Below the pieces are notes generated by a model. It had not been told where the DNA came from, searched no databases, and saw nothing but the letters and a program-made list of their open reading frames with translations. From Nonlabens ulvanivorans (GTDB lineage: Bacteria; Bacteroidota; Bacteroidia; Flavobacteriales; Flavobacteriaceae): DNA of 64,000 nt. Where the stretch lies: contig NZ_JPJI01000032.1 in the NCBI RefSeq assembly GCF_000732625.1, positions 744,001-808,000 on the forward strand. The letters are read 5' to 3'. Position 1 is the first letter of the stretch. Each line of letters starts with the position of its first letter. Shown piece by piece: positions 1 through 64,000 of the stretch. Both the position numbers and the translations under genes were made by a program.

Positions 1-302
1 CACAACTAGATACTGCAGCCGTATACTTTAAATCAGGTAGTTTATATAGTTGTGATCAATCTAAGTCCACACCTTGCGGTAAATACATGGGCAACAGGTA
101 TAATTACATGAATAGTATTATAACTGTAGAACATGAAGATGGGACTAATTATATGGTCTGTTTAATGAGTAATATACTTAGTAAAAACTCTGCTGGTGAT
201 CATATGTATTTAGCTAGTGCTATAGATAAAACTATCAGATCTATCAATAATACTAACCATGATTCACAAGCAGTAACTACTGATAATTCAGATGATATTT
301 GA
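1..302 (+). CDS. Serine hydrolase, class A beta-lactamase-like, C-terminal part
   Basis: This is the 3' end of a gene that begins before the window. The frame is open from base 3, well upstream of the first ATG at 87, so that ATG is internal. The visible C-terminus contains a K-S-G-S motif (about nt 33-44), the position of the KTG box of beta-lactamases and penicillin-binding proteins. It is followed by a strand-rich segment ending in an alpha helix, as in the class A fold. The complete gene at 3079-4023 has the same KSGS box, so the two are probably paralogues lying on either side of the membrane protein at 303-3107. The stop codon (300-302) directly abuts the stop of that convergent gene. 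The SxxK serine is outside the window, so activity cannot be judged. Confidence 0.7.
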   Translation, partial: QLDTAAVYFKSGSLYSCDQSKSTPCGKYMGNRYNYMNSIITVEHEDGTNYMVCLMSNILSKNSAGDHMYLASAIDKTIRSINNTNHDSQAVTTDNSDDI

Positions 303-3107
303 TTAAGCAGTTTTAGTTTTACCATTATCCTTAGAAAGTAAAATATTTTTGATTTCTAAAGCTTTTGATGTAGGTAGATGTGATAATATACTGGTGATTA
401 AATGCTCACCTTGCAAGTCGAGTAATTTAATACTCAATGAATGCACTTTTTTTTCTTGAATAAGAAGAAGTTTTTCTAGCATTTTACTGCGATCATATAG
501 TTGTATTCGTTCTTGAAATTCAAAAGTTTCGCTGGATAAGGTATGTGATTCTAATTCAAATAGTGGAAAGAGCATATTTTTTAAGTCCCTACTCAATATA
601 CCATTAAGATATTCCATAGAATGAAGCCTTGAAACAGTTTCTTTACTTATCATTCCCTTATAGGCTACATAGACATCCTCTGGATTATAACGTTGTGATA
701 ACAGGTTAAAAATGATTTCTAGTTGATCAGAAATGCACTGATCAACATTAGTGATAAGTTGCTCTATTGTATTCTTTTCAAGTAAAGAGATAACACCATT
801 AGTTCTTTTATCAGAGCGCTGGCTTATTTTTAATGACCAATATAATCTTACTAATTCTTTATACTTAGCAGACTCTTTATCTATAAATCTTATCAATTCC
901 TTCTTTTTTAAAATCGATTTTCCTCCATCTATCCTAGATTTAAATAATAGTTCAAAAGCTCTTTTCTTAACAGAAATGTCGCTTCGATGGGTTAGTTGAA
1001 TAATTAAACGGTGTGATTTTTTAGTTTTTATATGGTATAATACATGAAGCAATTTTTTTCTGAAATCATTCTCTGTTTTTTTTCTAGAATAAATCTGACT
1101 TATGATTTTTAAAGATTTATTACCCATTTTTTGAATGGAAGAAATAATCGATTTTTTTAATTCATCGTCTATGAGTCCTTCAAGAAGAGTGTTTAAGAAA
1201 TAAACATCCTTAGTATGACCAGTAGCTTTAATCGCTGCAATTCTTAAAGTTTTATTATTGTGATTCAAATAGTTGTCAATTATTGAATAGTAGTTAGTCG
1301 TAGCAGCATATCCCAATGTTTCTATAAGTCGAGCAAGTTCTGCTATTTGCATGTTCTGGTCACCTATTTCACTAGAGAATAGTTCTATACGTAACTTCAG
1401 ATTATACTTTTCGGCTAGTAAAGGGTTTTCTTGAGAAATCGCAGCTAGAGCTAGCAGTGCAGCTGTTGCTATCATATCATCTTCGTCATCTAGATAATTT
1501 TCATAGAATTGATAAGAAATATGCTCGTGGCTCAATAAATAATTCATTGCTGCATTAATCAATTCACTGTCATCTGTATATATAAAATCTTGTACCTGTG
1601 CGACTGGTTCATTGATTACATAATCTAAATTATTAATTACCGCTGTAACGACCTTATTATTTTCATGATTAAGAAGTTGCAGAACTGGATCTCTTAAACT
1701 GGAATGACTTATTTCTGGTAGTTTTTGCAGCATCAATAATATATCCTCAGTTCCACCATTTTCAAAAATGATTTTCATATTACCGATAAGAGTTCCAACA
1801 TTATTTTTTTCTTTTCTTAACTTTTCTCTTTTTACAATACTTTGTTTAAAGATACTTAGATAGCTGTCTTTAACTTTAAAAATTAAATAAATCCAGAAAA
1901 TAGAAAGAATTGCAATCGATGCGGTAATAATGTGATTGGGAAGATTCAGTCCTTTTACAACAAAAATTATAACTAATCCAGCTAGTCCGGTAGCAACACT
2001 GTCCACAACCACATCTATAAAGGTTTTTGTTTTATTTTTTATGTCACTAGGTATAGGTATCGCAAGAAGTTCTAATGCACTTTTATGTAAGGACTGTTTA
2101 AGGCTACCATCAAAGCCTTTTAAGATAATTACAAGCCATAATTCTGGCATTACAAAAAGTAATAGAGCACAAGTAATTACCGCAGCTGGCAGAAAAAATA
2201 AATTGGTCTCAATATTAAAGTTTTCTAATAATCGCTTTGTAATCAATAATTGTAAAATCAAAGAGATTATATTAAAAGTACTAAACCAAAACCCAAAAAA
2301 GGACGCGAGTTCCATCGGGTCTGCTATCTGCTGGCTGGCGAGATAGCTAAATTCATAGTCTACAAGTTTTGCAACTAAGACACCTATACCTATGACACCT
2401 GCTAGATGAGTTAAATGTCTAGAATTAAATATTAATTTAATAGAAGGTTCTTTAGAAACACTTTCTCTTTTTTTGAATTCTAATTTCATTTTACCCTTAT
2501 AACTATGGGATTTAATTCTTTGATAGATATATGGGCAGCAAGCAATCATTAAACTTGCTAAGATGATTAAAGCGCCATTACCTGTAAATGGTACTAGGAT
2601 GGAAGTAACATATCCACCAGCAATTCCACCAGCAATTCCGCCAGCTCCTATAAATCCAAATAACCTTTTAGCTTCTCTAATATTAAAAATAACGTTTGCC
2701 AAAACCCAAAATTGAGAAGTAACCAATAAGGCATATATTCCTACAAATAGGTAAAAAGCATAAACTAAAAAAAGGTTGGTTACTTCAAACATCACGAGCA
2801 GTCCGATAATAAAGAATGCAGCCGAAAATATCCACAGCGTAGATTTAATAATATATCTAAGATTAAATCGCTCTAATAGTTTGTGATATGAAAAAGAGAT
2901 CACTACTGCAATGATAGCTGTTAGTATAAACGCTATCGAAAGAGAATCTGCACCAGCTGTAGATAAAAAAAGTGCATTGATAGTAGGTTTAACTACTAGC
3001 AATGCACCTATAATAAGAAAAAGATATAACTGCATCCATAAGGCTATGGAGAGTTCCTTTTTCTTAATATCAAATAGATTAGATATGAGCTGGTTTAATG
3101 GTTTCAC
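303..3107 (-). CDS. Npt/TLC-type nucleotide transporter-like membrane protein with HEAT repeats
   Basis: The 934-residue protein has two parts. Residues 1 to about 420 hold roughly 12 hydrophobic segments, with a glycine-rich GAGGIAGGIAGGY stretch near 155, resembling the ATP/ADP translocase (Npt1/Npt2, TLC) and MFS-like families. Residues from about 470 to 900 are soluble and helical, with HEAT-like repeats (for example near 530-720). It starts at GTG 3105-3107, and its first 29 nt lie inside the end of the upstream serine hydrolase gene, so the two are probably translationally coupled. The transport substrate is unknown. True nucleotide exchange is best known in obligate intracellular bacteria, so in a free-living flavobacterium this is more likely a relative with another role. 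Confidence 0.65.
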   Translation of the reverse strand: MKPLNQLISNLFDIKKKELSIALWMQLYLFLIIGALLVVKPTINALFLSTAGADSLSIAFILTAIIAVVISFSYHKLLERFNLRYIIKSTLWIFSAAFFIIGLLVMFEVTNLFLVYAFYLFVGIYALLVTSQFWVLANVIFNIREAKRLFGFIGAGGIAGGIAGGYVTSILVPFTGNGALIILASLMIACCPYIYQRIKSHSYKGKMKLEFKKRESVSKEPSIKLIFNSRHLTHLAGVIGIGVLVAKLVDYEFSYLASQQIADPMELASFFGFWFSTFNIISLILQLLITKRLLENFNIETNLFFLPAAVITCALLLFVMPELWLVIILKGFDGSLKQSLHKSALELLAIPIPSDIKNKTKTFIDVVVDSVATGLAGLVIIFVVKGLNLPNHIITASIAILSIFWIYLIFKVKDSYLSIFKQSIVKREKLRKEKNNVGTLIGNMKIIFENGGTEDILLMLQKLPEISHSSLRDPVLQLLNHENNKVVTAVINNLDYVINEPVAQVQDFIYTDDSELINAAMNYLLSHEHISYQFYENYLDDEDDMIATAALLALAAISQENPLLAEKYNLKLRIELFSSEIGDQNMQIAELARLIETLGYAATTNYYSIIDNYLNHNNKTLRIAAIKATGHTKDVYFLNTLLEGLIDDELKKSIISSIQKMGNKSLKIISQIYSRKKTENDFRKKLLHVLYHIKTKKSHRLIIQLTHRSDISVKKRAFELLFKSRIDGGKSILKKKELIRFIDKESAKYKELVRLYWSLKISQRSDKRTNGVISLLEKNTIEQLITNVDQCISDQLEIIFNLLSQRYNPEDVYVAYKGMISKETVSRLHSMEYLNGILSRDLKNMLFPLFELESHTLSSETFEFQERIQLYDRSKMLEKLLLIQEKKVHSLSIKLLDLQGEHLITSILSHLPTSKALEIKNILLSKDNGKTKTA

Positions 3108-4023
3108 CTGATTGGATGTCTTGAAGCAAGATAGGTGTTTTGTTTAATGCAGCTTCTGCAGGTCGTACTAAACTTCTAATAATTTTTTCTCCATCTGGCG
3201 ACTCTACCATAGCAACAAGAATATAATGCTTCTTGCGCTCATCATCCCATACGATTACACTATCGCAGTGCCAGTTTTTCCAAGAGCCACTTTTTCTATA
3301 GACATCTGCTTCAGGAGCAATTTGATCTAGCGTATTTACAAACTTGTGATGTAAACTTGGGTCTTTTAGATATTGTAGCATTTCACTACTACGTTCATTG
3401 TTAATTAGCTGGCCAGTAGCTAATTGATAATATAGTTTTGCGACAGCTTCCGTTGTAGCAGCATGGCTTAAGCCTTTAATAGGTTCAGGATGACGTCTTC
3501 CTTGTGCGGCATATCTTTTACCTACCCATAGGCCACCATTACTATATTGATCATAAAAAGGATTTGCTGGATTGCACATCACATCTTCTATACGTTGAAA
3601 ACCTACACGATCAATCATTCTAGTAGAAGCAGCATTATTAGATTTTGAAATCATCAACCACATATCTGTCTTTACTTCATCAGTATATTCTAAATCACCT
3701 TTCTCAATAGCATCCATAGCAGTATATAAAACAGCAATTTTAGGCATGCTAGCAGCATACATCATATTATCACCATTAACACTAGCATATCGAACACCAT
3801 CGTTTGATAAATCAACAAGACTTACAGACAGCCTTTTGTTTTTAATTAAACTTTGCCATCGCTTGTTTGAGTATAATTGTTCTTGTAAACTTAATTGTAA
3901 TGTAGCGTCTTGATAAGCACTAACCTCTTGATTTGCATTTTCCAGCAGCAATAAAGGTTTGTCAGTGGCGTGAACTAGACTAGTAAACATCACTAATAAT
4001 AAAGCAGACACTTTTAATAACAT
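3079..4023 (-). CDS. Secreted serine hydrolase, class A beta-lactamase-like
   Basis: The 314-residue protein starts with a signal peptide (hydrophobic residues 4-18, cleavage likely near HA-T20). Active-site motifs of the serine beta-lactamase/PBP superfamily are all visible: SxxK as S92-M-P-K95, an SDN-like S128-N-N130, and a KTG-like K244-S-G-S247. This points to a periplasmic acyl-serine enzyme. In this branch (beta-lactamase2-type) the true substrate is often unknown, and antibiotic resistance should not be assumed. The 3' end overlaps the transporter-like gene by 29 nt. A related enzyme lies at 1-302 on the other strand. Confidence 0.8.
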   Translation of the reverse strand: MLLKVSALLLVMFTSLVHATDKPLLLLENANQEVSAYQDATLQLSLQEQLYSNKRWQSLIKNKRLSVSLVDLSNDGVRYASVNGDNMMYAASMPKIAVLYTAMDAIEKGDLEYTDEVKTDMWLMISKSNNAASTRMIDRVGFQRIEDVMCNPANPFYDQYSNGGLWVGKRYAAQGRRHPEPIKGLSHAATTEAVAKLYYQLATGQLINNERSSEMLQYLKDPSLHHKFVNTLDQIAPEADVYRKSGSWKNWHCDSVIVWDDERKKHYILVAMVESPDGEKIIRSLVRPAEAALNKTPILLQDIQSGETIKPAHI

Positions 4024-4231
4024 ATAAATTTTAATTTTTTAAGTTCAATATAATATGAACAAATACAACGCCGAAACTACATATTTTATTGTCTTTAACA
4101 ATTTAAAACCAGTACTTTAACAGTTTTTCACTTACTGTTAATATTGCATCAAGATTTTAGTGCGCTAAGTCAATTATTATAGCTGAAAACGAATTTCAAA
4201 AGACTGTTTTTTTGAAGGTTAACTTTTGTTT
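4024..4231. other. Intergenic gap of 208 bp
   Basis: A+T-rich spacer upstream of the serine hydrolase and downstream of the AAA+ ATPase, both on the minus strand. No convincing hairpin terminator or -33/-7 promoter pair was found by eye, although a promoter for the hydrolase operon must lie here or the operons are joined. Confidence 0.5.
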
Positions 4232-7200
4232 TTACTTAGACAATCCTTTCCTCAACACCTCTTTAATGCCTTCTAGATTCTCGGTAAAATCCATCATTTG
4301 ACTCAAGACTTGAGACATCTGATTTTGCCCACCAAGTCCGTTCAACTTGTTGTTCTTAGCAAAAATCTCTTTTATGTCTTCCCATCGTTGTTGCTCTTCT
4401 GGAGTGATGGTATTGACGAGTTCTTTATATTTTAATAAGTTAGCTTCAGCAGCACTAGTTAAGGTTTGTGATTCACTTTCATAATGTGATAATAATAGCG
4501 TTTGCAACTCTTTATCATCCATGATAGGAACAACCTTAGCGACCAGTTTATTCATATCACGGTAAGAACCTTGTAGTTTAAAACTAGGTTCCGTACGGTA
4601 TGTGTCTTCCATTCCTGCGCTTGCGATGTAAGTCTGATTCACTTTAAGAACGGTATCACGTATTTTCAATACCTTTTCAAGTACAGCAACATAATCGGCT
4701 ATTTCTTGATTACTGTGGTTTCCTTTAAGCTCGTTATCACTTGCTCCGTTTTGAACACGATCTATAAGCGCATACACATCGTCAAAATGCTTGTTACTTA
4801 ACTGTTGCAATACGGGATTACTAGTTAGTGCATTTTCTACCAGACTCAGCTCAAATAAATGAGCCGTATCACCTATAATATCACCTAGATTATAAATATC
4901 AGCACGGTTTGCAAGCATATCTGGAATCTGGAATTTATCTCCACTTTCCGTATATGGATTACCAGCCATAATCACGCAAAATTTCTTACTACGTAGATCG
5001 TAGGTTTTAGGCTTTCCATTATAAACTCCTTCAATTTTACGAGTTCCATCAGACAGGCTGATGAACTTCTGTAAAAACTCAGGATTACAGTGCTGGATAT
5101 CATCTAGATATAACATCACATTATCACCCATTTCAAAAGCAAGATTCAGCTTTTTAAGTTCTTCTCTCGTTGCTGCATTAGTTGCTGCTTCAGGATCTAC
5201 TGATGTAATCTCATGACCTATCGCTGGACCATTTATTTTCATAAATATCAAGCCTAATCGGTTTGCTACATATTCCATCAAGGTTGTTTTACCATAACCT
5301 GGTGGTGATATGAGTAGCAATAATCCCATGCGATCGGTACGTTTTGTATCACCTACCGTACCTAATTGTTTGGCAAGATTATCACCTATTAGTGGGAAAT
5401 ATACTTGATCGATCAACTTGTTACGGACAAAAGAACTCAATACACGTGGTTTAAATTCTTCTAATCGCAAGGACTCTTTTAACTCTTCAGTTACCTCTTG
5501 CTTTGCTTTTCTAAAGGTTTCATAAGCAGGTACTTTTATCGTTGTAAAGTGCTCTAGTGTATGTACAAACTCATGATAATTAAACACAAACACACCTTCT
5601 TCAATCGTCTGGTGCGATCCTTTTAATCCATTGATGTTTTCACTAGGTGAGATGGCAACTGTTTTATTAGCTGTCAGCTCTCCATAAAGTATGTTTGCCA
5701 CACATTCGTTTATATATGTCAGTAAAGATTGTTTTGAGTCCGCTTTCGCGAAAGCGGAAACCCAATGTCTCACCAGTTCCACTTTAGACTTCTCGTCCTC
5801 ACAAGCTTCTAGACTTTTCTTAAATTTTAAATCGGCATTTTGAGATTTTATTTTCTTTTCAAAAGCTTCTTTTAATTGAATAGCGCTCGTGCTTACTGTG
5901 AAATGATCATTGTCTTTAAGTTCATTGAATAAGTAACTTGCGATAGATAAACTATTAGCAGACTCAGAAGTTTTAAAAATCTCATCAGCTAGTTCTTCTA
6001 TTATAAAGTCGTACTCCTTACTATCTGGAAAAACAGATAATACCTCACCAGCACTTTTCAAAATACGGTTGAGGTTGGATTGATGTTTGGTATCTAGTGC
6101 ATTCCAGTAAAACTGTGCTTGCGCTCTCGTATCAGGATCATAAGTAAGTAAGCCCAGATCATGGTGTTTATGTAATAAAACACTTAAATATTGAGCAGCG
6201 TCATGGTCATGAACACCTTTTACATAACCACCAGAATAGTTACCACTCGCGATTTCTTGAACAGTTGTCAGCAAATCTGCCGGACTCATTATTCTTAAAG
6301 CTTCTTTATCTCCAAATTTAAAAATAGAGTAGGCGAGGTAGGCAGATCTATAGACTTGGTTATTTTCAGACACCAAATCTTGATTCCATATTCCTTGAGA
6401 TTGTGTGAGAATCTCATTATGCAATTCTTGATAAAAGTCAGTTCCTGTTAGGTGATAGAACAGCGCATTATCCTTAAATACAATGGTAAGATCCAGCTGC
6501 TGTTTATTAACACCAAATTTATGTTTCCCCAGCTTGATGATGTTATCACCATCTTCATAAAGTTCGTTCTTATCCTTGAGTTTTCTCAAAGCATCTTCAC
6601 GAGCCACTTTAAGCGCTGTTTCAATCGCTTCGGCTTTTCCGGCATCATCGAGATCTTTTAATTGCACGACGATGTCGCGCACTTTATTGATCATTAAATC
6701 ACTGGCAAAATAACCGTTGATTTCAGTAACGCTATCTAAGGATTGTGCTCTTTTTTGAACACCTTTTAGAATACGCTCTGCAGCATTTTGAAATGCCATT
6801 GCCTTTTTATTGCGCGCTTCTACCAGACTACTTTTACGATTATCAAAAGCGGCGTAAACCTCTTCACGCTTGCCTATAATCTCTGTAATGTACTCTTCAT
6901 AGTCGGCAAATTTCCCTTCTAACTCTTCTAGTTGTATAGAAACTTTGGTAAGAAACTCATCACACTTTTCTGGTGTGTTTGCAATGTCCAGATAATTGAT
7001 TATACTCTGGTCAATCAGCTTTAACTGCGCGGCAAAATCGGCTTGCGCTTCTTTTTTACCTACGGTTTTTACTTTATTCTTAATCGCCGCTTTTACCTGA
7101 TTGATGGTGGCAAAAATCAACGATATGTTCTCAATAATCTTAGTAGAGTGAGAAGTGTCTTCTATCTCTAGATTAGAAACGATGTCTATCAACAGCTCGA

Positions 7201-9106
7201 GATCTTCAGCAATTTGATTCACTTCTTTCTCAAGATTTTTAATCTCGATCACTTTTTTTGTGTCGTCTAGTGCTTTTTGCTTTTCGGCAACAGCATCGTG
7301 ATAAGGAGCGAGTGCTTTATCATCAAGTAAAAAAGTAACCGCACGACGCGAGATCACTTCATTTTGTTCTACGATTTGCTCTTCGATTCCTTTTATAAAA
7401 TCGGTATCTACATAACGTATTTCATAAAGACCTATCGCTTCACCTCGCAAACTGCGCAGCTGAGTCAGTAGCTCTACAAAATCATTGATAGACTTAAATG
7501 AGGTGCTTTTAATTTTACTAAAAAGCTCATCTGCCTTTTTAGAAATATCTCTAGTATCTGCAGCTGCTTGTTTGCGCAGCTGTTTTACTTTTTCAAACTC
7601 GTCAATTGCTGCGTTAGACGCTTTGTTGATCTCGTTAAGAGGTAGATTAATTTGTTTAGTTTCTTCTTCAGGCAACCAGTAATAGGCATCTAGAATATCT
7701 TTTGAAGAACGTGCAATGTCATCATATAAACCACCATAACTATCTTCTTTGTTAAGAAGCGTGAGCAGCTCATTTGCCTGCGCCATAGCTTTAACAATAT
7801 CCTTGTTACCTATCTTAAATAACATCGTGTCTTGATGCTCAGATGGCATGATATTACCTTTTAAATATGGTGTTTGCCATATTTGCATCATGTGATGCTT
7901 GGTCTGTTCATCTTCTGTGCGGAAATAACACAACTCACCTTGTTCTAAAATCGTAAATCCATTACAAACGATAGGTGTCTTTACTGTTTGATCAATCACA
8001 TTGTAAGACATGAGTACATACAATCCCTGTGCGGCATTATAAAATACATACAAATGATCTTCACCATTAGGTGATGCGATTCTTTGCTGAAATTTTAATT
8101 TACCAGCATCGCTAGGGAATACGTTATACTCTCCAGTTTGCAAGTAATAACCACTTGGGAAAATAATACCTTGATCATCTGGCAGCAATACTGCAGCCTC
8201 TGCAATACTATTGATGCGTTCTACTTCCTTAATCTTGTGGTTGTACACAAAATAACGAGGCTCTTCTTGAAACGGTTTTATTTCTAGAACAATAAGATTG
8301 CCTAAATCGGCATAACGATATTGTCCGTCATCTAGTGTCTGGTCGCGATGTTCTACATCTTCACGATAAATTCCCTGACCATCGTCGGTATTATCTTCAA
8401 CCTTTATGGTTAAATCACCACCTATAGTTTCTACAAAAACCTTGTCTAGAATCGATACATGTCCATGCACACCAGCACGTTGATTATCGCGTCCAGCTTC
8501 TTTCCACTGGAAACCATATTGTGCAGGAAAACGATATTCATGCTCACTACGATTGTCTACATATTGCAATTTACCATCAGCAATCAACCATTTAAAGGTC
8601 TTGATATCCGTAACAGAATCACTAAGTTGAAATACCATATGCAGGTAATTCCCCATAATCGCAAACTTGGAAAAAATCGTGTTGCGATAGTATTTGTACA
8701 GATTTTCAAAATCAGTTTGAAAAATAGGATCTGTGATGAGGTTTAATTTGTTCCCGCTTACGCGAAAGCGTAACGCATCACCATCCACACCATCACGATC
8801 AAACTCATAGATGCTAAAAACATCGCTCAATTGCATCTCAGTGCGCAATCCTAGATGCACGTTGTACCCAAAGATGCTGTATTTACCGATGGTCACAATA
8901 TCACGGGCGATACAGTTATTTTCTGTATTCACGCGGTCGTTTGCAATCAGTCGTGTTTCTAGAGAACCGAAGACCTTTTTACGTTCTTCATTAAGAGCAT
9001 GGAGTCGTTGCTGCAAGTCATTCTTTTGCTTGAGCAAACGGCTCTGGATGATCTCGTAAGTTCCTGAGTCTAGTTGTGTAGTGTTATTGGTGTTTTTTTC
9101 TGCCAT
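4232..9106 (-). CDS. Giant AAA+ ATPase (DUF3686-like N-terminus)
   Basis: The 1624-residue protein is cytoplasmic by sequence, with no signal or membrane segment. Residues 15-45 form a short helix. Residues 55 to about 420 are strand-rich and may form a propeller-like domain; this region resembles the family often annotated DUF3686 or 'DNA repair ATPase'. Residues about 480-880 are long coiled coil. The C-terminal AAA+ module has Walker A PPGYGKTT (K1273), Walker B LYLDD (D1335-D1336) and a sensor-1-like MAGNP about 55 residues later, and is closest to MoxR-type domains. It is the last gene of the PspA-flotillin cassette. The 'DNA repair' label has no support here; a remodelling role on PspA or flotillin assemblies is an inference. 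Two copies of the 16-bp palindrome lie inside the gene (5741 and 8755). Confidence 0.8.
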   Translation of the reverse strand: MAEKNTNNTTQLDSGTYEIIQSRLLKQKNDLQQRLHALNEERKKVFGSLETRLIANDRVNTENNCIARDIVTIGKYSIFGYNVHLGLRTEMQLSDVFSIYEFDRDGVDGDALRFRVSGNKLNLITDPIFQTDFENLYKYYRNTIFSKFAIMGNYLHMVFQLSDSVTDIKTFKWLIADGKLQYVDNRSEHEYRFPAQYGFQWKEAGRDNQRAGVHGHVSILDKVFVETIGGDLTIKVEDNTDDGQGIYREDVEHRDQTLDDGQYRYADLGNLIVLEIKPFQEEPRYFVYNHKIKEVERINSIAEAAVLLPDDQGIIFPSGYYLQTGEYNVFPSDAGKLKFQQRIASPNGEDHLYVFYNAAQGLYVLMSYNVIDQTVKTPIVCNGFTILEQGELCYFRTEDEQTKHHMMQIWQTPYLKGNIMPSEHQDTMLFKIGNKDIVKAMAQANELLTLLNKEDSYGGLYDDIARSSKDILDAYYWLPEEETKQINLPLNEINKASNAAIDEFEKVKQLRKQAAADTRDISKKADELFSKIKSTSFKSINDFVELLTQLRSLRGEAIGLYEIRYVDTDFIKGIEEQIVEQNEVISRRAVTFLLDDKALAPYHDAVAEKQKALDDTKKVIEIKNLEKEVNQIAEDLELLIDIVSNLEIEDTSHSTKIIENISLIFATINQVKAAIKNKVKTVGKKEAQADFAAQLKLIDQSIINYLDIANTPEKCDEFLTKVSIQLEELEGKFADYEEYITEIIGKREEVYAAFDNRKSSLVEARNKKAMAFQNAAERILKGVQKRAQSLDSVTEINGYFASDLMINKVRDIVVQLKDLDDAGKAEAIETALKVAREDALRKLKDKNELYEDGDNIIKLGKHKFGVNKQQLDLTIVFKDNALFYHLTGTDFYQELHNEILTQSQGIWNQDLVSENNQVYRSAYLAYSIFKFGDKEALRIMSPADLLTTVQEIASGNYSGGYVKGVHDHDAAQYLSVLLHKHHDLGLLTYDPDTRAQAQFYWNALDTKHQSNLNRILKSAGEVLSVFPDSKEYDFIIEELADEIFKTSESANSLSIASYLFNELKDNDHFTVSTSAIQLKEAFEKKIKSQNADLKFKKSLEACEDEKSKVELVRHWVSAFAKADSKQSLLTYINECVANILYGELTANKTVAISPSENINGLKGSHQTIEEGVFVFNYHEFVHTLEHFTTIKVPAYETFRKAKQEVTEELKESLRLEEFKPRVLSSFVRNKLIDQVYFPLIGDNLAKQLGTVGDTKRTDRMGLLLLISPPGYGKTTLMEYVANRLGLIFMKINGPAIGHEITSVDPEAATNAATREELKKLNLAFEMGDNVMLYLDDIQHCNPEFLQKFISLSDGTRKIEGVYNGKPKTYDLRSKKFCVIMAGNPYTESGDKFQIPDMLANRADIYNLGDIIGDTAHLFELSLVENALTSNPVLQQLSNKHFDDVYALIDRVQNGASDNELKGNHSNQEIADYVAVLEKVLKIRDTVLKVNQTYIASAGMEDTYRTEPSFKLQGSYRDMNKLVAKVVPIMDDKELQTLLLSHYESESQTLTSAAEANLLKYKELVNTITPEEQQRWEDIKEIFAKNNKLNGLGGQNQMSQVLSQMMDFTENLEGIKEVLRKGLSK
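5741..5756. repeat. 16-bp palindrome, perfect copy (AAA+ gene)
   Basis: CGCTTTCGCGAAAGCG, read in frame as AFAKA within the linker region of the AAA+ ATPase (around residue 1120). Confidence 0.9.
8755..8770. repeat. 16-bp palindrome, one mismatch (AAA+ gene)
   Basis: CGCTTACGCGAAAGCG. It is read on the minus strand as RFRVS instead of the usual RFRES, so a single base change has altered the encoded peptide. Confidence 0.75.
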
Positions 9107-9122
9107 TGATTTCTAGTTAGTA

Positions 9123-9190
9123 GCGCATCGCATGCGCCTTCTCAGTGTTGGGGCGCATCGCATGCGCCCTTTCATTGCGGCGCATGCGCC
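9123..9190. repeat. Three tandem REP-like hairpins
   Basis: Three palindromes spaced about 29 bp lie between the AAA+ start and the RAYT stop: 9123-9137 (6-bp stem, loop CGC), 9151-9169 (8-bp stem gggcgcat, loop CGC) and 9179-9190 (12-bp perfect palindrome without a loop). They share the core ATGCGAT (minus strand) with the hairpins of the other cassette gaps. Confidence 0.8.
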
Positions 9191-9196
9191 TTTTCA

Positions 9197-9811
9197 TCAG
9201 TCTAGATCCAGTTTCTGTTTTAGATTTTCATCCCACTTCTTTGGATTATCATTGATGTATCTGGTTACATTGTCATAGTGTCTTTGAGTTCTGATGATAG
9301 CTTCGTTATAGTTGCGTACCCATATGGTTTTTTCAGTTCTCAGTTGATTATGGATGTCCATAAGCTCGCTATTTTTCAAGGTCGATTCATTATTCTGATT
9401 TTCTGATATGATACTTAAAACCTGTCTGGTCACAGCACCTTTGTATCCTCTGACTACTGCTCCTAAAGAACCTGGCTTATTCATGTGTTTTCCTGCAACT
9501 GCTCCTGCTCTGCGTTCCAACTCTTCTGCCGTGTATTCCTTTTGTATTCTTTGTTCTTCTATATGAATGACAAAATGAATATGATCTGGCATGATCATGA
9601 ATGCTCCCAGGGATACGTTGTCTCTTAAATTTATTGTTTGCTGCCATTCTTTAGCCGCAATCTCTCCAAATTTATTGAGTATCATTTTTTCATCAATCAC
9701 CTTTCCAAATAGATGCAACCGATTACGTATTACAATAGTTACAAAGTACCTTCCTACTGATGTGTAGTCATGTCCTTTGAGACGTATTGATTTACGATTA
9801 TATTGCTTCAT
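9197..9811 (-). mobile_element. REP-associated tyrosine transposase (RAYT)
   Basis: The 204-residue protein is a Y1 transposase of the IS200/IS605-related TnpA_REP family. The HUH motif is H77-I-H79 in the context MPDHIHF, and the C-terminal NYNEAII...YINDNPKKW segment carries the candidate catalytic tyrosine (Y168). The length is normal for the family and the frame is intact. It lies in the same direction as, and between, the flotillin and AAA+ genes. On both sides are palindromes with 3-nt loops, which is the usual setting of a RAYT and its REP substrates. RAYTs are usually single-copy domesticated enzymes that do not move as standard IS elements. No terminal inverted repeats or target duplication were seen. 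Confidence 0.9.
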
Positions 9812-9844
9812 ACTAGCTTAGCTTGTTCGACCCATTGTATGTGC

Positions 9845-9932
9845 GTTGTTGACGCATCTCATGCGTGTTGTTGACGCATCTCATGCGTGTTGTTGACGCA
9901 TCGCATGCGTGTTGTTGACGCATCGCATGCGT
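9845..9932. repeat. Four 22-bp tandem repeats with hairpin cores
   Basis: Four head-to-tail copies of gttgttgacgcatcKcatgcgt (K is T in copies 1-2 and G in copies 3-4) at 9845, 9867, 9889 and 9911. Each contains the stem acgcat/atgcgt around a CTC or CGC loop. A decayed unit precedes them at about 9834. They lie just upstream of the RAYT start. Confidence 0.9.
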
Positions 9933-9945
9933 CTTTACAGTAATT

Positions 9946-9964
9946 GGGCGGATGCGATCCGCCC
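9946..9964. repeat. REP-like hairpin downstream of flotillin
   Basis: Perfect 8-bp stem gggcggat/atccgccc with loop GCG, 11 bp after the flotillin stop. It is flanked by GTAA on the plus strand side and, on the minus strand, by CAGTAA at the base of the stem. The GTAA resembles the conserved tetranucleotide at the foot of known REPs. Confidence 0.8.
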
Positions 9965-9975
9965 TTACTGGTTGT

Positions 9976-12048
9976 TTAGATATCTCCCAGCTTTTTACCA
10001 GAAAGTCCCATGCCTTTTGCCATGTTCAACAAGTTGCTCAGCATGTTTTTCTCATCACCATCATTTGATTTACCGTGTAGGTTGTTCAAAATGTTTGCGA
10101 TACTCAGGTTCTTGATGTCCTCAGAGCTGATGTTATACTTGTCTGCAAAGTCCTTTACTTTATCCAGTAAATCACCTTTTACGTCATCACTTCCTAAAAT
10201 GGCATCTTTAACTTCAGTCACAGTTTCAGAGTGATTTACTAATCTGTCATAACCTTTTGCTTTTGTGATCTGACCTATGATTTGTTCAAAGAACATGGTC
10301 TCACCACCTACGATATCAATCTTAGCAGCTTTCAATGCATCTCCTATTACTTGCGCTTGTGCGTCTGCAATATCTTTCTGGATATTGATTTGTGCTAGGT
10401 CTACTTGAAGTTCTTTGTCAAGACGTAGTTTGAACTCTTCATGTTCTTTACCTACACCATCAAGTTTCTTCATTGCTTCAGCTTTCTCTTCGATACCGGC
10501 AGCATCTGCAAGGGCTTTTTCTTTGATTACCTCAGCCTCTGCAAGTCCGTCCTTACGTTTAGCCTCAGCTTTTGCAGCGATACCGCTTGCTTCAGCCTCA
10601 GCCTTTTTCTGGATAATTAGAGCATCTACGATTCCTTGACGTTCGCTAGCCTCAGCTTTTGCGTGCATTACTTGTGCTTCAGATAATCCTACCGTTGCTT
10701 CTTCCTTAGCTTGTGCTTCGGCAAGAATCTTACGAGCGTCTGCTTCTTTTTCACTAGCTTCTTTATGAGCAAGTGCTTCTATGTTGATTTCTTCAGCTTT
10801 TTGAACTGCAGCTTGTTTAGAAGCCTCGGCAGCCTTAGTTACCTTAATTAAATCATCTTGAGCTTTTGCTTCAGCATTTGTGATAGCAACTTGTTTAGCA
10901 CGATCTGCAGTTTTGAAAGCCTCGATATCTTTCATGTTTTCTTGCTCTTCTACCACACCTTTTTCAAGAACTACGCGATCTCTAATGACATCTTGAATGT
11001 TCTTTTTCTCAACTTCTACTACTTTTTCTTTCTCGATTTGAGCTAGAGTCACGACTCTTTCTCTCTCGGTAAGTTCTAGCATGCGGTCTTTTTCCACACG
11101 TTCTGTTTCTACAGCGTTAGTACGTTGCTTATTTTTCTCTGCAATGATGATCTGACGTTGCATGTTTTCTTCAGCAACCTGAACTTTTTCTGTAGTAGCG
11201 ATACGAGCTGTTTCTGACTTAAGTCTTTCTTCTTCAGCTACTTTTAGTGTTTCAGCATCTTCACGAGACTTGATGTTGGCAATCTCACGTTTTTGTTGCT
11301 CTTCTTTTTCGGCCAGTTGCTTATCTAGTTCTAGAATCGCTTCACGAGCTTCAACATCTTGCTTGCGTATCACTTTTTCCTCATCACGCTTGATCAGGTT
11401 TGCTTTAATGTTTTGTGCAGCAGTAAGATCTGTAATCTTCTTGATACCTTCAGCATCTAAGATATTGTCAGCTTTCAAATGAGAAACGCTGGTTTGCTCT
11501 AAGAAGTCAATCGCACAATCCTCAAGTGTATAACCATTTAAGTCTGTACCGATAATGTCCACAATCTCATCACGAAACTCGCGACGTGCTTCATACAAAT
11601 CGATAAATTCAAATTTCTTACCTACAGTTTTTAATGCTTCAGAGAACTTTGCTTCAAAAAGATCTTCAAGTGTCTCTTTACGAGATGCACGAGCTACACC
11701 TATGGTTTGAGCTACTTTTTTAATGTATTCTACTTCATTATTGACACGCACGAAAAACGCTACTTTAATATCGGCTCTCATGTTGTCCTTACAGATCAGT
11801 CCTTCTACGCCCATACGTTCAATCTGGATTTTCTTTACAGAAATATCCATAGTCTCCACACGGTGGAATACTGGTACGACATAAAGTCCTTTATCCGTAG
11901 CCACTTTAGTACCTCCAAAACCAGTACGCACCAGCGCCTGTCCTTGATGTACTTTTTTGTAAAACATCGCGATGATCGCAAAGTACACGATGATGAGAAA
12001 CAAGATAATTCCTAATCCTGTTACGATAATTGGTAAGATTCCTTCCAT
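9976..12048 (-). CDS. Flotillin/band 7 (SPFH) protein, YqiK-like
   Basis: The 690-residue protein has an N-terminal membrane segment (residues 7-29), an SPFH domain (about 30-210), and a very long Ala/Glu/Lys-rich coiled coil (about 215-580) with EA-rich repeats typical of flotillins. A non-repetitive C-terminal tail follows from 585 to 690. Flotillins form membrane scaffolds that organise microdomains. The upstream neighbour (12148-12858) is a YqiJ/NfeD-like OB-fold membrane protein, and NfeD-flotillin pairing is widespread (for example yqiJ-yqiK in E. coli). Start ATG 12046-12048 immediately precedes the membrane segment and fits the family. Confidence 0.9.
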   Translation of the reverse strand: MEGILPIIVTGLGIILFLIIVYFAIIAMFYKKVHQGQALVRTGFGGTKVATDKGLYVVPVFHRVETMDISVKKIQIERMGVEGLICKDNMRADIKVAFFVRVNNEVEYIKKVAQTIGVARASRKETLEDLFEAKFSEALKTVGKKFEFIDLYEARREFRDEIVDIIGTDLNGYTLEDCAIDFLEQTSVSHLKADNILDAEGIKKITDLTAAQNIKANLIKRDEEKVIRKQDVEAREAILELDKQLAEKEEQQKREIANIKSREDAETLKVAEEERLKSETARIATTEKVQVAEENMQRQIIIAEKNKQRTNAVETERVEKDRMLELTERERVVTLAQIEKEKVVEVEKKNIQDVIRDRVVLEKGVVEEQENMKDIEAFKTADRAKQVAITNAEAKAQDDLIKVTKAAEASKQAAVQKAEEINIEALAHKEASEKEADARKILAEAQAKEEATVGLSEAQVMHAKAEASERQGIVDALIIQKKAEAEASGIAAKAEAKRKDGLAEAEVIKEKALADAAGIEEKAEAMKKLDGVGKEHEEFKLRLDKELQVDLAQINIQKDIADAQAQVIGDALKAAKIDIVGGETMFFEQIIGQITKAKGYDRLVNHSETVTEVKDAILGSDDVKGDLLDKVKDFADKYNISSEDIKNLSIANILNNLHGKSNDGDEKNMLSNLLNMAKGMGLSGKKLGDI

Positions 12049-12090
12049 AGTTATTGTTTGGTTTTTGTTGTTTATTTAGTTGTTTTGAAA

Positions 12091-12105
12091 GCGGATGCGA
12101 TCCGC
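12091..12105. repeat. REP-like hairpin upstream of flotillin, first of pair
   Basis: Stem gcggat/atccgc with loop GCG in the 99-bp gap before the flotillin gene. On the minus strand it is preceded by AGTAAC. Confidence 0.8.
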
Positions 12106-12120
12106 GGTTACTATTCAAGG

Positions 12121-12145
12121 AGTAGGCAAATAACATTTGCCTACT
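12121..12145. repeat. Hairpin with 11-bp stem upstream of flotillin, second of pair
   Basis: Perfect 11-bp stem agtaggcaaat/atttgcctact with a 3-nt loop (AAC), directly after the stop of the YqiJ/NfeD-like gene. No U-tract follows on either strand, so it does not look like a rho-independent terminator. Confidence 0.8.
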
Positions 12146-12147
12146 AT

Positions 12148-12858
12148 CTATGCTTTACTCACTAAAAAATAGTTCTTATCATCGGATCGCTTGATGATGA
12201 GCACGCTTTCGCGAAAGCGTAATTCTGATCCATCTAATGATTTTACATAGATACTCATTAAGTTACCATCTGCCATGACCTCTGCATTTCCTAATTTATC
12301 TCCAGAAATGGAAGATAAAAGTAAGGCTTCACGACCTAAAAAGTCTACTGCTTTGTCTCCATCTTTATTCAAATTTTTGAAAAATGATTTGAAAGGCGTG
12401 GTGATTACTTTAGTCAGAATTAATGCTGGTATAAACGCTGCAAGTACGATTACAAATCCGAATGTGTTGTCATAACTGCCAGTGATTGATGTTGTAAGAA
12501 CAGAAATCATCCACCAAAGGAAAATCCAAAATGTAAACGTGAACATGAATGGCAGCCCTACAAAGTTGAAATAGATCAAAAAGACTTGCCACCACTTGAG
12601 TTTACGAGTACGTTTGTTCACTACGTGTTCACGATCAACTTCAGCATTTGCAACGTCTTGGAAATCCATATTTCCTCCTTCAATACCAGTGTCTAGATCA
12701 ACATCTGCATCGATATCTACGTCTACGTCCACATCGATGTCCAGGTCAAAATCGATACCTGAAATCATGGTAGCAAGCCAGTATAGAATGAGAATGATCA
12801 ACAACACGGTAAGTGTGATGTTTACTTCAGAGAATAATATGTTGAAATAGTTTTCCAA
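12148..12858 (-). CDS. YqiJ/NfeD-like OB-fold membrane protein
   Basis: The 236-residue protein has an N-terminal membrane segment (about 12-32), an acidic tract with aspartate at every second residue (about 34-56), two further membrane segments (about 95-125 and 133-155), and a C-terminal strand-rich OB-fold (about 165-236), the NfeD arrangement. NfeD-type proteins pair with flotillins, and the flotillin gene follows directly. The start ATG at 12856-12858 gives a complete first membrane helix. The OB-fold carries a copy of the 16-bp palindrome, read as RFRES. Confidence 0.8.
   Translation of the reverse strand: MENYFNILFSEVNITLTVLLIILILYWLATMISGIDFDLDIDVDVDVDIDADVDLDTGIEGGNMDFQDVANAEVDREHVVNKRTRKLKWWQVFLIYFNFVGLPFMFTFTFWIFLWWMISVLTTSITGSYDNTFGFVIVLAAFIPALILTKVITTPFKSFFKNLNKDGDKAVDFLGREALLLSSISGDKLGNAEVMADGNLMSIYVKSLDGSELRFRESVLIIKRSDDKNYFLVSKA
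12204..12219. repeat. 16-bp palindrome, perfect copy (YqiJ/NfeD-like gene)
   Basis: CGCTTTCGCGAAAGCG, read as RFRES in a turn between strands of the OB-fold domain. Confidence 0.9.
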
Positions 12859-12883
12859 GGTTGGTTAGTGTTTAGTGGTTATT

Positions 12884-12900
12884 GGCGGATGCAATCCGCC
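12884..12900. repeat. REP-like hairpin between zinc-ribbon and YqiJ-like genes
   Basis: Perfect 7-bp stem ggcggat/atccgcc with loop GCA in the 48-bp gap. On the minus strand it is preceded by AGCAAC. Confidence 0.8.
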
Positions 12901-12906
12901 GTTGCT

Positions 12907-13116
12907 TTAACTCGTAAAAAAGTCAAAGATGTTACTCAATGCTCCTGTGCTGGCTTTATAAAATTCTGTGTATTTGCAACGAGTGCAAGCTACGTAAGAG
13001 AATTTCTTGTTCTGTACGTCAAAAATTTTTGAAAGCGTGCCGCCAGTAGCTCGCATTTCTCCAGTTTCATAATCGTGATGACCGCATTTGACACATTTAT
13101 AATTTATGTTGCTCAT
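12907..13116 (-). CDS. Small zinc-ribbon protein
   Basis: The 69-residue protein has two CxxC knuckles (C8/C11 and C44/C47), which should bind one zinc ion. It resembles the short 'nucleic-acid-binding zinc ribbon' proteins (DUF2082-like). It starts 2 nt after the pspA stop, so the two are very likely co-translated. This is the only gap of the cassette without a hairpin. Its role in the cassette is unknown; it could be an adaptor rather than a nucleic-acid binder. Confidence 0.75.
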   Translation of the reverse strand: MSNINYKCVKCGHHDYETGEMRATGGTLSKIFDVQNKKFSYVACTRCKYTEFYKASTGALSNIFDFFTS

Positions 13117-13118
13117 CC

Positions 13119-13832
13119 TTATGCTTCATCTTTTTTGATTCCCAACTGCTCTTTGAGCTTTGCTAGATCATCGTCAAGTTTAGATTCCGTCATATCTGCA
13201 GCAGCATCGATTTCATCGTCTACAGATTTTGTCGTCTTTGCTAGATCTCCATAAGCCTCAGCAAGCGCTTCGTCTTGTGCGACTTTTTCTTTCATACGCT
13301 CGAGCATGCTTACTGTTCCTGCGCTATCAAGTTCTGCCATTTGTTTATTGACATTTTTTGTTGCATCACTTACTTTAACACGTGCTTTCAACGTTTTAAG
13401 TTCGTTTTCCCAGTTGGTGATGTTTCCTTTGATGGTCTCAATGGTATCTTTTAATTGAGAAACATTTTTATCAAACTTTTCTGTGTCTGCAGCGGCACGA
13501 TTTGCATGTTGTTGCGCTTCTTCCTTTTTTGCAAGTGCTTCTTTAGCCAGACGATCTGCTTCTTCTACTGCCATGTCGCCAGAATGTGCTTTTTTGAGAA
13601 TCAGCATAGCTTTGGATTCATAGTCTTTAGCTTTGGATTCGTGTTCATCTCGCTCATTTTTAGAACGTATGGCTAGTGCTTTTACTTGCGCCATAGCTTC
13701 TACACTTTTATTAAGGTCTGCTTTCATGTCACGTATACCTTGCTCGGTCATGGTGATAGGATCTTCTAGGTTGTCAACTGCTTTGTTAGCTTGTGCTTCT
13801 CCTATTTTGAAAATTCTTTTAAATATGTTCAT
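13119..13832 (-). CDS. pspA: PspA/IM30 (Vipp1) family protein
   Basis: The 237-residue protein is almost all coiled coil, with the opening MNIFKRIFKIGEAQANKAVDNL that matches the amphipathic helix and first helix of PspA/IM30. Length is normal for the family. PspA and Vipp1 are bacterial members of the ESCRT-III superfamily: they bind stressed membranes and polymerise there. The usual partners pspB, pspC and pspF are absent; instead it sits with a YbjN-like protein, a zinc ribbon, a YqiJ-like protein, a flotillin and a AAA+ ATPase. Confidence 0.9.
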   Translation of the reverse strand: MNIFKRIFKIGEAQANKAVDNLEDPITMTEQGIRDMKADLNKSVEAMAQVKALAIRSKNERDEHESKAKDYESKAMLILKKAHSGDMAVEEADRLAKEALAKKEEAQQHANRAAADTEKFDKNVSQLKDTIETIKGNITNWENELKTLKARVKVSDATKNVNKQMAELDSAGTVSMLERMKEKVAQDEALAEAYGDLAKTTKSVDDEIDAAADMTESKLDDDLAKLKEQLGIKKDEA

Positions 13833-13848
13833 GATATTAGTTTTTTAT

Positions 13849-13865
13849 GGCAGATGCAATCTGCC
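13849..13865. repeat. REP-like hairpin upstream of pspA, first of pair
   Basis: Perfect 7-bp stem ggcagat/atctgcc with loop GCA. Compared with the hairpin at 12884 one stem pair is swapped on both arms (G-C to A-T), a compensatory change. On the minus strand it is preceded by AAGTAAC. Confidence 0.8.
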
Positions 13866-13874
13866 GTTACTTTA

Positions 13875-13895
13875 TAGATGCATTGTATGCATCTA
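13875..13895. repeat. Hairpin overlapping the YbjN-like stop codon
   Basis: Perfect 9-bp stem tagatgcat/atgcatcta with loop TGT. It includes the stop codon of the upstream gene (13893-13895). Second of a pair in the gap before pspA. Confidence 0.75.
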
Positions 13896-14288
13896 GTATT
13901 TTGAAAATTTAATAATTTGGTCAGAGTACTCACTCATTAATAAACTTAATGAGTTAAGAGTACCTTCTAACTCGTTAAGGTCTAGGTTTTCTATTTGTAG
14001 GGTATCTCTAAAGATGACTTTAGATCCACTTTCGTCTAGCACAAATGCGCCGTGAATGATATCGCGGTTTTTTTGTAAAAGACTTTTGAAAACTTCTTCG
14101 TTCTTGTTATTGATTTTAAAAATGTATTGCTCCATGATTAAAATGGGTGGTGCTATTCCTAAAATCATATTTTTAACACCAGCGCTTTCTTTTTCAATCA
14201 CTAGGATTCCGTCTTGCGGATTTTCTCTAATGATGTCAAAATCTAGCTGTAATAGGTATTCTTTAATAGTGCTGAAGTAATTATTCAT
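13893..14288 (-). CDS. YbjN-like protein
   Basis: The 131-residue soluble protein has the alternating helix-strand pattern of the YbjN/CesT-chaperone-like fold, with strands around residues 26-60 and a C-terminal helix. No catalytic residues are apparent. YbjN-like domains are often adaptors or stress-related. It is the first gene of the minus-strand cassette, so its upstream region (14289-14607) should carry the cassette promoter. Assignment rests on overall pattern only. Confidence 0.6.
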   Translation of the reverse strand: MNNYFSTIKEYLLQLDFDIIRENPQDGILVIEKESAGVKNMILGIAPPILIMEQYIFKINNKNEEVFKSLLQKNRDIIHGAFVLDESGSKVIFRDTLQIENLDLNELEGTLNSLSLLMSEYSDQIIKFSKY

Positions 14289-14607
14289 AGGTTTTTATTG
14301 GTAGGTTTAATATTACGAAAAAGGAACTTCTTATCCCACTAAAATATGCAGTGCGATATCTGCAACGTAAATCATTAAGAGTATCATAATTAAAAGTTTT
14401 TATAGTTATTGGTTTCAAATGGTCTTGATACATTATATGACAACGGCCTACTGTTTTATAATGCTCAAATTTTGAGTAAGCTAGGTTATAACTGGTTAGA
14501 TTACTGAAGTATTACTCAAAATATTAGCTTAATAGAAACTATTTTGCTAATATTGTTAGTGTAAATATACACAATTATTTTTAATTGCAAATAAAATTAG
14601 CAAAATA
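14289..14607. promoter_or_regulatory. Divergent control region with repeated TTTGCTAAT-like sites
   Basis: This 319-bp gap separates the PspA-flotillin-AAA cassette from the divergent XRE regulator. It holds an inverted repeat aatattagc (14520-14528) / gctaatatt (14546-14554) and a third related site attagcaaaat (14596-14606) that touches the regulator's start codon. A second inverted repeat, ctcaaa-t-tttgag, lies at 14464-14476. The site next to the start suggests autorepression. No clean TTG-N19-TAnnTTTG promoter could be picked out for either direction. Confidence 0.45.
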
Positions 14608-15363
14608 ATGTCGTTTTTCGGTAAAAACATCAAAAAGATACGTGGAATTAAAAGCTTAAGTCAGCAGGCTTTTGCAGACCTATTCGACTTAAAAAGAGGT
14701 ACGTTAGGTGCTTATGAAGAAGGTCGTAGCGAACCAAAAATAGAAACCATAATTAAAATTGCTAATTATTTTAGCATTTCTATAGATGATATACTTACTG
14801 CAGAGTTAACGGTTAATCAGTTATTAAAATTTAATGATCGCTTAACCTTAACGCCAGAAGAATTAGAGCGAGAGCAATTTGCTCAAGTGCCATGTATTAC
14901 CGAAAAGTTAGCTGATGATTATCTTGAATATTACGATAATCAATCTTTTATAGATGATATGCCTCGTCTGACCTTGCCTATCAATACTGAGAAAGACTTT
15001 AGAGCTTATACGGTTACTAATTTAGAAATGACCAGCCACGATAAAGGTTTGTATCCCAAAGATGTTATAGTTGGGGAAAAAGTACCTCATAAAGTGGTGA
15101 AGAAGCTTAATAATGGTACTATAGTTCTCGCGGTTACTGAAAACGAACTTATATTAAGAAGGTTATACGTCACTGCCGATGGTCTTGTGCTCAGAGCAGA
15201 CCATAAAAATATAGACGATCAGACTATTACTGTTAACGATCTCAAAGAATTATGGCGTGTACGTTACGTGTTTTTCCGTCGTATTCCAGATTTTTCAGAT
15301 AGTATGGAAGATAAAATGGCATTTCTAGAAGCACAGATGAAAGAGTTGAGGAATTCAATATAG
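14608..15363 (+). CDS. XRE-family regulator with degenerate S24 (LexA/CI-like) domain
   Basis: The 251-residue protein has an N-terminal helix-turn-helix (about residues 6-60, with the SLSQQAFADLFDLKRGTLGAYEEGR recognition region) and a C-terminal fold like S24 peptidases (about 125-225). The catalytic residues seem lost: E140 stands where LexA has serine (DSM to LEM) and R184 where it has lysine. It therefore probably does not cleave itself but may bind a ligand or dimerise through this domain. It is divergent from the PspA cassette and is a candidate regulator of that cassette and of itself. A strong terminator follows. Confidence 0.8.
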   Translation: MSFFGKNIKKIRGIKSLSQQAFADLFDLKRGTLGAYEEGRSEPKIETIIKIANYFSISIDDILTAELTVNQLLKFNDRLTLTPEELEREQFAQVPCITEKLADDYLEYYDNQSFIDDMPRLTLPINTEKDFRAYTVTNLEMTSHDKGLYPKDVIVGEKVPHKVVKKLNNGTIVLAVTENELILRRLYVTADGLVLRADHKNIDDQTITVNDLKELWRVRYVFFRRIPDFSDSMEDKMAFLEAQMKELRNSI

Positions 15364-15371
15364 TTTCAATT

Positions 15372-15402
15372 AAAAAAGCCAAGTGTTCTACTTGGCTTTT
15401 TT
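15372..15402. terminator. Bidirectional hairpin terminator
   Basis: Stem aaaaaagccaag/cttggctttttt with a 7-nt loop between two converging genes. T-runs on both strands suit termination in both directions. Confidence 0.85.
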
Positions 15403-15424
15403 ATTATCAGTTAAGTTACGTCGG

Positions 15425-16624
15425 TTACTCCTTTATCCACTTAAAAGTTTTGCTAGCTCCATTAAGGGAAAGTGTTACCATGTATAAGCCCGGTGCTATG
15501 GTAGATTTTATAACTTCAGTATCGTTTAAGATTGTTTTGATGATTTCTTTTCCTGAAAGATTATAGATAACCAGCTGTGCGTTATTGATAGCATTACCTT
15601 CAAATTGTAGGTGACTAGATGGGTTTTTGAGTATTGATATATCATTTAAACTAGCTTTTGATAGTCCTAGAGTACTTACGTTTATACAATCTGAACGTTG
15701 CGTACAACCTAGGTTTGTAATATCTACAGCATAATCACCTATTGCTGTAGGTGTATAACTCATGGCAGTTGCTCCATTTATAGTCATGTTTGTAGCACAA
15801 TCAATCCATTGATAACTAGCGCCAGCTTGTGCTGCTGTTAGCATGCCAGCATTTTCTGAAACATTAGTGTCAATAAGTCGAGTTACAGGCGCACCAGGAG
15901 TCCAATTAGAACTACCACCGCTAAGGGTAAAATTATTTAAAGTCCCATTATTTCCTGAGACTAAATCTGGCAATACATTGATACCACTATTTGCTGCGCT
16001 TGCCATTCCTTCATTAAATTGATAATACGCTATTAAGCCATTGCTCGATGGGCAGATCTCGCTGCCGCCACCAGTGATGATATCGTTTTGTGAAAGTGCT
16101 ACGTTCCATATCCTTACTTCATCGATAGCACCTGCAAAAGTTAAATTAGCGCCACCAGCAACTCTTCTACCTATTCTTAAATCCGTACCGGTAGTAGGTG
16201 TGTTTACCGTACTCAAATTACCTGTTCCTACTTGGTTACCATTGACAAAAAAGAATCCAGTGCCGTTGCTCAGTACAAAAGCCACTTGTGTCCATTGTCC
16301 TGCAGGTATAATACCAGCTGTAGAAGATATGTTTGCATTAGTTCCACCAGAGATAAATGACAAACCTCTATTTGCATTTACCATAAAAGTATTTCTAGAT
16401 CCTACAGTATTGAGACCATAATCAAGAATTGCCAGATTAGTGTTGGGTGCACTTGGGCTTAGGTATATCCATGCCTCAAAAGTTCTGTTGGTAGTACCTG
16501 TAACACCTGTGAATGATGTTTGTACATAGTCATCGTTACTGTCAAAGTTGAGACCATTTTGCGTTTGAGCAAATAGAGTTGTTGATCCGATAAATAAAAA
16601 GAATAAGAGTAGAGTTTTTTTCAT
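15425..16624 (-). CDS. Secreted LamG-domain protein with type IX sorting domain
   Basis: The 399-residue protein has a signal peptide (residues 1-19, ending LFAQ), a LamG/concanavalin-like domain (about 22-205) with DEVRIWN near its end, an Ig-like segment (about 255-315) and a C-terminal type A type IX secretion sorting domain (about 325-399: SILKNPSS, NLSGKEI, LYMVTLSLNG, KTFKWIKE). It should be exported to the cell surface by the Bacteroidota type IX system. LamG domains bind sugars or proteins; the ligand here is unknown. It is a single-gene unit. Confidence 0.85.
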   Translation of the reverse strand: MKKTLLLFFLFIGSTTLFAQTQNGLNFDSNDDYVQTSFTGVTGTTNRTFEAWIYLSPSAPNTNLAILDYGLNTVGSRNTFMVNANRGLSFISGGTNANISSTAGIIPAGQWTQVAFVLSNGTGFFFVNGNQVGTGNLSTVNTPTTGTDLRIGRRVAGGANLTFAGAIDEVRIWNVALSQNDIITGGGSEICPSSNGLIAYYQFNEGMASAANSGINVLPDLVSGNNGTLNNFTLSGGSSNWTPGAPVTRLIDTNVSENAGMLTAAQAGASYQWIDCATNMTINGATAMSYTPTAIGDYAVDITNLGCTQRSDCINVSTLGLSKASLNDISILKNPSSHLQFEGNAINNAQLVIYNLSGKEIIKTILNDTEVIKSTIAPGLYMVTLSLNGASKTFKWIKE

Positions 16625-16683
16625 AATGGTTGGGTTAAGTTTTTACAAGTTAGAAAGTTAGCAAAAAATATGTTGTTTCAATA

Positions 16684-16699
16684 CGCTTTCGCGAAAGCA
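16684..16699. repeat. 16-bp palindrome, one mismatch (intergenic)
   Basis: CGCTTTCGCGAAAGCA, 34 bp upstream of the LEA-type lipoprotein start. This is one of only three copies outside coding sequence. Confidence 0.85.
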
Positions 16700-16733
16700 T
16701 AACTACTACTATCTTTACCACAAATTCAATGCT

Positions 16734-17207
16734 ATGCGTGCTTTACTGCTCTTATGTTCTGTTCTTATTGCGATGACGTCGTGTCAAGATGCTTATGAAG
16801 AGGTCGTTTTTATGGAAATAAAAAATGTAAAAATCAACAATGCTACATCAGATAATGTGCAGCTGAGTGGTGATTGTGTGCTTTTTAATCCTAATGCTGT
16901 AGGGCTAGACCTGACTAAAGCAAAGTTTGATGTCTATGTAAATGGTCGTAAAACGGCAGAGATTAATCAGGATTTAGATGTTGAGATGCCTGCAAGTGAC
17001 GAGTTTATATTACCATTAAAAGCTACCATGTCGCCTAAGGATTTTTATGGAGAAAAAGGGCGTGGTTTACTGGACGCTACATTACAAATATTAGTAAATC
17101 AAAAGGTGGATATTAAATACAATGGTAGTATACGTGCTGGAAAAGGCATGGTTAATTTTGAAGTACCTATTATAGACAGTCTAGAGGTTCCTGTAAAGGT
17201 ATTTTAA
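16734..17207 (+). CDS. LEA type 2 (WHy domain) lipoprotein
   Basis: The 157-residue protein has a lipoprotein signal peptide with lipobox MTSC (C17). The rest (about 25-155) is a strand-rich WHy/LEA14-like domain with the typical NPNAVGLDL pattern. It is probably an anchored periplasmic or outer-membrane protein. Its stop codon overlaps that of truB on the other strand in a shared TTAA. Confidence 0.75.
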   Translation: MRALLLLCSVLIAMTSCQDAYEEVVFMEIKNVKINNATSDNVQLSGDCVLFNPNAVGLDLTKAKFDVYVNGRKTAEINQDLDVEMPASDEFILPLKATMSPKDFYGEKGRGLLDATLQILVNQKVDIKYNGSIRAGKGMVNFEVPIIDSLEVPVKVF

Positions 17208-17920
17208 GACTCTATATTCTTAAAATCTGCTTCAAACTCTTCAAGGCTTATAGCACTCTCAACACGATAATTACCTATTGCGGTGCGTCTCAATGCGCTT
17301 AAATGGCCGCCATTATTTAATGCTTTACCATAATCATGTGCCATGGATCTAATATAGGTTCCTTTACTACACTCAATTCTAAAGTCAACTTTAGGCAGCT
17401 TAATTTTAGTCAATTCAAATGCCTGAACATTTACCTGACGTTCTTTGATTTCTGTAGTTTCACCTGCACGTGCTAGTTCATATAGTCTTTTGCCATCCTT
17501 CTTAATGGCTGAATATATAGGTGGTTTTTGCATGATATCGCCAGTGAATTGTGAGGTTGTCTTTACTAATAGCTCTTCTGTAATATCATTCAACGGGAAG
17601 CGGTTGTCTATTTCAGTTTCTAGATCATAGCTAGGTGTAGTGGCTCCTAGAGTTATGGTGCCTGTGTATTCTTTTTCTTGCGCTTGATACACATGAATAT
17701 TCTTAGTCTCTTTACCTGTACATATGATAAGAAGGCCACTAGCTAATGGATCTAGAGTTCCTGCGTGCCCAACTTTAATTTTCTTAATTCCATATTCTTG
17801 TTTGATCAACCATCTTATTTTATTCACCACTTGAAAGGATGACCAGCCTAGAGGCTTATCAATTAAAAGCACCTGACCTATTTGATAAGGATTAGTAACG
17901 GGTTTTTGATTAGGATCCAT
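17204..17920 (-). CDS. truB: tRNA pseudouridine(55) synthase TruB
   Basis: The 238-residue protein carries the TruB core GHAGTLDPLASG with catalytic Asp D57, and the later RIECSKGTYIRSMAHD motif. It makes pseudouridine 55 in the T-loop of tRNAs. It lacks the C-terminal PUA extension of longer TruB proteins. It lies 6 nt after uppP, in the conserved flavobacterial order ftsX-DUF3098-uppP-truB. Confidence 0.95.
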   Translation of the reverse strand: MDPNQKPVTNPYQIGQVLLIDKPLGWSSFQVVNKIRWLIKQEYGIKKIKVGHAGTLDPLASGLLIICTGKETKNIHVYQAQEKEYTGTITLGATTPSYDLETEIDNRFPLNDITEELLVKTTSQFTGDIMQKPPIYSAIKKDGKRLYELARAGETTEIKERQVNVQAFELTKIKLPKVDFRIECSKGTYIRSMAHDYGKALNNGGHLSALRRTAIGNYRVESAISLEEFEADFKNIES

Positions 17921-17926
17921 ATTAAT

Positions 17927-18721
17927 TTAACCGTTAAAAACTCCAGCTGCGATTGCTATGAGACCTACTGCAAAACAATAGTATGAGAAGTAATGCAGTT
18001 TTGCTTTGCGTACTAAAGAAATCATCCAGGTACAAGCAATTAATCCAGTAATAAATGCTGCTATAAATCCTATAAGAAGTGGCATGCTCGCACTGCTTTC
18101 CATCGATATGTCGCCACTCATAATGTCTTTGGCTATCTTACCAAAGATTAACGGCACAACCATTAGAAAAGAGAAACGTGCAGCCTTTGTACGATCATTA
18201 CCTAATAGGACACTAGTTGAAATAGTAGCACCACTACGTGATATACCAGGTAACATAGCGATTGCTTGAGAAACACCTATTAGTAAAGCGTCTTTCCATC
18301 CTATGTTTTTACCAGTATTTTTGGCTCTACCGGCTAGAAATAATAATAAACCTGTTACAATAAGCATACAGCCTACTAAAACAATATTACCATTAAACAA
18401 GGCCTCTAATTGTTCTTCAAAAAATAGCCCTACGATTACCGCTGGAATCATGGATAAGATAATCTTACCCGCAAAAATCATATCGTCCATCTGACCAGAA
18501 AAAATACCAGCAATCAAATTAAAAATATCTTTTCTAAAAACAATAATAGTGCTCAATGCGGTAGCAAAGTGAAGTACGACCGTAAAGAGAAGACTCTCTT
18601 CAGGAACAGAGTTGTCACCTAAAATGGCTTTACCTAATTCTAAATGACCGCTTGATGAAACAGGTAGAAATTCTGTAAGGCCTTGTATAACTCCTAAAAT
18701 TAATGCGTCTAACCACTCCAT
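17927..18721 (-). CDS. uppP: Undecaprenyl-diphosphate phosphatase UppP/BacA
   Basis: The 264-residue membrane protein has about eight hydrophobic segments and both family signatures: the (E/Q)-rich LTEFLPVSSSGHLEL near residues 15-30 and LPGISRSGATIS near 158-170. It dephosphorylates undecaprenyl diphosphate to recycle the lipid carrier of cell-wall synthesis. Its start overlaps the end of the DUF3098 gene by one base, indicating an operon. Confidence 0.95.
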   Translation of the reverse strand: MEWLDALILGVIQGLTEFLPVSSSGHLELGKAILGDNSVPEESLLFTVVLHFATALSTIIVFRKDIFNLIAGIFSGQMDDMIFAGKIILSMIPAVIVGLFFEEQLEALFNGNIVLVGCMLIVTGLLLFLAGRAKNTGKNIGWKDALLIGVSQAIAMLPGISRSGATISTSVLLGNDRTKAARFSFLMVVPLIFGKIAKDIMSGDISMESSASMPLLIGFIAAFITGLIACTWMISLVRKAKLHYFSYYCFAVGLIAIAAGVFNG

Positions 18722-19026
18722 TATTTATCTGGATTTAATAGTATAGCATACATCTCTATACCGAATCCTATAAGAACTAATGTAGGAGCAAGTCTTATCC
18801 TGCGCCATGAAAAAATGGCTTCATTAAACACCTCTGGATTATCACTACCACCACCTGCCATTAAGGCAAATCCAGTAACAATAACTATTAGACCTATAAT
18901 CATCCACATGTAATTTTTCTTTTTAAAGATAAATTCAAAACGTGGTTTTATATTTTCTTCAACAACTGGTGAAGCTTCCGTTACAGGAGCCTTTTGTTGT
19001 GATTCTTTAACTCTTCCTTGTTTCAT
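18721..19026 (-). CDS. DUF3098 membrane protein
   Basis: The 101-residue protein has a charged N-terminus (1-38), a membrane helix (about 40-58) and a second one (about 80-96). It matches the small DUF3098 proteins found between ftsX and uppP throughout the Flavobacteriia. Function is unknown; the position suggests a role near cell division or envelope synthesis. Confidence 0.8.
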   Translation of the reverse strand: MKQGRVKESQQKAPVTEASPVVEENIKPRFEFIFKKKNYMWMIIGLIVIVTGFALMAGGGSDNPEVFNEAIFSWRRIRLAPTLVLIGFGIEMYAILLNPDK

Positions 19027-19111
19027 GCTTAATTTTTTAATTTCAAATGCTTTTGTGTTACTGAGATTACCGAATTGAAACTGACAGCTGATTTTAAAAA
19101 CTTCAACTTAA

Positions 19112-19990
19112 TTAGTAATACAGCTCATCAGTCCTTAGGTTTAAGTAACGCGTTGTTGCAAAAAATGTACTTAATAAACTAATTAAAACTCCAAACACTA
19201 ATACACCTACAAAAAGGATTGCAAGCATTTCATAATTTTTTAATATTTCTAATTCTGGAATCAATCCATTCATCCAGTAAACCACGCCTGCCAGTGCAAT
19301 TAAAGCGAGGATAGCACCTATCAATCCTAGTTTTACACTAGTCCATATAAATGGTTTGCGTATAAAACCTTTAGTTGCACCTACCATTTGCATGGTTTTA
19401 ATAGTAAATCGTTTTGCATAAACCGATAGCCTGATGGAGCTGTTAATCAATAAGAAAGATATTAAAACAAATATACCTGCGATAACCAGCATCCAAAAGG
19501 TGATTCTTTTCACGTTTTCATTCAATAAGGAAACCAGTGGTTTATCATACTGCACTTCTTGCACATAATCTTTGGCTGCTAGATCTTGGGCGATTTGTTC
19601 AATCTCTCCATCGGTAACAAAATTTGCATTAAGTCGCACATCTATAGAATTCGGTAATGGATTAAAACCATCTAGGTTTGCAATAAAATCTTCTCCTAGA
19701 TCTTCAACTAGTTTTTTAGCTCCTTCTTCGGCAGGGACATAAATGGCGCTTTTAGTATAATCTGCCATCTGTAATGTTTTCTCTAACTGTCGCATTTCTA
19801 CTTCTTTTGCGGTATCCTTGAAGTAAATAGACATAGGTACTTGCTCACGGAAGTGGTCTGCAATCTGCTGGCTGTTTAAAAGGAAAAAGCCCATGATCCC
19901 TAGTAAAAACAATACTAGAAATACACTAATCACCACCCAAAAGTAGGAGCTGAATAATCGTCTTTTTTGATATCTCTCGTGTGATGCCAT
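19112..19990 (-). CDS. ftsX: Cell division protein FtsX
   Basis: The 292-residue permease-like protein has one N-terminal membrane helix (about 15-37), a periplasmic domain (40-165) and three C-terminal helices, as in FtsX. The conserved cytoplasmic motif TMQMVGATKGFIRKPF is present near 198-215. With FtsE it controls peptidoglycan hydrolases at the septum; ftsE is not in this window. The protein is first in the ftsX-DUF3098-uppP-truB run. Confidence 0.9.
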   Translation of the reverse strand: MASHERYQKRRLFSSYFWVVISVFLVLFLLGIMGFFLLNSQQIADHFREQVPMSIYFKDTAKEVEMRQLEKTLQMADYTKSAIYVPAEEGAKKLVEDLGEDFIANLDGFNPLPNSIDVRLNANFVTDGEIEQIAQDLAAKDYVQEVQYDKPLVSLLNENVKRITFWMLVIAGIFVLISFLLINSSIRLSVYAKRFTIKTMQMVGATKGFIRKPFIWTSVKLGLIGAILALIALAGVVYWMNGLIPELEILKNYEMLAILFVGVLVFGVLISLLSTFFATTRYLNLRTDELYY

Positions 19991-20116
19991 GCAGTTATTA
20001 ACAGAATTAATCGTGTCACAAAAATAATAAAGTAAATGAGCTACTGACGATTACAACGCTATAAGTTTCGGCATTGTTGTAAACACCCTATTTTTGCTCT
20101 TTCATAAGACTATAAA
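19991..20116. promoter_or_regulatory. Divergent ftsX/leuS promoter region
   Basis: A Bacteroidota -7 box TATTTTTG lies at 20089-20096 for leuS, 20 nt before its ATG, and another on the minus strand at 20019-20026 for ftsX. The matching -33 TTG boxes are not well spaced, so only the -7 elements are firm. Confidence 0.45.
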
Positions 20117-23100
20117 ATGACGCATTACGATCACAAATCTATAGAAGCAAAATGGCAAAAACATTGGGCTACTAATAAGACTTTTAAAGCTACAAATAAC
20201 TCTGATAAACCTAAATTCTATGCACTCGATATGTTTCCATATCCTAGTGGTGCTGGGCTACACGTTGGGCATCCGTTAGGTTATATTGCTAGTGATATCG
20301 TGTCTCGTTATAAGCGTCACAAGGGTTTTAATGTCTTGCACCCTATGGGTTATGATAGTTTTGGACTGCCTGCAGAGCAGTATGCGATACAAACTGGACA
20401 ACATCCTGCAGAGACTACTAAAACAAATATTGAAGGAGGAACTGATAAGTCTGGAAATAAGATTGCAGGTTACCGCAATCAGATGGACCGCATCGGTTTT
20501 AGCTTTGATTGGGATCGAGAGGTAAGAACTTCTTCGCCAGATTATTATAAATACACACAAGAGATTTTCATCATGCTATTTGATAGCTGGTATGATAATG
20601 ATGCAGATAAAGCGCAACCTATAAGTTTGTTAGAATCTCGCTTTCGCGAAAGCGGAACCAACAACATCAACGCTGCTACAGAAGAAGATTTGAGACACTT
20701 CACAGCTGCAGAGTGGAACGCGTTTACAGAAAAAGAGCAACAGGAGATATTGCTTGATTATAGATTAACTTTTCTTGCAGATACGGAAGTAAACTGGTGT
20801 CCAGCATTAGGAACCGTACTAGCAAATGATGAAATTGTAAATGGCGTTTCAGAACGTGGTGGACATCCTGTAGTGCGCAAGAAAATGCGTCAATGGATGA
20901 TGAGAATTAGCGCATTTGCAGAGCGTTTATTAACAGGTCTAGAAGGATTAGACTGGGCAGAATCTATTAAAGAAATACAACGCAACTGGATAGGGAAGTC
21001 TGTCGGTGCGATGGTTTCCTTTCAGCTAGATAGTCATAAGGTAGATGTTTTTACGACTAGACCAGATACCATCTACGGAGTTACATTCATGACACTTGCT
21101 CCAGAACATGAGCTAGTAGATCAAATTACTACTGCGGCACAAAAAGACGCGGTAGAAGCTTATAAAAAAGCAACAGCTGCACGTTCAGAAAGAGAACGCA
21201 TGGCCGATGTGAAGACCATTTCTGGAGTATTCACAGGAGCATATGCTACGCATCCATTAAGTAGTGAGCCAGTACCGGTATGGATCGGTGATTATGTTTT
21301 GGCTGGTTATGGTACTGGTGCGGTTATGGCAGTACCGTGTGGTGATGAGCGTGATTATGCATTTGCTAACTACTTTGCAGGTCAGGAAGGAATGCCAGCG
21401 ATCAAGAATATTTTTGATGGTGTGGATATATCTGAAGAGGCTTATGGAGCAAAAGATAAAACACCGCTTTGTAATAGTGATTTCTTAAACGGAATGAGTT
21501 ATCAGACTGGTGCAATGGCAGCAGCGATTGAGAAATTAGAAGAAGTAGGATCTGGAAAAGGAAAAACCAATTACAGATTGCGTGATGCGGTATTTTCTAG
21601 ACAGCGTTATTGGGGTGAGCCATTCCCAGTATATTATAAAGACGGTTTGCCTCAAATGATAGATCGCAAGCACTTGCCTATCGCATTACCAGAGGTAGAT
21701 GAATATTTACCAACTGAAGATGGTGCGCCACCACTAGGTCGTGCAACGACATGGAGCTGGTGTACAAAAGAAAATAAAGTCGTTTCTAATGATGACGACC
21801 GCGATTGTGTGTATCCACTAGAATTGAATACCATGCCAGGTTGGGCAGGTAGTTCTTGGTACATGTTTAGATATATGGATGCTAATAATGAAGACGAAAT
21901 GTTCTCTGCAGCAGCACAAGAATACTGGAATAACGTAGATCTATATATAGGTGGTAGCGAGCACGCCACAGGTCACTTGTTGTACAGTAGATTTTGGGTA
22001 AAGTTATTACATGATTTAGGTAAAGTCACAGTAGAAGAGCCGTTCCAAAAAATGATCAATCAAGGGATGATTTTGGGTGAGAGTGCTTTTGTTTATAGAA
22101 TGGTTCCGATGTTTGAATGCCAAAAAACTAAAGTTAGTTTAGGAGGAACACTTGGGGTAAATGAGTTTTTGTTTGGGAATAGAGAGGTTTATATTTCAAA
22201 AGATTTAATTGAAAGAGATTTTGTTCTTGATAAAAGTGTCAAGTCTGTAAAAGATGAAGATATATATAAACATTTTTATTACAGTGCTGATTTACACAAA
22301 GCTTTAGATAAGAGTTATTTTGACGATTTTAAAAAGAAAAGTGAAAAATCGATAACAAAGAAATCGTACGATCTAATTACTAATCCAGAAAAGGATTTTG
22401 TTTTAAAATATAAATTCTTTCCAGCTAGGGTTGAAAATAATTTTCTTAAAAATGGAAATATTTTAAAATCTGAAGTGATTGGTGTCTCTAAGTTACTATT
22501 TGCTGATTTCGAATTCTACAACCAATTAACTGAAATAAAATGCAGTTTTGAAGTAGAAAAAATGTCCAAGTCTAAATACAACGTCGTTAGTCCTGATGAT
22601 ATTTGTGATCAGTATGGAGCAGATACGTTGCGATTATACGAGATGTTTTTAGGTCCGCTAGAGCAGGCAAAACCATGGAATACTGCTGGTATTACTGGAG
22701 TTTATGGGTTTATGAAAAAGCTATGGAAACTATATCATAATGATGCTGGTTTTTCTGTTAGTGATGAAAAAGCATCACCAGATAGCATGAAAACCTTGCA
22801 CAAGACTATTAAAAAGGTGCAAGATGATATTGATAACTTTTCATTTAATACAAGTGTGAGTAGTTTTATGATTGCTGTAAATGAGTTAACGCAACAAAAA
22901 TGCAATAGTCGTGAGGTGTTAGAACCACTTGCTGTTCTTGTATCACCATATGCACCACACATTGCAGAGGAATTATGGTCATTGTTAGGTCATAACGAGT
23001 CGATAAGTGAAGCGCCTTTCCCAGTTTTTGATGAAAAGCACTTGGTAGAAAGCAGCAAGACATATCCTATTTCATTTAACGGTAAAATGAAATTTACACT

Positions 23101-23242
23101 GGATTTACCGGTAGACGTTTCAAAAGATGAGTTGGAGAAAATGGTACTTGCAAATGAGAAAGTGCAGCAACAATTAGAAGGAAAACAGATCCGTAAAACG
23201 ATTATAGTACCAGGAAAAATTGTGAATTTTGTGGTGGGATAA
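20117..23242 (+). CDS. leuS: Leucyl-tRNA synthetase with an unusual insert
   Basis: The 1041-residue class I synthetase charges tRNA-Leu. The HIGH motif is H49-V-G-H52 and the KMSKS motif KMSKSK is at about 815-820. The editing domain occupies about 230-430 (TTRPDTIYG near 313). Between GMI (about 651) and KMSKS there are about 164 residues; from family knowledge roughly half that is usual in flavobacteria. The extra part (nt about 22090-22550) is more A+T-rich than its flanks and has no resemblance I recognise. The frame is intact throughout. A palindrome copy at 20639 encodes RFRES within an earlier insertion region. Confidence 0.95.
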   Translation: MTHYDHKSIEAKWQKHWATNKTFKATNNSDKPKFYALDMFPYPSGAGLHVGHPLGYIASDIVSRYKRHKGFNVLHPMGYDSFGLPAEQYAIQTGQHPAETTKTNIEGGTDKSGNKIAGYRNQMDRIGFSFDWDREVRTSSPDYYKYTQEIFIMLFDSWYDNDADKAQPISLLESRFRESGTNNINAATEEDLRHFTAAEWNAFTEKEQQEILLDYRLTFLADTEVNWCPALGTVLANDEIVNGVSERGGHPVVRKKMRQWMMRISAFAERLLTGLEGLDWAESIKEIQRNWIGKSVGAMVSFQLDSHKVDVFTTRPDTIYGVTFMTLAPEHELVDQITTAAQKDAVEAYKKATAARSERERMADVKTISGVFTGAYATHPLSSEPVPVWIGDYVLAGYGTGAVMAVPCGDERDYAFANYFAGQEGMPAIKNIFDGVDISEEAYGAKDKTPLCNSDFLNGMSYQTGAMAAAIEKLEEVGSGKGKTNYRLRDAVFSRQRYWGEPFPVYYKDGLPQMIDRKHLPIALPEVDEYLPTEDGAPPLGRATTWSWCTKENKVVSNDDDRDCVYPLELNTMPGWAGSSWYMFRYMDANNEDEMFSAAAQEYWNNVDLYIGGSEHATGHLLYSRFWVKLLHDLGKVTVEEPFQKMINQGMILGESAFVYRMVPMFECQKTKVSLGGTLGVNEFLFGNREVYISKDLIERDFVLDKSVKSVKDEDIYKHFYYSADLHKALDKSYFDDFKKKSEKSITKKSYDLITNPEKDFVLKYKFFPARVENNFLKNGNILKSEVIGVSKLLFADFEFYNQLTEIKCSFEVEKMSKSKYNVVSPDDICDQYGADTLRLYEMFLGPLEQAKPWNTAGITGVYGFMKKLWKLYHNDAGFSVSDEKASPDSMKTLHKTIKKVQDDIDNFSFNTSVSSFMIAVNELTQQKCNSREVLEPLAVLVSPYAPHIAEELWSLLGHNESISEAPFPVFDEKHLVESSKTYPISFNGKMKFTLDLPVDVSKDELEKMVLANEKVQQQLEGKQIRKTIIVPGKIVNFVVG
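20639..20654. repeat. 16-bp palindrome, perfect copy (leuS)
   Basis: CGCTTTCGCGAAAGCG, read as RFRES around residue 175 of LeuS. Confidence 0.9.
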
Positions 23243-23327
23243 TTAAAGAAAAATAAAACAAAATCGATGTAAAGATTACCTTAACGTTATGATTATGAGG
23301 TTTCATGTGATAAATCTTTGATAAGCA

Positions 23328-23358
23328 TTGAGCTGTTTTATTGAAAAGTGTATATTTG
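23328..23358 (+). promoter_or_regulatory. Bacteroidota-type promoter for the small secreted peptide
   Basis: TTG at 23328-23330, 20-nt spacer, TATATTTG at 23351-23358. It lies about 80 nt before the ATG at 23441, leaving a sizeable untranslated leader. Confidence 0.6.
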
Positions 23359-23440
23359 TTTCAAGTCCATTTGTTAATATATGTTAAATTAGCGATTGTT
23401 CTTAACTATAGTTCCCTTTAATATTATTAATACAGAAGTA

Positions 23441-23620
23441 ATGAAAAACATAAAATCAATAGCTTTAATTGCCTTTTTAACTTTATCCATGACAGCTATG
23501 GCTCAACCAGGATTTCCAGATGGTACAGATGTAGAGGATGCTGCACCTATACCAGGTATTGCGCTTGCTATAGCGGCTGCTGTAGGTATAGGCTTTGTAA
23601 AGTTGAAGCGCAAAAAGTAA
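23441..23620 (+). CDS. Tiny secreted protein with C-terminal PIPG-hydrophobic-basic tail
   Basis: The 59-residue protein starts at ATG 23441, preferred because a signal peptide then begins at once (MKNIKSIALIAFLTLSMTAMAQ; cleavage after AMA). Only about 13 polar residues follow before the motif APIPG, a hydrophobic segment and a KLKRKK end. This tripartite tail looks like a protein-sorting or membrane-anchor signal and recalls the short PID-CTERM-like proteins of flavobacteria, but with PIPG in place of PIDG. It has its own promoter and terminator, so it is expressed alone. Function unknown. Confidence 0.65.
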   Translation: MKNIKSIALIAFLTLSMTAMAQPGFPDGTDVEDAAPIPGIALAIAAAVGIGFVKLKRKK

Positions 23621-23640
23621 ACTTGTCTTCTTATCATATA

Positions 23641-23672
23641 AAAAAAAGGAACCCGTTTTAGGTTCCTTTTTT
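23641..23672 (+). terminator. Hairpin terminator after the small secreted peptide
   Basis: Stem aaaaaaggaacc/ggttcctttttt with a short loop, 20 nt after the stop codon. Confidence 0.85.
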
Positions 23673-23686
23673 GCGTTTGAGAAGTA

Positions 23687-23702
23687 CGCTTTCGCGAAAG
23701 CG
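23687..23702. repeat. 16-bp palindrome, perfect copy (intergenic)
   Basis: CGCTTTCGCGAAAGCG flanked by TA on both sides, between the terminator at 23641 and the cyoE promoter. Confidence 0.9.
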
Positions 23703-23755
23703 TAGAGACGCAATTCTTCATAAATCATAAATATCTTTGAAAGCATTTAAATTCC

Positions 23756-23786
23756 TTTGCCACAAAGCTGTTGTAAGGTATCTTTG
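23756..23786 (+). promoter_or_regulatory. Bacteroidota-type promoter for cyoE
   Basis: TTTG at 23756-23759, 19-nt spacer, TATCTTTG at 23779-23786. It should drive the heme O synthase/oxidase block. Confidence 0.65.
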
Positions 23787-23820
23787 CAAACCTTTAAAAT
23801 CAACTATTTAAAACAGTTTT

Positions 23821-24714
23821 TTGACAGAAGTAAATGCCATAGAAAAATCACCGAGCATGGTGAGAAACTTGATAGAAATTACAAAGCCGCGATTATCTGT
23901 AGTGGTGGTGTTTTCTTCTATTGCAGGTTATTTTTTAGGCGCTGAGGTGTATGATTGGAAGGTTATATTGATGCTCATAGTAGGAGGCTACTTTTTAGTA
24001 GGTTCTTCAAACGTTTTTAATCAAATTATAGAGAAGGATCTAGATGCGCTTATGAAAAGAACGCGCAATAGACCATTACCTACAGGTCGCATAAGTGTTT
24101 CCACGGCATGGGTCTATGGTTTAATCATGGCATTCAGTGGAATTTATATACTATATCTTATCAATTTTGCAACGGCCTTTTTTGGTGCGTTAAGTATTAT
24201 CCTTTATGCGGCAGTTTATACGCCACTAAAGACTAGGACACCACTTTGTGTGTTTGTAGGCGCTTTTCCAGGTGCGATTCCCTACATGCTAGGTTGGGTT
24301 GCAGCGAGTGGTAATTTTGGGATAGAACCAGGTACTTTGTTTATGCTGCAGTTTTTTTGGCAATTTCCTCACTTTTGGGCGATAGGATGGATGCTAGAAG
24401 ACGACTATAAAGCAGGTGGCTTTAAAATGTTGCCTACTGGTGGAGCAAATAAAGGTACTGCTGTGCAGATAATCTGGTATACGGTTTGGACAATATCCAT
24501 ATCGCTGATTCCGGCATTTGGTGTTACAGGTAGCTTATACATGACTTGGATAAGTGCTGTGTTAGTAGGTTTATTGGGTTTATGGTTTTTATATTATGCC
24601 ATAAAACTTTTTAAAGAGCGCACTAATCAGGTTGCAAGAAAATTAATGCTAGTTAGTGTTAGTTATATCACATTGATTCAAATCATCTATGTGGTTGATA
24701 AATTTTTAAGATAA
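23821..24714 (+). CDS. cyoE: Protoheme IX farnesyltransferase (heme O synthase)
   Basis: The 297-residue UbiA-family membrane enzyme adds a farnesyl group to heme B to give heme O for cytochrome oxidase. The prenyltransferase motif NQIIEKDLDALMKRTRNRPLP (about 62-85) holds the metal-binding aspartates, and about eight to nine helices are present. The start is uncertain: TTG at 23821 gives an N-terminus of family length, while ATG at 23857 would shorten it by 12 residues. The cytochrome oxidase subunit III genes follow directly. Confidence 0.9.
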   Translation: MTEVNAIEKSPSMVRNLIEITKPRLSVVVVFSSIAGYFLGAEVYDWKVILMLIVGGYFLVGSSNVFNQIIEKDLDALMKRTRNRPLPTGRISVSTAWVYGLIMAFSGIYILYLINFATAFFGALSIILYAAVYTPLKTRTPLCVFVGAFPGAIPYMLGWVAASGNFGIEPGTLFMLQFFWQFPHFWAIGWMLEDDYKAGGFKMLPTGGANKGTAVQIIWYTVWTISISLIPAFGVTGSLYMTWISAVLVGLLGLWFLYYAIKLFKERTNQVARKLMLVSVSYITLIQIIYVVDKFLR

Positions 24715-24717
24715 ACG

Positions 24718-25305
24718 ATGGAAGAGATAGAATTAACGCACGATGAGAAAATTGCACGTTCCAAAAAACAAATGATGTGGTTTGGTATTGTGAGTCTAAT
24801 TATGATGTTTGCAGGACTTACAAGTGCTTATGTTGTAAGTCGTGGTCGTAAGGATTGGGTTGAGATAGAATTACCTGAAGAGTTTTTCTGGAGTACAGGA
24901 GTGATTTTATTGAGTAGTTTAACCTTGTTTCTGGCAAAAAAAGCTATTCTTAATAGCAATAAAAAAGGAGCCACCATACTTACAATTATTACTTTTATAC
25001 TGGGAAGCACCTTTGTTTTTATGCAATTTGCAGGCTTTGATAATCTAGTAAATGAAAAAATATTTTTAACTGGAGAAGGAAGTAGTGTGAATGCATCATT
25101 CATTTATGTGATTGTTGTAGCCCATTTAGCTCACATCGCTGCAGGGCTTATTGCGTTGCTAGTCATGACGATACGTGTGTTGCAAGGAAAATATTCTCCA
25201 ACAAAAATTTTAGGTTTCGAATTAGGTGCCGTATTTTGGCACTTTGTAGATGTGTTATGGATATATCTACTATTATTTTTAGTGTTTGCTAAAGACATTT
25301 TTTAG
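24718..25305 (+). CDS. Cytochrome oxidase subunit III-like protein (short form)
   Basis: The 195-residue protein has five hydrophobic segments and belongs to the heme-copper oxidase subunit III family, with the C-terminal signature GAVFWHFVDVLWIYLLL. It starts 3 nt after cyoE and is probably co-transcribed with it. It lacks the first two helices of seven-helix COX3. A second, longer subunit III follows. Confidence 0.85.
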   Translation: MEEIELTHDEKIARSKKQMMWFGIVSLIMMFAGLTSAYVVSRGRKDWVEIELPEEFFWSTGVILLSSLTLFLAKKAILNSNKKGATILTIITFILGSTFVFMQFAGFDNLVNEKIFLTGEGSSVNASFIYVIVVAHLAHIAAGLIALLVMTIRVLQGKYSPTKILGFELGAVFWHFVDVLWIYLLLFLVFAKDIF

Positions 25306-25315
25306 AGTACTTTTG
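25285..25315 (+). promoter_or_regulatory. Promoter for the long subunit III gene
   Basis: TTTG at 25285-25288, 19-nt spacer, TACTTTTG at 25308-25315. It overlaps the end of the short subunit III gene and would let the downstream oxidase genes be transcribed separately. Confidence 0.6.
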
Positions 25316-25341
25316 CAGCACATTATTTTTAATTAAAGATT

Positions 25342-26340
25342 ATGGATACAACAGTAGCTCCTACTGGTACCGAAGGGCAAACTTGGGGTGGTGGATCAAA
25401 TCCTCTCAAGGCTAGTTATGGTAAAATGATGATGTGGTTTTTCATCCTATCGGATGCATTGACCTTTTCAGGATTTCTTGCCGCTTACGGTTTCTCAAGA
25501 TTTAAATTTATAGAAGAATGGCCTATCGCAGATGAGGTGTTTAATCACTTCCCGTTTATGCATGGGACTGATGCACCTATGTTCTATGTTGCCTTAATGA
25601 CCTTTATCCTTATTGGTTCATCGGTGACGATGGTTCTAGCTGTAGATGCTGGTCACCACATGGATAGGAAAAAAGTATCTTTCTATTTATTACTTACCGT
25701 TATAGGTGGTTTAATATTCGTAGGTTCTCAAGCTTGGGAATGGAAAAACTTTATTAATGGAGAATACGGTGCCGTAAAAACTAAAGGAGGAAAGATTCTT
25801 CAATTTACTGATGCCGAAGGTTCTCGTGTAGCCTTAAATGAATTTGTGACTGTAGGAGAACGTCCTGTAGAGGCATTAGGTAATAATGAAGGTATCTGGT
25901 ATCAATCAGATGATCCAATAGGTTCTACTTACACAATTGATGAGGTGAGAAAAGGGTTTGCTGCAAATCCTGATTTAAGAATCAGAACACAACAACTTAT
26001 TGTTAATGAGGAGACAGGTGCCTCAGAGAAGTTACTTTTATCTAGAGAAGAGTCTTTGTTTAAACTAAATAATCAAGCAGTAGGCGTGGTAGAAGGAGCA
26101 AATCTTTCTGAAAACGAATATGGAGCACCTCTATTTGCAGATTTCTTTTTCTTTATCACTGGATTCCACGGTTTCCACGTATTCTCTGGTGTTCTTTTCA
26201 ATCTAATTATTTTCTTCAATGTATTATTAGGTACTTATGAAAGAAGAGGTAGTTATGAAATGGTAGAGAAAGTTGGTCTTTACTGGCACTTTGTAGATTT
26301 AGTTTGGGTATTTGTATTTACATTCTTCTACCTAGTATAA
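25342..26340 (+). CDS. Cytochrome oxidase subunit III (long form with polar insert)
   Basis: The 332-residue protein carries the subunit III fold, with helices at about 30-50, 75-95, 110-130, 270-295 and 310-330 and the signature LYWHFVDLVWVFVFTFFYL. Between about residues 133 and 262 lies a long polar insert rich in charged residues, which should face one side of the membrane. This is a structural subunit of the proton-pumping cytochrome oxidase. No subunit I or II gene is in the window, so the complex is encoded in at least two places. Confidence 0.85.
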   Translation: MDTTVAPTGTEGQTWGGGSNPLKASYGKMMMWFFILSDALTFSGFLAAYGFSRFKFIEEWPIADEVFNHFPFMHGTDAPMFYVALMTFILIGSSVTMVLAVDAGHHMDRKKVSFYLLLTVIGGLIFVGSQAWEWKNFINGEYGAVKTKGGKILQFTDAEGSRVALNEFVTVGERPVEALGNNEGIWYQSDDPIGSTYTIDEVRKGFAANPDLRIRTQQLIVNEETGASEKLLLSREESLFKLNNQAVGVVEGANLSENEYGAPLFADFFFFITGFHGFHVFSGVLFNLIIFFNVLLGTYERRGSYEMVEKVGLYWHFVDLVWVFVFTFFYLV

Positions 26341-26358
26341 TTTTTTTAAGACATTAAA

Positions 26359-26766
26359 ATGGCAGATCACGCAGCACATACTGACGGACACGCAGAACAC
26401 AAATTAGAGATCTTTAGAGGTCTTGTAAAGTTCAAATCTAACACTCAAAAAATTTGGGGGGTACTTATATTTCTTTCATTAATAACAATCGTTGAGGTTG
26501 CTTTAGGTTATATTAAACCTGACTCTTTAAACGGTCATATATTAGGATTGAAAATATTAAACTGGATATTCATCATTCTTACTTTAGTAAAAGCGTATTA
26601 CATTACTTGGGATTTCATGCACATGAGAGATGAAGTAAGTGGATTGCGTCGCGCAGTAGTATGGACAGGAGTATTCTTAATAATATACCTTATTGCAATA
26701 TTACTTGTAGAAGGAGAATATATTTACCAAGTTTATAAAAATGCAGCTGTAAGTTTTGACTTCTAA
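26359..26766 (+). CDS. Cytochrome oxidase subunit IV family protein
   Basis: The 135-residue protein has a histidine-rich N-terminus (HAAHTDGHAEH) and three membrane helices (about 36-55, 68-85, 102-122), as in bacterial COX4 (CyoD/CtaF) proteins. Gap to subunit III is 18 nt. A terminator follows. Confidence 0.85.
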   Translation: MADHAAHTDGHAEHKLEIFRGLVKFKSNTQKIWGVLIFLSLITIVEVALGYIKPDSLNGHILGLKILNWIFIILTLVKAYYITWDFMHMRDEVSGLRRAVVWTGVFLIIYLIAILLVEGEYIYQVYKNAAVSFDF

Positions 26767-26790
26767 TGCATACTAATTGAATAAATTATT

Positions 26791-26816
26791 AAGGACGGTT
26801 TTTCCGTCCTTTTTTA
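26791..26816 (+). terminator. Hairpin terminator after the oxidase subunit IV gene
   Basis: Stem aaggacgg/ccgtcctt with a 5-T loop, followed by a T-run. The next gene starts 10 nt later, so readthrough may occur. Confidence 0.8.
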
Positions 26817-26825
26817 TACCTTAAT

Positions 26826-27530
26826 ATGTCAGATTTTCCAAAGGCCGAAGGAATTAAACAAACCAGCGAGTTTTCTAAAAAATTCGTTATTGTGATTTTA
26901 TTTGCTTTGCCCTTAGTAGCATACCTCTTCTTTCTTAATGGTGAGCATCACTTTGAGACATTACCTGTTGTTACAGAAAATGTGCAGGAGATCAATCAAT
27001 TTGAAATAATTCAAGGAACGGCAACACAACTTAAGGATAGTGTTACAATCATTACTTTTTTAGGAGATAATCCTTATGAGCGTTTAGGTTACGTCTCTAA
27101 CCTTAATGAGAAAATATACAAGAAATTCCACGGCTTCAATACTTTTCAAATGATCAGTATAATTCCAGAATCTGGTGTGGATGATATAGAGCAAATTGTA
27201 GAGCAAATGGGTGAAACAACCGATCTGCAGGATTGGCACTTTTTAAAAGGTAACCATCAACAAGTTCAGGCTCTTTATAACAGTTTTAAAACAGATGATG
27301 CTTTGAATAAAGATTTATCATCAGACTATGCTTTTGTTATCGACTTAGATAGGAATTTAAGAGGTCGTGATGATGATGATATTGAAGAAGATGGTGTTGT
27401 TTATGGTTATAATACAAGAACAGCAGCACAACTCAATAAAAGAATGATAGACGATATGCGTGTATTACTTGCAGAATATCGATTTGCTTTCAAAAAAAAT
27501 AGAGATCAAAAAATTCAAGAAGATGAGTAA
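26826..27530 (+). CDS. Membrane-anchored thioredoxin-like protein lacking cysteines
   Basis: The 234-residue protein has one N-terminal membrane helix (about 19-37) and a soluble domain with the strand-helix pattern of a thioredoxin/SCO fold (VTIITFLGD near 72-80, DYAFVIDLDRNLRG near 176-189). It has no cysteine at the place of the SCO CxxxC pair, so it cannot bind copper or do thiol chemistry in the usual way. It overlaps the true SCO gene by 8 nt. It may be a degenerate SCO partner in oxidase assembly; this is inference. Confidence 0.65.
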   Translation: MSDFPKAEGIKQTSEFSKKFVIVILFALPLVAYLFFLNGEHHFETLPVVTENVQEINQFEIIQGTATQLKDSVTIITFLGDNPYERLGYVSNLNEKIYKKFHGFNTFQMISIIPESGVDDIEQIVEQMGETTDLQDWHFLKGNHQQVQALYNSFKTDDALNKDLSSDYAFVIDLDRNLRGRDDDDIEEDGVVYGYNTRTAAQLNKRMIDDMRVLLAEYRFAFKKNRDQKIQEDE

Positions 27531-28224
27531 GTCTAAGGATACTCCATATTACATAGGGCTAGGGATAATCATCCTCATATTTGGTTATTTTGCGGTAACT
27601 AACATAGTACACTACATCAATAAAGATAAAGTCGTGGATAGTAACCGCTCTGAAGATCGAGCGCCAGTGGCAGATAAATTTCTTAAAAAATTTAACACAG
27701 TTCCTGATTTTGAATTTGTAGATCAAAATGGTGATACCATTACCAATGAATCCTTGAAAGGAAAAGTTTATATAGTAGATTTTTTCTTTACATCTTGTCC
27801 TACTATTTGTGCACCTATGAGTCATAATTTAAAAACGGTTCAAGATGAATTGAAAAGCCATCCCGATTTCAAGATTTTGTCCGTGAGCATAGATCCAGAT
27901 TATGATAAACAACCAGTCCTTAAAAATTATGCAGATCGTCATGATGCTATAGACGGATTATGGCACTTTGCTCGTGGAGATAAAGAGGCTACTTTTAAGC
28001 TCGCAAGAGAAGGCTTCAGTGCCTATGTGGGAGAAAGTCAAGACAGCCTAATAAAATTTGAGCATAGTGGTAATTTTGCTTTAGTAGATAGAGAAGGCAA
28101 AATACGTTCTCGCAAAGATGCCTATGGCAATTGGATGATGGTATATAATGGTGTGGAAGAAAATGGTATTGCACCACAATTAAAAGAAATTATAGAAGAC
28201 GCACAAACTCTTTTAAATAAGTAA
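27523..28224 (+). CDS. SCO1/SenC family copper chaperone
   Basis: The 233-residue protein, starting at ATG 27523, has an N-terminal membrane anchor (about 10-28) and a thioredoxin-like domain with the copper-binding C92-PTI-C96 and a downstream conserved histidine in FEHSGNFALVD. SCO proteins deliver copper to the CuA site of cytochrome oxidase subunit II. The upstream TTG in the same frame was rejected because it lies deep in the preceding gene and would precede the anchor with a polar stretch. Confidence 0.9.
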   Translation: MSKSKDTPYYIGLGIIILIFGYFAVTNIVHYINKDKVVDSNRSEDRAPVADKFLKKFNTVPDFEFVDQNGDTITNESLKGKVYIVDFFFTSCPTICAPMSHNLKTVQDELKSHPDFKILSVSIDPDYDKQPVLKNYADRHDAIDGLWHFARGDKEATFKLAREGFSAYVGESQDSLIKFEHSGNFALVDREGKIRSRKDAYGNWMMVYNGVEENGIAPQLKEIIEDAQTLLNK

Positions 28225-28226
28225 TT

Positions 28227-28754
28227 ATGAGTACGCTAGAAAAGAAAGGACCGGCAATTATAATAACCATATCAATATTAGTACCTCTTGTGGTGGTGCT
28301 ATTGATGTTAATGCCAGAGAGGTATAACTTCTTAGGTGTTGAGTCAGGATTATTTCCTCTATTTCACGCAGTGATTAATGGAATGACTGCACTATTATTA
28401 TTTACGGGTTTTAGGTTAATTAAAACTGGAAACAAAACGGCACATAGAAAAGTGATGACTACAGCTTTTGTTCTATCTGCGATATTTTTAGTGAGCTATG
28501 TGATTTCCAAAATCAGTAATGAGCCAGTGCCATATCCAGAAGATGCGTCGTTCAGGTTTGTTTACTTATTTATCTTATTAACACACATCGTGCTGTCAGG
28601 TATCATTTTACCTTTAGTGTTATATACCATGTATTTTGCCTGGACTCAAAAATTTGAAAAGCACAAGAAAATTGCTCGTTGGACATTTCCCATATGGATG
28701 TATGTTGCAATAACAGGTGTTTTGGTTTATCTATTTATGTACCCATATTATTAG
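28227..28754 (+). CDS. DUF420 membrane protein
   Basis: The 175-residue protein has five membrane helices and the DUF420 pattern with conserved histidines (FHAVING, HRKVM, LTHIVLS, HKKIARWTFPIW). It resembles CtaM/YozB-like proteins linked with cytochrome oxidase maturation. It begins 2 nt after the SCO gene. Confidence 0.85.
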   Translation: MSTLEKKGPAIIITISILVPLVVVLLMLMPERYNFLGVESGLFPLFHAVINGMTALLLFTGFRLIKTGNKTAHRKVMTTAFVLSAIFLVSYVISKISNEPVPYPEDASFRFVYLFILLTHIVLSGIILPLVLYTMYFAWTQKFEKHKKIARWTFPIWMYVAITGVLVYLFMYPYY

Positions 28755-28756
28755 AG

Positions 28757-28969
28757 ATGAAAAAATTAATTTTACTTCTTATAGTTCTCTTTTATTCCGC
28801 TTTCGCGAAAGCGCAATGTGCTATGTGTCGTGCAGTAATTGAAAGTGGTGGAGATACTAAAGCTGCTGAAGGCTTGAATAATGGAATCACGTATTTAATG
28901 ATTTTCCCGTATATCTTAGTAGGTGGGATCATTTATCTCGTTTATCGTTCAACGACTAAAAAAAGTTGA
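28757..28969 (+). CDS. Small membrane protein of the oxidase block
   Basis: The 70-residue protein starts at ATG 28757, 2 nt after the DUF420 stop. A signal peptide ends in AFAKA, so the mature protein starts QCAMCRAV, with a CxxC pair next to the membrane. One C-terminal helix (about 46-64) and a basic end follow. The AFAKA codons are the 16-bp palindrome itself. Proteins of this kind close the SCO-DUF420 block in flavobacteria; function unknown. Confidence 0.75.
   Translation: MKKLILLLIVLFYSAFAKAQCAMCRAVIESGGDTKAAEGLNNGITYLMIFPYILVGGIIYLVYRSTTKKS
28798..28813. repeat. 16-bp palindrome, perfect copy (signal peptide)
   Basis: CGCTTTCGCGAAAGCG, read as AFAKA at the signal peptidase site of the small oxidase-block protein. 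Confidence 0.9.
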
Positions 28970-29065
28970 ATTAACATTTAATTATCATTTATTGCTGTAA
29001 CATCTTATGAAATTTAGGGTCTTAGTAATTAAGCTTGCTTTATAGCTCGTTTAGAAACACTAGCC

Positions 29066-29767
29066 ATGATTGAAATAAAGGACCTGCATAAATCCTACAG
29101 CACAGGAAATAACTCACTTCACGTACTTAAGGGAATTAATTTTTCTGTAAAAGAAGGTGAGTTAGTATCTATTATGGGTTCCTCAGGATCTGGTAAATCT
29201 ACCTTACTTAATATTTTAGGTATGCTGGATGAAGCAGATCATGGAAGTTATACATTAGATGGAGTCCCTATTAAAAACCTTAATGAAAAGCTTGCGGCAC
29301 AGTATCGCAATAAATTCTTAGGTTTTATTTTTCAATCATTTAATCTAATTAATTATAAGAACGCTATAGATAATGTGGCTTTACCGTTGTATTATCAGAA
29401 AGTAGGTCGTAAAGAACGTGATGAGCGTGCCATGCATTACCTTGAAAAGGTAGGTCTAGCAGACTGGGCTAATCACTTACCTAATCAATTATCTGGTGGT
29501 CAGAAACAACGTGTGGCAATTGCGAGAGCACTGGCTAGTGATCCTAAAGTATTACTGGCAGATGAGCCTACAGGAGCCTTAGACACTAAAACTTCTTACG
29601 AGGTCATGGACCTTATTCAAGGTATTAATGAAGAAGGTCGTACTATTCTTATCGTAACGCATGAGCCTGACATCGCTCAAATGACTAAGCGTATTGTAAA
29701 TCTTAAAGATGGTTTAATCATAGATGATACTATGGTTGATCAGGTTAAAGCATTGTCGCATGTTTAA
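29066..29767 (+). CDS. ABC transporter ATPase, MacB/LolD type
   Basis: The 233-residue ATPase has Walker A GSSGSGKS (near 38-45), signature LSGGQKQR and Walker B VLLADEP, with the LolD/MacB-like opening. It powers the two FtsX-type permeases that follow. Its end overlaps the first permease by 8 nt. With the adaptors and the TolC-like protein downstream it forms a tripartite exporter. Confidence 0.9.
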   Translation: MIEIKDLHKSYSTGNNSLHVLKGINFSVKEGELVSIMGSSGSGKSTLLNILGMLDEADHGSYTLDGVPIKNLNEKLAAQYRNKFLGFIFQSFNLINYKNAIDNVALPLYYQKVGRKERDERAMHYLEKVGLADWANHLPNQLSGGQKQRVAIARALASDPKVLLADEPTGALDTKTSYEVMDLIQGINEEGRTILIVTHEPDIAQMTKRIVNLKDGLIIDDTMVDQVKALSHV

Positions 29768-31007
29768 TATCGAACGCTGGCAAGAGATTTTTGAAACCAT
29801 ACGTAAGAATAAATTGCGTACATTTTTAACGAGCCTTTCTGTCGCATCTGGGATATTCATTTTAGTCATTTTACTAGGGTTTTCATCTGGTATACAGAAT
29901 GGTGTGAAATCACAATTTGAAAGTGATGCAACAAACCGTATTCAGGTAAGTACTAGAGTAACTACAAAAGGGTTTAAGGGTCTTAATCCTGGTCGTCGTC
30001 TTCAGATGACTAATAAGGATTATGAAAATTTGAATCAAAAATATGAGGATCAGATTGAATATAAAACGAGTTTATATAACACATGGGGTGGACAGATAAA
30101 TTATAAAGAAAAGCAAGGAAGCTATCGTATTGAAGGAGCTTTCCCAGATCAACAATTTATTGAAAATGCCACATTAGTAAGCGGGCGATTTATAAATAAT
30201 TCAGATATAGATGGTTCGCGTAAAGTAGGTCTACTAGGATATCAGATGAAACAAGATTTGTTTGGAGACGAAGAGGCTGTAGGAGAAACTATTATACTCA
30301 ATAATAATATTAATTTTACGGTAGTTGGTGTTTATACAGATCCAGGTGGTACACGAGAGGAGACACGATTGTTCATTCCTATGACCACCGCTCAAAAAGT
30401 ATTTAACGCTGGAGAAAATATCAACCGCATTGCTTATACAGTTAAAATGAGTGATAGTTTTGATGAAGCGGTTGCGTTGAGCGCTGCAATGTCTCAAAGC
30501 ATTGATCAAGATTTGCGCACTAGATTTAGTGTTGCGCCAGATGATCGAATCGCTGTGAGAGTTAACGATACACTTGAAGAAGCTAAGAAAATTTATGGTT
30601 TAATAGATACCATAAGAGCGGTGTTCTGGTTTATTGGTATAGGAACCATTATTGCAGGTGTGGTAGGAGTAGGTAACATAATGCTTATTATAGTTAAAGA
30701 GCGTACCAAAGAAATAGGAATCAGAAAAGCTTTAGGAGCATTGCCTTCAGAAATTATATGGATGGTATTACAAGAGGCTATTTTTATAACGAGTCTTGCG
30801 GGATTGATAGGATTGTTTTTTGGTGTTGGTTTACTGGAGTTAGTAGGTCCTCAAATTGAAGCAGACTTCATTAAATATCCTAAAGTTGATTTTGTAACAT
30901 CCATAACCACGGTCATTATATTAATAGTTGCTGGTGCTTTAGCAGGTTTTATACCAGCTAGAAGAGCTGCAAATATTAAACCTATAGAAGCCTTAAGAGA
31001 CGAGTAA
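29760..31007 (+). CDS. MacB-like ABC permease (first)
   Basis: The 415-residue protein has the MacB plan: one N-terminal helix (about 20-42), a large periplasmic MacB_PCD domain and three C-terminal helices with VKERTKEIGIRKALGA. Start ATG 29760 overlaps the ATPase stop. It is about 30 percent alike by eye to the following permease, so the pair probably forms a heterodimer. Confidence 0.9.
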   Translation: MFNIERWQEIFETIRKNKLRTFLTSLSVASGIFILVILLGFSSGIQNGVKSQFESDATNRIQVSTRVTTKGFKGLNPGRRLQMTNKDYENLNQKYEDQIEYKTSLYNTWGGQINYKEKQGSYRIEGAFPDQQFIENATLVSGRFINNSDIDGSRKVGLLGYQMKQDLFGDEEAVGETIILNNNINFTVVGVYTDPGGTREETRLFIPMTTAQKVFNAGENINRIAYTVKMSDSFDEAVALSAAMSQSIDQDLRTRFSVAPDDRIAVRVNDTLEEAKKIYGLIDTIRAVFWFIGIGTIIAGVVGVGNIMLIIVKERTKEIGIRKALGALPSEIIWMVLQEAIFITSLAGLIGLFFGVGLLELVGPQIEADFIKYPKVDFVTSITTVIILIVAGALAGFIPARRAANIKPIEALRDE

Positions 31008-31008
31008 T

Positions 31009-32268
31009 ATGTTTAGTAGAGATCGATGGAATGAAATATTAGAGGCACTTAATGCCAATAAGCTGCGTACATTTTTAACTGCGTTTGGAGTATTTTGGGG
31101 AATATTCATTTTAGTAGCGTTGTTAGCACTAACAAATGGCTTAAGAACAGGTGTAACCACCGGTTTTGCAAACGGAGCGACAAACTCTATGTTCATGTGG
31201 GGACAAAGTACCTCAATGGCTTATAAAGGTCTTAATAAAGGTCGTCGTGTACAGTTTAAGCTAGATGATGTTGAGGCGCTCAAACAAAATATTCCTGCAT
31301 TACAATATGTTTCACCTAGACTACAATTGGGTGGTTTCCGTGGTGCTAACAATGTAACTAGAAACGAGAAGACTGGTGCCTTTGGAATCTATGGAGATTA
31401 TCCAGAATATATTCACCAAGAATATATGGATATCATTAAAGGTAGATGGCTCAACTACTCTGATATCAATGCAAAAATGAAAACCGCAGTGATAGGAACT
31501 GATGTTGTTAAATCTTTATACGATATCGGTGAAGAGCCTATAGGGACCTATATTAAAATTAATGGAGTCAACTTTAAAGTAGTCGGTGTATTTCAAAATC
31601 CCAATACACAAGGTGATAGTGAAGAAGAGGCAAACAATATATTTATACCATTCACCAGCTTTGCAAACGCATTTAATACTGGGAATAATGTAGGTTGGAT
31701 GGCTATCACGGCATATGATCACACAAGTATCACCTCATTAAAGCCTCAGGTTTTATCTATCATGAGAGAACAACGAGGTGTTCATCCAGATGATCAAAGA
31801 GCGATTGGGAACTTTGATAAAGCAGAGATTTTTGCTCGCTTTACTGGGCTTTTCGATATTTTAGGTTTTGTAGGCTATTTTGTGGGCGCACTGGTTTTAC
31901 TTTCTGGAGGAATAGGTATCAGTAATATCATGCTTATAGTGGTAAAAGAACGTACTAATGAGATAGGTGTACGCCGTGCCTTAGGCGCATCACCATGGGA
32001 TATCAAATCACAAATCTTACAAGAATCACTAGTGTTAACCATTGTCTCTGGATTAGCAGGTATTGCTGCTGCTGCAGGATTAATTTGGGTCATGAATTAT
32101 ATATTAGATCAAAGTGGACCCGTAGAAAACTTTGCAAATCCTAGTGTAAATATTACCGTGATTATCATCGCGCTTATCATTTTAATCATCGCAGGATTAC
32201 TCGCTGGATTTATACCAGCATCACGTGCTACTCAAATGAAACCAGTAGACGCTTTAAGAACCGACTAA
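31009..32268 (+). CDS. MacB-like ABC permease (second)
   Basis: The 419-residue protein has the same architecture as the gene before it, with the motif VKERTNEIGVRRALGASPWDIK. It starts one base after the first permease stops. Confidence 0.9.
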   Translation: MFSRDRWNEILEALNANKLRTFLTAFGVFWGIFILVALLALTNGLRTGVTTGFANGATNSMFMWGQSTSMAYKGLNKGRRVQFKLDDVEALKQNIPALQYVSPRLQLGGFRGANNVTRNEKTGAFGIYGDYPEYIHQEYMDIIKGRWLNYSDINAKMKTAVIGTDVVKSLYDIGEEPIGTYIKINGVNFKVVGVFQNPNTQGDSEEEANNIFIPFTSFANAFNTGNNVGWMAITAYDHTSITSLKPQVLSIMREQRGVHPDDQRAIGNFDKAEIFARFTGLFDILGFVGYFVGALVLLSGGIGISNIMLIVVKERTNEIGVRRALGASPWDIKSQILQESLVLTIVSGLAGIAAAAGLIWVMNYILDQSGPVENFANPSVNITVIIIALIILIIAGLLAGFIPASRATQMKPVDALRTD

Positions 32269-32284
32269 TAACTAAGTAACCATA

Positions 32285-33454
32285 ATGAAACGTACAGGAA
32301 CCGTAATTACATTGATCATCATACTGCTACTTGCAACAGCAGGGATTTTTTACATCTATCAAAAAGATTTAGAAGATCCTATCACTTATACTACTGAGCA
32401 GCCTACTAAGGAGACGATCATCAAAGAAACAGTCGCTACAGGTAGTATTGTGCCTAAAGAAGAGGTGAATATTAAACCTAATATTTCTGGAGTGATTGAT
32501 AAAATCCATGTAGAGGCAGGTGACTTCGTTAAGGCAGGAGATTTAATAGCAGACATTAAAGTCGTGCCTAATGTTTCCTCATTAACTAATGCAAAAAACA
32601 ATATCTCTGGAGCTAGAACTGCTGTAGAAACTGCAAAACTTGCTTTAGATAATCAAAAAGCTATCTATAACAGACAGAAAACTCTTTTTGATAAAGGAGT
32701 TATCGCTGCAAATGAATTTGATCTGGCACAGAATGCTTACAATAACGCACTTCAACGTTTAAAGCAAGAACAAGTAAATCTTACCAGTTCACAGCAGAAT
32801 TATGATATCATTAGAACAGGAACTACCGCAGGATTGGGTAATTATGCACAAACCGCTATACGCGCTACTGTATCTGGTATGGTGCTAGATGTACCGGTAA
32901 AAGAAGGTAATCAAGTTATCGAGGCAAACAACTTTAATGAAGGAACATCTATCGCAGTAATTGCAGACGTTAATAAAATGATATTTGAAGGTAAGGTAGA
33001 TGAAAGTGAAGTAGGTAAAATTAAAGAAGGTTTGCCATTAGAGATTACCGTGGGAGCTTTTGATAATAAGAAATTTGATGCCGTGCTAGATTATGTTGCC
33101 CCTAAAGGTATTGCAGAGAATGGAGCCATTCAATTTGCGATAAAAGGAACTCTTAAAGCAGCCCAAGACTCCACCTTTATTAGAGCAGGTTTAAGCGCAA
33201 ATGCGAGTATAATACTGGATAAAAGAGATCAGGTTTTGAGTATTAAAGAAGCTCTAGTTCAATATGATCCAGAAACTAAAAAACCTTTTGTAGAAGTGGC
33301 AGTCGGTGATCAAGAATTTGAAAGACGTGATATAGAACTAGGATTAAGTAACGGTATCGATGTTGAAGTCCTTTCTGGAGTAAATGAAGGTGATAACATT
33401 AAAGTTTGGAATGCTCTTAAAGCACCTACCGGTCGTGGTGGATACGGCGGATAA
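32285..33454 (+). CDS. Periplasmic adaptor (HlyD/MacA family), first
   Basis: The 389-residue protein has an N-terminal anchor (about 7-25), a lipoyl-like domain split around an alpha-hairpin (about 95-180) and beta-barrel domains. It links an inner-membrane ABC transporter to a TolC-type channel. The C-terminus ends in a glycine-rich GRGGYGG tail. Confidence 0.88.
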   Translation: MKRTGTVITLIIILLLATAGIFYIYQKDLEDPITYTTEQPTKETIIKETVATGSIVPKEEVNIKPNISGVIDKIHVEAGDFVKAGDLIADIKVVPNVSSLTNAKNNISGARTAVETAKLALDNQKAIYNRQKTLFDKGVIAANEFDLAQNAYNNALQRLKQEQVNLTSSQQNYDIIRTGTTAGLGNYAQTAIRATVSGMVLDVPVKEGNQVIEANNFNEGTSIAVIADVNKMIFEGKVDESEVGKIKEGLPLEITVGAFDNKKFDAVLDYVAPKGIAENGAIQFAIKGTLKAAQDSTFIRAGLSANASIILDKRDQVLSIKEALVQYDPETKKPFVEVAVGDQEFERRDIELGLSNGIDVEVLSGVNEGDNIKVWNALKAPTGRGGYGG

Positions 33455-33504
33455 ACTTTTTTGTAACATTTTAATAGAAACACATACATATCATATAGGA
33501 AGTT

Positions 33505-34839
33505 ATGGGAATGAAAAAAATTATCATCTGTAGTATTGCGGTTTTAAGTTTCGCTTTCGCGAAAGCGCAACAAACAAAATCATGGACTCTTCAAGAGTGC
33601 GTGAATTATGCAATAGAAAACAACATCAATATAAAGCAGGCAGATTTAAATATCGAGCAAGCACAACTAGATAAAAAGGATGCCTTAGGTGCTTTCTTAC
33701 CTAGTCTTAATGCGAGCGCTAGTAATTCATGGAATACAGGTCTTACACAAAACGTAGTTACTGGTGTTTTACAAACGCAAACAACACGTAACTCGTCCTA
33801 TGGAATTAATTCTGGTGTAACGTTATTCAATGGTATGCGTAACGCTTATCGTCATCAACGTGCAAAAATGAATATTCTAGCCACTCAATACAGTGCAGAG
33901 CAGTTGGAGGACAATATTTTATTGAACGTAGCTAACAGTTATTTAAACGTTCTTTTCAATAAAGAAAATTTAAAGCAATTAGAAACACAACACCAGTTAA
34001 CTGCAAAGCAATTAGAACAAACACAACAGCTAGTAGATGCAGGTTCACTTCCACGAGGAGATGTATTAGAAGTGCAAGCTACATTTGCAAATGAGGAACA
34101 GCAAATCCTTGCAGCCCAAAATAATGTGGTTATCTCTCGCATCACTCTTGCACAAATTTTAAACTTAGATGACTTTAAAAACTTTGACGTTGCAGATCCT
34201 GATTTGAGTGATCCTTCGGCACTAATTTTAGATCAAGGTGCAGATGGTATTTATGACGCAGCCACTAAAAATCGTTTTGAAATTAAAATAGCAGAGCAAA
34301 ATACCGCTCTTGCAGAACAAGACTTGAAAATTGCCAAAGGTGCGAGGCTTCCAACAGTTAATGCCTTTTTCAACTACAATACTCGTGAGAGCGATCGATT
34401 AAATCTAGCATTCTTTGATCAGTTATCATTAAACGATGGTATATCATACGGACTAAGTTTAAACCTTCCTATATTCAATGGTTGGTCGGTATCTAATAAT
34501 GTTAAACGCAGTAAGCTCAATGTAGAGAATAACCGTTTACAAGAAACTCAAGCAAAACTAGATTTAAAACAAAATATTTATCAAGCATATAACGATGCTC
34601 AAGGTTCAAGACTGACTTATCAAAGTGCTCAAAAAGCATTAGAAGCAAGAGAGCTAGCATATGAATATGCGCAAGAACGTTATAATGTTGGGCTAATGAA
34701 TGCCTTTGACTTTAACCAGTCGCAAACACAATTGACTAATGCGCAAAGCAGTCTACTGCGCAGTAAATACGATTACATCTTTAAACTTAAAGTTCTTGAA
34801 TTATTTACAGGAATTGCACCAGAAGATTTAAAACTCTAA
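33505..34839 (+). CDS. TolC-family outer-membrane efflux protein
   Basis: The 444-residue protein has a signal peptide ending AFAKAQ and the two-repeat coiled-coil structure of TolC (ECVNYAIENNINIKQADL, then later NVGLMNAFDFNQSQTQLTNAQ). It forms the outer-membrane channel of the exporter. ATG 33505 and ATG 33511 are both possible starts. The palindrome at 33552 encodes the signal peptide end. Confidence 0.9.
   Translation: MGMKKIIICSIAVLSFAFAKAQQTKSWTLQECVNYAIENNINIKQADLNIEQAQLDKKDALGAFLPSLNASASNSWNTGLTQNVVTGVLQTQTTRNSSYGINSGVTLFNGMRNAYRHQRAKMNILATQYSAEQLEDNILLNVANSYLNVLFNKENLKQLETQHQLTAKQLEQTQQLVDAGSLPRGDVLEVQATFANEEQQILAAQNNVVISRITLAQILNLDDFKNFDVADPDLSDPSALILDQGADGIYDAATKNRFEIKIAEQNTALAEQDLKIAKGARLPTVNAFFNYNTRESDRLNLAFFDQLSLNDGISYGLSLNLPIFNGWSVSNNVKRSKLNVENNRLQETQAKLDLKQNIYQAYNDAQGSRLTYQSAQKALEARELAYEYAQERYNVGLMNAFDFNQSQTQLTNAQSSLLRSKYDYIFKLKVLELFTGIAPEDLKL
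33552..33567. repeat. 16-bp palindrome, perfect copy (signal peptide)
   Basis: CGCTTTCGCGAAAGCG, read as AFAKA at the end of the TolC-like signal peptide. Confidence 0.9.
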
Positions 34840-34843
34840 AACC

Positions 34844-36115
34844 ATGAAAAAACCATTACTTATTATATTAATCCTTATTGGAATAGCTGTCATCGGGTAC
34901 TTTGGACTCAAAGCTGTTGGTGTAATAGGTGGTAAGGATAAAGGGAAAACGGTAGAAGTAATGTCCATTGAAAAAATGGACATCATAGAAACCGTAAGTG
35001 CGACTGGTAAAATTAAGCCAGAGATTGAAGTAAGTATCTCTCCAGAAGTTCCTGGTGAGATTATTGAATTACCTATAAGAGAAGGACAAGCTGTTAAAAA
35101 AGGAGATCTTCTAGCACGTATCAATCCAGATTTATTACAATCTAGTGTTAGTCGTTCTCGAGCTGGACTCGCAAATGCTAAAGCTGGTTTTGAACAGGCA
35201 AAAGCATCACTGGTTGAGGCAAAAGCAAACTATGGTCGTAGTGCTACCTTATTTGAGAAAGGTGTGATCTCACAATCAGATTTTGACGCGGCTATCGCTG
35301 CATATGATAGGGCAAAAGCATCTGAAAGATCTGCTTATTTTACGGTACAAAGTGCAGGAGCAACTGTAAATGAAGCATCAGATAATCTAGGTCGTACAAG
35401 TATATATGCACCCATGACAGGTACCATATCGTTACTTGCCGTTGAGTTAGGTGAGCGTGTGGTAGGAACTCAACAAATGGCTGGTACAGAGTTACTACGT
35501 GTTGCAGATCTTTCGCAAATGGAAGTTGAAGTAGATGTTAATGAAAATGACATCGTTAAAATTGCTGTAGGCGATAAAGCTATTGTAGAAGTAGATGCTT
35601 ACTTAAAGAAAAAGTTTGAAGGTGAAGTGACTGAAATCGCAAACACGGCTACAGGACAGCTGTCTGCAGATCAGGTTACTAACTTTAAAGTTAAAGTACG
35701 TATCCTTCCAAAATCCTATACAGATCTTACAGAAGGTAAGCCAGAGAATTACAGTCCGTTTAAACCTGGAATGACAGCGACCGTTGATATTATCACACGA
35801 GAAAAGAAAGATGCTATAGCAGTACCTATCAGTTCTATCGTTGTGAAAAATGATACTACTGAAAATAAAAGACGCTCAGATATTGAGTTAGACGCTGAAA
35901 AGTATGAGTGTGTTTATGTAAAGTCTGGCGATAAAGCAAAACTGCGCGTGGTAACTACAGGTATACAAGATGATAAAAACATCGTAATCCTTACCGGTCT
36001 TAAAGAAGGCGAAGAAATTATTACGGGACCATATCGCACCGTTACTAAAGAGCTTAAGACTGGTGATCTCATCAATACTGAGAAGAGTAAGGAAGAAACT
36101 GTAGAGAAAGAATAA
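34844..36115 (+). CDS. Periplasmic adaptor (HlyD/MacA family), second
   Basis: The 423-residue protein has an anchor helix (about 4-24), a lipoyl domain interrupted by a helical hairpin (about 95-175) and barrel domains, as in MacA. It starts 4 nt after the TolC-like gene. The operon thus has two adaptors, one on each side of the channel gene. Confidence 0.88.
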   Translation: MKKPLLIILILIGIAVIGYFGLKAVGVIGGKDKGKTVEVMSIEKMDIIETVSATGKIKPEIEVSISPEVPGEIIELPIREGQAVKKGDLLARINPDLLQSSVSRSRAGLANAKAGFEQAKASLVEAKANYGRSATLFEKGVISQSDFDAAIAAYDRAKASERSAYFTVQSAGATVNEASDNLGRTSIYAPMTGTISLLAVELGERVVGTQQMAGTELLRVADLSQMEVEVDVNENDIVKIAVGDKAIVEVDAYLKKKFEGEVTEIANTATGQLSADQVTNFKVKVRILPKSYTDLTEGKPENYSPFKPGMTATVDIITREKKDAIAVPISSIVVKNDTTENKRRSDIELDAEKYECVYVKSGDKAKLRVVTTGIQDDKNIVILTGLKEGEEIITGPYRTVTKELKTGDLINTEKSKEETVEKE

Positions 36116-36116
36116 T

Positions 36117-36806
36117 ATGGCGCTCATTCTTTGTGTAGAGACCTCTTCTACAAATTGTTCAGTAGCACTGGCTAGTGATGATACTAGTATCACAAACGCA
36201 AATTCATATCAGGTAGCACATTGTGCTGATTTTATAGAAGATAATAGCTCTAGTTATTCTCATGGAGAACGTTTACATGTTTTTATAGATGACTTACTTA
36301 AGCGCAATAACTTAACCGTTCAAGATATAGACGCCATAGCCGTTAGTGAAGGACCAGGATCCTATACCGGTCTACGCATCGGTGTTGCTAGTGTAAAAGG
36401 CATGTGTTATGCTTTAGATATTCCTATGATTGCGATCAATACCTTAGAGTCTTTAAGCTTGCAAAATACGTTACCAAGTGATTATACTATCGCCATGTTA
36501 GATGCAAGACGTATGGAGGTTTACGCTTCAGTGTATCAAGGTAAAGAGCTTGTAGAAACTACTAAAGCGGTTGTATTAGATGAAGATTCTTTTTCTCGCT
36601 TTCGCGAAAGCGGAAACATTACTTTCATAGGTACTGGTGTAGAGAAATTTGAAAATCTGATTAAAGAACCTGCACATCGATATGTAACTTCTAATCCTAC
36701 AGCAATAACGATGTGCGATACTGCTGTTTTAAAGTATAAAAAAAGCGACACTGTTGATGTCGCTTATTTTGAACCTTTTTACCTTAAAGAGTTTAAGGCA
36801 GGATAA
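36117..36806 (+). CDS. tsaB: tRNA threonylcarbamoyladenosine biosynthesis protein TsaB
   Basis: The 229-residue ASKHA-fold protein has the TsaB opening ILCVETSSTNCSVAL and the motif VSEGPGSYTGLRIGVASVKG (near 78-97). With TsaD and TsaE it makes the t6A37 modification in tRNAs decoding ANN codons. It follows the second adaptor by one base. The palindrome at 36597 encodes RFRES in the variable C-terminal half. Confidence 0.95.
   Translation: MALILCVETSSTNCSVALASDDTSITNANSYQVAHCADFIEDNSSSYSHGERLHVFIDDLLKRNNLTVQDIDAIAVSEGPGSYTGLRIGVASVKGMCYALDIPMIAINTLESLSLQNTLPSDYTIAMLDARRMEVYASVYQGKELVETTKAVVLDEDSFSRFRESGNITFIGTGVEKFENLIKEPAHRYVTSNPTAITMCDTAVLKYKKSDTVDVAYFEPFYLKEFKAG
36597..36612. repeat. 16-bp palindrome, perfect copy (tsaB)
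   Basis: CGCTTTCGCGAAAGCG, read as RFRES around residue 162 of TsaB. Confidence 0.9.
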
Positions 36807-36807
36807 A

Positions 36808-37008
36808 TTACTTTACTTCAAAAGTGATTTTTACATTCACTCTGTATTCAGATACTTTTCCATCTTTTACTTGAGCGCTTTGCTCATTTACATAGACAGA
36901 TCTTATATTTTTAACGCTCTTTGAGGCTTGTTCTACCGCTTTATTAGTTGCGTCTTCCCAACTGCTATCACTATTTGCTAATACTTCAATTACTTTTAAA
37001 ATTGCCAT
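36808..37008 (-). CDS. Dodecin family flavin-binding protein
   Basis: The 66-residue protein has the dodecin pattern of strand-helix-two strands (VIEVLANSDSSWEDATNKAV, then VSEYRVNVKITFEVK). Dodecins form 12-mers that store flavins. It converges with tsaB, one base apart. Confidence 0.9.
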   Translation of the reverse strand: MAILKVIEVLANSDSSWEDATNKAVEQASKSVKNIRSVYVNEQSAQVKDGKVSEYRVNVKITFEVK

Positions 37009-37132
37009 GATTATATCTTTTTAAATTAATTAGATTCAAAAGATAAGTAAAATTTTAAAATCGATTTTAAAATCAGCTAGCTAAAAACATAACTGGATTA
37101 ATAACAAATTTTAGAGATGATTGACAGATTTA

Positions 37133-38041
37133 TTAGCCATTTATAGCCATCACTCGATCTACCTTACCAGGTAACATATCACGCAACATTGTTTCTATAC
37201 CACTTTTCAAAGTCATGGTAGATGATGGGCAACCGCTACAGGCACCTTGTAAAATAACCTTTACCTCTTTAGTGTTTTCATCATAACTGTCAAAGACGAT
37301 GTTACCACCATCACTCGCTACAGCAGGTTTGATGTACTCATCTAGTATTTCTACCACTTTTTTAGAGACATCATCTAGATTTTCGAATTTAGGTAGCTCT
37401 ATGTTTTCACCTTCTTTTTTAACTGTTCCGGCTTCATGTTTTGAAGATCCTATCTCAGCACCATTTTCTATAGCTTCTTTAATAAAAGAACGTATTTCAA
37501 AGGTTACTTCATCCCAAGAGGCAATATCATGTTTCTGAATGGATACATAATTCTCATCGGCATAGATTTCTTTTACAAAAGGGAAATTATATAATTGACG
37601 CGCCAGTGTGTTGTCTGCCGTGTCAGCAATGGATTTAAATTCTGTGCTATTCACTACTAGCTTCTTATTAGCCACAAACTTCATTACTGAAGGATTAGGA
37701 GTAGCCTCAGCATACACGGTTACCGGAACTTTCTTTTGTGTACTTTCTATATTTAAAAGCGGTGCATCGCTATTCAAGTAATTTTCTATTTGCTCTTTTA
37801 CTTCATCTTGTACGTCGCTCCAATCAATAATGTCATAGCGCTCTATGGCTATAAAATTTTGAGTAATATAAACGGTTTTTACAAACGGTAAATAGAATAA
37901 TTGCTGCGCTAGCGGTGATGGTTTTGCGTCATCAATGTTCTTAAATTCATAGCTTTCATTTTTAACTAGAAAATGATTGCTTTCAAATTTAATGATCGCC
38001 TCATTAGTAGTAGGTGTAATAGTAATTGTATGTGAATCCAT
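37133..38041 (-). CDS. NifU-like Fe-S scaffold with two Nfu N-terminal domains
   Basis: The 302-residue protein has two tandem Nfu_N-type domains (about 5-92 and 105-195) and a C-terminal NifU domain with the cluster-binding CxxC in GACSGCPSS. It carries or delivers Fe-S clusters. The start at 38041 was chosen over an upstream ATG at 38080, because a -7 box CAAAGATA (plus-strand reading, 38062-38069) lies between them, so transcription probably begins after 38080. Confidence 0.88.
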   Translation of the reverse strand: MDSHTITITPTTNEAIIKFESNHFLVKNESYEFKNIDDAKPSPLAQQLFYLPFVKTVYITQNFIAIERYDIIDWSDVQDEVKEQIENYLNSDAPLLNIESTQKKVPVTVYAEATPNPSVMKFVANKKLVVNSTEFKSIADTADNTLARQLYNFPFVKEIYADENYVSIQKHDIASWDEVTFEIRSFIKEAIENGAEIGSSKHEAGTVKKEGENIELPKFENLDDVSKKVVEILDEYIKPAVASDGGNIVFDSYDENTKEVKVILQGACSGCPSSTMTLKSGIETMLRDMLPGKVDRVMAING

Positions 38042-38061
38042 GATCGTTCTCTTATAAGTGA

Positions 38062-38069
38062 CAAAGATA
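38062..38069 (-). promoter_or_regulatory. -7 box of the NifU-like gene
   Basis: On the minus strand TATCTTTG, 20 nt before ATG 38041. No TTG was found at the expected -33 spacing. It decides the start codon of the NifU-like gene. Confidence 0.45.
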
Positions 38070-38185
38070 CGATGCGTCATGTAGATAGTAACTTAAAGAA
38101 GTCATTGATTCTATTGATAGTGTCATCTTTAAGCCGTTAAGTTATTCTTAAAACCATATATTTACTTTTTATTAGTTAAGAAGAA

Positions 38186-41100
38186 ATGAAAAAAGCAGCC
38201 CTTTTATTACTTCTACTAGGTCTTTGTGTTTTTTCAAATGCTCAAATAATAGTAGATAATACAACTTATACCAATATTGAGCTCGTTGAAGATGTTCTTG
38301 TGAACAGCACTTGTGCAGGTGTTAGAAATATCGCCTGGAGTACCGGAGCTGGACCTAACCAAAATGGGATAGCTTATTTTCAACATAACTCTTCTGGTTT
38401 TCCTATTAGAGAAGGTATTGTTTTATCTAGTGGTAATGCTTTAAATGCTGCTGGACCCAATACTGATTTAAGTCAGTCAGATGTAATAGGAACTCCATCG
38501 GATCCAGATTTGCAAGCAGCAATGGTAGGATCTGTTCCAGCTGTTGTTTCACAAGATGTAAGTTGGTTAAGTTTTGATTTTGTGCCACAGGCAGGATTTA
38601 TGTCTTTTGATTTTCTGTTTGCTAGTGAAGAGTATGATGGTAACTTCGAATGTTCTTTTTCTGATGCTTTTGCCTTTATCTTAACAGATACAGTAACTGG
38701 AACTGTTACTAATTTAGCTTTAATACCAGGTACAACAGACCCTATAAGAGTCACTAGTGTTAGAAATCCACCTGCAAGTGCTTTTTGTGTGCCGGTGAAT
38801 CCAACGTTTTTTGATGATTATAATGTTGCTGGTGCAGCAGGAGCAACTATTACTACAGGTAATCCAGCGGCAACTAGTGCAATATCTTATAACGGTCAAA
38901 CGGTTGTTCTAAGGGCAGAAAGTAGTGTCGTTGCTAATCGTAATTATAATATAAAATTAGTTATTGGAGATTCTGGTGATGACCAATACGACTCCGCAGT
39001 ATTCATTGCTGGAGGAAGTTTTGATATTGGAGCAGATTTGGGATTGGATAGAACTTTAGTAGGTTCAAATCCGCTTTGTGAAGGAGATCAATATACATTA
39101 GACGCATCTGTAGCTGGTGCTGCCATGAGTTATCAATGGAATCGTAATGCAGCACCAATTCCTGGTGCTACTAATGCAACATATACAGCAACCACCACAG
39201 GGAATTATTCTGTAGATATTAATTATACGGCATCTTGTAGTACGATAGCGAGTGTGTTTCTAGAATTTATCAGTCCTAATTCTTCTACACCTACAGATAT
39301 GCAAGCTTGTGGTTCTGGTGGAACTGCTGTTTTTGATTTAACGTCTAAAACACCTGAAGCTTTAGGTGCGTTAGCTGCAGCAGACCATACCGTAAGTTAT
39401 TATGAGTCTCAGTCTGATGCTGAAGCTGGTATCAACCCGATTCCTAATCCATCAACTTATTCAAACACCGCAAATCCACAAACTGTATATGTGCGTGTGG
39501 AAGAAAATGCATTTAACTGTGCGTCTGTTGAAGAGTTTGATCTCATTATAGCAACCATATCAGCAGGAACGCCAATGGATATGATCGCTTGTGATGTTGA
39601 TAATGATGGTTTCTTTGACTTTGACTTAAGTACACAGGACGCAGACATGGCAGGAACTAATGCTGCTGGATCTGTAACGGTTACTTACCACCTTACTCAG
39701 GCAGATGCAGACGCTGGTGTTAATCCTGTAGGACCAATATATACTAATACGACAACGCCAGAGACTATTTATGGTCGAGTAGAATTAAATACAGATAGTA
39801 ATTGTGCAGATACTGCTAGTTTTAATTTAATTCTGAATCCTTCACCAGTCGCTCCTACAATAACAGATTTTGAATCATGTAGCACTATAGATCCTAATAC
39901 TACGGTTTTCGCTTTAAGCGATAAGGATACAGAAATTATGAATGGACAAGCAAATGTCCTTGTCAGTTATTACAGCACGCAAGCAGATGCTGATATAGGT
40001 GTCAATGAGTTGCCTACTAATGGTTATACAAATACATCTAATCCACAGACTATTTATGTGAGACTCATAGACGCGCTGACTAATTGTGTTAATACAGATA
40101 CAACTTTTGAACTGGTCGTTAATGACTTACCGGTAGTTACTGCGCCAGCCTTATATGATCTTTGTGATGATAATACAATTGATGGATTTACTTCTTTTGA
40201 TTTGGCGACTAGGGATAGTGAAATAACTGGTGGTAATACTTCTTATACTGTTTTCTATTATGCCACACAGCTAGATGCCGATAATAGGATGAATGAATTA
40301 ACGGGTTCCTACACTAATACTGTAAATCCACAAACGGTATTTGTTGTTGTAGAAGATAATGTAACAGGTTGTGAAAATTATACAACGTTAAATCTTGAGG
40401 TTATTGATGCGCCACAGGCTGCAACGGCACCAGATTTAATATTATGTGATGATAATAACACAGGTGATCTTACCGAAACCTTTAACCTGACAGATAATGA
40501 GACTGCAGTTTTAAATGGGCAAACGGGAATTACATTAACCTATCATAACTCACAAGCTGACGCAGATGCTGGTTCAAATGCTATAGGAAATCCTACGAGT
40601 TTTGATAATTCATCATCGTTGCAGACTGTTTATGTAAGAGTAGAAAACACTACTGGATGTTTCAATACAACAAGTTTTAATATTGTTGTAAATGAAGTGC
40701 CAGTCCCACAAATGTTTGATTTGTACTATTTATGTCTTGATGGTAACGGTAATGTTTTAAATACAGATAATTCACCACCTACATTAGACACGACATTATC
40801 GGCTACAGGATTAAGTTTTAGCTGGTCGTTAGACGGTAATGTATTGCCTGCTGAAACAGGTGCGACACTTACAGCTACTATGGTAGGAATGTATACGGTA
40901 ACAGCTACAGATACGGCTACAGGATGTAATAGTTCTCAAACTACAGAGGTAAGACAATTAGGTCCGCCAGATAGTTTTGGTGCCGAGGTAACATCTCGAT
41001 ATTTTGATGAAGTTCATAGAATAGAAGCTTTTGCTCAAGGACCTGCAACACAATATATTTTTAGCGTTGATGATGGTCCATGGCAATATAATGGCTTTTT

Positions 41101-41449
41101 TGAGGACGTTACACCAGGACCGCATGTGGTATTTATACAGGATTTAGACGGTTGTAACACAGTAGAAATCCCTATAGATGTCATCGGTTATCCACGCTAT
41201 TTCACGCCTAACAACGATGGTTACCATGATACTTGGAACATCATTGGAATTAACAATGAACCTACTACAAAAATTTATATATTTGACCGATACGGAAAAC
41301 TGCTTAAACAAATGAATCCTTCCGGTATAGGATGGGATGGTTTTTATAATGGTCAACCGTTACCATCATCCGATTATTGGTTCCAGGTGGAATACATAGA
41401 AAACGGAAGCAATAAAACATTTGGTGGACATTTTGCGTTAAAGAGATAG
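38186..41449 (+). CDS. Large surface protein: choice-of-anchor L domain, repeats, type IX type B sorting domain
   Basis: The 1087-residue protein has a signal peptide (1-19), a choice-of-anchor L domain (about 35-280, with SFDFLFASEEYDG), an Ig-like segment (about 285-360), five repeats of about 95 residues (about 365-835) each ending in a variant of YTNT..PQTVYVRVE, and a further Ig-like part. The C-terminal type B sorting domain (about 1000-1087) begins PRYFTPNNDGYHDTWNI. It should be exported by the type IX system and stay on the surface, probably as an adhesin. The PorP/SprF gene follows 17 nt later. Confidence 0.9.
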   Translation: MKKAALLLLLLGLCVFSNAQIIVDNTTYTNIELVEDVLVNSTCAGVRNIAWSTGAGPNQNGIAYFQHNSSGFPIREGIVLSSGNALNAAGPNTDLSQSDVIGTPSDPDLQAAMVGSVPAVVSQDVSWLSFDFVPQAGFMSFDFLFASEEYDGNFECSFSDAFAFILTDTVTGTVTNLALIPGTTDPIRVTSVRNPPASAFCVPVNPTFFDDYNVAGAAGATITTGNPAATSAISYNGQTVVLRAESSVVANRNYNIKLVIGDSGDDQYDSAVFIAGGSFDIGADLGLDRTLVGSNPLCEGDQYTLDASVAGAAMSYQWNRNAAPIPGATNATYTATTTGNYSVDINYTASCSTIASVFLEFISPNSSTPTDMQACGSGGTAVFDLTSKTPEALGALAAADHTVSYYESQSDAEAGINPIPNPSTYSNTANPQTVYVRVEENAFNCASVEEFDLIIATISAGTPMDMIACDVDNDGFFDFDLSTQDADMAGTNAAGSVTVTYHLTQADADAGVNPVGPIYTNTTTPETIYGRVELNTDSNCADTASFNLILNPSPVAPTITDFESCSTIDPNTTVFALSDKDTEIMNGQANVLVSYYSTQADADIGVNELPTNGYTNTSNPQTIYVRLIDALTNCVNTDTTFELVVNDLPVVTAPALYDLCDDNTIDGFTSFDLATRDSEITGGNTSYTVFYYATQLDADNRMNELTGSYTNTVNPQTVFVVVEDNVTGCENYTTLNLEVIDAPQAATAPDLILCDDNNTGDLTETFNLTDNETAVLNGQTGITLTYHNSQADADAGSNAIGNPTSFDNSSSLQTVYVRVENTTGCFNTTSFNIVVNEVPVPQMFDLYYLCLDGNGNVLNTDNSPPTLDTTLSATGLSFSWSLDGNVLPAETGATLTATMVGMYTVTATDTATGCNSSQTTEVRQLGPPDSFGAEVTSRYFDEVHRIEAFAQGPATQYIFSVDDGPWQYNGFFEDVTPGPHVVFIQDLDGCNTVEIPIDVIGYPRYFTPNNDGYHDTWNIIGINNEPTTKIYIFDRYGKLLKQMNPSGIGWDGFYNGQPLPSSDYWFQVEYIENGSNKTFGGHFALKR

Positions 41450-41466
41450 AATAGACTTAATAGAAC

Positions 41467-42468
41467 ATGAGAAAAATTTTAATTGTACTGGCACTAGCGT
41501 TTAGCAGTCAGTTTGCGTTAGCTCAAGAAGGTGTACCAGTATATCTGGATTACTTAACAGACAACTATTACTTGTTACATCCATCGATGGCAGGTGCCGC
41601 TAGTTGTGGTAAAGTTAGGTCTACTATCAGACAGCAGTGGTTTGATCAAGAAGATGCTCCTAATTTACAGACACTCAGTTTTAATACAGCAATAGGTGAA
41701 AATAGCGGTATTGGAGCTATTCTTTTTAATGATAAAAATGGTTATCACTCTCAAACAGGTGGATACATTTCATATGCTTATCACCTACAAATAGGTGGTG
41801 GATTTGAAGACCTTAATAGACTTTCTTTTGGTGTAAACGTAGGTCTTGTTCAAAGTAGATTAGATGAATCTGATTTTGACCTAACAGACTTTGATCCAAT
41901 CATCACTGGAGTTTTAAGGTCTGATTCTTACTTTAATGTAGATTTAGGTGCTTCTTATTTCTATAAAGAATTTTATGCACACTTCACAGTGAAGAATGCT
42001 ATCTTCCAAAATCGCGAAATTTATTCTGAAGGTTTTGAAAGCACTAACCAACGTCGCTACATCGCGACATTAGGATATCTTTTTGCACCACGTAATTCAA
42101 AGTGGCAATGGGAACCATCTTTCTTATATCAACGTACAGATCGTACTGAAGAGCAGTTTATGGATTTCAATGCAAAAGCATATTATGATTTGAGCGACGA
42201 GAGTGTGCTTTATTTAGGAGCTTCTTACCGTCAGAGTTTTGATGGAGCAGAGTTTGTAAATGGAACCAGTATCCAAGAACAAAACCTTTCTTTACTTTCT
42301 CCATTATTAGGGATTAAGCACAAGAATTTTACATTTGCTTATACGTATAGCTACCAGTTTGGTGAAATTAAATTTGCCAGTGGTGGATTCCACCAGATCA
42401 CTTTAGGAATTGATTTCTTATGTACTAAAGATAGATGGAGTTGTAACTGTCCTGCAGTGAACTTATAA
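41467..42468 (+). CDS. PorP/SprF family outer-membrane protein
   Basis: The 333-residue protein has a signal peptide (1-19) and a beta-barrel pattern typical of PorP/SprF. Members work in type IX secretion and gliding, often as the partner of the adhesin encoded next door. Here the adhesin is the gene before it. Confidence 0.9.
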   Translation: MRKILIVLALAFSSQFALAQEGVPVYLDYLTDNYYLLHPSMAGAASCGKVRSTIRQQWFDQEDAPNLQTLSFNTAIGENSGIGAILFNDKNGYHSQTGGYISYAYHLQIGGGFEDLNRLSFGVNVGLVQSRLDESDFDLTDFDPIITGVLRSDSYFNVDLGASYFYKEFYAHFTVKNAIFQNREIYSEGFESTNQRRYIATLGYLFAPRNSKWQWEPSFLYQRTDRTEEQFMDFNAKAYYDLSDESVLYLGASYRQSFDGAEFVNGTSIQEQNLSLLSPLLGIKHKNFTFAYTYSYQFGEIKFASGGFHQITLGIDFLCTKDRWSCNCPAVNL

Positions 42469-42487
42469 TACTATTTATATTCAAACT

Positions 42488-42515
42488 AAAAGGACTGTGA
42501 AAGCAGTCCTTTTTT
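42488..42515 (+). terminator. Hairpin terminator after PorP/SprF gene
   Basis: Stem aaaaggactg/cagtcctttt with a 6-nt loop, followed by a T-run, 20 nt after the stop. Confidence 0.85.
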
Positions 42516-42541
42516 AGTTTCAAAAATATTTTCATCTTGAT

Positions 42542-43069
42542 ATGAGAAAATTACTTAATGAAGAATTAGACCGGTTGTCGGTAGATCGCTTCCGCGAAAG
42601 CGATAAAACACCGCTCATCATTGTATTAGATAATGTGCGCAGTCTCAATAATATTGGTTCTGTTTTCCGTAGCGCAGATGCTTATCGAGTAGAAAAAATA
42701 TATCTATGTGGTATCACAGCGCAACCACCACATAAAGATATTAGAAAAACGGCACTGGGCGCAACAGAAACGGTAGCTTGGGAATATCGTGAGCACACCA
42801 TCGATGTAATTAAAGAGCTTAATGAGCAAGGTGTAACTACTTGTGCTATTGAACAAGCAGAAGATTCAATCACTTTGCGCGGTTTTAAGCCATCTACTAA
42901 AAAAGTAGCTGTAGTTATGGGTAATGAGGTGAAAGGTGTTCAACAAGAGGTTGTAGACGCTTGTGATACTGTCATTGAGCTAGAGCAATATGGTACAAAA
43001 CACTCCTTAAATATCTCAGTATGTACAGGAATTGTAATCTATGATTTGTTCTATAAACTCAACTCTTAA
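42542..43069 (+). CDS. SpoU/TrmH family RNA methyltransferase
   Basis: The 175-residue SPOUT enzyme has motif 1 NNIGSVFRSADA, motif 2 VVMGNEVKGVQQEV and motif 3 KHSLNISVCTGIVIYDL. It uses SAM to methylate a ribose in RNA; whether tRNA or rRNA cannot be told. It lacks an extra N-terminal substrate domain. Stop codons of this gene and folK overlap in a TTAA. The palindrome at 42587 encodes RFRES in the short N-terminal helix. Confidence 0.88.
   Translation: MRKLLNEELDRLSVDRFRESDKTPLIIVLDNVRSLNNIGSVFRSADAYRVEKIYLCGITAQPPHKDIRKTALGATETVAWEYREHTIDVIKELNEQGVTTCAIEQAEDSITLRGFKPSTKKVAVVMGNEVKGVQQEVVDACDTVIELEQYGTKHSLNISVCTGIVIYDLFYKLNS
42587..42602. repeat. 16-bp palindrome, one mismatch (TrmH-like gene)
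   Basis: CGCTTCCGCGAAAGCG. The T-to-C change is silent; the read peptide is still RFRES. Confidence 0.85.
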
Positions 43070-44199
43070 ATAGCTGAGGTAATTTGTTCCAGTACTTTTA
43101 AATAATCTTCTTGATTATTTACAAAATCAAGATCTGTAACATCAATAACTTTAATTTTTAAATCCTGTTGAGATCTTATAAAATCTGCATACCCTTGCTG
43201 GATTTGAGATAAGTAACTGGCCTCTATGTTTTGCTCATAATCACGACCACGTTTTTTTATATTTTCTAATAAACGATCTTCTGTTTGATATAAATAAATG
43301 TATAAATCTGGTTTTACCAGTTCTTTATACATCATATTAAACAGCCGTTTATATAGAGAGTATTCTTCTTTTTCAAGGGTTATTTTACTGAAAATAAGTG
43401 ATTTGATGACGTAATAATCTGCAACTGTAAAATCTGAAAATAGATCTTGTTGTGCGACGTCATCACTTAATTGTTGATAGCGATCTGCGAGAAAAGACAT
43501 CTCAAGCGGGAACGCATACCTTTCGGTATCTTCATAAAATAGAGGCAGAAATGGATTGTCTGCAAATCGTTCTAGGACCTGTTTGCCATTAAAGTCTTCA
43601 GCAATTTTATGAGATAAGCTCGTTTTCCCAGAACCTATGTTTCCTTCAATGGCTATAAAATTGATATTGGTTATGGGATAGCGCTTTCGCGAAAGCGGAA
43701 TCTCAAAACTAACCTTGCTGTTTAATGACTCTAAGGAATCTGTAATTTCTTGTATACTCTTTTTTAATACTGGATGATATACTTTACCAGCTATGGCAGC
43801 AAGAGGCTGCATTACAAATGAACGTTGTTCCATTCTAGGATGCGGCACTTGCAATGAATCAGTATTGATAATTTGATCATCAAATAGTAATATGTCTAAA
43901 TCTATAACACGATCCTCATAAGTATCACCGCTTCTAGGAACGCGACCTAGATCACGTTCAATCTGTTGTAATATGATGATGGTCTCTAGTGGGTTTTTAT
44001 GACTGTGAACTAATATACAAGTGTTTAAGAAATTCCCGCCAGTAAAACCTGCTGCAGGCACTTCATAAACCGGAGCCGTTTTAATAATCAAGCCCAGTGT
44101 GCTCTCAATAAGTCGTGCGGCATCAAGAAGATGCTTCTCACGATCTCCTAGATTACTACCTAAAGCAATGAATATCTTATGGTTATGATTTGAAGTGAT
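43066..44199 (-). CDS. folK: HPPK (FolK) fused to deoxynucleoside kinase; no standard start codon
   Basis: Two enzymes are joined: an N-terminal 6-hydroxymethyl-dihydropterin pyrophosphokinase (folate synthesis; IALGSNLGD, later RVIDLDILLFDD) and a C-terminal deoxynucleoside kinase with P-loop IEGNIGSGKTS. This fusion is common in flavobacteria. The first in-frame ATG/GTG/TTG is TTG 44089-44091, which would delete the substrate-binding IALGSNLGD. The frame stays open and homologous to 44220, where a TAA stops it. ATC 44197-44199, ATA 44173-44175 and ATT 44167-44169 are the only near-start codons ahead of or at the motif. The end given here is ATC 44199. The palindrome at 43682 encodes LSRKR in the linker. 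Confidence 0.8.
   Translation of the reverse strand: MTSNHNHKIFIALGSNLGDREKHLLDAARLIESTLGLIIKTAPVYEVPAAGFTGGNFLNTCILVHSHKNPLETIIILQQIERDLGRVPRSGDTYEDRVIDLDILLFDDQIINTDSLQVPHPRMEQRSFVMQPLAAIAGKVYHPVLKKSIQEITDSLESLNSKVSFEIPLSRKRYPITNINFIAIEGNIGSGKTSLSHKIAEDFNGKQVLERFADNPFLPLFYEDTERYAFPLEMSFLADRYQQLSDDVAQQDLFSDFTVADYYVIKSLIFSKITLEKEEYSLYKRLFNMMYKELVKPDLYIYLYQTEDRLLENIKKRGRDYEQNIEASYLSQIQQGYADFIRSQQDLKIKVIDVTDLDFVNNQEDYLKVLEQITSAI
43682..43697. repeat. 16-bp palindrome, perfect copy (folK-dNK linker)
   Basis: CGCTTTCGCGAAAGCG, read in the third frame as LSRKR, just between the HPPK and kinase domains. Confidence 0.9.
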
Positions 44200-44262
44200 G
44201 TCTAAAAATTTTGCAGCAAATTAAGGAATTATACGCAGCCTAAAAGCTACTTTTACATTAAT

Positions 44263-44961
44263 ATGAAAACTCTTTTGGGCGCAGATTTGCGCAAGGCACA
44301 TCGTATTTATTTAGTTCTAGCGGCATTGTTTATATGTTCGCTAGTGGTATCTAATCTAATTTTTCAGAAGTTTTTTTATTGGAATCCGTTAGGGCTATTC
44401 AATTTTGAGATATCAGTTGGTTTATTACCATATCCGATTACATTTCTCATAACAGATTTAGTGAGTGAGATATACGGAAGACGTAAAGCAAATGATCTAG
44501 TACTTGCAGGGATTTTTGCATCGGTATTTAGTCTAGGAATTATCTATGTGGCAGATATGGCTCCTGCTACGGGATTTTCGGCCATACAGGATGATGTGTT
44601 TAATAAGGTTTTTGGGGCTACCACAATTGCAGTTATTGCGAGTATGTTGGCTTATTTATTTGCTCAGTTTGTAGATATACAGATTTATCATTTCTGGAAA
44701 CGGTTGACAAAAGGGAAAATGTTATGGCTGCGCAATAATGCGAGTACCATATTTTCACAGTTTGTTGACACTATGAGTGTGTTATTATTGTTATGTTACT
44801 ATAATGTGATACCATGGGAGCGATTCTGGCCGTTATTAGGTGCTGGTTTCTTGTTCAAATTATTGGTAGCGTTGATCGATACACCATTATTATATCTGGG
44901 TGTTTACGTATTTAGAAGATTGTTTAAATTAGATGTAGGAGAAGAAATTAAAATAGATTAA
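44263..44961 (+). CDS. Queuosine precursor transporter (YhhQ family)
   Basis: The 232-residue membrane protein has about six helices and the family motif LLPYPITFLITDLVSEIYGRRKAN. YhhQ-type proteins import queuosine precursors such as preQ0/preQ1. It is divergent from folK and overlaps the AsmA-like gene by one base. Confidence 0.9.
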   Translation: MKTLLGADLRKAHRIYLVLAALFICSLVVSNLIFQKFFYWNPLGLFNFEISVGLLPYPITFLITDLVSEIYGRRKANDLVLAGIFASVFSLGIIYVADMAPATGFSAIQDDVFNKVFGATTIAVIASMLAYLFAQFVDIQIYHFWKRLTKGKMLWLRNNASTIFSQFVDTMSVLLLLCYYNVIPWERFWPLLGAGFLFKLLVALIDTPLLYLGVYVFRRLFKLDVGEEIKID

Positions 44962-47675
44962 TGAAAAAGTTTTTAAAAATATTAGGCGTCTTTTTACTCG
45001 CAGTTGTTGTACTTGTTGCAGCAGCACCATTCTTGTTTAAAGACCAAATTGCGACTATCATCAAAAACAAACTTAATGGTGCATTAGATGCTCAGGTTGA
45101 GTTTGCAGATGTGGATTTGAGTTTGTTTAGAGCCTTTCCAGATGCTAGATTACAGATTGATGGATTATCGATTATTAATAAAGCTCCATTTGAAGGTGAT
45201 ACTCTTTTTTATGGTAAGGAAGTGAAACTAGATTTACCAGTAGGTGATTTATTTAATGATGCTTCTGATCCTATACATATCAATGAATTAGTCATTAATG
45301 ACGCGACCTCGAGACTTAAAGTAAATGAAGATGGTAAAGCTAGTTGGGATATTGCAAAGGTGGACTCTACCGCGGTTGTCGTAGAAGAGCCACAAGATAC
45401 GACTGCAGGTTTTAGTTTTGATTTAAATCACTATGAGATTAACAATGCTGATTTTAGCTATGAAGATGTGGCTACTAAAAATAAACTAAGATTAATGAAC
45501 CTGACACATTCAGGGAATGGAGATTTCTCTCTAGACAGTAGTACGTTAGATACCCAGACGAGTGCGCAAGTTTTTTACGGCATGGATGACATAGAATATT
45601 TATCTGGTCAGCAAGTAGAACTAGATGCAGATATTTTAATGGATCTCGCAAATCAGAAATATACTCTTCAAGAAAATGAGGCTTTAATTAATGATCTCAA
45701 GTTAAACCTCGACGGTTATGTGCAAATGGTAGAAGGTGGTACGATGGTAGACTTAGCGTTTAAAACACCTAGTTCTGATTTTAAAAATTTCTTTGCAGTC
45801 ATTCCTGAGGTTTACCGTAAAAATTTGGACGGTATTACCACCACTGGTGATTTTACGGTTAATGGTGTTATTAATGGTATGGTAGACGATGTGCATATAC
45901 CAAAGCTAGATATCAATATTAGCTCTAATAATGCTTCTTTTAAATATCCTGACTTACCGCAAAGTGTTACTAAAATTGATATTGATACACAGATAAAAAA
46001 TACAACAGGTCTTGCAGAAGATACCTATGTTAAAATAGGGAATGTTGCTTTTAATATAGGTCAAGATCGATTGAAAGGAAACGCGCTCGTACGCAATTTG
46101 ACAACTAATATGCTAGTAGATTTAAACCTAGATGGTACATTGAATTTAGGGAATCTATCTAAAGCTTTCCCTATGGGAGATGACATGAATCTAGACGGTA
46201 CATTAGTAGCAGACGTTTCTACAAAGTTTGATATGAACAGTGTAGAACAAGAACGTTATGAAAATATCAATACTAAAGGAACCGCAAGCCTTACTGACTT
46301 TAATTATGCCAGTGCAGATTTGAAAAATCCACTTTATATAGAGCGTGCAGATCTGGATATGAATAATACAAGAATCAAACTCGATAACTTTAAAGCAAAA
46401 ACAGGAAACACAGATTTTGCAGCAAACGGTACGATAAGTAATTTAATGGGATTCTTGTTTAAAGATCAAGACCTTAAGGGAAGTTTTAAAGTCGATTCTA
46501 ATCAGTTCGACACTTCTGATTTTATGACAGAAACAGAAGTTGAGACTACTGAAACTAATAGTGCTAATTCTGCAGCGGCCGCTACAGAGGCGATAAAAAT
46601 ACCTTCATTTCTCAATGCAGATATGTCATTTAACGCAAATAAAGTTTTGTATGATAATCTCACCTTGACTAATGTAAAGGGTCTTGCTTTGGTTAGGGAT
46701 GAAACGCTAACTCTAAATAATACCACTACAGATATTTTTAACGGGAACATCGGTCTTAATGGATCTGTAACTACTAAAGGTGATACGCCATTATTTAACA
46801 TGGCGCTAGATATGAATGATCTAGATATTGCTCAATCTTTTGAAGGATTTGAAATGTTCCAAAAATTAGTGCCTATCATACAGGCATTAAAAGGAAAGAT
46901 AAATACAGAGATTAATTTAAATGGTCAACTAAATAATGACCTTACACCTATAATCAGTAGTCTCACTGGTGATGCTATTGCACAATTATTAACTAGAGAA
47001 ATCGATAAAAACAAGGCGCCATTAATTGCAAAACTAGATGATCGCCTTAATTTTATTAATCTAGATGATTTGAAACTTTCAGACTTAGTGACTAAGCTTA
47101 ATTTTAAAGATGGAGCTGTTCAAATTACTCCATTTGATTTTAATATTAAGGATATTAAAATTACCGCTAGTGGAGCACATAGCTTAACTAATGATATGAG
47201 CTATAAGCTAGATTTAAATGTGCCAGCCAGATATTTAGGTACTGATGGTGCTGCATTATTGTCTAAGTTGAGTGATGAGGATATTGATAAAATATCAGTA
47301 CCGATACCTGTACAGTTATCAGGATCGTTTATGAAACCTAGTGTTGATTTAAATCTAGATCTAGCCGTTAAAAACCTCACAAATCAAATCGTTGAGATAC
47401 AAAAGGCACGTATTAAAGATAAAGGTAAAGAAACACTCGACGATGCTGTTACAGATATATTAGGTGGTAAAAATCCATTAGACGGTATTAAAGATGCAAT
47501 TACAGGTAATAAAAAGCCTAGCGATACCACACAAACTCAAGTAAAGGACTCTACTGCGGTTACAAAACCTAAAGACACTACCGCTATTGGTAAAGCAAAG
47601 GAAGAGGCAGAGGACAAAGTAAAAGAAGCTGCCGGAAATATTTTAAATAATTTATTTAAAAAGAAAAAGTCTTAA
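44961..47675 (+). CDS. AsmA-like protein
   Basis: The 904-residue protein has one N-terminal membrane helix (about 5-25) and a long periplasmic strand-rich region. Chorein/AsmA-like segments lie at the N-terminus (QVEFADVDLSLFRAFPDARLQIDGL) and near the C-terminus. AsmA proteins are thought to bridge the envelope for phospholipid traffic. The C-terminal 70 residues are low complexity (KDTTAIGKAKEEAEDKVKEA). Its stop overlaps the DUF2797 stop in a TTAA. Confidence 0.85.
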   Translation: MKKFLKILGVFLLAVVVLVAAAPFLFKDQIATIIKNKLNGALDAQVEFADVDLSLFRAFPDARLQIDGLSIINKAPFEGDTLFYGKEVKLDLPVGDLFNDASDPIHINELVINDATSRLKVNEDGKASWDIAKVDSTAVVVEEPQDTTAGFSFDLNHYEINNADFSYEDVATKNKLRLMNLTHSGNGDFSLDSSTLDTQTSAQVFYGMDDIEYLSGQQVELDADILMDLANQKYTLQENEALINDLKLNLDGYVQMVEGGTMVDLAFKTPSSDFKNFFAVIPEVYRKNLDGITTTGDFTVNGVINGMVDDVHIPKLDINISSNNASFKYPDLPQSVTKIDIDTQIKNTTGLAEDTYVKIGNVAFNIGQDRLKGNALVRNLTTNMLVDLNLDGTLNLGNLSKAFPMGDDMNLDGTLVADVSTKFDMNSVEQERYENINTKGTASLTDFNYASADLKNPLYIERADLDMNNTRIKLDNFKAKTGNTDFAANGTISNLMGFLFKDQDLKGSFKVDSNQFDTSDFMTETEVETTETNSANSAAAATEAIKIPSFLNADMSFNANKVLYDNLTLTNVKGLALVRDETLTLNNTTTDIFNGNIGLNGSVTTKGDTPLFNMALDMNDLDIAQSFEGFEMFQKLVPIIQALKGKINTEINLNGQLNNDLTPIISSLTGDAIAQLLTREIDKNKAPLIAKLDDRLNFINLDDLKLSDLVTKLNFKDGAVQITPFDFNIKDIKITASGAHSLTNDMSYKLDLNVPARYLGTDGAALLSKLSDEDIDKISVPIPVQLSGSFMKPSVDLNLDLAVKNLTNQIVEIQKARIKDKGKETLDDAVTDILGGKNPLDGIKDAITGNKKPSDTTQTQVKDSTAVTKPKDTTAIGKAKEEAEDKVKEAAGNILNNLFKKKKS

Positions 47676-48466
47676 TCAATCGTTAGGTCCACCACATAAC
47701 CTTCATGGCTGCGTACATTCATTACGTGGCCATCTTCAAAAATAAGGTACTGACCTTTAATTCCTTTTACAATTCCGCTGTGTTCTGGTGTTTTAGAAAG
47801 GTTTACCGTTTTTACCTTTGCTGGGTATTGTAATACAGGAAAGTTGATATGCATCTCGTTTTCTGGAGCTAGAATATACTCTTTTGCTTCCTCAGGGATG
47901 TGTTCGATGACGCTTTCGCGAAAGCGTAATAAATCAACATCTTCAATATCATTAGTCAACATTTTTCTCCAATTGGTCTTGTCTGCTACGTGATCTTTTA
48001 GGGCAACTTCAGCAATTCCAGCTAGGTAGCGATTAGGCGTTTCTAAAATAGCAATTGCCTCATGTGCACCTTGATCAATCCATCGAGTCGGTACTTGCGT
48101 TTTGCGTGTGACACCTACTTTTACATTGCTGGAATTTGCTAGGTAAACGATGTGCGGTTTAAGCTGTACTTTTTTCTCATATTCTATATCACGATCTTCC
48201 TCGTCTAGATGGGCACGACTCAGTTCTGGTTTCATGATCCAGTCGCCAGCTTGTGGTGCGCTAGTAAAACAATCGTAGCAAAATCCCTGACGCCATATTT
48301 TCTTATCCAGGCCGCAATTAAGACATTCATTTGCGACATGCTTGATATGGATTTTTTTATCGAGCAGCTGGTTAACATGTATAAAGTTATCTTTAAAAAC
48401 CCAATAGTATTGAACGGTTTCTTGTAGTTCGGTCTGCATTTTACGTAAGGTTCCTGTAACCAGCAT
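47672..48466 (-). CDS. DUF2797 protein with zinc knuckle and GIY-YIG-like segment
   Basis: The 264-residue protein has a zinc-binding C48-x2-C51 / C63-x2-C66 set, then IVYLANSSNVKVGVT (about 106-120) with TRWIDQGA eight residues later. This layout (VYLA, KVGVT, R..DQGA) resembles the core of GIY-YIG nucleases. Function is unknown. A palindrome copy at 47911 encodes RFRES. Confidence 0.8.
   Translation of the reverse strand: MLVTGTLRKMQTELQETVQYYWVFKDNFIHVNQLLDKKIHIKHVANECLNCGLDKKIWRQGFCYDCFTSAPQAGDWIMKPELSRAHLDEEDRDIEYEKKVQLKPHIVYLANSSNVKVGVTRKTQVPTRWIDQGAHEAIAILETPNRYLAGIAEVALKDHVADKTNWRKMLTNDIEDVDLLRFRESVIEHIPEEAKEYILAPENEMHINFPVLQYPAKVKTVNLSKTPEHSGIVKGIKGQYLIFEDGHVMNVRSHEGYVVDLTID
47911..47926. 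repeat. 16-bp palindrome, perfect copy (DUF2797 gene)
   Basis: CGCTTTCGCGAAAGCG, read on the minus strand as RFRES near residue 183. Confidence 0.9.
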
Positions 48467-48528
48467 AGTCGCTTTATGTTTTTAGTAGTATTTTAGTACG
48501 GTAAAAATACCCAAGTTTTTTCGGCTTT

Positions 48529-50055
48529 ATGGCTATACCGTTAATCAATTCTGTAGTATCGTGGTTTCTTAAGAAACGTATACATGATATGGAGCTTTTT
48601 ATGAAGCATCCACAAGAGTTGCAAAACAATCTGTTGATGGACATGATACGTTTTGCACGTCATACTGAAGTGGGAAAAAAATATGGTTTTGCAGATATGA
48701 AGTCATATCGGGATTTTGCAGACCGTGTGCCATTAGGAAATTATAATGATGTTCAAGATGATATTGAGCGTTGTAAAAATGGTGAAAACAACATTTTATG
48801 GCCTACACCTATTAAATGGTTTGCCATGAGTAGTGGTACCACCAGTAGCCGTAGTAAGTTCATACCCGTAAGTCAGGAATCTCTTGAGGATTGTCATTAT
48901 GCAGCGGCAAAGGATTTGTTATGTATGTATCTTAATAATAATCCTAATTCAAAACTGTTTAGAGGTAAAGGCTTGCGTCTAGGTGGTAGTAAAAAACTAG
49001 ATAAAATAGCTGGTACTAGTGCTGGTGATTTAAGTTCTATTCTCATAGATAATATGCCTTTTTGGGCAGATTATAGTTCCACACCAGGTAATGAGATTGC
49101 ACTCATGCCCGACTGGGAAACTAAGATGCCAGCCATAGTACGAGAAACTATTAATGAGAAAGTAACCAGTCTTGCTGGTGTACCGTCATGGATGATGGTG
49201 TTGTTGAATAACGTGCTAGAAACTACTGGAAAAAACAATATCTTAGAAGTATGGCCTGATATGGAAGTGTTCTTTCATGGAGGCGTGAGTTTTGATCCTT
49301 ATATAGATCAATATAAAAAGTTGTTGCCAGACGATAAAATCAAGTATTACGAAACCTATAATGCCAGTGAAGGATTCTTTGCCATACAAGATAGTAATCA
49401 TAATAAGGAGTTGCTGTTAATGCTGGATTACGGGATTTTCTATGAGTTCATCCCTATGAAAACTTATGGGACACCAGATGAAAAAATCATCACCTTAGAC
49501 CAAGTAGAAGTAGGAGAGAACTATGCCATAGTTATTACTACAAATGGCGGTTTGTGGCGTTATAAAATAGGCGATACGGTACGTTTTACGAGTAAAGCAC
49601 CATATCACATCAAAGTTACTGGTAGAACGAAACACCATATTAATGTTTTTGGAGAAGAGCTTATCATAGAAAATGCTGAGGCTGCGCTTAAAAAAGCAAT
49701 GAAAGAAGTGCCATGCAGTATTAAAGATTATACGGTAGCACCCATTTTTATGCAAGGAAAAGAAAAAGGTGCTCACGAGTGGATGATCGAGTTTGATCAC
49801 AAACCTACTGACTTGCAAAAATTTGCTCGCACGCTGGATAAAGAACTCCAGCAAGTGAACTCAGACTATGAGGCAAAACGAGCTAATAACATCACACTTA
49901 CAGAGCTTAAAATTCACGACGCACAACCCGATTTATTCTACAACTGGCTCAAAGAAAAAGACAAACTAGGCGGACAACATAAAATTCCTAGATTGAGCAA
50001 TTCCAGAGATTATATGGAAGAGTTGTTGCGATTGCAGTCGCAAATTCAAGCATAA
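48529..50055 (+). CDS. GH3-family acyl-acid-amido synthetase-like protein
   Basis: The 508-residue protein matches the GH3 (auxin-responsive promoter) family of ANL-type adenylating enzymes. The ATP-binding motif SSGTTSSRSKFIPVS (about 102-116) and the YNASEGFFAIQ segment (about 280-290) are present. GH3 enzymes join amino acids to carboxylic acids; the bacterial substrates are unknown. It is a single gene with a terminator behind it. Confidence 0.88.
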   Translation: MAIPLINSVVSWFLKKRIHDMELFMKHPQELQNNLLMDMIRFARHTEVGKKYGFADMKSYRDFADRVPLGNYNDVQDDIERCKNGENNILWPTPIKWFAMSSGTTSSRSKFIPVSQESLEDCHYAAAKDLLCMYLNNNPNSKLFRGKGLRLGGSKKLDKIAGTSAGDLSSILIDNMPFWADYSSTPGNEIALMPDWETKMPAIVRETINEKVTSLAGVPSWMMVLLNNVLETTGKNNILEVWPDMEVFFHGGVSFDPYIDQYKKLLPDDKIKYYETYNASEGFFAIQDSNHNKELLLMLDYGIFYEFIPMKTYGTPDEKIITLDQVEVGENYAIVITTNGGLWRYKIGDTVRFTSKAPYHIKVTGRTKHHINVFGEELIIENAEAALKKAMKEVPCSIKDYTVAPIFMQGKEKGAHEWMIEFDHKPTDLQKFARTLDKELQQVNSDYEAKRANNITLTELKIHDAQPDLFYNWLKEKDKLGGQHKIPRLSNSRDYMEELLRLQSQIQA

Positions 50056-50084
50056 AAAAACCCCATCAATCGATGAGGTTTTTC
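50054..50084. terminator. Hairpin terminator between GH3-like gene and clpX
   Basis: Stem aaaaacc-c-catc / gatg-a-ggttttt. The one mismatched pair becomes a U-G wobble on the minus strand, so it suits clpX best, but T-runs on both sides allow use from both genes. Confidence 0.75.
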
Positions 50085-50106
50085 ACTTTATAGCGTGCTG
50101 CCGTTT

Positions 50107-51348
50107 TTAAACTACAGCCTTTAATTGTTTTTGAATACCGCTTTTATTGAGTTTAGACTCGGCATAGGTTTTTGTGACTTTAAATTCTTTATCATCACTA
50201 CTAGGTAAATCAAACATAGCGTCTGTAAATATCGCTTCACAAAGAGAACGTAATCCACGAGCTCCTAACTTATATTCAATCGCTTTTTCAACAATATAAT
50301 CCAGTGCACCATCAGTAATGGTAAATGTAATATCATCCATACCAAAAAGTTTAGTATACTGCTTGATAATCGCATTTTTAGGTTCTGTAAGAATAGCTCT
50401 TAAAGTACCTGCATCTAATGGATTCATATGTGTAAGTACAGGTAAACGACCTATGATTTCTGGAATCATCCCAAAATCTTTGACATCTTTAGGGATGATA
50501 TATTTCAAGATGTTGTCTTGATCTTTTACATCATCATTAGACATACTAGCGCTAAAACCTACCGCTTGCATATTCAATCGCTTACGGATCACTTTTTCTA
50601 TTCCGTCAAAGGCTCCACCAGCGATAAATAGGATATTCTCTGTATTTACTTCAATAAATTTCTGATCTGGATGCTTACGACCACCTTTAGGCGGTACGTT
50701 AACAACGGTTCCTTCTAGTAATTTAAGAAGTCCTTGTTGCACTCCTTCACCAGATACATCTCTAGTAATAGATGGATTATCACTCTTGCGAGCAATTTTA
50801 TCTATCTCATCGATAAATACGATTCCGGTTTGTGCTTTTTCAAGATTATAATCTGCAGCTTGTAAGAGACGTGTTAAGATACTTTCTACGTCTTCACCTA
50901 CATAACCAGCCTCAGTAAGTACGGTAGCATCAACTATTGCTAGCGGTACATTAAGCATGCGAGCAATGGTTTTGGCAATAAGTGTTTTACCAGTACCGGT
51001 CTGTCCTACCATAAGGATATTGGATTTTTGAATCTCAATATCATCATCGTTATCTACTTGTAATAATCTCTTGTAGTGATTATAAACGGCGACAGACATC
51101 ACTTTTTTAGTGAACTCTTGACCTATGATATACTCATCAAGAAAAGCTTTAATATCTTGTGGCTTGCGCAGTTTCAGCTCGGCATTAGTGATACCAGTTT
51201 CATCTTCTTTCTTGACATCTTCTAATACAATACCATGTGCTTGCTCGATACAACGATCACAAATGTGCGCGTCTAATCCTGCAATTAATAAATTGGTATC
51301 GGCCTTATTACGGCCACAAAAACTGCATTCCAGTTGTTCTTTACTCAT
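50107..51348 (-). CDS. clpX: ATP-dependent Clp protease ATP-binding subunit ClpX
   Basis: The 413-residue AAA+ unfoldase has the zinc finger C8-x2-C11...C30-x2-C33, Walker A GQTGTGKT (K121), Walker [11 protein letters not shown] and the IGF-like loop region for ClpP docking. It unfolds tagged proteins for ClpP. It is the last gene of the tig-clpP-clpX run. Confidence 0.95.
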
Positions 51349-51381
51349 AATTTGTAGTTTGTAGTACTTTGTTTTAGAATA

Positions 51382-51397
51382 CGCTTTCGCGAAAGCG
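51382..51397. repeat. 16-bp palindrome, perfect copy (clpP-clpX gap)
   Basis: CGCTTTCGCGAAAGCG, 34 bp before clpX. One of three copies outside coding sequence; no T-run follows, so it is not an obvious terminator. Confidence 0.9.
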
Positions 51398-51417
51398 TAA
51401 ACACTATAACAGATGTA

Positions 51418-52092
51418 CTAGTCACGAGTTAGTACTTCATCAATCATACCGTACTCTTTAGCCTCGGCAGCCTTCATCCAGTAATCACGATCTGAGTCTG
51501 CATAGACTTTTTCATAAGTTTGCTTAGAATGCTTAGCAATAATAGTATAAAGTTCTTCTCTTAATTTAACGACCTCGCGTGCGGTGATTTCTATATCACT
51601 AGCTTGTCCTTGTGCGCCACTAGAAACCTGATGGATCATCACACGACTATGTGGTAAGGCACTGCGTTTTCCATCTGCTCCTGCACATAGTAAAACAGCT
51701 CCCATACTAGCAGCCATACCGGTACAAATTGTTGCAACATCTGGTTTGATAAATTGCATCGTGTCATAAATACCTAAACCTGCATAAACGCTACCACCTG
51801 GTGAGTTGATGTAGATTTGTATGTCCTTGTTTGCATCTGTGCTTTCTAAGAAAAGCAACTGTGCTTGTATAATGTTTGCTACTTGATCATTTACTCCAGT
51901 ACCCATAAAAATGATACGGTCCATCATTAAACGTGAAAACACGTCAAAGATGGCGATGTTCATCTGGCGTTCTTCAATAATATTAGGAGTAAGATTAGTA
52001 GGGTACATGCTACCCATTATTTTATCGTAATACATCGGGTTGACACCTTGATCTTTTACGGCAAACTTTTCAAATTCTTTAGATATATCCAT
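51418..52092 (-). CDS. clpP: ATP-dependent Clp protease proteolytic subunit ClpP
   Basis: The 224-residue serine protease has the triad in standard context: S129 in AASMGA, H154 in VMIHQ and D203 in DSDRDYWM. It forms the 14-mer barrel used by ClpX. Gap to clpX is 69 bp with a palindrome in it. Confidence 0.95.
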   Translation of the reverse strand: MDISKEFEKFAVKDQGVNPMYYDKIMGSMYPTNLTPNIIEERQMNIAIFDVFSRLMMDRIIFMGTGVNDQVANIIQAQLLFLESTDANKDIQIYINSPGGSVYAGLGIYDTMQFIKPDVATICTGMAASMGAVLLCAGADGKRSALPHSRVMIHQVSSGAQGQASDIEITAREVVKLREELYTIIAKHSKQTYEKVYADSDRDYWMKAAEAKEYGMIDEVLTRD

Positions 52093-52118
52093 GTGGTAAT
52101 ATTACTTTTAATAAGGTA

Positions 52119-52152
52119 AAAAAGGCGTTAACCTATTGATAAAGTTAACGCC
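52119..52152 (-). terminator. Hairpin terminator between tig and clpP
   Basis: Perfect 9-bp stem ggcgttaac/gttaacgcc with an 11-nt loop and a six-T run on the minus strand. It should reduce readthrough from tig into clpP. Confidence 0.8.
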
Positions 52153-52179
52153 CTAAAGATAAGAATTATTCCATCGAGT

Positions 52180-53508
52180 TTATGACTCGTAGGCTTCCTT
52201 AATGAACTCTTCATAGGTAAGCTCTTTTTTCTTGAGCTTTGCGTTTTCCTTAAAGAATTGTAACATTTTTTCGTTTTGTAATTGCTCGCTCATTCTTTTT
52301 ACCTCTTCTTGGTTTTGCATGATGCGTGCAACAACTCCATCTATCTCTTCATCACTAGCATCTGTATGACCATACTGTGCCATTTGTGCTTTGATTTGAG
52401 TACGAGAATAATCTTTTAGTTCTTCAAATTTTAATTGAAGATCTGGATTAGTCTTTAATATTTTAGATTCAATTAGCTGGTAACGTAGACCTTTTTCAGA
52501 ACGCTCATACTCTGCAGCGGCTTCTTCTTCAGTCATAGGGTTCTCACCAGAATTTGCTATCCATCTCTTTAAAAAGTCTGCTGGAAGATCAAATTTTGTG
52601 TTTTCAATAAGTCCTTCAGTAACGTCTGTTAAGAGTTTTTGATCTGTTTGTTGAGAGAACTGGCGTCCAGCATCTTCTCTTAAACGTTCCATTAATTCTT
52701 CTTTACTTGAAATGACTCCAGGACCGAATAACTTATCAAAGAACTCTTGATTCATCTCAGCAAGTTCACGCTCGTTAACCTCAGTGATTTCAAAAGTTAC
52801 TTTAATGTCTAGACCATGTGCTTTATCGTGCTCTACTTTTAAGAAGTTCATCAAATCGTGATCATCTTCAAAAAGGCTTTTAGTTTTTAGTTCTAAAGTA
52901 TCACCTACTTTACTACCTACAAATTTCTTAAGGTTGGTCTTCCCTTTGATTTTGTCGGTTTTAAAGGTAGCGTCACTGTTGATGTCTTCATCATCATTAC
53001 GGAAAACTCCAGTCACTTCATTACCTTCAGCAACGGTATCCTTAGCAATTAATTTACCATATTGCTCACGGATACGATCAATTTGACGATTTAAAGTATC
53101 GTCATCTGTTTTGATCTCGTAGTGAGTAATGGTCTTTTTACCTTTTACATCTACATCAAATTGTGGAGCTATACCTAGTTCAAATTCAAAGGTAAAATCG
53201 TCTGCATCCCAGTTGATGTCCTCTTGAGCTTTAGGAAGTGGATTTCCTAATAACTCAAGTTCTTCTTTAGTAATATACTCGTTCAATTGTTGCTGGATCA
53301 TTTTATTGATCTCTTCAACTAGAATAGGAGTTCTGTATTTTTTTCTGATTAAGCTAGCAGGTACATGTCCTTTTCTGAAACCAGGAATGTTTGCTGTCTT
53401 GCGATAATCTGCAAGTAACTTATCTACTTGTTCTTGATAGTCTGCTTTCTCAACAGTTAGTGTAAGCAACGCATTAAGTGCGTCTATGTCAGTGCGCTTG
53501 ATATTCAT
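52180..53508 (-). CDS. tig: Trigger factor
   Basis: The 442-residue ribosome-bound chaperone starts with the ribosome-binding domain (NIPGFRKGHVPASLIRKKY, about 37-55), then the central FKBP-like domain (about 150-245) and the helical C-terminal chaperone arms. In Bacteroidota the FKBP-like part is often weakly conserved, as here. It lies upstream of clpP and clpX as in most bacteria. Confidence 0.92.
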   Translation of the reverse strand: MNIKRTDIDALNALLTLTVEKADYQEQVDKLLADYRKTANIPGFRKGHVPASLIRKKYRTPILVEEINKMIQQQLNEYITKEELELLGNPLPKAQEDINWDADDFTFEFELGIAPQFDVDVKGKKTITHYEIKTDDDTLNRQIDRIREQYGKLIAKDTVAEGNEVTGVFRNDDEDINSDATFKTDKIKGKTNLKKFVGSKVGDTLELKTKSLFEDDHDLMNFLKVEHDKAHGLDIKVTFEITEVNERELAEMNQEFFDKLFGPGVISSKEELMERLREDAGRQFSQQTDQKLLTDVTEGLIENTKFDLPADFLKRWIANSGENPMTEEEAAAEYERSEKGLRYQLIESKILKTNPDLQLKFEELKDYSRTQIKAQMAQYGHTDASDEEIDGVVARIMQNQEEVKRMSEQLQNEKMLQFFKENAKLKKKELTYEEFIKEAYES

Positions 53509-53542
53509 TTAAAGACTTTTAAGTGCTGTTAAAATTGGGGTG

Positions 53543-53573
53543 CAAAATTACTCTTTATTTGCGTGTAATCAAA
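53543..53573 (-). promoter_or_regulatory. Bacteroidota-type promoter for tig
   Basis: On the minus strand TTTG (53573-53570), 19-nt spacer, TAATTTTG (53550-53543), 34 nt before the tig ATG. Confidence 0.7.
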
Positions 53574-53670
53574 TAGTTTGTAACAATGAACGGTTTTAAA
53601 GTCACGGTTTTAACTTGAATTTACGTTTTTAGGATACAAAATGCTGCTGTAGCATGGCATCTTATGTCGA

Positions 53671-54018
53671 TTAATCCTTGTCCTTTTCTAGTAGTTGAAA
53701 CAATATAGAGCGACCGATAGCTAATAGTAAAGAGAAAATAAAAGCCCATAAAAGCCCATCCACCTCAAAACCGCTTACTAGCCAATCTGCAAGTAAAATG
53801 ATGATTGCATTGATGACTAAAAGAAATATCCCTAGAGTAATTATGGTCACTGGTAATGTGAGTATCACTAGAATAGGTCTTACTATAAAGTTTAGAAGTG
53901 ATAATGAAATGGCAACTAAAATAGCACTTAGATATCCATCGGTACTTACTCCTGGTAATAGCTTTGAAAGCAATACAACTAATAGTGCAGTTATTAACAG
54001 CTTGATTATAAATTTCAT
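53671..54018 (-). CDS. Small membrane protein, phage holin 4_2/YvlD type
   Basis: The 115-residue protein has four membrane helices and the VRPILVILTLPVTIITLGIFLLVINAIII pattern of the phage_holin_4_2 (YvlD) family. Despite the family name there is no phage context here. It is a single gene. Confidence 0.85.
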   Translation of the reverse strand: MKFIIKLLITALLVVLLSKLLPGVSTDGYLSAILVAISLSLLNFIVRPILVILTLPVTIITLGIFLLVINAIIILLADWLVSGFEVDGLLWAFIFSLLLAIGRSILFQLLEKDKD

Positions 54019-54046
54019 AATGTATGATTTAGGTGGTAAAAATAAA

Positions 54047-54079
54047 AAAATCCGTCTCAGTAAAACCGAGACGGATTTT
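54047..54079 (-). terminator. Hairpin terminator after the SGNH lipoprotein gene
   Basis: Stem aaaatccgtctc/gagacggatttt with a 9-nt loop and a T-run on the minus strand, 20 nt after the stop. Confidence 0.85.
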
Positions 54080-54099
54080 AATAAATTATTGAACTGATT

Positions 54100-55698
54100 T
54101 TAGTTTACAGAATCACTAGTTTGAATAGAGCGGTATGCACCTATGTTAACCTTAGGAACGTTAGCGTCATATTTAGCGTTTATTGCATCTATAATAAAGT
54201 TTGCTGTAAGAGCATATCCTCTTGGTGTTGGGTGAACACCGTCTAAAGAAAATGCACCACCTGTCGCATAAGTAGATGTTAAAACACCACCATTAAAAGA
54301 TACACCACCGTTAGCTACTTGTGAAAGAGCTGTTCTAGCATCTACAAAAGCAAGATCGTTTGCAGCTGCAAGAGCTTCTAGAGTAGAGTTGTATGCTGTT
54401 TGAGCTGTGCTTATAGCAGTTTGTTCTTCAGGAGTTAAAACCCACTGATCTTCTAACGGGAATGTAATACCGTTTACTGATAACTGACCAGCGGTTGCTT
54501 GATCAAGACCTAGACCTACTAACTCTTGGAAACGTGTACTGTTAAGCTGTGCAATTACAGTCTGACTAGTGAATACTAATAGGTCGTCCTCAGTTGCTTG
54601 TCTTGCTTGTCCATATTGCTGACCGAAAAGTGCAGCTTGTTGAGCAGGAAATCCGCCTCCTATTAAAACCTGTGTAAGTTGTGCTGATATATCTGTCAAT
54701 GATTCGTCTTTAATTACTACTGCACTTGCAGCTGTAGTAGAAAAAGTAATAGATCTTTCAGGTACACCTAAAAATGCAAACGCTTGATTTAACGCACCAA
54801 ATTGAGCATTTAAAGCTGGGATTTGAGCGGCAAAATCTGGATTTGCAGGGCTTAATGGTGCAAAAGGAACAGTTGTAAAGAAAGGTATTGAAGTTACATC
54901 TGGAATGTTAACTAAAGCGCCTTTAGCTCCGTTTGCTGTTAGTGCCGTTACATATTGAGATACAGCACCTGCAAATACATTAGGGTCTGTAATGTCATTA
55001 CTCCCATATGATGTTGGGTCAAAGTTTCCAGTTTGATCAACTCCTATACCACCAGAAGTAGCAAAAGATAATATGTCATTATTACCTATCCACAGAGTGA
55101 AGAAGCTCGGGTTTGCTGCAGCGGCATCACCTATAACAGTAGACATGCCACCTGATGCAAAGCGTACATAATACGGATTAGCCTGGCCAGTTGCCACACC
55201 CGCGATATTTCCATATCCTGGTGCGCCTAAATGAAAACTTTTTGCACCTGGTACACCATAGTTATTCAATTTTCCAGTAAAAGTATTTGTGATATCTGTA
55301 GTAGGTGCCTCGCCAGTATAAACTGCTGGTGCAGGACTACCATTTGCGCCTACTGCTAGTACAAATCGATTAGGCAATATTTGAACTCCACCGGCAAGCA
55401 ATCCACCAGCGTTGTCATTTACTAACGGTTGGATAAATTCACCACCACCAGCAAGTTCCATTTGACCAGCCATTATTGCTGGAAAAGATTTTAATTGAGC
55501 GTCTAGATAAAGTGCGCCATCTGCATAACCAGATGTTAAAGAGTTACCTACTGACACGTAGTTTGAAAAATCTGCTTCACCAGAGGTGTATACTCCAGCT
55601 TCATCAATAGGATTATCAAATTCTACCTCACAACTTACTACCGCAGCTGCTGCGATAAAAAGTCCAATATATTTTAAATTAAATTTTTTCATCATCAT
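54100..55698 (-). CDS. SGNH/GDSL hydrolase lipoprotein
   Basis: The 532-residue protein has a lipobox VVSC (C23). SGNH blocks are in order: GNSLTSGY with nucleophile S53 (in place of GDSL), WIGNNDIL (about 205, block III), and DGVHPTPRGYAL with the Asp-His pair (about 485). It should be a lipid-anchored esterase or lipase. It starts 7 nt after the FadL-like porin gene, so the two form an operon. Confidence 0.88.
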   Translation of the reverse strand: MMMKKFNLKYIGLFIAAAAVVSCEVEFDNPIDEAGVYTSGEADFSNYVSVGNSLTSGYADGALYLDAQLKSFPAIMAGQMELAGGGEFIQPLVNDNAGGLLAGGVQILPNRFVLAVGANGSPAPAVYTGEAPTTDITNTFTGKLNNYGVPGAKSFHLGAPGYGNIAGVATGQANPYYVRFASGGMSTVIGDAAAANPSFFTLWIGNNDILSFATSGGIGVDQTGNFDPTSYGSNDITDPNVFAGAVSQYVTALTANGAKGALVNIPDVTSIPFFTTVPFAPLSPANPDFAAQIPALNAQFGALNQAFAFLGVPERSITFSTTAASAVVIKDESLTDISAQLTQVLIGGGFPAQQAALFGQQYGQARQATEDDLLVFTSQTVIAQLNSTRFQELVGLGLDQATAGQLSVNGITFPLEDQWVLTPEEQTAISTAQTAYNSTLEALAAANDLAFVDARTALSQVANGGVSFNGGVLTSTYATGGAFSLDGVHPTPRGYALTANFIIDAINAKYDANVPKVNIGAYRSIQTSDSVN

Positions 55699-55705
55699 TG
55701 TTTTT

Positions 55706-56962
55706 TTACATGCTGTATGTTACTCCTATACCAGGAATAAGCGCTTGTGATTTATAAGTTCCGCCAAAAGAAGAAGGTGCCGAAGCTCCCGGATCTGTAA
55801 AGAAGTCATACGATTCATTTACTTCCTTAAATCTTAAGTAAAGGAATGAAGCATCGATAGCAAGTTTAGAATTAACTTGATAAGAAAGTCCGAAGGTGTA
55901 TCCTAAAGAGTCGTTACGTGGTGTCTCTGGCGCAAAATAACCAGATTGTACAGGAGATTCATCATAGTACCATCCGGCTCTTAAGGTAAGATTATCAGTT
56001 GCTAAATATTGAGCACCTAATCTCCATGAAGAAGAGTCTTTGTAGTTTCTAGGATTGATAGAAGTAGATCCATTTTCAAAAACTAGATCTAGACTTTCGT
56101 ACTCACTCCATAATGCACGATTGTAATCAAATGCAAGTAAAAGTTTATCGTCAAAAAACTTATGACTAAGTCCTACAGTGATTTCTGCTGGTAAAGGAAG
56201 AGTCGCTGTAAATCCAGTTTCACCGTTTGCTGGTGTTAATGCAGAGTTAGGGAAATTTGAGAATGTAGCTGTTCCTTCTGTACTTTCAATATTAATTAAT
56301 GAACGATAGTTAAAACCAAAAGAGAAACGATCATTAGGTGTAAACATTAAACCTGCGGTCCAACCCCATGCAGTTACACTGGAATCATCAATACCTACAT
56401 TTGAGCGGTTACCTTGCTCATCAGTAAGTGATTGGCCAGCGTTTCTGTTAAAGGTAACTCCGCCTATCGCTAGAATCGGTCCACCACCTATACTAACGCT
56501 ATCAAATAGTTGATAAGAAATAGTAGGTTGTATAAATATAGCGCTTAATTCAATTTCATTTACTAAATGAGAACCTGACCAATCTGTAGGCCATGTTACA
56601 TTACTACCAAAAGGAGTGTAAATACCTAAACCTACAGCAAGCTTTTCATTGATTTTATAAGTTCCATAAGCATAAACAGGAGTACCTGTAGGGCTGTCAG
56701 TTTCTGAAGAAGTTCCAAATTCTGAGTTTTGATAAGAAACGCTTGAAAAAACGCCAAATCCACCAGCACTAAAATTAATTTTGTTTTCTAAGTGTACCAA
56801 TCCTGCTGGATTGAAAAAGAGAATGTCAGCACTGTTAACTACAGCCACACCAGTGTGTCCCATGGCTAACTGTCTATTACTCTGTGTACTTACTCGATAT
56901 CCACCAGCATAAGCCATTGTAGAAATCAAAAGAAGCACTGCTAAAGCTTTTAATTTATTCAT
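55706..56962 (-). CDS. OmpP1/FadL/TodX family outer-membrane channel
   Basis: The 418-residue protein has a signal peptide (1-19) and a long beta-barrel pattern. After cleavage it begins GGYRVSTQSNRQLAMGHTGVAV, the N-terminal hatch of the FadL family. Such channels take up hydrophobic compounds such as fatty acids. With the SGNH lipoprotein it forms a plausible lipid-uptake pair. Confidence 0.9.
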   Translation of the reverse strand: MNKLKALAVLLLISTMAYAGGYRVSTQSNRQLAMGHTGVAVVNSADILFFNPAGLVHLENKINFSAGGFGVFSSVSYQNSEFGTSSETDSPTGTPVYAYGTYKINEKLAVGLGIYTPFGSNVTWPTDWSGSHLVNEIELSAIFIQPTISYQLFDSVSIGGGPILAIGGVTFNRNAGQSLTDEQGNRSNVGIDDSSVTAWGWTAGLMFTPNDRFSFGFNYRSLINIESTEGTATFSNFPNSALTPANGETGFTATLPLPAEITVGLSHKFFDDKLLLAFDYNRALWSEYESLDLVFENGSTSINPRNYKDSSSWRLGAQYLATDNLTLRAGWYYDESPVQSGYFAPETPRNDSLGYTFGLSYQVNSKLAIDASFLYLRFKEVNESYDFFTDPGASAPSSFGGTYKSQALIPGIGVTYSM

Positions 56963-57001
56963 AATCAGTTTGTTATTAAAAAAATTGGGGTTTTGTTAAG
57001 T

Positions 57002-57031
57002 CAAATTTAATATTTTAAACTTCTTACGCAA
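57002..57031 (-). promoter_or_regulatory. Bacteroidota-type promoter for the FadL-SGNH operon
   Basis: On the minus strand TTG (57031-57029), 19-nt spacer, TAAATTTG (57009-57002), 39 nt before the FadL-like ATG. Confidence 0.7.
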
Positions 57032-57063
57032 GCGTTTTCGTTATTATTATGCTTGCATAGTAT

Positions 57064-57828
57064 TTAATCTGTAAGAAAACTTGTGACCGTATTATAGAAA
57101 ATTTCAGGTTGTTCTGCGTGCAACCAGTGTCCTGCATTAGGGATTGTTTTTAAGTCCGCTTTCGCGAAAGCGTGTTCTATAATTACGAAATCGTTATCGT
57201 TAATGTATCCTGAATTTGCACCTCTAACAAACAGTGTAGGGATATTTATTTGAGTCTGGATGGGTTCTTGAAAACCAATCATCTCTTGACTATCACCTAA
57301 TACTTCTAGATTAAAGCGCCATCCATATCTATTTTTATCTATCCTATATAAACTTTTTAATAAGAATTGTCTCGTGCCAAAATCTGATATACGTAGGGCG
57401 AGCTGCTCATCTGCTTCTTTACGACTTTTTATTTCATCAAAGTTGATGGACTTTAATCCATTAATGATATCACTGTGATGAGGAGCATAGGTTTTAGGCG
57501 CAATGTCTGCAACAACTAGTTTTTTAATAAGTTGAGGAAAATCTGCGGCCACTTTCATAGCAACTTTTCCACCCATAGAATGGCCTAATAAATAGATGTT
57601 CTCCAGTTTATGTTCTATACAATAATCATGAACGTCTTTTGCAAGTAGTGTGTAGTTAAAGTCTACACTGTGTAAACTACGTCCATGATTGCGCTGGTCT
57701 ATTAAATGAACCTCATAGCCGTTTTCACTCCATTCTTTACCGAGAGTTTTCCAATTGTCTGCCATGCCTAAAAAACCATGTAGAATAATAAGTGGTTTTC
57801 CTTCTCCTAAAATAATTGAATGCAGCAT
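57064..57828 (-). CDS. Alpha/beta hydrolase (YbfF-like)
   Basis: The 254-residue protein has the oxyanion segment LHGFLGMADNW, the nucleophile elbow GHSMGG (S84) and a C-terminal NAGHWLHAEQP histidine (about 237). It resembles YbfF-type esterases; substrate unknown. It begins one base after pdxJ ends. A palindrome copy (57157) encodes AFAKA just before the catalytic histidine loop. Confidence 0.88.
   Translation of the reverse strand: MLHSIILGEGKPLIILHGFLGMADNWKTLGKEWSENGYEVHLIDQRNHGRSLHSVDFNYTLLAKDVHDYCIEHKLENIYLLGHSMGGKVAMKVAADFPQLIKKLVVADIAPKTYAPHHSDIINGLKSINFDEIKSRKEADEQLALRISDFGTRQFLLKSLYRIDKNRYGWRFNLEVLGDSQEMIGFQEPIQTQINIPTLFVRGANSGYINDNDFVIIEHAFAKADLKTIPNAGHWLHAEQPEIFYNTVTSFLTD
57157..57172. 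repeat. 16-bp palindrome, perfect copy (alpha/beta hydrolase gene)
   Basis: CGCTTTCGCGAAAGCG, read as AFAKA about 15 residues before the catalytic histidine. Confidence 0.9.
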
Positions 57829-58545
57829 CTAGTCTGTTAATCTGGATTTATACATATTCACAACATTTTCAAGACCCATGTAGAGGCTTTCTGATATAAG
57901 AGCGTGGCCTATAGAGACCTCTAGTAGTCCGGGCACGTTGTCTTTAAAATACCTCATGTTTTCTAGTGATAGGTCATGACCTGCATTTATTCCTAGGCCT
58001 AGTTCAAGCGCTTTTTGAGCAGCTTTAATATAAGGTGCAACTGCTAATTTCTTATTGATAGGGTATTGTTGCGCATAAGCTTCTGTATAAAGTTCTATGC
58101 GATCTACACCAGTTTTTGCGGCGCCTTCAACCATTTCTATTGTTGGATCTACAAAAATGCTAGTTCTTATGCCTTGATCTTTAAAATGTTTTACGATTTT
58201 AGTTAGATAAGCTTCATTCTTTATGGTGTCCCATCCAGCGTCTGAAGTTATGGCGTCAACGGCATCTGGTACTAATGTAACCTGTGCTGGTTGAACCTCG
58301 TCTACTAGTGCGATAAATTTCTCATTAGGATTACCTTCAATATTTAATTCTGTCTGAATCACCTTTTTAAGATCACGAGCATCTTGATATCTAATATGTC
58401 TTTCATCTGGTCGAGGATGTATGGTAATGCCTTGTGCGCCAAATTGCTCTATGTCTAATGAGCATTTTATTAAGTCAGGTACATTTCCTCCACGAGCGTT
58501 ACGCAGCGTGGCTATTTTATTAACATTTACACTAAGTGCGGTCAT
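57829..58545 (-). CDS. pdxJ: Pyridoxine 5'-phosphate synthase PdxJ
   Basis: The 238-residue TIM-barrel enzyme has the opening [17 protein letters not shown] and the [12 protein letters not shown] motif (about 36-47). It condenses 1-deoxyxylulose phosphate with 3-amino-2-oxopropyl phosphate in vitamin B6 synthesis. It is divergent from the CBS protein gene. Confidence 0.95.
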
Positions 58546-58631
58546 AATAATTTATTGAGTTTCAAAAATACAAAGGATTCACCGCAACGAGTAATCACAG
58601 AAATGATTAATTTGCAAAAAAAGCTTGTTAA

Positions 58632-59288
58632 ATGAACATTCAAGAATACATTATTAATGATGTGAAGCCGCTTCAGGTTACAGATGAGGTTACGGTGTCT
58701 CAAAATATATTCTCGCAATTGACCTATTCCCATCTTCCTGTAATGGAGAATGAGGTTTACATTGGCTGTGTTTCTGAAAACGATGCGCATTGTTTTGAAT
58801 CTGGATGTACATTAAAAGATGTAAAGTATGCGCTAGACACTTTTTATGTTATGGTTGACACACATTGGTTAGATGTGCTGGAGGCATTTGCACAGCATGA
58901 TTGTAATGTGATGCCAGTGTTAGATGATAATAATCAATATTTAGGTTATTATGAACTTAAAGATATTTTGCAGTTATTTAATGATTCTCCTTTTTTATAT
59001 GAATCTGGAGCTGTAATCGTACTAGAAAAAGGTACAACAGACTATAGTTTTAGTGAAATTACTCAGATTATTGAGTCTAATGATTCTAAGTTATATGGTT
59101 GTTTTATTAGTGGTTATAATGATCATTTAACTCAGATAACCGTTAAGGTCAGTGCAGAAAATGTTAATCAAGTGCTACAAACTTTTAGAAGATATAGTTA
59201 TGAAGTAGTCAGTGCTGCAGAGGAAGATACCTATCTCGATAATCTTAAAGAACGATCAGATTACCTTAATAAATACCTTAACATGTAA
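58632..59288 (+). CDS. CBS-domain protein
   Basis: The 218-residue protein has two CBS motifs (about 1-60 and 65-125; LDVLEAFAQHDCNVMPVLDDNNQYLGYY) and an ACT-like C-terminal part (about 140-205). It likely senses adenine nucleotides; its target is unknown. It overlaps nadK by one base and is probably in one operon with it. Confidence 0.85.
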   Translation: MNIQEYIINDVKPLQVTDEVTVSQNIFSQLTYSHLPVMENEVYIGCVSENDAHCFESGCTLKDVKYALDTFYVMVDTHWLDVLEAFAQHDCNVMPVLDDNNQYLGYYELKDILQLFNDSPFLYESGAVIVLEKGTTDYSFSEITQIIESNDSKLYGCFISGYNDHLTQITVKVSAENVNQVLQTFRRYSYEVVSAAEEDTYLDNLKERSDYLNKYLNM

Positions 59289-60163
59289 TGAAGAAAATCG
59301 CTATTTACGGTCAGTATCTTCAAGAGGATAGTCTTTCTACTATTGCCAGTGTTCTTAAGCAATTGCATTTACGTGATTGTGATGTTTATATGGAGCAGGA
59401 CTATGTTTCCCTTATTGGGGATAAGATTGATTTAAACATGGAAGGGACTTTTAAATCATTAGATACTAGTTTTGATTTAATGATCAGTATAGGAGGTGAT
59501 GGTACTATTTTAAGAGCTGTATCCTATATCGGTAAGCTTAATATTCCTGTAATGGGAATTAATACTGGGCGACTTGGATTTCTCGCGACATTGCAGTCAG
59601 AAGAGTTAGAGCTCGCTTTTACTTTATTGTTCAATAAAAAATACCGTTTAAGTAAACGCAGTTTAATCACAGCAACCTCTAAACATCCAGAAAATCATCT
59701 GGTACCAGATAACTTTGCGCTTAATGAAGTAACAGTAAGCAGACAGAATACCACGAGTATGATACAAATAGAAACTCATCTTAATGGTGAGTTGTTAACA
59801 TCATATTGGGCAGATGGGTTGATTGTTTCCACTCCTACGGGATCTACCGGTTATAGTTTAAGTTGTGGTGGACCGGTAATTACACCAGATACTAAGGCAT
59901 TGGTCATTACGCCTATAGCGCCTCATAATTTAAACGCACGACCATTAGTCATTCCTGATGAAACTGTTATTACCGTAAAAGTTATGGGTAGAGAAAATGA
60001 ATTCCTGGCCTCTTTAGATAATCGTATTGCTTCATATCCAGATGAGACTGAAATCACTTTAAAAAAGGCAGATTTCACAATTGATTTAATTGAATTAGAG
60101 CACGTGAGTTTTATAAAAACCATTCGTCATAAATTACTTTGGGGAGAAGATAAACGTAATTAG
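59288..60163 (+). CDS. nadK: NAD kinase
   Basis: The 291-residue enzyme makes NADP from NAD with ATP. The catalytic GGDGT motif is G69-G-D71-G-T73, and the NE/D and TPTGSTGYSLS motifs (about 180-190) are present. Confidence 0.95.
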   Translation: MKKIAIYGQYLQEDSLSTIASVLKQLHLRDCDVYMEQDYVSLIGDKIDLNMEGTFKSLDTSFDLMISIGGDGTILRAVSYIGKLNIPVMGINTGRLGFLATLQSEELELAFTLLFNKKYRLSKRSLITATSKHPENHLVPDNFALNEVTVSRQNTTSMIQIETHLNGELLTSYWADGLIVSTPTGSTGYSLSCGGPVITPDTKALVITPIAPHNLNARPLVIPDETVITVKVMGRENEFLASLDNRIASYPDETEITLKKADFTIDLIELEHVSFIKTIRHKLLWGEDKRN

Positions 60164-60240
60164 ACAATAATTTTAAAGAAACCTAGTTTTACATTACTCA
60201 CAATCATGCATGTTTACTCATGTCAGGTAATGAGAATTGT

Positions 60241-60248
60241 TATATTTG
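60241..60248 (+). promoter_or_regulatory. -7 box of the DUF6089-uppS-bamA operon
   Basis: TATATTTG, 17 nt before ATG 60266. No TTG was found at the usual -33 spacing. It supports 60266 as the start of the DUF6089 gene. Confidence 0.5.
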
Positions 60249-60265
60249 CACGTTTTAAAATTTCC

Positions 60266-60946
60266 ATGCGTTTATTATTATTAGTTAGTTTTCTTTTTTG
60301 TTTCGCTTTCGCGAAAGCGCAAACCTATGAGGTAGGCCTCTTTGCAGGTGGTAGTAATATCATTGGTGATGTAGGTAGCACGCAGTTTATAGATCCTGTA
60401 GATCTTACTGTAGGTGGTATTTTTAAATGGAATCGTAGTGACCGTCACAGCTTTAGAGCTTCATTAATATTTTCTAATATGGTAGGTGACGATAATGATA
60501 GTGATGATATATCAAGAGATTTAAGAGGTTATAAGTATAATTACAACCTTATAGAAGCAAGTGTAGGGATTGAATATAATTTTTGGGAATGGGAACTTTA
60601 CACGGGTAAACCTCAAATCGTGCCCTATATTTACACAGGGATTACTGGTTTTCAATATGAAGGCTTTAGATTAGATCAAGCTAGTAATCAACTAGTAGAA
60701 GATGACACAGATAGAGGATTAGCAATTCCGTTTATTTTAGGAGTAAAGTATAATATAGCACCTAAGCTGGTCTTAGGATTAGAAGCTGGTGTGCGATATA
60801 CGTTTACAGATAACCTAGATGGTAGTAATAACGAGGATTTTGAAAGTGTAAGGTTTGGGAATATTAACAATAATGATTGGTATGTATTCTCTGGTGTAAC
60901 GTTAACTTATGCATTTGGTAGAAAACCTTGTTATTGTAATTTTTAA
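60266..60946 (+). CDS. DUF6089 outer-membrane beta-barrel-like protein
   Basis: The 226-residue protein, starting at ATG 60266, has a signal peptide that ends AFAKAQ and a mature part with alternating strands (YEVGLFAGGSNIIGDVG at the start, aromatic YCNF at the end), typical of small outer-membrane barrels. DUF6089 proteins sit between nadK and uppS-bamA in flavobacteria. The in-frame ATG at 60206 was rejected because it would place 20 polar residues before the signal peptide and precede the -7 box. The palindrome at 60304 encodes the cleavage site. Confidence 0.85.
   Translation: MRLLLLVSFLFCFAFAKAQTYEVGLFAGGSNIIGDVGSTQFIDPVDLTVGGIFKWNRSDRHSFRASLIFSNMVGDDNDSDDISRDLRGYKYNYNLIEASVGIEYNFWEWELYTGKPQIVPYIYTGITGFQYEGFRLDQASNQLVEDDTDRGLAIPFILGVKYNIAPKLVLGLEAGVRYTFTDNLDGSNNEDFESVRFGNINNNDWYVFSGVTLTYAFGRKPCYCNF
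60304..60319. repeat. 16-bp palindrome, perfect copy (signal peptide)
   Basis: CGCTTTCGCGAAAGCG, read as AFAKA at the end of the DUF6089 signal peptide. Confidence 0.9.
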
Positions 60947-60948
60947 GA

Positions 60949-61683
60949 ATGGATAAAAACGTACTACATACCCATAATATACCACAGCATGTTGCTGTAA
61001 TTATGGACGGTAATGGTCGCTGGGCAAAAAAACAAGGCCTCATGCGAGTGCGAGGACATGAAAAAGGAGCAAAAGCTGTAAGAGAAACAGTTGAAACCTG
61101 TGCAGAGTTAGGTATTAAGAACCTGACTTTGTATGCTTTTAGTACAGAAAACTGGAAAAGACCTAAGCTTGAAGTAGATACTCTTATGAGATTACTGGTG
61201 TCAAGTCTTAAAAAAGAACTTCCTACTTTACAAAAAAATAATATTTCCCTTAAAGCAGTAGGTAGTCTTGAATTATTGCCTAAAACGGCACAAAAAGAAC
61301 TTCAAGAAGTAATTACTGCTACAGAAAATAATAATCATATGAACTTAACTCTAGCCCTTAGTTACGGGTCACGTGAAGAGTTGATTACAGTTATTAAAAA
61401 TGTAGCAAATAAGGTGAAAGAAGGAGAGATAGAAGTTGAGAATATCAATCAAGATACGATTAATGGTTTATTGTATACTAATTACATGCCAGACGTAGAC
61501 CTATTGATTAGAACGAGTGGTGAGCAACGTATAAGTAACTTTTTGCTGTGGCAGATCGCTTATGCAGAGCTTTATTTCACTGATGTACTTTGGCCTGATT
61601 TCAGGAAAGAACATCTTATAGAGGCATTAAAAAATTATCAAGACCGAGAACGTAGATTCGGTAAAACGAGTGAACAATTATAG
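60949..61683 (+). CDS. uppS: Isoprenyl transferase (undecaprenyl diphosphate synthase)
   Basis: The 244-residue cis-prenyltransferase has the catalytic Asp D20 in VAVIMDGNGRWAKK and the RTSGEQRISNFLLWQIAYAELYF motif. It makes the C55 lipid carrier that UppP (17927-18721) recycles. It starts 2 nt after the DUF6089 gene. Confidence 0.95.
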   Translation: MDKNVLHTHNIPQHVAVIMDGNGRWAKKQGLMRVRGHEKGAKAVRETVETCAELGIKNLTLYAFSTENWKRPKLEVDTLMRLLVSSLKKELPTLQKNNISLKAVGSLELLPKTAQKELQEVITATENNNHMNLTLALSYGSREELITVIKNVANKVKEGEIEVENINQDTINGLLYTNYMPDVDLLIRTSGEQRISNFLLWQIAYAELYFTDVLWPDFRKEHLIEALKNYQDRERRFGKTSEQL

Positions 61684-61687
61684 AATA

Positions 61688-64000
61688 ATGACAAGACAGC
61701 TAGCACACTCGCTACTTATAGCAGTAGTATTTTTATTAGGAACTACTATAAAGGCACAACAGGCAGATACACCTATTGGAAACGCCACAAAATATAAATT
61801 AGGCGATATTACTGTAACAGGTAGCCAGACTTATAACGAAAACACCGTAATAGCCTTCACAGGTCTACGCAAAGGAGATGAAATTTATGTTCCAGGTCAG
61901 CGATTAAGTGATGTGGTTAAAAAATTATGGGATTTAAAGCTATTCAGTGATATTAGATTTTATAAAACCAGTGTGATTCCTGATCCAGATGGTGGTGAGT
62001 TAGAAATCATCAACCTTGAATTAAATATTGTTGAGGTTCCTAACTTAAGCAATGTAGAAATAACTGGTATCAAAGAACGAAAAGCTAAAGACTTAAGAGA
62101 TGAACTTAAGCTTACTAGTGGTCGTAAAGCAACTGAAAACCTGGTTACCAACACACGTAATTTTATTGAAAATAAATACAAAGATGACGGTTATTTATAT
62201 GCAGATGCTTTAGTTCGTGTACGCGAAGTAATCGATACAACAGATCAAAGCACTAATCGTGTTGATATGAAAATCGATATTAATAAAGGTGAGAAAGTAA
62301 AAGTTGAAGAAATAACTTTTACTGGAAACCAGTTGATTGAAGACAAGAAGTTGCGTAAAGCAATGAAAAACACAAAACGTCGCAATCCTTTTAGGTTATT
62401 AAAAAGGTCTAAATATATCGAGGCAGACTATCAAGAAGATTTAAGCTCTGTTCTTGATATGTATAAAGAAAGAGGTTTTAGAGATGCCCGTATTATAGGC
62501 GATACTCTTATAAAAAACAGTGATAAAAGGATTTCTCTAGATATAGAGGTAGAAGAAGGTAAAAAGTATTATTTCGGTAATATAGAGTTTGTAGGGAATA
62601 CTGTTTACACAGACGATCAATTAAGGAGAATATTGCAAGTTGATAAAGGTGATGTGTATAATGGAGTAGCGTTTTATGAACGTATTAGTAATCCACAAGA
62701 TCCAGACTCTGATGATATCTCAAATCAATATCAAAATACGGGTTACCTATTCTCATCTGTAAATGCTGTTGAAACACGAGTGTATAATGACACCATAGAT
62801 TTTGAAGTACGTATAGTAGAAGGTGAAGAAGCCTTCTTTAATAACATTACCGTTACTGGTAACACAAGAACTAATGACCACGTTATTTATAGAAATTTAC
62901 AAACCACACCAGGTGAAAGATATTCTAGACAAAAAATTATTAACTCAATTCGTGAATTAGGTCAGCTAGGATTCTTTAATCCAGAAACGATTAATCCACA
63001 ACTTAAAAATGTAAGTCAGCAAGACGGTACTGTCGACGTTGAATTTGAATTAGAAGAAGCAGGAGCTAGCCAGATCGAACTACAAGGTGGTTATGGTGGT
63101 GGTGGTTTTGTGGGTACACTAGGTTTACGTTTCAACAACTTTTCTTTACGTAACATTTTTAATGGCGAGGCCTATGAACCAGTGCCTATGGGTGATGGAC
63201 AAACTCTTGCCATTAGAGCACAAGCAAGTACAATATTTAGAACATATAGTTTAAATTTTACGGAGCCGTGGTTAGGTGGTAAGAAACCAGTTTCATTTAA
63301 TGTTTCGTTTTCACACAGTGAACAGTTTCGTGTTAATCAGCAAAATTTCAGAGAAGTCGATCGTAGTCAACGATTCTTAATTACTGGAGGAACCATAGGG
63401 ATTGCTAAACGTTTAGAGTGGCCTGATAACTATTTCCAATTTTCACAAGCTTTATCATTCCAACATTATAACTTGAAGAATTATCAAACCTCTTTATTTA
63501 ATTTTCCTAATGGTTTTTCAAACAATCTAGCATATACCATCGGATTAAGTAGAAATAATGTAGGTGTAAACCCTATTTTCCCTACTTATGGATCCTCATT
63601 CTCAATTACCGCAAAGTTAACTCCGCCATATTCCTTATTCAACGGTGTTGATTATGCTACATTAGAAGATCAAGAAGAATTCCAAACTAATGGTGAAGCT
63701 GATTTAGCAAAAATTGATCAAGAACGATTTAAATTCTTAGAATATTACAAAGTTAAATTCCAAGGTACATGGTATACTCGTCTATATGATAAGTTGGTTT
63801 TACAAACTAACACTGAGTTTGGTTTCTTAGGAGCTTATAATCAAGATCGTGGTCTTGTACCATTTGAACGTTTCTTTGTAGGTGGTGATGGATTAGGTGC
63901 GTTCTCATTAGATGGACGTGACATTATAAGAATGCGTGGATATGATAACTCATCATTAACTACAAATGCAGATGGAGATACCGTTTATAATAAATTCTCT
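61688..64000 (+). CDS. bamA: Outer membrane protein assembly factor BamA (5' part)
   Basis: The frame opens at ATG 61688, 4 nt after uppS, and stays open to the window edge (771 codons). A signal peptide (about 1-24, ending IKAQ) is followed by POTRA repeats (first: YKLGDITVTGSQTYNENTVIAF; others near residues 200, 300 and 380) and the start of the Omp85 barrel (about 460 on; GGYGGGGFVGTLGL). BamA inserts beta-barrel proteins into the outer membrane. The 3' end lies outside the window. Confidence 0.95.
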   Translation, partial: MTRQLAHSLLIAVVFLLGTTIKAQQADTPIGNATKYKLGDITVTGSQTYNENTVIAFTGLRKGDEIYVPGQRLSDVVKKLWDLKLFSDIRFYKTSVIPDPDGGELEIINLELNIVEVPNLSNVEITGIKERKAKDLRDELKLTSGRKATENLVTNTRNFIENKYKDDGYLYADALVRVREVIDTTDQSTNRVDMKIDINKGEKVKVEEITFTGNQLIEDKKLRKAMKNTKRRNPFRLLKRSKYIEADYQEDLSSVLDMYKERGFRDARIIGDTLIKNSDKRISLDIEVEEGKKYYFGNIEFVGNTVYTDDQLRRILQVDKGDVYNGVAFYERISNPQDPDSDDISNQYQNTGYLFSSVNAVETRVYNDTIDFEVRIVEGEEAFFNNITVTGNTRTNDHVIYRNLQTTPGERYSRQKIINSIRELGQLGFFNPETINPQLKNVSQQDGTVDVEFELEEAGASQIELQGGYGGGGFVGTLGLRFNNFSLRNIFNGEAYEPVPMGDGQTLAIRAQASTIFRTYSLNFTEPWLGGKKPVSFNVSFSHSEQFRVNQQNFREVDRSQRFLITGGTIGIAKRLEWPDNYFQFSQALSFQHYNLKNYQTSLFNFPNGFSNNLAYTIGLSRNNVGVNPIFPTYGSSFSITAKLTPPYSLFNGVDYATLEDQEEFQTNGEADLAKIDQERFKFLEYYKVKFQGTWYTRLYDKLVLQTNTEFGFLGAYNQDRGLVPFERFFVGGDGLGAFSLDGRDIIRMRGYDNSSLTTNADGDTVYNKFS

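Follow-up and report, generated by a model that had tools for sequence, protein, structure and literature searches.

A palindrome repeated at regular intervals in Nonlabens genomes: putative binding sites of a chromosome-organizing protein

The 16-bp word CGCTTTCGCGAAAGCG, a perfect palindrome, is present in 436 exact copies in the genome of Nonlabens ulvanivorans and, when up to two mismatches are allowed, in 682 copies in 3.21 Mb (~212 per Mb), compared to 5 for the reversed pattern. The copies are regularly spaced along the chromosome, and the 16-mer is the core of a symmetric feature of ~126 bp in which A-rich and T-rich stretches alternate every ~19 bp on both sides. The explanation that we favor, and to which we assign a little less than an even chance, is that a dimeric protein would bind these sites, wrap the DNA and organize the chromosome; the protein, the wrapping and the role are inferred from the properties of the sites. 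The main rival is a DNA-uptake signal.

The palindrome in the window and in other genomes

In the window, i.e. the whole stretch of 64,000 nucleotides that was analyzed, there are 12 perfect copies and 3 copies with one mismatch (8755, 16684, and 42587), and a search allowing up to three mismatches detected no copies at two or three. All 15 coordinates given in an earlier note on this DNA are correct, and so is its claim that the count is far above chance (mean of 0.01 copies in 100 dinucleotide shuffles). The sites are the following:

5741..5756, exact, AFAKA frame, between domains of the 1624-aa DUF3686/AAA protein gene (4232-9106, minus strand)
8755..8770, one mismatch (T6>A), RFRVS, inside the DUF3686 domain of the same 1624-aa protein gene (4232-9106, minus strand)
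12204..12219, exact, RFRES, close to the C-terminus of a 236-aa gene; same place in L021 and L024
16684..16699, one mismatch (G16>A), intergenic, between divergent genes; same place in L021 (two mismatches) and L024 (exact)
20639..20654, exact, RFRES, in leuS
23687..23702, exact, intergenic, upstream of the ORF at 23821
28798..28813, exact, AFAKA(Q), early in a 70-aa ORF (28757-28969, plus strand), probably signal peptide
33552..33567, exact, AFAKA, early in an OEP (TolC-type) protein, probably signal peptide
36597..36612, exact, RFRES, TsaD-family protein, outside the matched Pfam stretch
42587..42602, one mismatch (T6>C, synonymous), RFRES, SpoU methylase residues 16-20, ahead of the domain
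43682..43697, exact, LSRKR, HPPK-dNK interdomain linker of a single ORF
47911..47926, exact, RFRES, inside a DUF2797 protein, within the Pfam domain
51382..51397, exact, intergenic, between ORFs 50107-51348 and 51418-52092 (both minus strand)
57157..57172, exact, AFAKA, inside an alpha/beta hydrolase, within the Pfam domain
60304..60319, exact, AFAKA(Q), early in a 246-aa ORF, probably signal peptide

Twelve of the 15 copies are in coding sequence, as the earlier note had it (11 by ORF-based gene calls plus the one at 28798, near the start of the 70-aa ORF that these calls missed), and those at 16684, 23687, and 51382 are intergenic. The encoded peptides RFRES, AFAKA, and LSRKR had also been read correctly, with RFRVS at 8755. 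The further claim, which places every in-gene copy in a linker, signal peptide or surface loop, holds in part: the site at 43682 is in the HPPK-dNK linker, those at 42587 and 36597 are outside the Pfam match, and those at 28798, 33552, and 60304 are in signal-peptide-like sequences, as judged by eye, but the sites at 8755, 47911, and 57157 are inside Pfam domains.

The excess extends to the complete genome and its relatives, where a count had been proposed as a check: in addition to the 436 exact copies in the own genome, all 22 other Nonlabens genomes searched carry 180-737 copies each. Among 397 Flavobacteriaceae genomes, the half-word is found in hundreds per genome only in Nonlabens, Dokdonia, and one further genus; the Dokdonia variant of the word is related and less symmetric. 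A literature search yielded no report of the motif: no paper in the collection searched contains CGCTTTCGCGAAAGCG, the titles and abstracts of those with TTTCGCGAAA concern other matters, and the titles and abstracts on Nonlabens or Dokdonia and palindromes name no such repeat.

In 464 kb of the own genome, the mismatch spectrum shows a gap (71, 27, 8, and 3 sites at 0, 1, 2, and 3 mismatches, respectively). The tolerated changes are mostly at the symmetric positions 1/16 and 6/11 (76 of 96 changes). Outside the sites, CTTTCG is under-represented in Nonlabens; given that other TTCG words such as CATTCG are depleted likewise, we make no claim of half-site avoidance.

The gathering of one-base deviations at the first and last base of the palindrome is as reported for HIP1 of cyanobacteria, a highly iterated palindrome that had been named as one possible model. 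By analogy, the palindrome would be modified by an orphan methyltransferase and the mark used by mismatch repair or some other system, with saturation once every base is in range; the HIP model indeed predicts saturation at a set distance (PMC4390886). HIP1 and the alternate HIPs, as described in the same source, resemble the Nonlabens word in being palindromes in high excess, with deviations at the ends and lineage-variable presence. However, the sequence, GCGATCGC, and the phylum are different, and the HIPs consist of 8 bp and occur at 300-2700 per Mb (PMC4390886), compared to 16 bp and ~212 per Mb here, and differ from the Nonlabens sites with their phased flanks. Inner words such as TCGCGA are found outside the sites at close to the expected frequency, which also argues against a methylation mark. 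Furthermore, the usual methyltransferase sites are shorter than a 16-bp core with ~126-bp flanks. None of the three methyltransferase families tested (PF00145, PF01555, and PF02086) is common to the 12 carriers, being missing from 4, 6, and 8 of these, respectively, and G007, a 99% complete genome with 579 exact copies, has no match to any of the three. We consider a methylation mark improbable.

Placement and conservation of the sites

By our own gene calls, 64 of 106 sites are in genes and 42 (at least two of them doubtful) are intergenic, compared to 8.2 expected, i.e. ~5-fold enrichment between genes. Conservation of the sites is seen at the DNA level: 15 of 16 alignable sites are kept between the own genome and that of another species, G002, and in six Nonlabens sequences 15 of the 16 bases of the site at 23687 are invariant while the flanks diverge. 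The leuS site recurs at the same position in each of the 9 other Nonlabens LeuS loci (with one mismatch in L094), and in three Dokdonia LeuS loci the same loop contains a site that is shifted by 1 bp, in the AFAKA frame, and decayed in one of the three.

The many copies in coding sequence, several of them in linkers or likely signal peptides, could suggest an insertion element or a mobile palindrome tolerated in linkers, as the earlier note proposed together with a search of orthologue alignments for insertions of a fixed length. This does not hold for LeuS, the one gene that was aligned with many outgroups: 10 Nonlabens and 71 other sequences run through the site without an insertion, the sole nearby gap being one residue, downstream, in 2 of the 71 non-Nonlabens sequences. 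On the evidence of this alignment, the LeuS site is the result of substitution, and insertion is excluded for this gene. In addition, the flanks of different sites have composition in common but no shared sequence, and regular spacing is unexpected for insertions, so that a mobile element has, in our view, a very slim chance of being the explanation.

Comparison across genera covered 56 orthologue pairs with >45% identity (Dokdonia and G234 against 864 kb of the own genome). Among the 14 Dokdonia or G234 sites in such orthologues, 1 coincides with an own site, 3 (all in LeuS) are one alignment column away from one, and the other 10 lack an own counterpart; among 7 of the 8 own sites counted, the same 4 pairs match and 3 have no counterpart. 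The single coinciding site is in an apparent ATP-binding loop and may be conserved for protein reasons.

Spacing along the chromosome and in mobile DNA

The spacing of the sites is regular, which the earlier note did not remark upon: in 464 kb of the own genome, the mean gap is 4.36 kb and the coefficient of variation (CV) is 0.44, compared to 0.99 for random sites, with no value below 0.685 in 20,000 random sets. Under a null model that keeps the coding/intergenic split, the minimum CV was 0.75 (10,000 sets), and 39.9 gaps shorter than 2 kb are expected compared to 7 observed. The 14 gaps of the window range from 1.1 to 6.0 kb. Along 860 kb sampled from one 1.66-Mb contig, site counts are even (variance/mean of 0.35 per 20 kb), with no clustering seen. 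The spacing is less regular in Dokdonia and G234 (CV of 0.60 and 0.81, compared to 0.42 in Nonlabens, under a 13-base definition); in G004 the CV is 0.66 (exact-copy run only), and in G002 it is 0.52 within stretches, with two sites 109 bp apart and one 20-kb stretch without a site.

Phage loci, two of which (L106 and L109) contain integrase matches, show host-like spacing (29 gaps, mean of 4.19 kb, CV of 0.38), and sites are also found in islands. A query with the consensus gave no match among plasmids and, among phages, 6 weak records, none of them a Flavobacteriaceae phage by name.

The Nonlabens phages P12024S and P12024L (35.7 and 35.0 kb) contain no site at up to three mismatches, in contrast to the site-bearing islands and other phage loci, and this is compatible with a mark of self similar to Chi/RecBCD, under which DNA without a site for several kb would be degraded or excluded. 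The spacing, too, resembles that of Chi in Escherichia coli, which has 1008 copies in ~4.64 Mb (PMC1939737). Nevertheless, RecC (PF04257) is absent from 20 of 20 genomes tested, with a positive E. coli control, so RecBCD/Chi was rejected as a candidate, and no nuclease is linked to the site. Moreover, Chi words are short and not palindromic. A self mark appears quite unlikely.

Symmetric phased flanks

The A-minus-T skew of the flanks, averaged over both sides, has a ~19-bp period that extends out to about +55, counted from the core. The power at this period is 0.174, compared to at most 0.0138 in 2000 random site sets, and beyond +20 it is 0.0459, compared to at most 0.0126, with random halves in agreement. 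In the own genome, the pattern is present at 41 intergenic sites and at 49 sites that lie entirely in coding sequence. Dokdonia and mobile DNA show it less strongly, and in G234 it does not exceed background.

The upstream flank of a site does not pair with its downstream flank any better than shuffled flanks do, and the pairing is worse than theirs at 16-30 bases from the core, so a longer hairpin was rejected. An intrinsic terminator, i.e. a hairpin followed by a T run, was rejected as well, given that the downstream side on either strand averages more A than T from about +6 to +13 and that 64 of the 106 sites are in genes. The strong gyrase sites described in PMC6379681 are similar in size, with a symmetric feature of ~130 bp in which periodic arms flank a center. 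However, the GC content of the gyrase arms has a period of 10.75 bp and the gyrase motif is degenerate (PMC6379681), whereas the Nonlabens core is near-perfect and its flanks show a ~19-bp strand skew of A and T but no such GC period: A+T power at 10.75 bp is at background while the 19-20 bp signal is present. A gyrase site was rejected on the basis of the period.

Chromosome organization

The earlier note had listed a protein-binding site for chromosome organization among its options. We favor this one, given that the sites form a dyad with phased flanks over ~126 bp and are evenly spaced, and that phage loci show a spacing like that of the host; the protein itself is inferred. Each copy would be the core of a two-fold symmetric, putative protein-binding site of ~126 bp. 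A dimeric, sequence-specific protein would nucleate on the 16-bp palindrome and, to either side of it, bend or wrap ~55 bp of DNA with phased A/T tracts, and ~680 such complexes, one per ~4-5 kb, might serve as regular anchors that condense or organize the chromosome. Selection would keep neighboring sites no more than a few kb apart, and DNA integrated into the chromosome, such as integrase-bearing phages, would carry sites at the same pitch.

Binding sites of the parS/Noc, SlmA, and matS kind are likewise short palindromes that are read by dimers and spread along chromosomes, but they number in the tens, compared to hundreds in Nonlabens. The Nonlabens sites further differ from these in the lack of clustering along the sampled contig and of an extra ParB_N protein in the 8 carriers: each has exactly one ParB_N match, with no excess, and an additional ParB was rejected as the reader. 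The search for a reader protein found none. We know of no chromosome-organizing system with so many sites of this kind. Counting against the chromosome-organizing reading, A/T-rich flanks are a feature of uptake sequences too, and even spacing has likewise been ascribed to these. The latter was reported by Karlin, as cited in PMC1939737. Further points against it are the flank pattern, which is weaker in Dokdonia and in mobile DNA and at background in G234, the less regular spacing in Dokdonia and G234, the CV in G004 and the irregularities in G002.

More tentatively, and with a probability that we put well below even, the sites could be a ruler along the whole chromosome. In this reading, a bacterial chromatin system that spreads horizontally would use a putative dimeric protein to wrap ~126 bp at ~680 sites every ~4-5 kb; genes already in place would have acquired the words base by base, for the most part independently in at least two genera, and the phages and islands resident in these chromosomes would have taken up the same pitch. 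If a protein does organize the chromosome via these sites, no denser site-specific chromatin system would be known to us from bacteria, and, with a pitch this regular, simple edits of the sites in a marine laboratory bacterium would allow tests of chromosome-scale architecture.

A DNA-uptake signal as the main rival

The uptake-like signal, also among the options of the earlier note, remains the main rival, although we consider it rather doubtful. A transformation receptor of Flavobacteriaceae would prefer DNA that bears the word, uptake and recombination would have filled the genome with it, and the symmetric A/T arms would help to kink the DNA for entry. The high copy number, the even spacing, the presence of sites both in and between genes and the adaptation of proteins to the word are consistent with such a signal, and the less symmetric Dokdonia variant fits uptake sequences as well. 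The known USS and DUS are similar in that they are present in hundreds of copies or more, evenly spaced, within ORFs and, in non-coding DNA, above expectation (PMC1939737). Unlike the uptake sequences described in that source, which are not palindromic, the Nonlabens motif is palindromic and symmetric.

The ~126-bp footprint of the Nonlabens motif also exceeds those of the known uptake sequences, which are shorter. Host-like spacing in phage loci is a further argument against uptake, and a weak one, given that a Haemophilus phage carries uptake sites. T2SSE, the family of the type IV pili motor, is absent above the cut-off from 5 of 8 carriers; the other 3 have it, as do 3 of 12 non-carriers. 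Within Flavobacteriaceae, Riemerella species are naturally competent, with several machinery proteins unlike the known ones, and the transformation machinery of Flavobacteriaceae is reported to be partly unlike others (PMC8459023); machinery of the Riemerella type might not need T2SSE. R. columbina favors its own DNA and was competent where Flavobacterium johnsoniae was not, as reported in PMC7965970. A literature search for uptake sequences together with natural transformation in Bacteroidetes and Flavobacteria found no paper, PMC8383284 yielded nothing on such sequences, and a rough regular expression, too crude to show absence, gave no match to ComEC or DprA in the sampled ORFs. An uptake function would make the motif the first such signal in Flavobacteriaceae and, to our knowledge, the sole palindromic one. 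Whether the sites serve chromosome organization or uptake, proteins bend to accommodate a DNA word.

Abundance and distribution of the repeat

The word CGCTTTCGCGAAAGCG occurs 15 times in the window (12 exact copies and three with one mismatch), and a pattern scan bore out every position reported in the earlier note; allowing two or three mismatches adds no copy in the window, and 100 dinucleotide shuffles of it contain 0.01 copies on average. The window belongs to a contig of 1.66 Mb; the genome, 3.21 Mb in size, has 436 exact copies. Up to two mismatches, this genome holds 682 sites compared with 5 for the pattern read backwards. Judged by LeuS, Nonlabens species are its nearest named relatives. 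Exact copies number 180-737 in all 22 other Nonlabens genomes searched; outside the genus, 36 genomes were searched and a single one has any, namely 4. A survey of 397 family genomes with the 13-base half-word TTTCGCGAAAGCG yielded matches in 112, with hundreds of copies only in Nonlabens (our genome and three drawn ones), G250 of the Dokdonia group and G234 of a third genus; the non-carriers among the 112 have at most 20 per strand. The 14-base core reaches at most two copies in each of the genomes outside the family (395 drawn from the order). In a tree of LeuS, a single gene for which no support values were read, G250 clusters with Dokdonia sinensis, and the three genera of carriers are not monophyletic as a group. 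We file the CGCTTTCGCGAAAGCG repeats with the highly iterated genomic words, a known class; no description of this motif was found in the literature searched.

Spacing of the sites

Along 464 contiguous kb, 106 sites (up to two mismatches) are separated by 4357 bp on average (SD 1919; coefficient of variation, CV, 0.44), that is, more regularly than in any of 20,000 random sets (average CV 0.99, minimum 0.685) or of 10,000 sets preserving the coding/intergenic split (minimum 0.75). Only 3 gaps are shorter than 1.5 kb, compared with 30 expected. Counts per 20 kb have a variance/mean ratio of 0.35 over 43 stretches (860 kb of the contig), and in this sample no gap in the sites marks the skew switch near contig position 600 kb. 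Under a 13-base definition that allows at most one mismatch, Nonlabens has a CV of 0.42, G250 one of 0.60 and G234 one of 0.81, whereas random placement gives 0.97-0.99. For 90 sites in 20 stretches of Nonlabens G002, the within-stretch CV is 0.52 and the smallest gap 109 bp; a listed run of exact copies only from Nonlabens G004 gives 0.66. One 20-kb G002 stretch (L261, C1:195001-215000) lacks sites altogether; it shows strong GC skew and has three ORFs of 1489, 2120 and 2049 aa, all very long.

DNA-uptake signals are the best-known class with copy numbers this high, and Karlin found uptake sequences to be significantly even, yet less even than compaction would need; the same source describes them as non-palindromic (PMC1939737). 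An uptake role for the sites is the main rival reading, at well under an even chance, and keeps this weight because the transformation machinery of Flavobacteriaceae is partly unknown (PMC8459023) and one species of the family favours its own DNA (PMC7965970). A HIP-type mark for methylation and mismatch repair would, under Elhai's model, also yield spacing saturation (PMC4390886), but no methyltransferase partner emerged from three families: of 12 carriers, 4 lack PF00145, 6 lack PF01555 and 8 lack PF02086, and Nonlabens G007 matches none of them.

Core and flanks

The mismatch spectrum is gapped, with 71, 27, 8 and 3 sites at 0, 1, 2 and 3 mismatches (464 kb). Among 279 sites pooled from our genome and G002 (two species, some sites orthologous), 57 of 96 base changes affect positions 1/16 and 19 positions 6/11. 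The flanks are C-poor 5' and G-poor 3' of the core, and the A-minus-T skew, averaged over both, oscillates with a period of ~19 bp; its maxima lie at ~10, 28 and 48 bases beyond the edge of the core, and it fades near 55. Its power is 0.174 (at most 0.0138 in 2000 sets of random sites, which were not coding-matched) and, beyond +20, 0.0459 (at most 0.0126 in 2000 such sets); the pattern agrees between random halves of the sites. In our genome alone, 41 intergenic sites and 49 whose flanks are wholly coding show the skew in one and the same phase; about 126 bp of DNA, rather than protein, thus appear to be under selection. The pattern is weaker in mobile DNA (106 sites) and in Dokdonia (83 sites), where it exceeds background mostly near the core, and is not above background in G234 (36 sites).

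A longer hairpin was rejected because the flanks of a site pair no better than shuffled ones. The gyrase motif (PMC6379681) resembles the site in length only. Sites with only one arm (TTTCGCGAAAGCG) intact are more frequent in G250 (L152-L161) and G234 (L142-L151), and the motif is therefore less symmetric there than in Nonlabens.

Given the near-perfect dyad, the symmetric, phased ~126-bp footprint and the strong regularity, the best fit, at a little under an even chance, is a putative dimeric protein that wraps DNA at the sites and organizes the chromosome; the more novel reading, a new chromatin system, is retained as a possibility. In the search for such a reader, ParB_N was found exactly once per genome in 8 of 8 carriers and RecC was absent from 20 of 20 genomes; three of the 8 carriers and three of the 12 non-carriers tested have a T2SSE motor scoring over the cut-off. 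Among six Nonlabens genomes tested, G004, G007 and G015 have this secretion motor over the cut-off and the other three do not.

Gene context and conservation

By our ORF-based gene calls, 42 of the 106 sites are intergenic (8.2 expected), at least two of them doubtfully so (28798, inside a small ORF, and another at the end of a fetched stretch). The small peptide set noticed in the window recurs, via different frames, across the 64 in-gene sites (AFAKA-type 33, RFRES-type 20, LSRKR-type 11), 18 of which begin within the first 40 codons. One window ORF carries the site in a linker and is an apparent fusion:

43066-44091 (-), single ORF with HPPK and deoxynucleoside kinase domains

The LeuS site is present in 10 of 10 Nonlabens sequences, once with a mismatch, and these align with 71 other sequences without an insertion at the site, which for this gene speaks against the earlier idea of a mobile element. 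In the three Dokdonia LeuS loci the same loop holds the word one base out of register; two of the loci have it complete, the other in decayed form. Six Nonlabens sequences agree at 15 of the 16 bases of the intergenic 23687 site, while column identity in the region averages 61%. Blocks alignable to our genome include 16 of the 90 G002 sites, and 15 of these coincide with our sites (10 exact in both), although sites could help to seed alignments; block identity is 69-78% for twelve and 85-89% for three. Between genera, site positions are mostly unlike.

Phages and islands

Even with 3 mismatches allowed, no site is present in Nonlabens phage P12024S (35.7 kb) or in P12024L (read over 35.0 of its 35.65 kb). 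The features shown for these phages, mostly hypothetical, include no named integrase. The exact pattern was found in 41 stretches of viral contigs. The 33 below 48% GC have a mean gap of 4.19 kb (CV 0.38), from 29 gaps of which several come from near-identical contigs, every stretch having been selected for holding a site. Three site-bearing viral stretches examined match portal, head or terminase, one more matches terminase and portal, and two similar site-bearing loci encode integrases.

Where non-carrier genera have a few copies, these often lie in clusters. Among 20 stretches from 9 non-carrier genomes, picked for clusters, many are homologous islands with sites, often with 1-3 mismatches, at matching relative places; the one annotated (L163) encodes metal-handling genes and an RteC protein. 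Islands of several non-carrier genera share two sites exactly 933 bp apart, in copies 77-93% identical.

Site pairs 933 bp apart
L163: 11726 and 12659
L164: 7430 and 8363
L165: 8587 and 9520

Depleted six-base words

In 864 kb of our genome (L001-L020, L184-L203 and the window), hexamers that contain CCC or GGG are strongly depleted relative to other Flavobacteriaceae loci.

Observed/expected ratios of three example words
Own genome: ACCCCG 0.03, AGGGGG 0.02, ACCCTC 0.06
Other Flavobacteriaceae loci: ACCCCG 0.70, AGGGGG 0.41, ACCCTC 0.71
Dokdonia: ACCCCG 0.73, AGGGGG 0.21, ACCCTC 0.95
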